From a virus: 25,882 nucleotides of DNA. Below the pieces are notes generated by a model that had not been told where the DNA came from, searched no databases, and saw nothing but the letters and a program-made list of their open reading frames with translations. Of the stretch, positions 1-25,882 are shown in pieces (within the stretch, counting starts at the first letter, position 1; each line of letters opens with the position of its first letter). The position numbers and the translations under genes were made by a program. Location of the stretch: positions 1 through 25,882 of the IMG/VR virus record IMGVR_UViG_3300032047_000112. One strand, 5' to 3'.

Positions 1-348
1 AGATCTTTCCAATTGTGATTTTGCCATCTTACCTTCGTGGTCTTTTATTTCTTTCATCTTTTTTTGTTCTTTATCTTTCTTAGAGTTTTTCTTTCTTACA
101 TCCTTTAACCCACCTAATAATTCATCGCTATCATCTTCATCATCTATACCAATTGCCTTAAATGTAGATTTTTTAAATGCCATAGGTGTTTTATAAACTG
201 GTATTGCAGAAGAATTTGTTGCCTCTAATTCTCGTTTAATAATACCACGAATCTTTTCCTTTAGAGCCTCCTCTTTTTCCCACTTTTTAGCCATTTTAGG
301 TTTGTTAGCGTGCATCCATCTTCTTTGTTTTTCAGATTTAAAAGGCAT
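1..348 (-). CDS. Partial conserved phage protein, N-terminal 116 residues
   Basis: The reading frame is open from the ATG at 348-346 to the window edge, so the C-terminus is missing. It opens with MPFKSEKQRRWMHANKPKMA; this F-K-S-x-x-Q-R-x-W-M-H-A-N-K-P motif is, from memory, common at the start of small proteins in many phages, function unknown. Residues 29-60 carry a helix (IRGIIKRELEATNSS) followed by V-Y-K-T-P-M-A-F-K. The same arrangement, IRELIKNELDEANS followed by E-Y-Q-T-P-L-A-F-K, occurs in the 5672-6388 gene, so the two share a module. Residues 69-77 are acidic and 84-110 very lysine-rich. The gene starts 4 bases after the previous stop and has no clear Shine-Dalgarno sequence, which suggests coupled translation. 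Its position downstream of the scaffold/protease genes fits a head-related role, but that is inference. Confidence 0.8.
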   Translation of the reverse strand, partial: MPFKSEKQRRWMHANKPKMAKKWEKEEALKEKIRGIIKRELEATNSSAIPVYKTPMAFKKSTFKAIGIDDEDDSDELLGGLKDVRKKNSKKDKEQKKMKEIKDHEGKMAKSQLERS

Positions 349-352
349 CTAA

Positions 353-703
353 TTATACATTATCGTTATTATCCCAGCTCTCTAACCATATCGAAGCTGT
401 GTGTGCTTCTTGATATCTTGGTACTGCTGGTGGTGTTACACCTCTAATATTATTTTTATGTGTCCAAGTTACTAAATCAGTTTCACTACACCATTCTGCT
501 AATTTTTGCTTGTTTGTATCTGACCAACCATCTGATGCTGAATACTGACCAGTATAGACGGAATTTGATACAAATGCCCCATATGATCCTAATTGTGTAT
601 CTAATGCTGAACCAGTTAACTGATTGAACTTTGCCCCATCATAATGTGTCCATAAACTTCCAGTTGCTGAATCTAAGTTTAAATATGCATCTAATTTTGC
701 CAT
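353..703 (-). CDS. Small hypothetical protein of the head module
   Basis: 116 residues starting at an ATG preceded by GGAGAAAGTA, a good ribosome binding site. The sequence is polar and aromatic (Y, W, S, T rich, for example GSLWTHYDGAKFNQL near residues 15-29). It has no signal peptide, membrane segment or coiled coil, and it lacks the (L/I)-x-E leader found in many neighbours. I do not recognise the family. The composition, with many Gly, Ser, Thr and aromatic residues, suggests a folded mostly-beta structural or decoration protein. It sits 13 bases after a tagged protein gene and 4 bases before the next gene, so it belongs to the same transcript. Confidence 0.75.
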   Translation of the reverse strand: MAKLDAYLNLDSATGSLWTHYDGAKFNQLTGSALDTQLGSYGAFVSNSVYTGQYSASDGWSDTNKQKLAEWCSETDLVTWTHKNNIRGVTPPAVPRYQEAHTASIWLESWDNNDNV

Positions 704-716
704 TACTTTCTCCTAA

Positions 717-1118
717 TTATTTGTCTTTCTTACGATGTTTCTTTAAAATTGTATCCCACACCTTCCAAGAATTTTCCATATCTCTTAATGCGGAATTGAG
801 TTTCTTACCTACCTTATCCATATGAGCGTGAAATTCTTTTGTTACATTGTTGTAATGACTTCTATCATTCCAATCATACATATCGGATTCTGTTGGGCCG
901 TAATCTCTAAATCTTTCTAACTCGTTAAACATATCTCCCCACTTACGGTGATAATCGGATACATCACTTAGTTTTCCAAACTGAGGAAGTTTAGATTCGT
1001 TAATTGGTTCTTTAGAATCTTGATGTTGTTTCGTCACACTATTCAATGTCGGTAATTTATCACCGAACTCTCTTTTAAGGTACTTACTCTCGTGTAATAT
1101 TTCTTTTAATTTTTTCAC
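717..1118 (-). CDS. Tagged core/internal protein sharing a leader module with the scaffold candidate
   Basis: I place the start at GTG 1118-1116, which overlaps the previous TAG stop as TAGTG and follows GGAG at a proper distance; this gives 133 residues. The N-terminus MKKLKEILHE fits a capsid-targeting leader with cleavage after L-H-E. Residues 11-33 (SKYLKREFGDKLPTLNSV and following) match the scaffold candidate at 3218-3700 at 16 of 23 positions, so the two share the leader plus the adjacent segment. A second (L/I)-x-E site, P-I-N-E|S, lies at residue 41. The rest is charged and probably helical, rich in Trp, Asp and Lys. Family otherwise unknown. A minor prohead core protein is a reasonable inference. 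Confidence 0.8.
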   Translation of the reverse strand: MKKLKEILHESKYLKREFGDKLPTLNSVTKQHQDSKEPINESKLPQFGKLSDVSDYHRKWGDMFNELERFRDYGPTESDMYDWNDRSHYNNVTKEFHAHMDKVGKKLNSALRDMENSWKVWDTILKKHRKKDK

Positions 1119-1585
1119 TATCTTAACTCCGTCCAATCTCTTGGGTTTGAATATCGTGATTTGTAATACCATTTCTTCTCTTTCATATTGTAGATATAAG
1201 CATATTCCTCACCACTATCAAATTTTACAGCGTCTCTGTTTCTCCAATTACTTGTCATTCTACCCTTTTCACCTCTATCTCTACCATAAAATACGGTTAC
1301 ATCTTTTTCAGGTTTTTCAAATGAATGGTCTTTACTTCCTTTAATCTTCTTACCAATTGTAGAAATTCCTGCACTTCCAAGTTTTAAAAGTTGTTTTACT
1401 ACTGCCGGATTTCTATAATACTTTTTCAAGTGTTTACCTGCCCATTCAGGATAACCATCGTAATGTCCGTATGTGGATAGAATTTTACCATTTGGTTGTT
1501 CAATACCAACCAACCAACGAGTTCCCTCTGTAAGAACACTTTGAACTTCTTCTTTAATTATTTCTCTTAGTCTTGATATTTTCAT
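1118..1585 (-). CDS. Tagged conserved phage protein with a YGHYDGYPEWAG domain
   Basis: 155 residues; the ATG overlaps the upstream TGA as ATGA. The leader MKISRLREIIKE can be cleaved after I-I-K-E (residue 12) or V-L-T-E|G (residue 20). The remainder is a conserved domain that I remember from many phage and some bacterial proteins. It shows T-Y-G-H-Y-D-G-Y-P-E-W-A-G near residues 38-50, a basic stretch, then A-V-V-K-Q-L-L-K-L-G followed by S-T-I-G, and V-F-Y-G-R-D-R-G-E near 98-106. The function of this domain is not known to me. The leader suggests the domain is delivered into the head and possibly into the next host cell. It is tightly coupled to the next tagged gene by a TAGTG overlap. 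Confidence 0.85.
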   Translation of the reverse strand: MKISRLREIIKEEVQSVLTEGTRWLVGIEQPNGKILSTYGHYDGYPEWAGKHLKKYYRNPAVVKQLLKLGSAGISTIGKKIKGSKDHSFEKPEKDVTVFYGRDRGEKGRMTSNWRNRDAVKFDSGEEYAYIYNMKEKKWYYKSRYSNPRDWTELR

Positions 1586-2976
1586 CTTCTACTCCCAAAT
1601 GTTGTGTATAATCCAGTATACTTTTCAATCATATCATGTAATTGGTCTACATATATACCTTTAAGTTTCTTTATGACCTTGAATTGATACTTGTATATCT
1701 TTCCAAATGTTAAGTTGTATAAATCTCTACCTCTGTCTAAATCAATAATGATGTGTGATACTCTCTTTGAATTTCTACCGATATGTAGGATTAATCCATC
1801 TTTACCGATACCCTTTGATTTCACACCCATTAACATTTCAAATTTTCTACCACCAAGTTGTTTCATTATCTCTTGTGCCTGAGATTGACTAACACCCTCG
1901 TTTACGGATTCTTTTTTAGAGTAATCAGGATCTAACTTTCTCATCTTGATTAGAATATCACGGATTCTTTCTCTATCAATACTATCGCCCGTGAAAGTGT
2001 CATTTGAATACTTTTTGAGATAAACTGAAAGGGCTTTGTTTATATCTCCAACTTTCAAATCTCTACCTTTCTTATCAGGATAAATACCTTTTTTTCCGTA
2101 GAAATCACCCATGTATTTGTAAAATGGTATTAGATTTTCTTTTATAGACCTACCTTCGTCCATTTCTTCATACCCACTACCATATGGTGCTGATTTACCA
2201 TCGTGATTAGGTGCTACATTTTCATTAGCCCATAATGATGACATTATTTCAGCCTTTTTGGTGGAGTTGGCTTTCTTGTACATCTTTGTAACCATATCGT
2301 AATATCTTAATTTTTCTGTGGCGTCTTTTTCATTATCACCTTTTTTCATCAAATATTGTTTTATCTTATCTTGTTCCGATTCATTTATGGATTCAAATCC
2401 TAACATATCTGCCGCTACTACCCAATTTGCGTCATCACCTTTTGATTTGTCTAATGGTATTAGTCGAACTCTCTTGAATGACCTTTTTAAAAATTTTTGT
2501 AGTTTCTTTGCTTCTCTATCATCATCTAAAAAATAACTCAAACTACCACTACCAGTATACATACTCACAACGGATTTTATACCTAATGACTTTGCTAATT
2601 TTTGCATCGTCTTTTCCATATTGTAATTTGGATTTGCGTGTGGTATTGATTTCTCTTTTATATCTTCTTTCTTCAAACGACTTTTTTCTGCTCGTCCTCT
2701 GTTTTTAGATTGTGATTCAAATCCCACTATCTTTCCCCCCTTGTGTGAGGCATCTTTACCATCACCATTTCCATAAGTACCTTTCTTACGATTGTACTTA
2801 TTTAATTCTGCTCTGTATTTTTTAGCCTTAGTGGATGAACCATATTTAGCATACTCTTTTTTGTAATCTCGTTTCTTTTCCTCACCGAGACTAACAATTT
2901 CTTGTTTGACTATATCATTAATGTATTCTTTCATACGCTTATTGTAATCGTCCAAAGGTTCTTCCTCGTGTTTCAT
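1582..2976 (-). CDS. Large multidomain protein with HNH-like N-terminal part and internal (L/I)-x-E or V-x-E sites
   Basis: 464 residues from ATG 2976. Residues 34-100 are a basic domain with R-D-Y-K-K-E-Y, then G-D-G-K-D-A-S-H-K (71-79) and S-K-N-R (90-93), resembling the short HNH-like proteins of marine phages; D75, H78 and N92 are the candidate active-site positions. Residues about 360-460 (S-Q-A-Q-E-I-M-K-Q-L-G-G-x-K-F and the following beta-rich part with I-G-R-N-S-K-R-V) are a domain I remember as a widespread phage module of unknown role. Sites of the gp21 type occur at S-I-N-E199|S, S-I-K-E280|N and S-V-N-E360|G, between apparent domains, so maturation into pieces is possible. ATG 2976 has only a weak ribosome binding site. 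An in-frame ATG at 3030, coupled TAATG to the preceding gene, is interrupted by TGA at 3009-3007 (see the separate entry). HNH function is tentative. Confidence 0.8.
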   Translation of the reverse strand: MKHEEEPLDDYNKRMKEYINDIVKQEIVSLGEEKKRDYKKEYAKYGSSTKAKKYRAELNKYNRKKGTYGNGDGKDASHKGGKIVGFESQSKNRGRAEKSRLKKEDIKEKSIPHANPNYNMEKTMQKLAKSLGIKSVVSMYTGSGSLSYFLDDDREAKKLQKFLKRSFKRVRLIPLDKSKGDDANWVVAADMLGFESINESEQDKIKQYLMKKGDNEKDATEKLRYYDMVTKMYKKANSTKKAEIMSSLWANENVAPNHDGKSAPYGSGYEEMDEGRSIKENLIPFYKYMGDFYGKKGIYPDKKGRDLKVGDINKALSVYLKKYSNDTFTGDSIDRERIRDILIKMRKLDPDYSKKESVNEGVSQSQAQEIMKQLGGRKFEMLMGVKSKGIGKDGLILHIGRNSKRVSHIIIDLDRGRDLYNLTFGKIYKYQFKVIKKLKGIYVDQLHDMIEKYTGLYTTFGSRR

Positions 2977-3030
2977 CCAAACTGGATGTTCTTCACCACT
3001 ATATGGTCAAGTATGGTGGCCATCTTTCAT
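2977..3030 (-). other. Probable original N-terminus interrupted by an in-frame TGA
   Basis: ATG 3030-3028 overlaps the upstream TAA as TAATG, the coupling used by many genes here. It is in frame with the 464-residue gene and reads M-K-D-G-H-H-T-stop-P-Y-S-G-E-E-H-P-V-W-M-K. The stop is TGA at 3009-3007. After it the frame stays open with a protein-like sequence up to ATG 2976. Either translation restarts at 2976, or the stop is a recent mutation or sequencing error, or it is read through. Confidence 0.6.
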
Positions 3031-3218
3031 TATTTTATAATTTTTTTAACCTCGGTGTAGAATTTATTTAATTCTTCTTCCGATAAGTTCTTTAAATTTT
3101 GTTCATTTACTGAATTGACAATGGATTTAATTTTAGATTCTGTTTTTTGCTCTTCATTAGTTTGAAGTCTAAACTTTCTCCAATTTTTGTTCATTTTAAA
3201 TGTATCAGCTTTATTCAT
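3030..3218 (-). CDS. Small charged hypothetical protein between scaffold and HNH-like genes
   Basis: 62 residues. Its ATG overlaps the preceding TAA (TAATG at 3220-3216), and its own TAA overlaps a further ATG at 3030. It is highly charged and predicted helical (K/E-rich, ending in L-S-E-E-E-L-N-K-F-Y-T-E-V-K-K-I-I-K). No cysteine, membrane segment or known motif is visible. S-V-N-E|Q at residues 36-39 loosely resembles the local cleavage sites but has Val rather than Leu or Ile. Its place right after the scaffold candidate recalls the small core proteins of T4-like phages (gp67/gp68 type), but no similarity can be shown from the sequence alone. Confidence 0.75.
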   Translation of the reverse strand: MNKADTFKMNKNWRKFRLQTNEEQKTESKIKSIVNSVNEQNLKNLSEEELNKFYTEVKKIIK

Positions 3219-3700
3219 TATAATCCCTTTTTGACTTTTCTAACATATCTCATCAATTCACTTGGTTCTATATTTAGCTGTTTAACAACACGACCAAGTA
3301 TTGCTGTTACCCTTCTACGATTAAGTCTAGCACCTTGTACTGCGTTAAGAAATTTCTTTAAATATCTTTCTATTTGTGCAGGTACAGGTTGGTCAAACTC
3401 ATCAGCCTCTACTATATTTTTAATTTCGTTACGAACAAGCTTACGAATTGCATCTTCTTTTACAGAATCCTTCTTGATAGCTTTAGCAACTACTTTTCTA
3501 CGATTTTTTAGATAATCATCAGTTTTATCTGAATCACCATCGTTATCCACATCATCATCCTCTTTACCGACAGCATCTAAATCTTCTTTAAATTTATTCT
3601 CTTGGTGTTTTTTCATTACACTACTGAAAGTAGGAAGTGCTTCACCAAACTCTCGTTTGAGGACTTTACTCTCACTTATTAATTTTGTTAGTTTGGCCAT
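3218..3700 (-). CDS. Probable prohead scaffold/core protein with EF-hand-like loop
   Basis: 160 residues; ATG 3700 follows a strong GGAGAG one base after the protease stop. The leader [10 protein letters not shown] ends at an I-S-E|S cleavage site, and a second site K-N-I-V-E|A lies at residue 98. Residues 50-61 ([12 protein letters not shown]) form a dockerin/EF-hand-like calcium loop followed by D-Y-L-K-N-R-R-K. The rest is helical and basic. Position directly after the gp21-like protease is where T4 encodes scaffold gp22, and protease sites inside fit a core protein destroyed or trimmed during maturation. It is shorter than T4 gp22 (about 270 residues) and could instead be a smaller core component. 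Residues 11-33 are shared with the 717-1118 product. Confidence 0.75.
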
Positions 3701-3701
3701 T

Positions 3702-4322
3702 TTACTCTCCTCTAATTATGTCGTTTATAATACTTTCAACTTTACAATACTTACCACAGGTTCTACCTTCGGTAATTGGTATTTCGTTTCCAACACTTTC
3801 TTTCATAGGATATAAGAAAGCTCCGTGTGTGGATGGATTTGATACGAAATCAAAAGCTATTAATTCGAAATCATCTCCTACTTGTTGTCCATCACCCTCA
3901 CTCATTGGTTGAACTGAACCCATTCCACGAGAACTGATACCCAACTTAATACCTGCTTTAAATAATTCTGTTAATATATTACCACTTGGTGTTCCAAGAA
4001 CCTCGACCGTACCGACTAAGTTCTTACCTTCCCAATGCATTTCGGTAATATTATGAGATACATTCTGTAAATTAACTACTGATGATTCAGGATGGTCTAA
4101 CTCACCCATTGCACGTTTCTGTTTGATGAAACCCTCATCATACTTACTCGATTCTCTTGCCAAAATCTCATGTGGATAGACTCTACCATTTTGATTCTTA
4201 GCATCTGACCTCTGCAATACACCATGAACCACTAAACGACCATTATTCTGTTTAATTGATTCGTTTATCTGTTCTCTTGAAATCTCAAAAGGTAAATAAT
4301 CTACTATTAATTGTTTTGACAT
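3702..4322 (-). CDS. gp21: Prohead core serine protease, T4 gp21 family
   Basis: 206 residues, close to the T4 gp21 size. The herpesvirus-assemblin/gp21-like fold is recognisable from [17 protein letters not shown] (33-49), M-G-E-L-D-H-P (72-78, with catalytic H77) and [10 protein letters not shown] (128-137, with nucleophile S130 or S131), then F-D-F-V-S-N-P-S (157-164). The enzyme acts inside the prohead, cutting scaffold, internal proteins and itself after (L/I)-x-E. It carries such sites itself: Q-I-N-E21|S and P-I-T-E185|G, consistent with autoprocessing at both ends. ATG 4322 has a GGAG ribosome binding site. It is flanked by tagged genes on both sides, its likely substrates. Confidence 0.92.
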
Positions 4323-4332
4323 TATATTACTC

Positions 4333-5133
4333 CTATCTCTTTAATCTTTGGTAGAATTCTGAAAATTGATATTTTGGTTTTGATTCTACACTTTCATTGA
4401 TTTTACGATATTCTTTACCATCTATTGTAAGAGTTTCTTGGTCTAATTCTTTTCCAGTTCTTCCAGTTGGTTTATCATATTTTTTACCTGTATATGGATC
4501 TGTACCTCCAGTTTCACGGGCTTTCTTTTGTTTATACAATAATTGTGCATTTTGGTCATCTCCAAACACATCACTTTGTGTGCTAACTTGTATACCATAA
4601 TTTTGCCTATCACCATCTTGATAAATGTTACCTTGTGCATCTACACCCACCATCATTCCATCTTCTTTGTCTTTCCATTGAATAATAGTTTGACCATTAT
4701 CTGCTTCTTGTGTACCTTGTAATTCTAATCTATCTGGATCTTGAGTACCACCGATTTTACTTAATACACTGGATCCCATTCTTTGTGTATCTTTATCGTC
4801 TTTAATTGGTTTTATACCTGCATCTTTTCTATCTTCCGCATCTCTTGAATCTTGTGCGTCTTGAGTTTTCATATCATCTGCTTCATCATCAGCTGCTCTA
4901 TCAGCATCATTACGAGGTTTTTGCCATCCCCCACCACTTTGATTTCTTGTTCCAAAAATAGAATCCATATCATCAGCAGTCCAACTTGGTGCTGCAGATG
5001 GTTCATCTTTCTTTTTCTTTTTTGCCGATTGTGCTTTTTTCGAATTAGGATTACTTTTTAAGTATTTTGCCTGTCCTTCAGGACTTAAATCACTCCACCA
5101 ATCTTCTTTAATTATTTTTTTAAATTTTGACAC
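4333..5133 (-). CDS. Tagged low-complexity internal protein with a YLKSNPNSKKA motif
   Basis: 266 residues from GTG 5133, preceded by a good GGAG. The leader MSKFKKIIKE ends at I-K-E|D. It is followed by D-W-W-S-D-L-S-P-E-G-Q-A-K-Y-L-K-S-N-P-N-S-K, a short motif I remember after leaders in many marine phage proteins. Residues about 35-125 are highly charged and repetitive (K-K-K-K-K, many D, A, R, Q), probably disordered. The C-terminal part has more structured stretches and another possible cleavage site, K-I-N-E|S, near residue 248. Composition and leader fit an internal or core protein packed in the prohead next to the protease. No enzymatic motif was found. Confidence 0.85.
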   Translation of the reverse strand: MSKFKKIIKEDWWSDLSPEGQAKYLKSNPNSKKAQSAKKKKKDEPSAAPSWTADDMDSIFGTRNQSGGGWQKPRNDADRAADDEADDMKTQDAQDSRDAEDRKDAGIKPIKDDKDTQRMGSSVLSKIGGTQDPDRLELQGTQEADNGQTIIQWKDKEDGMMVGVDAQGNIYQDGDRQNYGIQVSTQSDVFGDDQNAQLLYKQKKARETGGTDPYTGKKYDKPTGRTGKELDQETLTIDGKEYRKINESVESKPKYQFSEFYQRLKR

Positions 5134-5142
5134 GCTAATCTC

Positions 5143-5481
5143 CTATCTCATAAAATCATATTCTTGATTTTTAAAAATTTGTTCAAATTCTTCTACATAA
5201 TCCTTTGCTAACTGCTTTCTTTGTCTTTTTGGGAAAACATCTAAGTGATTTCCACCGTATGACCTAACATATCGTTTTGCACCATCGTCAATTAGATACA
5301 TGAATGCTTTTTGGGCTAATGTTTTACGATAATTACCCTTTTTCTTCTTTTTTGACAAATTTTTCAATATTGGCATGTATCTTTGTCTATATAGACTCGA
5401 ATCGTTGTCAATGTAGAGTTTTAGCTCTCCCATTTCTTCCGAAATACTTGCCTCTGTTAATAAATCTCCGAGTTTTATCAC
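5143..5481 (-). CDS. Small tagged protein of unknown function
   Basis: 112 residues from GTG 5481, which overlaps the upstream TGA as GTGA. The leader MIKLGDLLTE|A is one of the clearest copies of the capsid-targeting tag. The mature part (from residue 11) is basic and helical, with S-K-K-K-K-K-G-N-Y-R-K, F-M-Y-L-I-D-D-G-A-K-R-Y and K-R-Q-R-K-Q-L-A-K-D-Y-V-E-E-F. No known domain is recognised. The basic character would suit a DNA-associated internal protein like those of T4, but this is inference. Confidence 0.85.
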   Translation of the reverse strand: MIKLGDLLTEASISEEMGELKLYIDNDSSLYRQRYMPILKNLSKKKKKGNYRKTLAQKAFMYLIDDGAKRYVRSYGGNHLDVFPKRQRKQLAKDYVEEFEQIFKNQEYDFMR

Positions 5482-5666
5482 TTATCTTTCCTCATCATAA
5501 TATCGTGTCTTAATTCTTCAAGTTTTTTAATCCACGCAGTTAACTTTTCAATCATATAGTTTTTATCAACATCTTTGCTCTGTATTTCAGTATGCCATCT
5601 CTTTAGCATCGTTGAAATACTGAACAAAGAGTCCATAAAAGACTTTTTGTTCTGTTCGAATGTCAT
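5478..5666 (-). CDS. Small helical hypothetical protein
   Basis: 62 residues from ATG 5666, with a weak ribosome binding site (AAAGATT), 5 bases after the previous stop; its TGA overlaps the next GTG start. The sequence is a probable helical hairpin (S-L-F-S-I-S-T-M-L-K-R-W-H-T-E-I, then I-E-K-L-T-A-W-I-K-K-L-E-E-L-R). It lacks the leader and any membrane segment. It may form a small coiled-coil partner for neighbouring head proteins. No family is recognised. Confidence 0.75.
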   Translation of the reverse strand: MTFEQNKKSFMDSLFSISTMLKRWHTEIQSKDVDKNYMIEKLTAWIKKLEELRHDIMMRKDK

Positions 5667-5671
5667 AATCT

Positions 5672-6388
5672 TTAATGTAGTTGTCCAACCTTATTAGCTA
5701 AATTAACTAATCTCTCACTTATTTTACTTAAAGCCTTATGTGTATTCTTCCAATATGACCTTGAGTCAACATTTAACTCATTTTTTAATTTTACATTATA
5801 CTTGACAACTCGTTCTAACTCTGATAGATTATCACGAGTCTCTCTCATTGCCATTCCAATTTTTTGCTTGGGTGTTAAGGTATTATCATTTCTCCAAGCG
5901 TGATATCTACCTTCAGTAGTTAAATGTGGATTACTTTGAGCTCCTCTGTTCCAACTATTCATTAACTTACTAAGTGGTATAAGATGTTTTTTAACATTTT
6001 TCATTAAAATTTTTCCATCGGTCTTATCACCTTTTAATTTAGTGATTTTATCAGCTATCTTAATACATTTGTCATTGAAATCTTGTAGAGCATCAGTAAA
6101 TTCTAAGTAAAGATTATTAGAATTTTTCTTTTCTTCACTTACTACCGATTCTTTTCTTAACTTAGGGTCCTCTGGTTCGAAATTATCAGTACCGATGGTC
6201 GGATCGTGGTGTCCACCATCAAATCCAGCCTTTTTCTTTTTCTTACCCGCCTTTCTTTTCTCACCTTTAAATGCAAGTGGTGTTTGATATTCACCACCGG
6301 CTGTTGCAGTAGAATTTGCCTCATCCAATTCGTTTTTAATTAACTCACGAATTAAATTAAGAAGTGTATCTCCGTTAGGACGCGACAT
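5672..6388 (-). CDS. Head-module protein with YxTPxAFK motif and helical C-terminal domain
   Basis: 238 residues. The ATG overlaps the previous gene by 14 bases and has GGAG 7 bases upstream. Residues 9-23 form an amphipathic helix (L-L-N-L-I-R-E-L-I-K-N-E-L-D-E), ending in a possible L-D-E|A cleavage site. Then come A-T-A-G-G-E-Y-Q-T-P-L-A-F-K (28-41), a lysine-rich stretch (44-53) and an acidic linker. The C-terminal half (about 90-238) is helical with conserved-looking P-H-L-T-T-E-G-R-Y-H-A-W-R-N and T-P-K-Q-K-I-G-M-A-M-R-E. The helix plus Y-x-T-P-x-A-F-K arrangement also occurs in the partial gene at 1-348. Unknown function; position after the portal suggests a head role. The leader is weaker than the others, so I do not count it as certain. 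Confidence 0.85.
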   Translation of the reverse strand: MSRPNGDTLLNLIRELIKNELDEANSTATAGGEYQTPLAFKGEKRKAGKKKKKAGFDGGHHDPTIGTDNFEPEDPKLRKESVVSEEKKNSNNLYLEFTDALQDFNDKCIKIADKITKLKGDKTDGKILMKNVKKHLIPLSKLMNSWNRGAQSNPHLTTEGRYHAWRNDNTLTPKQKIGMAMRETRDNLSELERVVKYNVKLKNELNVDSRSYWKNTHKALSKISERLVNLANKVGQLH

Positions 6389-7241
6389 TCCTCAACTCCT
6401 TTATAAGTTCATAATACCTCATTAGTGCAACAACTTGTTTATCCTTAACTATCTTACCTTTTGTTATAGAGTCTACTTGATTTATAGCCTCCGATAATTT
6501 AATTTTTGTGATATCATCTGAGACTTTAGGTAAAATCTTACTTAGAATTTGTTTTACCTTTATAATTTCACCATTTACGAATTCTCTAAGAGAATTAGTA
6601 TTAGAAATGTTATTAATGTACTCTTTTAGAAGATTTCTTTGCATAGAGTTTAACTTTTTATACTTACCGTTGAAGTTATCTACCATTAACTGATAAGAAA
6701 GTAATCTTAAATCTTTATCTTCGTTCTTAAATTCAGAAATGACCTTACTATCTTTATTTTTAGACTTAACTTTATTACGAGTAATGTGTTCTATGATAGA
6801 AAAGTTACTTTCAACTTCATTTACTGGATCAAATATTGGTGTAGTTTCACTAATAAATGATTTATATATAGAAGCATAAACCTTATAATTAGGTATTCTT
6901 GCTCTAAAAAAATCCTCTACGTTATAATTTGATTTAATCTCTCTAATAAGATTATATTTTTCAGTACGCAGTCTTTTATTCTGTAATTTTTCTCTTGACT
7001 TTAAGACAGCCTCTACTAATTTTTCTGCCTTGCGGGTAGAATTGTAATTTTCTTTAAGTAAAACTTGATAGAGTTGATTCTCTTTACCAAGTTCTGTATT
7101 CTCATTAAAGAATTTTTTTAGCATTTCTACTGATTTACTCTTTTCATCACCATTCATTATATCTACGGTGATTTGACGAGATATTAACTCAAAGAGTATT
7201 CCTGTATTCTTTATTTTCGAGTGTTTGACACGTTGGGCCAT
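6375..7241 (-). CDS. Conserved phage protein (KNTGILFELISRQIT type), unknown function
   Basis: I prefer ATG 7241 over ATG 7247: GGAG lies 7 bases before 7241 but only one base before 7247. This gives 288 residues. The N-terminus MAQRVKHSKIKNTGILFELI, continuing S-R-Q-I-T-V-D, is a motif I remember in conserved hypothetical proteins of marine T4-like phages. The remainder is almost entirely helical and charged, with K-R-L-R-T-E-K-Y-N-L-I-R-E-I-K and M-R-Y-Y-E-L-I-K-E-L-R at the end. There is no signal peptide or membrane segment. It comes directly after the portal gene, separated by a 64-base gap holding a conserved AT-rich motif. An assembly or structural role is likely, but nothing more specific can be seen. 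Confidence 0.88.
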   Translation of the reverse strand: MAQRVKHSKIKNTGILFELISRQITVDIMNGDEKSKSVEMLKKFFNENTELGKENQLYQVLLKENYNSTRKAEKLVEAVLKSREKLQNKRLRTEKYNLIREIKSNYNVEDFFRARIPNYKVYASIYKSFISETTPIFDPVNEVESNFSIIEHITRNKVKSKNKDSKVISEFKNEDKDLRLLSYQLMVDNFNGKYKKLNSMQRNLLKEYINNISNTNSLREFVNGEIIKVKQILSKILPKVSDDITKIKLSEAINQVDSITKGKIVKDKQVVALMRYYELIKELRNVAS

Positions 7242-7273
7242 ATTCATGCTCCTAAATTGTATATTTCTTCATC

Positions 7274-7282
7274 TATAAATAT
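7274..7282. promoter_or_regulatory. Conserved AT-rich intergenic motif, possible late-promoter-like element
   Basis: The gap between the portal stop and the next start holds TATAAATAT on the plus strand (ATATTTATA on the minus, gene-sense strand). The 8-mer ATAAATAT occurs in all three gaps longer than 35 bases in this window. On the plus strand it equals the T4 late-promoter box TATAAATA, but that would point away from all the genes, so polarity and function are unclear. Confidence 0.35.
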
Positions 7283-7305
7283 AAAAACTTCTAATAATTC
7301 ATCAT

Positions 7306-9186
7306 TTAAGTATCACTTTTACCCGATGATACTTCATTCTTATATTCTTGTTCTACATCAGAAGTTTCTGTAATTATTTTTACTTCTTCTTTACTGACTT
7401 TACCTAAATCTTGTTTTAATTTATCAAGGTGAGCTAGTGCAAGTCCGTACTTTGGACTACCACTACTACCTTTTCTCTTATCGTGAGAACCTAATGGATC
7501 ACGACCTCTTACACTTGAATCCTTCTTGTGTTTAGGTCCTTCCTTTGGACGACCACTTCCTGGCCAACCATCTTCTGGTATATCCATATCTAATTCACGA
7601 CTTGTTCTTCCTGTTCTTGCTCCTGGTGGTTGAGGTCCAGAAAATCTCTGTCCTTCTCCATCACCCATATTATTCATCATCGCCCCTTGAGTTCCAACTG
7701 CTTCTTCACTTTGAACAGGATCATTACCTTCCATTTCAATCTGTGACCATCTAAATTTCCGTTTTTGGTCTTTTAGTAATCCAAGTCTGACTTTTTCTTT
7801 TTCTTCTTCTGAAAATTTAAACACATTATCATAAATCCACTCTGTGTCTGCTATTTTAGAATCCATTAGACTTGAAGCAAGACTCTGTTTGTTATTCCAC
7901 AACTCAATCTTTTCTTCTTCGTAAATCGTAGATGGATTTTTTAAATTTAATTCAAAATCAACAAGGTCTGCATCTGTATATCCTTGTGAATACAAATGAA
8001 CTATTGCAATCTTTGTTAATTCACTCGTAACGATTCTCTGTATTCTTTCAATTGTTCTTGCAAACCTTACATCTTCTGCTGCTAATGTTGCCTTACTACC
8101 AGCGGCTTCATCATAACCAAGAAAGGCCTTTGGTATCTTTAGGGATGCCATTAATTTATTTCTTAGGTATTCAATATCATCTACTGCCTCATATGTTAGT
8201 CCTGCTAAACTATCAATCTGTGTTCCACTATCTCCACCTCGAACAGGTAGGAAAAAATCTTCTGTAAGATTTTGTATGTTGTATTTTAAATTATAATCAC
8301 CAGTTGTGGTATCTATGACAGGAGCCTTTTTCATTTTATTAACAATCTTTTGCATAAAATTTTCGACTTCTGCGGGTGGAATATTTCCAATGTCAATCTT
8401 AAACACTCTCTTTTCTGGTGCTCTCATAATTCTATGAATCAACATAGCATCTTCCATAAGAGATAATTGTTTCCAAATCTTACGACCACCTTCTATCATA
8501 CCTTTACCATATGGTATAAAATTTGCATCTGATAACAAACGAAAATGTGCAATTTCAAAATTTTCCATTTCCTTATTTTGACTCATTGAAGAACTATGTC
8601 TCGAATCTCCATCCTCAACAATAAACTTTGTTCTATACGGATTTTCTGGATCTTCTCCCTCAACACGAGTAACATCATATGCTGAAAGTGGTACTACATT
8701 GGTAACTCCATACTTTTCTTTTATATCTAAGTAGAGATAAAAATCTCCATACTTACATAGGTTACGAACCCACGGCCAAAGATTAAATTCTATATTCAAT
8801 ACATCATAAAATAAATTATGTAGAATATCATGAATATTCTCATTTTCAGTTTGAATATCTAATACTTTACCATACTCATTTTTCATTGTTGATTCATCAG
8901 AGTAAATATCTAACGCACTTGATATGATAGCATCGTTATCCATTTCTTCGTAATCTCTAAATAAAGCCAATCTTTGGGCTTGAAAACTAATTGCCTGTGA
9001 TGCTCCGTACCCACCAGTATTCATATTGGTGTGTAGTCTTGACCACCTATCTACAAGACTATTTTTCTGAGCACTTTGTACTCTGTCTGTATCGGCAATC
9101 TTTAACTTTCTACCACCTGCATGTCTTACGATTACATTTGTAGAAAAAAGTCGTGTTAATCTTGCTCTTAAGCTTGTTTGTGCCAT
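7306..9186 (-). CDS. gp20: Portal vertex protein, T4 gp20 family
   Basis: 626 residues; forms the dodecameric DNA channel at one capsid vertex and binds the terminase and neck. Recognised from R-L-A-L-F-R-D-Y-E-E-M-D-N-D-A-I-I-S-S-A-L-D-I-Y (about 71-94), then Y-G-D-F-Y-L-Y-L-D-I and R-I-M-R-A-P-E-K-R-V-F-K-I-D-I-G-N, and the region with L-R-N-K-L-M-A-S-L-K-I-P-K-A-F-L-G-Y-D-E, all typical of myovirus gp20. It is longer than T4 gp20 (about 520 residues) because of a Gly/Arg/Lys-rich, probably disordered tail from about residue 490. That tail ends with I-I-T-E|T, a possible prohead-protease site. ATG 9186 has GAGGAT upstream. It follows the terminase by 12 bases, as expected for a head-packaging operon. 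Confidence 0.93.
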   Translation of the reverse strand: MAQTSLRARLTRLFSTNVIVRHAGGRKLKIADTDRVQSAQKNSLVDRWSRLHTNMNTGGYGASQAISFQAQRLALFRDYEEMDNDAIISSALDIYSDESTMKNEYGKVLDIQTENENIHDILHNLFYDVLNIEFNLWPWVRNLCKYGDFYLYLDIKEKYGVTNVVPLSAYDVTRVEGEDPENPYRTKFIVEDGDSRHSSSMSQNKEMENFEIAHFRLLSDANFIPYGKGMIEGGRKIWKQLSLMEDAMLIHRIMRAPEKRVFKIDIGNIPPAEVENFMQKIVNKMKKAPVIDTTTGDYNLKYNIQNLTEDFFLPVRGGDSGTQIDSLAGLTYEAVDDIEYLRNKLMASLKIPKAFLGYDEAAGSKATLAAEDVRFARTIERIQRIVTSELTKIAIVHLYSQGYTDADLVDFELNLKNPSTIYEEEKIELWNNKQSLASSLMDSKIADTEWIYDNVFKFSEEEKEKVRLGLLKDQKRKFRWSQIEMEGNDPVQSEEAVGTQGAMMNNMGDGEGQRFSGPQPPGARTGRTSRELDMDIPEDGWPGSGRPKEGPKHKKDSSVRGRDPLGSHDKRKGSSGSPKYGLALAHLDKLKQDLGKVSKEEVKIITETSDVEQEYKNEVSSGKSDT

Positions 9187-9198
9187 TTTATCCTCTTA

Positions 9199-10776
9199 TT
9201 ATTTTACTAACCAAGTTAGATCTTCTTTTGTATTTCCAGTTTCCATCACCCAATCATCTGTTTTGTTATCTGATGGTGTGTAAACTGCTTCATAATCTAA
9301 CATTTTATTTAAGACTGTTTTTTGTAATGCCATTCCTTCGGCATTTAATCGAAGTGCTGTATCCCTTACCCATAATCCTATTGCTAGACTCATTGTAAGG
9401 TCATCATTGTACCCTTCCATAGCCTCAGCTCTATTATTATGATAAATAAATACAAATAATTCATCGATTAATCTATCTGAATGAACGATGATAGATTTTT
9501 CTCTAAAATATTCTTCTAATTTCGCGATTACTAATGGTCTTGTTTTCATAGTCATACTGAATCCAGGAACCATTTGTCTTTCGGAATTTCTATATCGGTT
9601 TGTTACTTGTCTTGCGACATCAACATACCTTAAATCTTTACTTGTATAAAATAGGTTTTCGTATTCCCTATCAATTACTTGTTGAATTGCTGCCCAACCA
9701 ATACTTGAGTTCTCAATAACAAGTAATGCGTTGTTATACTCCATAGCAGTATTCATACATAAATTACCAAAATCTTTGGTAGAAATCTTTCCCTTGTATT
9801 CTGCAACTTGTTCCATATTTTCTATTTCTATTACATGAAATGCAGAAAAGTCTTGTCCATCACCACGAGCAACATCAGCAGCAACTACATAATTCTTTGT
9901 ATAATTAGGTTGTCTGTATATCCACAAGTTACTATCCATTCCTCTTTTTTCGATTGGTTTTTCAATTAAAGTATTTTTATATTCTTCTAAAATTCTAGCA
10001 TCAATAACACCACGACCAGAAGTGATGAAGTCACAATCACATTCTTGTGCGGCTCCACTTGGTCCTAATAACTTATCCTGTTCATCTCTCCAATCTTGTT
10101 CTCGTTCAGGATGAACCGTCCAATGAAGTTTTATCATATTCCAATCATTAGTTCCATTTTCTGCACCAACCCAAGTTTTATGAAACCAATTACCAACACC
10201 ATTTGGTGTGGATAGTGCAATACATTGACCACCAGTAGATAATGTACTTTGTGCAGCAGTCCATATTGTATCAATCTTATCGATAAATGCTGCCTCATCC
10301 ATAACGAGTAAGGATAGTGCCTCTGAACGACCTGCATCCTCAGTAGATGATACGGCCTTTACTTGTGAACCATTTGAATATCTAAGTGAGAGTTTGTTAT
10401 CCTCAACACATTGTGACCTTACCCAACTCGGTAGGTTTGCATGCATCACTCGAATCTTCGTAACCAAATTCTTAGCGGTATCTTGTTTGGTTGCTATAAC
10501 CAATATGTTCTTATCTGATTGAAATGTCATCATCCATAAAGAGTATCCAGCAGTTAATGTTGATATACCTAACTGACGAGCTTTCAAAATAACATTATAA
10601 TTATGATTCTTAAAATCTTTTAATGATGCTTCTTGAAATGGGTATAACTCAAATGGAACTTTACCTTTCATTGGATGCTGAATGACAGCATACTTTTTCA
10701 AAAAATATACTGGATCTTTAGCACATTTTAAATACTCTTTTTTGATTACTTCTTTTATTTTATTATTATCAGTCAT
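9199..10776 (-). CDS. terL: Terminase large subunit, T4 gp17-like packaging ATPase/nuclease
   Basis: 525 residues; powers DNA entry through the portal and cuts the concatemer. Residues 43-73 include L-Y-P-F-Q-E and the Walker A-like K-A-R-Q-L-G-I-S-T (65-73). Walker B is L-L-V-M-D-E-A-A-F (156-164), and S-T-P-N-G (189-193) is the coupling motif. The RNase H-like nuclease domain shows A-A-D-V-A-R-G-D (D301), L-V-I-E-N-S (E355) and G-Y-N-D-D-L (D458/D459), matching the three acidic metal ligands of gp17. It is shorter than T4 gp17 (about 610 residues) but complete in motifs. The ATG overlaps the upstream TAA as TAATG. No small terminase subunit is recognised nearby. Confidence 0.95.
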   Translation of the reverse strand: MTDNNKIKEVIKKEYLKCAKDPVYFLKKYAVIQHPMKGKVPFELYPFQEASLKDFKNHNYNVILKARQLGISTLTAGYSLWMMTFQSDKNILVIATKQDTAKNLVTKIRVMHANLPSWVRSQCVEDNKLSLRYSNGSQVKAVSSTEDAGRSEALSLLVMDEAAFIDKIDTIWTAAQSTLSTGGQCIALSTPNGVGNWFHKTWVGAENGTNDWNMIKLHWTVHPEREQDWRDEQDKLLGPSGAAQECDCDFITSGRGVIDARILEEYKNTLIEKPIEKRGMDSNLWIYRQPNYTKNYVVAADVARGDGQDFSAFHVIEIENMEQVAEYKGKISTKDFGNLCMNTAMEYNNALLVIENSSIGWAAIQQVIDREYENLFYTSKDLRYVDVARQVTNRYRNSERQMVPGFSMTMKTRPLVIAKLEEYFREKSIIVHSDRLIDELFVFIYHNNRAEAMEGYNDDLTMSLAIGLWVRDTALRLNAEGMALQKTVLNKMLDYEAVYTPSDNKTDDWVMETGNTKEDLTWLVK

Positions 10777-11156
10777 TAATCTGCTATATCCAATATTTTA
10801 ATTCCAAAGTAAGTGGGAATGGTTACTGATGCCACCCCATATGTAAAGTATAGCCATTTATTTTCGTACCAACTCGGTTTTGCCAGTTTTGCCTTTTTTA
10901 TGTAAGCCTCATTTTGTGCCTTTATCGAGACAATCTGTTTATCTTTTGCTACAAGTAGTAAAGAATCTAACTCCATCTGTTCCTCATATTCCGTTACTAA
11001 GCCTTCGTAGATTTTAATCTGAGCTGATTTAGTACTATCAGAATATTGTAATTCTTTAATTTGATTTGCTATTCCCAATACCTGTTCGTCTGTTAAAGTT
11101 GTTTGTGCAAACAATGGTATGGATAACAATAATATCCATAAGTGTTTCATATTCAT
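10776..11156 (-). CDS. Exported coiled-coil protein with C-terminal membrane segment, spanin-like architecture
   Basis: 126 residues (124 if ATG 11150 is used, which has an AGG at better spacing). The N-terminus has a signal peptide, W-I-L-L-L-S-I-P-L-F-A-Q, with a likely signal peptidase I cut after L-F-A. There is no lipobox cysteine. Residues about 25-90 form a charged coiled coil (E-Y-E-E-Q-M-E-L-D-S-L-L-L-V-A-K-D-K). It ends with a membrane segment (W-L-Y-F-T-Y-G-V-A-S-V-T-I-P-T-Y-F). This could be a lysis (spanin-like) or envelope-associated protein; the family is not recognised. It sits immediately before terL with a TAATG overlap. Confidence 0.8.
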   Translation of the reverse strand: MNMKHLWILLLSIPLFAQTTLTDEQVLGIANQIKELQYSDSTKSAQIKIYEGLVTEYEEQMELDSLLLVAKDKQIVSIKAQNEAYIKKAKLAKPSWYENKWLYFTYGVASVTIPTYFGIKILDIAD

Positions 11157-11159
11157 TAC

Positions 11160-11426
11160 CTATCTGTGTAATACATAAACTATACCACTTCCACCAATCA
11201 CTACTTTCTTTGTTCCAATCGGATATAGTGTATCTGCTGACAAAGATGTTCCTGGTATCACTCCACCATTTGCGGCATGAATAACAACATTAGTTACTAC
11301 TTCACATATAAATGCTGCACCAGCATTTGAACCAGTCGCATGAAATGTTGTTGAAGAAGGAACTTTTGTTATTCTATTATAATCGCCAGTTGCACGAATT
11401 GTAGGTGTTGCTCTGTGCATGCTCAT
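11160..11426 (-). CDS. Small beta-rich hypothetical protein
   Basis: 88 residues from ATG 11426, with GGAG 8 bases upstream. The sequence is rich in Gly, Thr, Val and Ala with alternating hydrophobics (F-I-C-E-V-V-T-N-V-V-I-H, K-K-V-V-I-G-G-S-G-I-V-Y-V-L), typical of a small all-beta virion or decoration protein. There is no leader, signal peptide or membrane segment. No family is recognised. It lies between two coiled-coil membrane proteins just upstream of the terminase gene. Confidence 0.75.
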   Translation of the reverse strand: MSMHRATPTIRATGDYNRITKVPSSTTFHATGSNAGAAFICEVVTNVVIHAANGGVIPGTSLSADTLYPIGTKKVVIGGSGIVYVLHR

Positions 11427-11450
11427 ATTGTTTTCTCCTTATATATATAA

Positions 11451-11765
11451 TTATTTAGATTTTGAAAACTTTCTTAAAAAAGCTGCTGCATCGTCTACGG
11501 CATCCTTTTCGAAAGTTACTTCCATCTTTTTTACCTCGTTCTTAGTACGAGTAAGTTTTCTTTTTAAATTTGTTATTTCTTTTTTGTTTTTGGTTTTATT
11601 TTCTTCTAATTTTTCCACTTCCTTTGCAACTTCTTTTTCTTTTTTCTTCTGTTCTTTAATTACTTTACCAAGTTCCTCTACTTCTTTTGATTTTTTAGCA
11701 CTTAAAATAGTACTTAATCCAAAAAGTCCTAAAATACCAACTATGAGTTTCTTTAAAAAGTCCAT
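11451..11765 (-). CDS. Small membrane-anchored coiled-coil protein
   Basis: 104 residues. A short N-terminus (M-D-F-L-K-K) is followed by one hydrophobic segment, L-I-V-G-I-L-G-L-F-G-L-S-T-I-L (7-21). A long lysine/glutamate coiled coil (about 25-90) then carries K-E-Q-K-K-K-E-K-E-V-A-K-E-V-E-K. This layout resembles inner-membrane spanins, but the gene is too generic to assign. ATG 11765 has GGAG 8 bases upstream, and the previous gene stops 2 bases away. It could pair with the exported coiled-coil protein at 10776-11156. Confidence 0.75.
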   Translation of the reverse strand: MDFLKKLIVGILGLFGLSTILSAKKSKEVEELGKVIKEQKKKEKEVAKEVEKLEENKTKNKKEITNLKRKLTRTKNEVKKMEVTFEKDAVDDAAAFLRKFSKSK

Positions 11766-11767
11766 AT

Positions 11768-12055
11768 TTACATCTCCATTATTTGTTTGTATGTAGATTT
11801 ACCCTCTAATTTTTTAGTTTTAGCTGGTTCATCAAAATCACTATCATCATTTTTTTTATATTTTCCGAATCCGTCCTTATCCCTAACCATTTTTTCATCA
11901 ACGGGTTTTGGTATTCTAAAATTAACTACCTTTCTTCCGTTTATTGTTGGCATTCCATAATCATCTTTACCAATTTCTTTTACTTTAATTTTTTTGTTTT
12001 TAAATCTACCACCTAAGATGGTATCTCCAACATTTATATCTATTGTAATGGCCAT
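11768..12055 (-). CDS. Small conserved phage protein with an SH3-like beta domain
   Basis: 95 residues; the ATG overlaps the upstream TAA as TAATG, with GGAG before it. The first 55 residues (V-G-D-T-I-L-G-G-R-F-K-N-K-K-I-K-V-K, then Y-G-M-P-T-I-N-G-R-K-V-V and F-R-I-P-K) form a small beta-barrel type domain that I remember from many marine phage genomes. The remainder is a charged tail. The function is unknown to me. There is no leader tag, so there is no sign of protease-dependent packaging. Confidence 0.8.
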   Translation of the reverse strand: MAITIDINVGDTILGGRFKNKKIKVKEIGKDDYGMPTINGRKVVNFRIPKPVDEKMVRDKDGFGKYKKNDDSDFDEPAKTKKLEGKSTYKQIMEM

Positions 12056-12741
12056 TATTTAACTCCTTTAGGTAACAAATCAACTAACTTACCACCTTTC
12101 CATTCTCTACCTTTAACTGCACCCATTATTCTGTGGTCTTTCCATTTATTCCATAATTTTTTATTACCTGCAAATACCGATTCTCCACCTTGCTGTACTT
12201 GTCTATATCCACTTACACTTCCCATTTCCTTAGAACCAGGTTCAGGTGTTGCTGGTACTCCACCACTTTCTGTTCCCTCTGGTGGTGTTGTTGGTTTAAT
12301 TAAAGTTTGAGCAGTTGTTACAAAATTTGCTGTTTCAGGTGGAATGGTATATTCTTGTTTTCTGTGAAATCCGTGTATTCCATAAGTTCTTTGTCTCGGT
12401 GATAATGGTGGTGTGTCATCTCTTAACTCATCAGATTTAATTTCTGAATTACCATCGGGATCACTTAAATATTTGTAAAGTTTACCTGCATCTCTTTTTG
12501 CCCGTCTTTCATTATTCTGACTATCAGGACCCCCATAGATATTATCTGATGCTGGAAAATCAACTTGTTGCATTCCACGAGTTAAACTTGCAGGTCCTAC
12601 ATATCGTCTTTCACCTCTTTTGGTAAATAAACCATCGGGCCATGCATCTCCTGTGGTTATTCCAGATCCACCATATCCTGAAGTACCCGTTGGTGAAGCT
12701 TCGTTAATTAATTTCCACAATCCTTTTTCGAATATGTTCAC
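12055..12741 (-). CDS. Tagged Gly/Pro-rich protein of unknown function
   Basis: 228 residues from GTG 12741, which overlaps the upstream TAG as TAGTG with GGAG 6 bases before it; a TTG at 12753 would lie inside the ribosome binding site and is rejected. The leader MNIFEKGLWKLINE|A ends in an I-N-E site. The mature part is rich in Gly, Pro, Ser and Arg with little hydrophobic core and is probably extended or disordered. It contains V-D-F-P-A-S-D-N-I-Y-G-G, which resembles L-H-F-P-K-A-D-N-P-Y-D in the tagged protein at 19430-19789. No known domain is recognised. An internal virion protein is inferred from the leader. Confidence 0.82.
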   Translation of the reverse strand: MNIFEKGLWKLINEASPTGTSGYGGSGITTGDAWPDGLFTKRGERRYVGPASLTRGMQQVDFPASDNIYGGPDSQNNERRAKRDAGKLYKYLSDPDGNSEIKSDELRDDTPPLSPRQRTYGIHGFHRKQEYTIPPETANFVTTAQTLIKPTTPPEGTESGGVPATPEPGSKEMGSVSGYRQVQQGGESVFAGNKKLWNKWKDHRIMGAVKGREWKGGKLVDLLPKGVK

Positions 12742-13490
12742 TAATTTCTCCAACTTATCATAAGGTTTTGTCCATCAAGTTTTTCAGTTACATTATCTTC
12801 CCTATCTAACTGACCACCTAAACCTCTTTCTATGATATTTTTTAAATCTTTAAATGTTAAATTTTTATCATCAAAAGGATGTGCCATATGTCCGTATGCT
12901 CCACCTTCTGTGATTAATTCTCTAAGTTCATCATCCCACCAATCTTTTGAAAGTGGTGAATATTTCTCAACATGAAGTCTTGGACGACCACCTTTAAATT
13001 TCTTTTTTGTTTTCTTTGCCGCTAAATCAGTATCTGCTTCGTTATTTTCTTTACGAGTTTTAGCATCAATTCCTGATGCTATAGGTGGGCCGGCCATTTG
13101 TTGGTCTTTATCAACTCCCATCCACTTCATGACTTTCCAACCCAAATTATCCATTACATTCCGTAAAGTTTTTTTATACTTTTTTACCTCTCCGTGAGAT
13201 ATTGGATTTGTTGCTCTATGTGACATAGTGTAATCTTCTTCTGGATCCATTGCTCCATCACTTAGTATATAATCAATTACTTTCCAACCTAAATCATTCT
13301 GTAATGATTGTATCCAATCTTCAGACTCGGATTTGTATTGTCCCAAAGATTTGTAAAATGTAGGTGGCCCGTCATCAGTTGGTGCATTATTTGTTGCCGA
13401 ACCAGCCTCATTTAAAATATCTTTAATATCATTCTCAACTAAAAAATCACCAATGACATCATCACTAAATTCTTTTAAGTAATCTCTCAT
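12741..13490 (-). CDS. Tagged protein ending in the motif-I half of a split ligase-like nucleotidyltransferase
   Basis: 249 residues; the ATG overlaps the upstream TGA as ATGA. The leader region (M-R-D-Y-L-K-E-F to D-I-L-N-E28|A) ends in a prohead-protease site. Residues 30-190 contain two related segments, D-L-G-W-K-V-I-D-Y-I (66-75) and N-L-G-W-K-V-M-K-W-M (115-124), and a basic stretch at 159-168. At L-I-T-E195|G another site precedes G-G-A-Y-G-H-M-A-H-P-F-D-D, a conserved segment running to N-V-T-E-K237-L-D-G-Q-N-L-M-I-S-W-R-N, then stop. K237-L-D-G is motif I, with the nucleophilic lysine of DNA/RNA ligase-type nucleotidyltransferases. From memory, homologues continue with an L-I/V-A-A-R-N-K-G-H-L-K-N segment, which here lies in the 15201-16931 gene. 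The gene is therefore half of a split domain. Confidence 0.85.
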   Translation of the reverse strand: MRDYLKEFSDDVIGDFLVENDIKDILNEAGSATNNAPTDDGPPTFYKSLGQYKSESEDWIQSLQNDLGWKVIDYILSDGAMDPEEDYTMSHRATNPISHGEVKKYKKTLRNVMDNLGWKVMKWMGVDKDQQMAGPPIASGIDAKTRKENNEADTDLAAKKTKKKFKGGRPRLHVEKYSPLSKDWWDDELRELITEGGAYGHMAHPFDDKNLTFKDLKNIIERGLGGQLDREDNVTEKLDGQNLMISWRN

Positions 13491-14041
13491 CTTGTTTCAA
13501 CTTTGTTTTTATCTAACCACCATTGAACTTTAGCAACTAACATATCCTCATCTCTACCACCTCGTCTTGCACTAAAACTATTTAAATAATCTTTAACTAA
13601 ATAGTAAGCTGGTTCTTCATCTTTTGAACCAGGTCTGATATTTCCTACAACTTGCGATGCTTGCATATCAGTATTTACATGGTACTTTAAATAATCATAA
13701 TCAAATATACCATCATTATATCCTGATGTTTGAACCCAATTTAAAATCTTATCACCTTTATCACTTCTCCAATCCCAATCATTTTTGTATTTAGAATGTC
13801 CCCATCCTTGTACATAAGCGTAATACTGATACATTAAGTTAGTAGGTTGTCTTTTCTTACCAGGCTTACCTCTATAATCTAATTTATGAAAACCATCTTT
13901 CATTACTTCTTTACAAAGTTTTATTGTTTTTGATGGTATTTTAGGTTTAGCGCCAGTTGCCTTTTTAGCCATATTTATGACTTTATGAAAGTCACTATGT
14001 GTTACAATTCGTTCTACTATTAATTCTTTTAATTTAATCAT
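13487..14041 (-). CDS. Tagged protein of unknown function
   Basis: 184 residues; the ATG overlaps the upstream TGA as ATGA. The leader is MIKLKELIVE|R, a canonical tag. The mature part is basic and rich in Trp, Tyr and Asp (Y-Y-A-Y-V-Q-G-W-G-H-S-K-Y, N-D-W-D-W-R-S-D-K-G-D-K, V-Q-W-W-L-D-K-N-K), which suggests a compact folded domain. No known enzyme motif is recognised. It is linked by overlaps to tagged genes on both sides, which suggests co-expression and co-packaging. Confidence 0.85.
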   Translation of the reverse strand: MIKLKELIVERIVTHSDFHKVINMAKKATGAKPKIPSKTIKLCKEVMKDGFHKLDYRGKPGKKRQPTNLMYQYYAYVQGWGHSKYKNDWDWRSDKGDKILNWVQTSGYNDGIFDYDYLKYHVNTDMQASQVVGNIRPGSKDEEPAYYLVKDYLNSFSARRGGRDEDMLVAKVQWWLDKNKVETR

Positions 14042-14298
14042 CTTTTTTCCAAATCAAATGCCCTGGTTAACATTGCACCAGCATTTTGAAGTTTAAGACG
14101 AGCTTCATCATATTTTTTAAAGTATCTCATTAAAGTTCTATTCTTACTCTTTTTAATATCATCCTCAAGTTCATACCAAAGTTTCCCATCTCGTGCCTTA
14201 TAAATGTAATTACTTCCAACCCTTAGTAATTTTTGGTGATTCATAGAAATATCATCAAGGTCTACCTTTTCTTCTAATATTTTCTTCATTTTAATCAC
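14038..14298 (-). CDS. Small tagged protein of unknown function
   Basis: 86 residues from GTG 14298, with GGAG 8 bases upstream. The leader MIKMKKILEE|K fits the tag pattern. The mature part is charged, with Y-I-Y-K-A-R-D-G-K-L-W-Y-E-L-E and a C-terminal helix. It follows one of the few real gaps in the window (39 bases), so it may be the first gene of a transcript running through 14041-12055. No family is recognised. Confidence 0.82.
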   Translation of the reverse strand: MIKMKKILEEKVDLDDISMNHQKLLRVGSNYIYKARDGKLWYELEDDIKKSKNRTLMRYFKKYDEARLKLQNAGAMLTRAFDLEKR

Positions 14299-14329
14299 TT
14301 ATTTTCTCCGATATATATAGTTTCACACA

Positions 14330-14338
14330 TATAAATAT
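14330..14338. promoter_or_regulatory. Second copy of the conserved AT-rich intergenic motif
   Basis: TATAAATAT on the plus strand, ATATTTATA on the gene-sense strand, just after the zinc-ribbon gene's stop and ahead of the GTG at 14298. On the sense strand it is preceded by AGAAGTTT, as at the 7274 copy, and followed within a few bases by a GTGTGAAA stretch. It is one of three such copies, all in gaps. Confidence 0.35.
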
Positions 14339-14934
14339 TAAACTTCTAAACTATTGAGTTTTTCTTCAACTTCTTCTTTAATTTTATTTAATTCTTCGAG
14401 GGCCTCGGTAGACATTTTTTCAACTTGTTCCTTATTCTGACTCCACTTTTCTTGTTGTAGTTCTATTTCTTTAACACCAACCGAATCATAAATCTCTACT
14501 GGTTTAGAAGCCTCTACTTTCCAATCTTCTATACTTGAAATTTGGTCTCGTATATAAGAAAGTTGGTTGTTTAACACCTTACTTTCTTCCCACTTCTCGT
14601 ATTTTCCTTCGATACGAAGTTTATTTTCAAATGTTATTTGACAATCAAAACAATGTTGATGTAATCTATACATCTTATCATCTAATCGTTTTTTCATTAC
14701 CTTTTTACACTTAGGACAAAACCAAGGCATTCTAGCATCCTTTAATGCAGCTGAGCGTTCATTTTTCTTTTCTCGTTCTAATCTTACTTCTTCTTCTCTT
14801 TTTTTCTTTTCGTCCAAATCTTCCATCTGAACATAAATCTTTTTCTCAACTTTATCACCACGAGCAACACGCTTAATATTTTCTATTTGTCTTTCTCGTT
14901 CTCTGTGATTAGTTGATAAAATACTATCACTCAT
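14338..14934 (-). CDS. Zinc-ribbon protein conserved in T4-like marine phages
   Basis: 198 residues, ATG 14934 with GGAG upstream. A central zinc ribbon, W-F-C-P-K-C (about 71-76) and H-C-F-D-C (about 93-97), lies in a conserved stretch ending F-E-N-K-L-R-I-E-G-K-Y-E-K-W-E. I remember this ribbon-plus-helix combination from cyanophage proteins of unknown function. Long charged helices flank it: K-K-K-R-E-E-E-V-R-L-E-R-E-K-K before, and a coiled coil over roughly 105-198 after. A nucleic-acid or protein-interaction role is likely, but no specific job is known. It has no capsid leader. Confidence 0.85.
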   Translation of the reverse strand: MSDSILSTNHRERERQIENIKRVARGDKVEKKIYVQMEDLDEKKKREEEVRLEREKKNERSAALKDARMPWFCPKCKKVMKKRLDDKMYRLHQHCFDCQITFENKLRIEGKYEKWEESKVLNNQLSYIRDQISSIEDWKVEASKPVEIYDSVGVKEIELQQEKWSQNKEQVEKMSTEALEELNKIKEEVEEKLNSLEV

Positions 14935-14937
14935 ACT

Positions 14938-15201
14938 CTAACTCCTTTGTAACGAATCAAGTTTAAACTTAAATTTTAAGTCCTCAAGTTCTTGATCTCT
15001 TTTCATTAATTCTAATTCGGCTTGTATTGCCTTAACACTATTTTCTTGTTCTATCTGTGTTTCTAATGTTGATACTCTATTTTCTAACTTGTACCATCCA
15101 CCACCTAATGCACCTACCAAACCAATAATATTAATAATAAATTTAATATTATTCATTTTTTTCATCTTAAAGATTTCTTGTATATCTTCGAAATCTTCCA
15201 T
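14938..15201 (-). CDS. Small single-pass membrane protein with coiled coil
   Basis: 87 residues; the ATG overlaps the preceding TAA as TAATG. One membrane segment, F-I-I-N-I-I-G-L-V-G-A-L-G-G-G-W (21-36), is followed by a coiled coil (L-E-N-R-V-S-T-L-E-T-Q-I, L-E-D-L-K-F-K-F-K-L-D-S-L). The lysine-containing N-terminus before the segment suggests N-in topology with the coiled coil outside the cytoplasm, as in inner-membrane spanins. A lysis role is possible but unproven. It lies among tagged genes but has no tag. Confidence 0.75.
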   Translation of the reverse strand: MEDFEDIQEIFKMKKMNNIKFIINIIGLVGALGGGWYKLENRVSTLETQIEQENSVKAIQAELELMKRDQELEDLKFKFKLDSLQRS

Positions 15202-16931
15202 TAGAATGTCATCAATCCTGTTATTTGATTAATAGGTGCAAATGCTCCTGTAAATTTAAATGTCTTTCCGTTGTATTTAAAAACTATTCCTTCACTTGGA
15301 ACTATTGCCTTCAGACCACCAATCTTATTTAATTTATCCAATTGTAATTTTAATGTGTTAAGTTTTTTCAAATCCTTTTTACTTCTCACATCTTTAATTG
15401 CTGCATCTAATTGTTTCTTTACTCGTTGAACCGTAGAGTCAGGATTTGCTGCTAACCAACCACTTACATTTGTCATTATTTCTGCACCAACTTCAAAGAA
15501 CAATTCCTCAAATGGTTTCATATTCTTTTTAACCATTTTTGCGTGGTCTACTTTATCCGTAGTCAATACCCAATCTAAAAATTCAGGATGATTTTTAAAA
15601 TCTTTTTTAATCATTGGAACTTTATACGACTTATCAAAAAATGCCCATCTTTTAGTTAATTTTTTTAATGGTGCCTTTGGAATTGTAAATCCGTGTTGTT
15701 TTGCTGCATTAAATATAAATTCTTCCCAATAGGTTTGGTGATATACTGAAAGTGAATCACTATCTTTTAAGTTATATTGTTTCTGTAATCTATTTAACTT
15801 ATTTATAAAATACTTTTTCTTCTTTTCAAAATTTTGATGTTTAGGTACGGTTAAAAAATTAGGTTTTCCAATCTTATATCGTTTCTGTATGTTTTGGTTG
15901 ACTTGTTTAATCATACCAGCTAACATTCTTGCACTATCTTTGACCTCTCCAATTGCATTTCCTTCATCATCATATTCGAGTGCTCCGTGAAATACGATTT
16001 CTGCCTTGTCATAATTTATCACATTAGATGACTTTGGCCACATAACCTCAAGATTCATCCAAGCCTTACCATTCTTGAATATTCTGTTTCTTTGTTTTTC
16101 AGAAAGAGAACCGATGGCCTTTTCCAAATCCTTCATAGCAAAACTAAATGCGTCCGATATATCCCCCCTACCTTTAAACTTTGAAATTATTCCACCTGTG
16201 GTTAGTGCTGTCTTACCACCATTCTTCAAGTGTCCTTTGTTTCTAGCGGCTACTAATCTTTCTGTAAGTAAATTTTCTTTGATCTCAAATAACTTTCTAA
16301 ACTTGTTGGTCATCATTTGATAAACACCTTTATCGAAATAACCAAATGCCTGTTTAAATAATTTAGGTCTTTCTTTATCATCTATTTTAGGTGAACCGAG
16401 TAATTCTCTCATTACCGTTCCACTAACTTCTTTTCCACCAACCCTAACTGATTGATGTGGAGCTACCATAAAGTATCCGTGTTCCTCATATCCTTTTAGA
16501 TTATTCTTGTGTTTTCTATAATCTTGGAAATACGATAAACCACCACTTTTCTTTTTACCACCTGCCAATCTACCAGCATCCTTAGCTCCAAATATATATA
16601 TCACGGCTGTAGTCTCGGAATCGTATTTTTTTAGCACATTATTTGCCACCAATGGAACTTTTTCCTTTATAATACGATTCTTAGGAACACCCATCTTTAC
16701 CATATGACGAAGTTTTTCTCTGTAATTCATAGGGTGTTTTGGTGGTTTTTTGATGTCTGATGTGGTGATGTAAGCATCATCTACCTTTGACTTTAACCAC
16801 TTGTAAGTTTTTAAGTGATGTGGGCCAAATGGTTGATACCTACCACCATAGATTCCTACAATCTTTTTAATCTTAGGTCTATCTTCTTCGGGTAGTAAAT
16901 CTCTTATCAATTCTCTTGTTAATTTATCCAT
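15201..16931 (-). CDS. NMN-adenylyltransferase-like domain fused to the C-terminal part of a ligase-like domain
   Basis: 576 residues. Residues 22-180 are a nucleotidyltransferase of the NadM/NMNAT fold: I-V-G-I-Y-G-G-R-Y-Q-P-F-G-P-H-H-L (24-40, the HxGH-type region) and V-S-G-T-V-M-R (169-175, the SxTxxR-type motif). This would condense NMN with ATP to NAD. An L-L-T-E224|R site follows. Residues 225-576 begin R-L-V-A-A-R-N-K-G-H-L-K-N-G-G-K and contain ligase-type motifs: W-M-N-L-E-V-M-W (291-298, motif III), I-V-F-H-G (312-316, IIIa), E-G-I-V-F-K (547-552, IV) and K-T-F-K-F-T-G (556-562, V). No motif I lysine (KxDG) precedes them; it lies in the 12741-13490 gene. The N-terminus M-D-K-L-T-R-E-L-I-R-D-L-L-P-E-E is a weaker version of the leader. 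The ATG overlaps the previous TAA. Confidence 0.85.
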   Translation of the reverse strand: MDKLTRELIRDLLPEEDRPKIKKIVGIYGGRYQPFGPHHLKTYKWLKSKVDDAYITTSDIKKPPKHPMNYREKLRHMVKMGVPKNRIIKEKVPLVANNVLKKYDSETTAVIYIFGAKDAGRLAGGKKKSGGLSYFQDYRKHKNNLKGYEEHGYFMVAPHQSVRVGGKEVSGTVMRELLGSPKIDDKERPKLFKQAFGYFDKGVYQMMTNKFRKLFEIKENLLTERLVAARNKGHLKNGGKTALTTGGIISKFKGRGDISDAFSFAMKDLEKAIGSLSEKQRNRIFKNGKAWMNLEVMWPKSSNVINYDKAEIVFHGALEYDDEGNAIGEVKDSARMLAGMIKQVNQNIQKRYKIGKPNFLTVPKHQNFEKKKKYFINKLNRLQKQYNLKDSDSLSVYHQTYWEEFIFNAAKQHGFTIPKAPLKKLTKRWAFFDKSYKVPMIKKDFKNHPEFLDWVLTTDKVDHAKMVKKNMKPFEELFFEVGAEIMTNVSGWLAANPDSTVQRVKKQLDAAIKDVRSKKDLKKLNTLKLQLDKLNKIGGLKAIVPSEGIVFKYNGKTFKFTGAFAPINQITGLMTF

Positions 16932-18517
16932 TATACTCTCCCACCTTTATCGAAGGTTGTAAATTTCTTTAACTTATCAAATGCTCTAAATTTTTTCATC
17001 TTTTCTTGTTTTGTCCATTTCATCTTATCAAATACTTTCATTCTCATGTGTTGTTTTACTATCCAATAAATATCAAGTGGATTACCACCCATTGATTTTA
17101 TCCACTTGGCGTATTTCTTAACCAATTTAGCTGATACATGCTCATGTCCATAATGAGTCCAAAACCCTTTCTTTGGATGTAATTTAGCAGTTGAGTCTTT
17201 TCCTATATCGTGAAACAATGCTGATAGAGCGAAGTCTATATCACCTGTTTTAAGTGCCCTATTCGTAACAGCAATAGTATGTTTTAAAACATTACCTTCA
17301 GGATGTGCATCTCTCCTCTGGTCGTAGTTTTTTAGATTATACACGCGTTTCTTCAAGTCACTTGGTAACGCGTTATAAATGTCTTTGAATTTCTTCGGTT
17401 TTTTCCGAACTGCTATTTCATTTAAGAATTTATCTTTTTCCATATTTTGTATTGCTTTACCGATGTCCCTTCCTTTTAAATCACTTGAAACATCACTACC
17501 CCTTACCGATAGTTTAAATCTAATTAATTTTTTAAAATCTTTTCCAATGTACTTACCCCATTTAAGAATTTGACCTTTACTCAATTTGGTCTTTTCTTGA
17601 AACTTTTTAATCAAAAAAATATTCTCAGGTTTAAAATTCTGTAATGAATTTAAAAACTGAATATCAACTATTTCTTGAGTAGGATAGGCTAAACCATTTA
17701 ATTTCCTTATTGAATTTACATCATTTTTTCGTAAAATCCAAGCTAAAAATAAAATATAATCGTTTTCATTTATGTATGGAATCTTAACTTGTAATCCAGG
17801 TAATATCTGTTTTGTAAATCCTAACGAATCAGCAAGCTGTAAATACCTCTTGGGTGATTTTGCCTTTCTAATCGACTTGACAAACTCATCTCTGATTCTT
17901 TCTTTACTCACACCTTTAAGACTTGGATTCTGTCTTAGTGCCCTTTCAGTTTCCTTACCTAACTTACCACCGAGTGCACCTTGAAATCTTAATGCCCTCA
18001 TCTTTCTTAACGGATCTTCATCAAATCTTTCGACAGCATTTCCAACGGTTCGAATCTTCTTCTTTTTTAAATCTGCTATACCACCAACCAAGTCTACAAT
18101 TTCACCCCTATCCATATCGTAGAACAACGCATTTATGGTCAAATCCCTTCTTTTTACATCACCCTCGATGTCGGTATAATCAACTGAACTTGGGCGTCTC
18201 CCTTTACCAATATCCTTTCTGAATGTTGCTATTTCGTGTCCACCAACTATCACGACACCGAATTGTTTTCCAACCTCTACGGTTTTCAATCCACCTTTTT
18301 TTGCTATTTGTAATACCTCATCGGGTTTAGCATCGGTGGCTAAATCAAAATCTTTTGGACTCTTTCCTAATATTGCATCCCTTACTGCTCCACCCACAAC
18401 AAAAAGTTTTTTCTTGTTTTTCTTAAAAAGCTTGTGTATCTTCCTGATGTCAGAGGGGATGTTGAGCCTAAATTTAGAATACTCATTCAACGGAATTAAA
18501 TTAGAAAGATAAATCAT
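16931..18517 (-). CDS. cca: Tagged CCA-adding enzyme/poly(A) polymerase-like nucleotidyltransferase with HD domain
   Basis: I place the start at ATG 18517, which overlaps the upstream TGA as ATGA; this gives 528 residues. The leader MIYLSNLIPLNE|Y ends in L-N-E. The class II nucleotidyltransferase head is intact: V-V-G-G-A-V-R-D (40-47), D-F-D-L-A-T-D with both metal aspartates (56, 58), R-R-D-L-T-I-N-A-L (123-131) and R-F-D-E-D-P-L-R-K-M-R-A-L-R-F (164-178). The C-terminal HD domain has H405, H413 and H436-D437, plus T-H-Y-G-H-E-H (454-460). Enzymes of this architecture add or repair the tRNA 3' CCA end, and the HD domain acts as a phosphohydrolase. With the leader, the enzyme is predicted to be packed into the head. 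Poly(A) addition cannot be excluded. Confidence 0.9.
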   Translation of the reverse strand: MIYLSNLIPLNEYSKFRLNIPSDIRKIHKLFKKNKKKLFVVGGAVRDAILGKSPKDFDLATDAKPDEVLQIAKKGGLKTVEVGKQFGVVIVGGHEIATFRKDIGKGRRPSSVDYTDIEGDVKRRDLTINALFYDMDRGEIVDLVGGIADLKKKKIRTVGNAVERFDEDPLRKMRALRFQGALGGKLGKETERALRQNPSLKGVSKERIRDEFVKSIRKAKSPKRYLQLADSLGFTKQILPGLQVKIPYINENDYILFLAWILRKNDVNSIRKLNGLAYPTQEIVDIQFLNSLQNFKPENIFLIKKFQEKTKLSKGQILKWGKYIGKDFKKLIRFKLSVRGSDVSSDLKGRDIGKAIQNMEKDKFLNEIAVRKKPKKFKDIYNALPSDLKKRVYNLKNYDQRRDAHPEGNVLKHTIAVTNRALKTGDIDFALSALFHDIGKDSTAKLHPKKGFWTHYGHEHVSAKLVKKYAKWIKSMGGNPLDIYWIVKQHMRMKVFDKMKWTKQEKMKKFRAFDKLKKFTTFDKGGRV

Positions 18518-19428
18518 ACTTGGTCTATTATTCCTTCTCTGTCCTTGTACCATTTTCTAAATTTTGCTGGTGTACCGATTGTTATTTTGTTCTTGGGGAC
18601 ATATTTGAGAATTTCTTTTTGCCAAGGTCCTGGTTTATTGTCTCCCCATTGTTGCATCCAATATCCATCCCTTGTAATCCTCTCCATTACAAAAACATCT
18701 ATAATCTTAGGATTATATATAAGAATTTCATTCCACCATGCCGATGGTTTATCTTCTGGATTTATAAGATTCTTCTTTATTTTTGATTTATTCTTTACCA
18801 ACCACTTGTTTTGCCAATCAAACCACTCTTTTATAAATTTACTAATATAAGGTCCTGCTTCTTTTACTGTTAATTTTTTATATTCATCATATTCAATTTC
18901 ATCATCTGTCATCCATAAGTCATGAAATACCGCATCTATTCGTCTAATTTTATTTTCCATTGTTTCAAGTTTCTTAAAGAATCCAGCTCTTTTCATAGCA
19001 TTTTTAAAAATCATTCTATCACCAGTTATGTAATGTGATTCTATCCATCTACGACCAGTCTTATCGGGTACTGTATCGAAGTCCATGTATCGTTTAGCAA
19101 GTAAGTTTCCCCTAACATAAAATATAACTCCACCCGTACCTGTTTGAATACCTCTACCTTTAGCAAGTGGTGAGTCATTGTTAGCACGAGTGAATGTTGA
19201 TATGGATTTTTTCTTACCTATTATCTTACCAATTGTTTTTATGTGGTCTGGATTAGTAACATGAAATGAACTAATAGGTATTTTACCAAACATCTTTTCG
19301 TGTAATTTAGGATAGAGTGCTATCTTATCCCCATATTTTATATTATCTAATGTTTTTCTTGTATGAGCAGGATACCACTTATTATCGTCTAACCAATCTT
19401 CTGTTAATAATTGTTTTAATTTAATCAT
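18514..19428 (-). CDS. Tagged protein, possibly ADP-ribosyltransferase-like
   Basis: 304 residues from ATG 19428, one base after the previous TAG. The leader is MIKLKQLLTE|D, a canonical tag and similar in form to the leader of T4 Alt. Residues about 60-130 contain S-S-F-H-V-T-N-P-D-H-I, K-K-K-S-I-S-T-F-T-R, K-G-R-G-I-Q-T-G-T-G-G-V-I-F-Y-V-R-G and D-F-D-T-V-P-D-K-T-G-R-R-W-I-E. The spacing of the H-x-T, S-T-F-T and later acidic elements recalls R-S-E or H-Y-E class ADP-ribosyltransferases, but I cannot identify a full active site, so this is tentative. The C-terminal half is rich in Trp and Lys. A packaged ADP-ribosyltransferase would parallel Alt. Confidence 0.8.
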   Translation of the reverse strand: MIKLKQLLTEDWLDDNKWYPAHTRKTLDNIKYGDKIALYPKLHEKMFGKIPISSFHVTNPDHIKTIGKIIGKKKSISTFTRANNDSPLAKGRGIQTGTGGVIFYVRGNLLAKRYMDFDTVPDKTGRRWIESHYITGDRMIFKNAMKRAGFFKKLETMENKIRRIDAVFHDLWMTDDEIEYDEYKKLTVKEAGPYISKFIKEWFDWQNKWLVKNKSKIKKNLINPEDKPSAWWNEILIYNPKIIDVFVMERITRDGYWMQQWGDNKPGPWQKEILKYVPKNKITIGTPAKFRKWYKDREGIIDQV

Positions 19429-19429
19429 A

Positions 19430-19789
19430 CTATTTCTCAAAATCCGTTGAATAATCTTGACCACCATATTTATCCCAACTTGCTATAGTGTCATAAAAAT
19501 CTTCATATTTAAGTCCAGTATTGATAACTCTCTTTATCACCTGAACTCTCTGAATACTCTTATCATCACCTCTACCTTTTGCTGCATCATATGGATTATC
19601 CGCCTTTGGAAAATGAAGTTGAGTATATCTACCCTTCTCAAACCAAGGCTCGGGTTTACTACTATCCACTCCCAACTTTCGTTTTCTTCGTGGATTCGTC
19701 CAACCTGTTTCGGGTTCTCCCGCATCCGAACCGCCCGTTGAACCGTTGTTATGTGAATACTCATTAAGTATATCCACAAGTTTAATCAT
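19430..19789 (-). CDS. Small tagged protein of unknown function
   Basis: 119 residues from ATG 19789, where GAGAG precedes the start and the leader MIKLVDILNE|Y is exact. Starts further upstream would add an N-terminus unlike the family. The first bases ATGATTAAA contain the TAA stop of the upstream ferredoxin gene, an 8-base overlap. The mature part is polar (G-S-T-G-G-S-D-A-G-E, N-P-R-R-K-R-K) and includes L-H-F-P-K-A-D-N-P-Y-D, shared in outline with the 12055-12741 product. No known domain is recognised. Confidence 0.82.
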   Translation of the reverse strand: MIKLVDILNEYSHNNGSTGGSDAGEPETGWTNPRRKRKLGVDSSKPEPWFEKGRYTQLHFPKADNPYDAAKGRGDDKSIQRVQVIKRVINTGLKYEDFYDTIASWDKYGGQDYSTDFEK

Positions 19790-20084
19790 TGAACTCTCTA
19801 CCAAAAAATTCATAATTTAATTTTGTATACTTTTCCCATTCTTCAGGAACATCATCTTCTTCAAAAATCGCCTCAACTGGACATTCAGGCTCACAAGCCC
19901 CACAATCGATACATTCTTCTGGATCGATGTAAAGTTGTTTTCCGTCAGGATTAAATCCATCTGCCTTTGCCTCATCTCCTCTACCTTCTCTGTCATCAGG
20001 TCCGTGAATACAATCAACAGGACAAACTTCTACACAAGCTGTATCGCAAGTACCCACACAAGGTTCTACTATTATAAACGCCAT
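19782..20084 (-). CDS. Bacterial-type ferredoxin with two Fe-S cluster motifs
   Basis: 100 residues, ATG 20084 with a strong GGAG. Nine cysteines lie at 9, 13, 17, 21, 25, 58, 61, 64 and 68. C58-x2-C61-x2-C64-x3-C68-P is a complete [4Fe-4S] motif, and the N-terminal set ending in C-P-V-D-C (21-25) fits a second cluster, [3Fe-4S] or [4Fe-4S]. The insert between them (28-50) and the acidic C-terminus are normal for this subgroup of cellular ferredoxins. It carries low-potential electrons. It has no capsid leader, so it probably works in the infected cell. It sits between tagged genes; the only Fe-S enzyme visible nearby is the radical-SAM protein at 22218-25142. The gene is probably of cellular origin. 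Confidence 0.93.
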   Translation of the reverse strand: MAFIIVEPCVGTCDTACVEVCPVDCIHGPDDREGRGDEAKADGFNPDGKQLYIDPEECIDCGACEPECPVEAIFEEDDVPEEWEKYTKLNYEFFGREFND

Positions 20085-20085
20085 T

Positions 20086-20874
20086 TTAACTCCTTTTTAA
20101 CATTTGCTTTAAATCTTTTTTTGGTACTAAACTTTGTTGTTTCATCCATTTTTTTGCTATTTTATTTTTAACTGGTTTTTTCATAAACTTATCAATTCCT
20201 TGACCAACTAACATCTTAAATTTCTTTTCTGCCTGTTTTGGTTCTAAGTGTTTATTGTTATCCACAATTAAAAAATTACTACCACCGAACAACCCTTGAA
20301 AGAATGCCATATTTTTCTGAACATCTTTCCAACTATCCTCTACCACATCTGCTGGTAATACTCGTGGTCTTGTTTCGTTTCTTTGCTGTGCAACTTCTAA
20401 TGAGGTTGTTACGAAAACCATATAAGTATCATAACCTAAATCTATCAATCTTTTTCTTTTCTTTTGTACGGATTTAAATTTATGACCAGTTCCATCGATA
20501 ATAACGCCCAAACGACCTTCCAAGTATTGTGCCATTCTCTGTTTATTTAGTGATTTAGCATAACCTCGTAAACCACTATATCCTGCATAATCTGGATCTG
20601 TAAGTTGTTTAAATAATTCGTCAGGAAACTTTTGAATGTTAAGGTAATCTACGGATGAATCTTGCCCATAAAATTTCTTTAAAAGCATTTCTAATTCTTG
20701 GTCTTGATTAACCATTTTTAATCCATACTTGGAAACATTTATTTTTTCAGGAATACCGAATAAACCCTTTGCAACATAGGATTTACCACTACCAGGTCCT
20801 CCAGCCAAGAATATACCTTTAAAGATACCTGGATCTCGAACTCCTTCGTTTAGTAAATCTACCAATTTTATCAT
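20086..20874 (-). CDS. Tagged P-loop kinase (zeta-toxin/polynucleotide-kinase-like)
   Basis: 262 residues from ATG 20874, with GGAGT upstream; a TTG two codons earlier is a poorer start. The leader MIKLVDLLNE|G is exact. The Walker A is G-G-P-G-S-G-K-S (25-32) after I-F-L-A. G-V-I-I-D-G-T-G (123-130) fits the Walker B strand of zeta-toxin and AAA_33-type kinases. V-F-V-T-T-S-L-E-V-A-Q-Q-R-N (153-166), followed by R-P-R-V-L, fits the lid region with its arginines. Possible substrates are nucleic-acid 5' ends, nucleotides or UDP-sugars; the sequence does not tell which. It follows a 66-base gap with the conserved AT-rich motif, so it may head a transcript. Confidence 0.87.
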   Translation of the reverse strand: MIKLVDLLNEGVRDPGIFKGIFLAGGPGSGKSYVAKGLFGIPEKINVSKYGLKMVNQDQELEMLLKKFYGQDSSVDYLNIQKFPDELFKQLTDPDYAGYSGLRGYAKSLNKQRMAQYLEGRLGVIIDGTGHKFKSVQKKRKRLIDLGYDTYMVFVTTSLEVAQQRNETRPRVLPADVVEDSWKDVQKNMAFFQGLFGGSNFLIVDNNKHLEPKQAEKKFKMLVGQGIDKFMKKPVKNKIAKKWMKQQSLVPKKDLKQMLKRS

Positions 20875-20907
20875 AAGCAAACTCCGTTTAGGTGTAATGA
20901 TTCACTA

Positions 20908-20915
20908 ATAAATAT
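20908..20915. promoter_or_regulatory. Third copy of the conserved AT-rich intergenic motif
   Basis: ATAAATAT on the plus strand (ATATTTAT on the gene-sense strand), in the 66-base gap between the sugar dehydrogenase stop and the tagged kinase start. On the sense strand it is followed by TAGTGAAT, similar to what follows the other copies. It divides the glycan genes from the packaged-protein genes and may be a promoter for the latter. Confidence 0.35.
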
Positions 20916-20940
20916 AAGAAAAGGAAAATTTTAGAAGTTA

Positions 20941-22221
20941 TTAGATGGATTCGCCTATACCGATGTGAATAACTTTATAGTCCTCTGATGTAGGAATGTA
21001 TCTCCAAGGATCAATTATTACTGAACCTTTTTCAAACGGAAAACTTGTAAATTCAGGATGTTTAGTTCCGATAAAATATAATTGAGAATGATTCTCAGTT
21101 TCACTATCATCGTACATTTCCTTTATTTTTTCCCAAGGCTCATCAACATACGGATCCCATATAAATACTCCATGTCCTCTTTCTTCTAATATATTCTGTA
21201 ATAAGATGGATGGACTGCCTGTTGCAATGTTGGTTTCAGGTTTGAAAGATTTTCCGAGTATATTTATTCCTCTATCTTCAGCATGTTTTTCTATCAAATC
21301 GGCTAACCAATCAGTTTGATTTTCTCGTTGTTTCATTATATTATCAAACCAATCATGAGATAAATCTAACTCTTGTGATAACCAACTAAGTGCTATGTTA
21401 TCTCTTGGGTGACATCCACCACCATCTCCCATACCACCTGACCAATAGGATTCGGCTAATATTCTTTTAGTACCAAGTGATAACGCATTCATCACATCAT
21501 CACAATTGGTATTAGGTAGTTTATGACACATTTCCATTACGGTATTTGCAAAAGATAATTTTGTAGATATAAAAGTATTGTAAGAAACCTTAATCAATTC
21601 GGCATTTTCAATTGTAGTTTCAAACACAGGAGCATGTGTTATTGTTTTGTAAAACTTTCTTGCAGTTTTTAATGCCCAATCATCATCTTGACCAAATAAA
21701 ATAAATTCAGGATGTAAAAAATCTCTCATTGTTGTTCCCATAGCAATAAAGAATGGATTGTAACACAATTTAAAATATGGATTGTGGTCTATAATTGGTT
21801 TAATTTCTTTACGGATTGTACCAGGTAGAACCGTAGAAATAATAATAACCACTTTTGGTCGCTGTTCATCCCATATTTCTATTTCTAAATCTTTAATACC
21901 TTGTTTTAAATAAGTGTAATCAAAATCTTTTCTATGCTTTGGTATCCGTGTAATTCCTTCAAATTCATCTCCGTGTGGTGTCTGAATCGGAACGAAAATA
22001 ATATCAGATTCCTGTACAACTTCTCTTATCGATTTTATTTCTATCTTACTTTTATCTAAATGGTCTTGAGCCCATATTTCCTGATATTGAAGTTTCTTTG
22101 TATCGACAATTTCTTTAACTTGTTCTGAAGGATCATAACCTACTACTTTATGACCTCTCGATTCTACTGCCAAAGCACAAGGTAAACCAAGTTTACCCAA
22201 TCCTATAAATCCTACATTCAT
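20941..22221 (-). CDS. Nucleotide-sugar dehydrogenase, UDP-glucose/GDP-mannose dehydrogenase family
   Basis: 426 residues, a normal length for the family. The Rossmann NAD site is G-F-I-G-L-G-K-L-G-L-P (4-14). S-T-V-L-P-G-T (129-135) and E-L-I-K-V-S-Y-N-T-F-I-S-T-K-L-S-F-A-N (208-226, with K211 and N215) are family hallmarks. G-G-G-C270-H-P-R-D carries the catalytic cysteine of the two-step NAD-dependent oxidation of a UDP- or GDP-sugar to a uronic acid. The C-terminal UDP-binding part includes L-G-K-S-F-K-P-E-T-N-I. The exact sugar is not determinable. The ATG overlaps the upstream TGA as ATGA, in a unit with the radical-SAM and SGNH genes, which implies a shared glycan pathway. Confidence 0.92.
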   Translation of the reverse strand: MNVGFIGLGKLGLPCALAVESRGHKVVGYDPSEQVKEIVDTKKLQYQEIWAQDHLDKSKIEIKSIREVVQESDIIFVPIQTPHGDEFEGITRIPKHRKDFDYTYLKQGIKDLEIEIWDEQRPKVVIIISTVLPGTIRKEIKPIIDHNPYFKLCYNPFFIAMGTTMRDFLHPEFILFGQDDDWALKTARKFYKTITHAPVFETTIENAELIKVSYNTFISTKLSFANTVMEMCHKLPNTNCDDVMNALSLGTKRILAESYWSGGMGDGGGCHPRDNIALSWLSQELDLSHDWFDNIMKQRENQTDWLADLIEKHAEDRGINILGKSFKPETNIATGSPSILLQNILEERGHGVFIWDPYVDEPWEKIKEMYDDSETENHSQLYFIGTKHPEFTSFPFEKGSVIIDPWRYIPTSEDYKVIHIGIGESI

Positions 22222-25142
22222 GATACTAACTCCTTTTCTAACTCATCCATCTCTTTATGAATAAGTTCTTTTGAATTATAAAAAATTTCTTGATTATGTT
22301 TTATTTTAGGTAAAACAGAAACATATTTTTCGTGTAATTCTTCTTTAGGTAAATTACACACTCTTTCTACTTCGTTCATTATAAAGAAAAATCTTTCCTT
22401 ATCGTTTTCAATTTCATCATAACTTTCATCAAACATTTCTGGAAAAGTTTCAAATCCTCTACTCCGTAAATGTTTTAATGTATATGCACATCCCAATAAA
22501 ATCATAGGGTGTAATAGCATAGTTCTATAAACTTTTTCTGTTATAAATTTAAATTCATTTGGACTATCAAAACCACTACCAAGTACTGAATCCATTACGA
22601 ATGAAAAATAACTATTCTCAAAATACTTATGTGGAATCGCCTTTTTATCCTCTAATATTGGCCATTTATTATCAAGAGACGCCCTTATTTCTGTTTCATC
22701 AAATTCATCTAAATTTACAAATCTGGCAGTTGAATCGGTCATTTCTGTAAATTTTCCACTTGGATTTATATGCTGTACCATATCTAAAACTAATGGAAGT
22801 TTTTTCCATTCCTCATATTCAAAGGAATTTGGATACCAATTATTTTCTACTGCAGTATCAGTTGAATTATATGCTTTATTCATTTCTTCTGCACTTTTCA
22901 AAGAATTATGATAATCAATTTCATCTTGATTTCCAAAGTATGCTGAAACATACCCCTTATCTAAAATATTTCTTCTAAATATTTCATTTAAAGAAAACTT
23001 TCTATGTATGTGCAAAGTAGAACAGAGTGCAATATATGTTTTTGGTTTTCTATGATTTTCTAAAAATTTAAAATACTCATCTGTATAAGGTATCTTGTTA
23101 CCAAATAAATATTTTTTTCTAACAAGAAATTCAATTTGATAAAATTCCGAATCTACCCCAACAACATTAGGATGAAGATTTTTTGCAGTATTACTATCTA
23201 AAATTTTTACTTTGCCTGATTCAACCCCAACTTTTTCTAAATCGTTTAATATTTTATTTACCATCCACCTCTCTAATATTTCACCATGATGATTTAATAT
23301 CAAAGGATATTTTATATTTGAATTTTTATAACTATGTGTTTTCTGATCAAACTGAGAATCATTAAAATTAGTTTGATTGGTTATCATGGGTGAATCATAA
23401 TGTTCCCCCTCATTATTATAACTTGCATCTTTTATAGCAGCAGAATCATCACCTATATAATCATTGATTTTAGGATATGCTCCACCATATTCATAATGAT
23501 TAAAAATTGGTGATGGAAATCTGTCGTCTGTACTATTCCAAAATCCACCAGTTTCACATATAATTTCTATAACATCAAATCGAGTTGGTACTTTGTTATC
23601 TTTTCTATCAAGAGTAACTTTACTCATTTCTTCAATATTATTTCGTGCAACCTTACCGAGTTTATTCTCTATTTTATCTAAAAATAATTCATCAGTATGA
23701 TACTCTTTCCACGCAGAATCTCTAAATTTTAATATTTCATCAGATGATAATTGTTTTGAAGTTGTTGGTTTTGTATCGTATGAGTGAAACGAATACGAAC
23801 TATATTTTTTATTTAAAAAGTAATCTGAACTATCTTTGTACCATTGAGTACCAGGCAATGATATTGCAGGGTAGGCATTCCACCCAACGGTATTTAATTC
23901 TTTACTAAACTCTAAGGTTTCTTTCATAGTATCTAAGGTATCGGTTGGTAAACCAAAGATATAATTTGCCATAACATGAATATTGGCATCTTCTACTTTT
24001 TTAACCACATCCTTAATGTCTACATCTTCAAATTTACCTTTAGAAACTTCTAACCTTATACTTTTCTGTGAACTTTCAATACCAAGTGCCAACCATCTTA
24101 TTCCTGCATCTCTTAATAATTTTAAAACTTTTGGTTTTTTAATAGTATCTACTCTTGAATATGCCCACATTATTAATTCAGAACCATATCCTCTTTCTAT
24201 CAATCCCTCACATAAAGGTACATAATATTTTGGATTAAGTAAAAACATCTCATCAATAATTCTAATAGTTTTTACTCCCATCCCTACCAACTTATCAAAT
24301 TGTTTTAATATAAACTCAGTTGACCAAAACCTCATTTTATTATAGTTACCGGCAACACCTATTTCTTCATTATCATCCCTATTAATCATATTAATCATAC
24401 AAAATTCACATTGAAATACACAACCTAACGATGTGTATATAGAAGCATAAGGTGTTCTTTTTTTCTCATCGTATTCTGCATGCCACATTGGTGAACGATA
24501 CAAATCAAAAGGTTTTTCTTTATATGGTAATAAATCCCAAGCATATCCAGGTAAATCTATATCCATTCTTTCTTGTGGTACAACTTGTTGTGGTTCTGTT
24601 AATATTTGTGTTTTTTTATGTGATTCATCTATCCTATAACCAATACCTTTTACTTTTTGTAAATAATCCGTAATCCAAATTTCTTCACGATCTAGTTTTA
24701 AAATTTCCCACAAAGAATAAACACCTTCGTTTGTAAAAACAATATCAACACTCAATTCTTCTCTCAAAACTTTAGTAGGCAATGCCTGTACATGAGAACC
24801 CAAAAAGGATATCGGAGCTCTCGGATGTATCCATTCTTTTGCTTTTAATAACTTAGACAATCGAAGTGCACCTTCCATTTGTGCAGTTCCACCATTTACA
24901 TTTTCTCCATATACACAAAAGACTATTAATTTTGGATTTATATCAAAAACACGTTTAATGAATGTATCATCATCAAGTTTTTCTGCCAATACATCAATTA
25001 TCTTTACTTTGTGTTTTTTAGAACGACAAGATTCTGCTAATAATAAGGCCCAATATGGTGTTCCTATGGCAGAATATTCATTTGAAAGATTTTGATATAC
25101 CTCTTTTGAACTCGCAGGATTTATAAATAGTACATCCGTCAT
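22218..25142 (-). CDS. Radical-SAM/B12-binding-like enzyme fused to a large phage-type C-terminal region
   Basis: 974 residues. Residues 1-150 are a Rossmann-like N-terminus of the cobalamin-binding type (V-L-F-I-N-P-A, G-T-P-Y-W-A-L-L-L-A-E), without a clear DxHxxG. The radical-SAM core follows with C241-V-F-Q-C245-E-F-C248, binding a [4Fe-4S] cluster, then I-R-I-I-D-E-M-F (293-300) and L-A-L-G-I-E-S-S (351-358), typical of the family. From about 480 on the protein is unfamiliar. About 841-915 holds F-I-T-E-K-V-Y-R-T-M-L-L-H-P-M-I-L and F-E-T-F-P-E-M-F-D-E-S-Y-D-E-I, a module I remember in marine phage and large-virus proteins of unknown function. The fusion is unusual. The substrate is unknown, perhaps a sugar or lipid-linked intermediate given the neighbours. 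Its Fe-S cluster would need electrons, possibly from the ferredoxin at 19782-20084. Confidence 0.87.
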   Translation of the reverse strand: MTDVLFINPASSKEVYQNLSNEYSAIGTPYWALLLAESCRSKKHKVKIIDVLAEKLDDDTFIKRVFDINPKLIVFCVYGENVNGGTAQMEGALRLSKLLKAKEWIHPRAPISFLGSHVQALPTKVLREELSVDIVFTNEGVYSLWEILKLDREEIWITDYLQKVKGIGYRIDESHKKTQILTEPQQVVPQERMDIDLPGYAWDLLPYKEKPFDLYRSPMWHAEYDEKKRTPYASIYTSLGCVFQCEFCMINMINRDDNEEIGVAGNYNKMRFWSTEFILKQFDKLVGMGVKTIRIIDEMFLLNPKYYVPLCEGLIERGYGSELIMWAYSRVDTIKKPKVLKLLRDAGIRWLALGIESSQKSIRLEVSKGKFEDVDIKDVVKKVEDANIHVMANYIFGLPTDTLDTMKETLEFSKELNTVGWNAYPAISLPGTQWYKDSSDYFLNKKYSSYSFHSYDTKPTTSKQLSSDEILKFRDSAWKEYHTDELFLDKIENKLGKVARNNIEEMSKVTLDRKDNKVPTRFDVIEIICETGGFWNSTDDRFPSPIFNHYEYGGAYPKINDYIGDDSAAIKDASYNNEGEHYDSPMITNQTNFNDSQFDQKTHSYKNSNIKYPLILNHHGEILERWMVNKILNDLEKVGVESGKVKILDSNTAKNLHPNVVGVDSEFYQIEFLVRKKYLFGNKIPYTDEYFKFLENHRKPKTYIALCSTLHIHRKFSLNEIFRRNILDKGYVSAYFGNQDEIDYHNSLKSAEEMNKAYNSTDTAVENNWYPNSFEYEEWKKLPLVLDMVQHINPSGKFTEMTDSTARFVNLDEFDETEIRASLDNKWPILEDKKAIPHKYFENSYFSFVMDSVLGSGFDSPNEFKFITEKVYRTMLLHPMILLGCAYTLKHLRSRGFETFPEMFDESYDEIENDKERFFFIMNEVERVCNLPKEELHEKYVSVLPKIKHNQEIFYNSKELIHKEMDELEKELVS

Positions 25143-25882
25143 TTGTATAACCTTCTAAATTCTTTATATAAAAAATCTGCCCATAATGAATGTGATTTTT
25201 CATCAGGATGTGAACCATTAAATCCACTCCATCCACCCTTAGTATTTTTAAATGTATTTACTTTATTATCCCACTCAAGAATACCACCTGTTTTCTTTTT
25301 CACCTCATCCATTATCCAATCTTCTTGACATTGATGGTAAATTTTATCAAGGTTATACAAATTTTCATAATTACCTTGTATGTGATGTAATACATTATTC
25401 TCCATAGAAAAATAAAAGTAGTATTTTATATTATATTTTTCTAATAATTGTTGCATTGCAAATACTCGTAGGGCAGTTTCTTCGTTAAAATAATTATCAT
25501 CAAAATAATACTTTACATATTGTTCCCAAAAGTTTTGTGATGGTGACATACCTAAAAATGGGCCGTGGTCTTTATTACCTGCGGGATCTCCACTAGCATC
25601 CATTCCATTATTATTGGAAGCAGACATATATTCTGGTTGAACAGCAAAATTTATTGATTCATACATATTAGCAATATCATTATACCTTTCTGTTCTTACC
25701 GATTGTGACCAACCTAAAACTATAAAAGTATCTTTCAACTTATCTTTATTATTAATAATCCAATCTTTTGTTGTCCTATAAATTCTATTATTAGAACTTC
25801 CATTTTGTGAATGGTTTATTTCTTCAACTCCCATTTTATCTGAAAGTACTTTACTCCATCGATGGGTAAATTGCCAATTACT
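25139..25882 (-). CDS. Partial SGNH-hydrolase-like protein, N-terminus outside the window
   Basis: The frame stays open to the window edge upstream of ATG 25834 (S-N-W-Q-F-T-H-R-W-S-K-V-L), and those residues read like part of the protein. The true start, and the block I serine motif expected there, are therefore missing. Within the window, K-M-G-V-E-E-I-N-H-S-Q-N-G-S-S-N-N-R-I fits block II (the conserved Gly-Ser/Asn region), F-I-V-L-G-W-S fits the third strand, and G-S-H-P-D-E-K-S-H near the C-terminus fits block V with its catalytic Asp/His. These enzymes typically remove or transfer acyl groups on glycans or lipids. The TGA overlaps the next ATG (ATGA). Confidence 0.8.
   Translation of the reverse strand, partial: SNWQFTHRWSKVLSDKMGVEEINHSQNGSSNNRIYRTTKDWIINNKDKLKDTFIVLGWSQSVRTERYNDIANMYESINFAVQPEYMSASNNNGMDASGDPAGNKDHGPFLGMSPSQNFWEQYVKYYFDDNYFNEETALRVFAMQQLLEKYNIKYYFYFSMENNVLHHIQGNYENLYNLDKIYHQCQEDWIMDEVKKKTGGILEWDNKVNTFKNTKGGWSGFNGSHPDEKSHSLWADFLYKEFRRLYK

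Follow-up and report, generated by a model that had tools for sequence, protein, structure and literature searches.

In bacteriophage T4, proteins that are otherwise unrelated, among them the internal proteins IPI-IPIII and Alt, carry a short N-terminal leader ending in (L/I)-x-E in a capsid-targeting (CTS) system with an S77-family protease, gp21. The leader alone suffices for packaging, and cargo genes of T-even phages have been found by their leader (PMC9026906, PMC12373910). A gp21-related head protease is present in phiKZ and SPN3US (gp175 and gp245), where propeptides are removed from many ejected head proteins (PMC5694885, PMC10052503). Polyvalent proteins, which occur in phages and conjugative elements, are multidomain proteins predicted to be injected early with the DNA (PMC5512222). 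RNA repair in T4 (Pnkp, Rnl1 and Rnl2) and the CCA-adding enzymes of phages supply kinase, ligase and CCA-adding activities of the kind suited to the repair of cleaved tRNA (PMC7824862), and environmental phages contain genes fractured by split inteins.

Here, we analysed a stretch of 25,882 nucleotides (the window; positions 1-25,882 of IMG/VR record IMGVR_UViG_3300032047_000112) from an uncultivated virus of bacteria, a T4-like phage. Its tagged proteins appear to represent a variant form of the T4 capsid-targeting system, with the same type of leader and protease and with similarly unrelated cargo. Unlike in T4, cargo with recognisable domains consists mostly of enzymes of nucleotide or RNA metabolism, some of these proteins are fused into polyproteins that contain internal sites, one of the enzymes comes in two pieces, and phage lineages differ in their leader sequence. 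The leaders span 10-28 residues and end in (L/I)-x-E, whereas phiKZ and SPN3US have an A-x-E motif and propeptides mostly longer than 100 residues. Both the present set and polyvalent proteins include ART- and 2H-phosphoesterase-type domains; however, the joints here match the head protease motif, and neither (L/I)-x-E joints nor a common leader are described in the available part of that source. Kinase, ligase-like and CCA-adding activities recall T4 RNA repair, but the T4 enzymes are made after infection, whereas head-targeting leaders would predict ready-made delivery. Split genes in an uncultivated phage, and intein-like breaks in two relatives, are reminiscent of fractured genes, although the ligase of the window is intein-free and split at another residue.

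Leaders on genes of the head block

All features of the window described below are on the minus strand. The S77-family prohead protease (T4 gp21 type; 3702-4322), already recognised as gp21-like in an initial annotation, matches PF03420 (E 3e-26), and its GELDHP, SSRG and Asp motifs align with T4 gp21. A portal protein of the T4 gp20 family (7306-9186; PF07230, E 9.5e-72) and the terminase large subunit (9199-10776; PF03237, E 3.5e-12; phrog_2, E 1.9e-49) are also encoded. The initial annotation listed thirteen leaders; all are present, and a fourteenth, MDKLTRELIRDLLPEE (16884-16931), had been missed. Several begin at a start codon inside the longest ORF, not at its first start.

Five tagged genes adjoin the protease. 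Gene 717-1172 has the leader MKKLKEILHE (1089-1118, from an internal GTG start at 1118; site kept in 12/13 orthologues), followed by a KREFGxxLPTxxSV module. The others are gene 1118-1585 with MKISRLREIIKE (1550-1585; 4/4), gene 3218-3700 (leader 3671-3700; 17/17), a probable core protein, gene 4333-5133 with MSKFKKIIKE (5104-5133), and gene 5143-5481 with MIKLGDLLTE (5452-5481; 20/20). Because of their position, these five more likely encode head-core proteins than injected cargo, and the cargo count is therefore nearer nine than the thirteen of the initial annotation. The prohead cargo system proposed there is partly supported, with comparative evidence speaking well for a prohead-targeting, protease-cleaved leader.

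The enzyme-bearing group is encoded before the terminase and includes small proteins of unknown function. Its leaders are MNIFEKGLWKLINE (12700-12741) on gene 12055-12753, from an internal GTG start at 12741 (site kept in 11/11); MRDYLKEFSDDVIGDFLVENDIKDILNE (13407-13490) on gene 12741-13490, with (L/I)LxE kept in relatives; MIKLKELIVE (14012-14041) on gene 13487-14041 (6/6); MIKMKKILEE (14269-14298) on gene 14038-14298 (10/10); MDKLTRELIRDLLPEE on gene 15201-16931, for which relatives have MKKLVESIVRDLLPEE and MKKLVESIVRDLITEE; and MIYLSNLIPLNE (18482-18517) on gene 16931-18553, from an internal ATG start at 18517 (10/10). Internal ATG starts at 19428, 19789 and 20874 likewise give MIKLKQLLTE (19399-19428) on gene 18514-19467 (4/4), MIKLVDILNE (19760-19789) on gene 19430-19813 (5/5) and MIKLVDLLNE (20845-20874) on gene 20086-20880 (6/7).

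Of the enzymes named in the initial annotation, the CCA-adding enzyme and the P-loop kinase were confirmed by profile or alignment, as was the split enzyme as RNA-ligase-like. The CCA-adding enzyme (16931-18553) has its PolyA_pol head, RNA-binding and HD domains all present (PF01743, E 1.1e-31; PF12627, E 1.8e-8; PF01966, E 5.6e-9). The P-loop kinase (20086-20880; AAA_33, E 6e-10; Zeta_toxin, E 4e-8) is probably of the polynucleotide-kinase or zeta-like type. The suggested ADP-ribosyltransferase (18514-19467) is unproven: the gene has no Pfam match, and its AlphaFold model (pLDDT 67) has no significant fold match in the PDB, the best being diphtheria toxin (E 0.28).

The exact 10-residue leader, M-x-(K/R)-(L/M/F)-x-x-(L/I)-(L/I)-x-E, searched as M.[KRHQ][LIMFV]..[LI][LI].E, opens 9 of the 33 called genes of the window and none of the 175 internal Met positions (shuffled sequences: mean 0.011, maximum 1, in 5000 trials); with longer variants, a leader ending in (L/I)-x-E is found on 14 genes. 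In the near-identical 65.8-kb contig G001, the exact leader is on 10 of 37 head-block genes vs 0 of 38 elsewhere (Fisher p = 4e-4). We also took 1154 non-redundant genes from loci retrieved independently of the tag and filtered them at two positions only (L/I at 8 and E at 10). The 134 genes that pass give 86 distinct leaders, and the columns left unconstrained show I2 in 45%, K3 in 62%, L4 in 69%, K5 in 49% and L7 in 47%. As initially proposed, the carriers are otherwise different: without the tag, the 14 proteins are mutually unrelated at E < 0.01, with the sole exception of a 26-residue module common to 717 and 3218. This module is also the start of other proteins in relatives. In orthologues of 18514-19467 the tag pattern is kept while the downstream sequence is divergent or not alignable. 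Comparison with orthologues shows the (L/I)-x-E site retained in 105 of 107 cases, counts that overstate independence because the orthologues are phylogenetically related.

A split ligase-like enzyme and polyprotein joints

An RNA-ligase-like enzyme is encoded by two separate genes. Its N-half (GGAYGHM...TEKLDGQNLMISWRN; 12744-12905) has the KxDG motif and is directly preceded by the site ELITE, and its C-half (RLVAARNKGH...; 15204-16259) directly follows NLLTE, downstream of a cytidylyltransferase-like (NMNAT-type) domain (16287-16871; PF01467, E 0.003, below its cut-off). Jointly, the halves carry KLDGQN and EGIVFKY/KFTG. The motifs of RNA ligases in the covalent nucleotidyltransferase superfamily, namely KxDG (motif I), the conserved Glu, EG and KxTG, are all present, and K42, D44, G45, E126, E379, G380, K391, T393 and G394 are invariant in 20 homologues, 5 of which match PF09414 weakly. 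Of the best 20 PDB matches to the structural model (pLDDT 87), 19 are named RNA ligase (E 0.06-0.4, TM about 0.2); when the PDB was searched with a ligase sequence profile, the only matches were spurious ones to ribosomal S6.

The C-half gene is upstream of the N-half gene at all 43 split loci, and in the window and 42 other loci the N-half ends 14-15 residues past the start of motif I, with the next gene immediately after. (L/I)xE is found at 18 of 19 distinct split joints, the exception reading LMSE, and at the equivalent point in none of 21 fused forms (background 5.5% per 9 residues), many of which have ELLLM before GGAYGHM. In relatives, these enzymes are fused into polyproteins with (L/I)-x-E at domain joints; internal cytidylyltransferase domains have (L/I)xE within 20 residues upstream in 22 of 25 cases (background 11.8%).

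Capsid, scaffold and leaders of other lineages

The window ends before the capsid-precursor and scaffold genes, and their sites were read in relatives and in G001. In the capsid precursors of relatives, QLIDE or QLIQE is conserved near residue 65, with S/A after it. Of 50 distinct scaffolds, 49 end in RF(K/Q/R)KLA(N/K/G)I(L/I/K), and nearly all have a (V/I/L)xE-type site about 10 residues before this motif. In T4 itself, gp24, a known gp21 substrate (PMC5694885), starts with MAKINELLRE, the same shape as the window leaders.

We considered the tag as a copy of the C-terminal scaffold helix. The likeness is striking in the MQKLAG branch (RRMQKLAGIITE vs the scaffold end RWQKLAGIIK in Flavobacterium phage immuto), where 63 of 78 matches to the MQKLAG-type pattern are no more than 25 residues from an ORF start and two lie at the C-terminus of a scaffold-like protein of about 450-500 residues. 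It is moderate in the branch of the window (top 3.6% of interior 8-mers in G001), and none was seen in the T4-like lineages G009 and G010 or in the G012 lineage; the copy was therefore rejected as a general rule and is a branch-level suggestion. The incomplete contigs G006 and G007, with REYIREL and MKITKRQLRRIIKE leaders, yielded neither a scaffold nor a protease.

Unrelated phages have their own lineage-specific leader on the same enzymes, and share it with their other genes. CCA-adding enzymes at 40-51% identity start with MIKSYTQFNLLLE|A, MKIKKSQLRRIIRE|A and MNILYAYIRE|A; two loci (L135 and L140) repeat the leader M.LLREYIRxLLxE on a series of other genes; G009 and G010 have a T4-like FExFLNE leader; and MKITKRQLRRIIKE is on at least 14 genes of G006, with freely variable synonymous codons. 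Different labels on the same enzymes make the idea testable across many viruses. Elsewhere, tagged proteins form 261 clusters, among them Acb1 anti-CBASS proteins and zeta-type kinases; a PADLOC scan of tagged proteins returned four weak assignments with no evident theme.

A probable prohead loading system and its alternatives

Taken together, the lineage-specific leaders, the polyprotein joints, the split ligase and the capsid and scaffold sites make a prohead-targeting, protease-cleaved leader well supported at the level of sequence comparison. It is highly probable that the leaders act as addresses in a prohead loading system of the T4 type, with docking, cleavage, injection and repair as its predicted steps. 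Late in infection, each tagged protein would use its amphipathic leader of 10-16 residues to dock to the prohead as it grows, either at the scaffold or at the shell. The S77 protease, which would also cut the scaffold and the capsid precursor, would then cut after (L/I)-x-E and free the mature protein inside; DNA would be packaged, and the freed proteins would enter the host with it, by analogy with T4. The tagged set would have two parts, core proteins beside the protease and, before the terminase, an enzyme cargo of CCA-adding enzyme, P-loop kinase, cytidylyltransferase-like domain, two-part RNA-ligase-like enzyme and small unknown proteins. Such a set resembles a kit for RNA (tRNA) repair that would be available from the first minute and could thereby counter host defences that cleave tRNA. 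Each half of the ligase would be on a precursor of its own, with domain edges freed by cuts at LLTE|RLVAARN and LITE|GGAYGHM, such that the enzyme would form only once both were made and cut. Some points weigh against this reading: the T4-type cargo known so far consists mostly of restriction inhibitors and not RNA-repair enzymes, the likeness of tag and scaffold end is moderate in the branch of the window and was not seen in G009, G010 or the G012 lineage, and many fused ligases have ELLLM in place of (L/I)xE.

An amphipathic leader this short could instead dock enzymes into a cytoplasmic complex or anchor them in a membrane, unrelated to prohead or protease; clustering could benefit repair enzymes, and cleavage is a prediction. 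We regard this as unlikely, since neither a fixed Glu at the leader end, nor (L/I)xE both at polyprotein joints and precisely where the ligase is split, nor matching capsid-precursor and scaffold sites, nor confinement to the head block would be expected. About equally improbable is that the N-termini are alike by descent from one tagged core-protein module through duplication and domain swapping, the tag being inherited and not a selected signal. The module that 717 and 3218 share, and that opens other proteins of relatives, fits this, as does tag codon agreement slightly above expectation (99 vs 83 predicted by codon usage), but the remaining tag-stripped proteins are unrelated, the tag of 18514-19467 is kept as the rest diverges, and unrelated phages have other leaders on the same enzymes. 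Descent is partly compatible with prohead loading, as new cargo may well be recruited by module transfer.

A translation-initiation feature, i.e. an AU-rich, structure-free start region incidentally encoding K, I, L and E, is barely conceivable even in an AT-rich genome where these residues are common: the 38 genes of G001 outside the head block lack the leader, the motif recurs at domain joints far from start codons, and synonymous codons vary in the tags of G006 and in the window. For the window, the initial annotation had noted that tag codons differ between genes; they do in 63 of 162 pair comparisons of the same residue, fewer than the 79 predicted by window codon usage, which leaves that argument weakly supported. 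Also very improbable is a fractured ligase gene whose parts are rejoined through trans-splicing inteins, as split-intein-like sequences interrupting the ligase of L137 and the kinase of L150 might suggest. No intein sequence was found at either half in the window or 42 other loci, the N-half stops just past motif I with the next gene adjoining, and the break in L137 falls at another residue, within motif I; an intein origin of the window split was rejected on these grounds.

Returning to prohead loading, we would only tentatively propose that many T4-like lineages use a private leader for each head machinery to load an RNA-repair and counter-defence kit, which some make as polyproteins, and that the ligase is inactive as two precursors until the protease trims both halves, becoming active first in the capsid or the next host. 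Within the literature that could be searched, we found neither a virion proteome published for this lineage nor a packaged split ligase.

If the prohead loading reading is true, head cargo could be read from sequence, with the private leader providing a list of what a phage injects and thereby hypotheses on the roles of hundreds of uncharacterised families, and the leaders could be used as they are to tag proteins for packaging into other T4-like capsids. Phages would have a capsid-processed polyprotein and a split enzyme with protease-made edges, and their RNA-repair and anti-CBASS enzymes would arrive with the DNA, not afterwards.

Leaders in a T4-type head block

The called genes of the 25,882-base virus record lie nearly all on the - strand and include a T4-type head block with a terminase (9199-10776), a gp20-type portal (7306-9186) and an S77 prohead protease (3702-4322), the last bearing out the gp21-like protease of the initial annotation. 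By portal comparison, Microcystis phage Mel-JY01 (54.5%) is the nearest named phage, followed by Flavobacterium phage immuto (49.3%). The window is prolonged by contigs whose portal is identical, the longest of which (G001, 65,773 bases) reaches the scaffold and major capsid gene. Genes of sugar or surface-glycan type, e.g., UDP-sugar dehydrogenase-like, radical-SAM-like and many ‘GCSxS’ proteins, occupy window 20941-25834 and G001 1-39 kb, ahead of the head block. In Mel-JY01, a ribosomal protein S21 (RpsU) homologue, by annotation, lies between protease and scaffold (L159:22183-22410), and a similar small basic gene precedes the scaffold in G001 (61525-61788).

The window leaders are real. 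Their exact form, M.[KRHQ][LIMFV]..[LI][LI].E, starts 9 of the 33 called genes and none of 175 internal Met residues (mean in shuffled window N-termini, 0.011). Counting longer variants, 14 genes carry leaders ending in (L/I)-x-E, and the shared N-terminal tag proposed earlier holds. In G001, the exact leader is found on 10/37 head-block genes vs 0/38 genes in the preceding 39 kb. Among 1154 non-redundant genes from loci retrieved via portal or CCA-adding enzyme, not via the tag, filtering only for L/I at position 8 and E at position 10 left the remaining positions strongly skewed to M-I-K-L-K-D-L. The five tagged genes adjoining the protease are probably core proteins. A second common module, KREFGxxLPTxxSVxKxHQ, follows the leader at 717-1172 and 3218-3700 and also starts other head-block proteins in relatives. 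Amid the tagged cargo genes, 19782-20084 encodes a small ferredoxin-like protein that has two clusters rich in cysteine and itself lacks a leader.

Predicted cleavage sites and leaders in other lineages

T4 gp21 cleaves behind (L/I)-x-E (PMC9026906); its known substrate gp24 (PMC5694885) begins MAKINELLRE, comparable to the window leaders. Judged by sequence, the leader site matches that of the protease's other likely substrates: QLIDE or QLIQE is conserved around residue 65 in relatives' capsid precursors, and of 50 distinct scaffolds 49 terminate in RF(K/Q/R)KLA(N/K/G)I(L/I/K), where a (V/I/L)-x-E-type site lies roughly ten residues ahead in nearly all. For tagged window genes, the site is kept in 105/107 orthologue comparisons, which are not independent; in orthologues of gene 18514 the stretch after the leader is not alignable.

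CCA-adding enzymes of other contigs (40-51% identity) bear different leaders, mostly also (L/I)-x-E-ended, and the local leader is repeated on adjacent genes. Two loci (L135, L140) use M.LLREYIRxLLxE, with the CCA enzyme among the tagged genes and, in L140, also a HAD-type nucleotidase and a P-loop protein. FExFLNE, found in L116 and contigs G009 and G010, resembles T4's own capsid targeting sequence (CTS). In contig G006, MKITKRQLRRIIKE precedes at least 14 genes, and a further branch has the leader MNKEFLKMQKLAGLITE, a near-copy of its own scaffold C-terminus. S77 proteases and gp23-type capsid proteins are also encoded by contigs G009-G012. The MKITKRQLRRIIKE-type run (L549-L552; ~53-64 kb of the 101-kb G006) is the densest array observed, and the leader of window gene 1118, MKISRLREIIKE, is similar to it. 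G012 (L544; 293 kb) has two near-identical gp23-type major capsid genes side by side at 176.3-180.2 kb.

Polyproteins and a split ligase-like enzyme

Relatives join the CCA enzyme, the kinase, the cytidylyltransferase-like domain and the RNA-ligase-like enzyme (ligase below) in many orders, in proteins of up to 1616 residues, and (L/I)-x-E lies within 20 residues ahead of internal cytidylyltransferase domains in 22/25 cases vs 11.8% of random windows. As had been claimed, the ligase is divided between two genes in the window (C-half, 15204..16259; N-half, 12744..12905). The split recurs in 42 other loci, always with the C-half gene upstream. The N-half terminates in ...TEKLDGQNLMISWR(N/A/ED), 14-15 residues from where motif I begins, and fused homologues there continue ...SWKDGKLIAARNKGH. 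At 18 of the 19 distinct split joints, (L/I)-x-E immediately precedes the continuation or is at most 4 residues away from it, LMSE being the sole exception; it occurs at the corresponding place in 0/21 fused forms. Cutting there would bare the ligase domain edge almost exactly. Modelling of a fused homologue places the split point in a beta-hairpin turn (strands 46-53, 56-60), a position at which a chain break should be tolerated.

Some fused ligases (L094, L096, L108, L128 and others) have ELLLM, not ELLxE, ahead of GGAYGHM, which may mark a lost site or a different protease preference. Split-intein-like breaks, each across two ORFs, are seen in the P-loop of a tagged kinase (L150_15, L150_16; ~3.0-3.9 kb of L150; GGPG|CFDENTLIKTETGYT ... 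NVHN|SGKTYV) and inside motif I of a ligase (L137:11377-15855; ... ILVHN|TDGQALAISW).

Predicted cargo and relation to T4

The identity of the window CCA-adding enzyme is certain, and the proposed P-loop kinase matches AAA_33, Zeta_toxin and polynucleotide-kinase PHROGs; both assignments stand. The ligase keeps KxDG, EG and KxTG, and its best structural matches, every one weak, are nearly all RNA ligases. Together, the three enzymes point to a putative role in RNA repair that would counter tRNA-cleaving defences. Outside the window, at least 261 clusters carry the leader, a measure of breadth and not of frequency since two collections were retrieved via the leader itself; 140 of these scanned against Pfam gave 28 broad matches (kinases, ART-PolyVal, NT5C, lysozyme and others). 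Among these clusters is an Acb1 anti-CBASS homologue (L236:4290-4829), above the Pfam cut-off, that directly follows the leader MQKLAGLIVE; it is a counter-defence protein that may be borne in the virion. There is precedent for such cargo, because T4's three internal proteins each block one Type IV restriction enzyme (PMC12373910).

The window system has all the features of the T4 capsid-targeting system that are checkable from sequence and would work like it, with packaging, cleavage and injection predicted. Lineage-private leaders, putative enzyme cargo, polyproteins and a split ligase set it apart as a variant of T4 capsid targeting.
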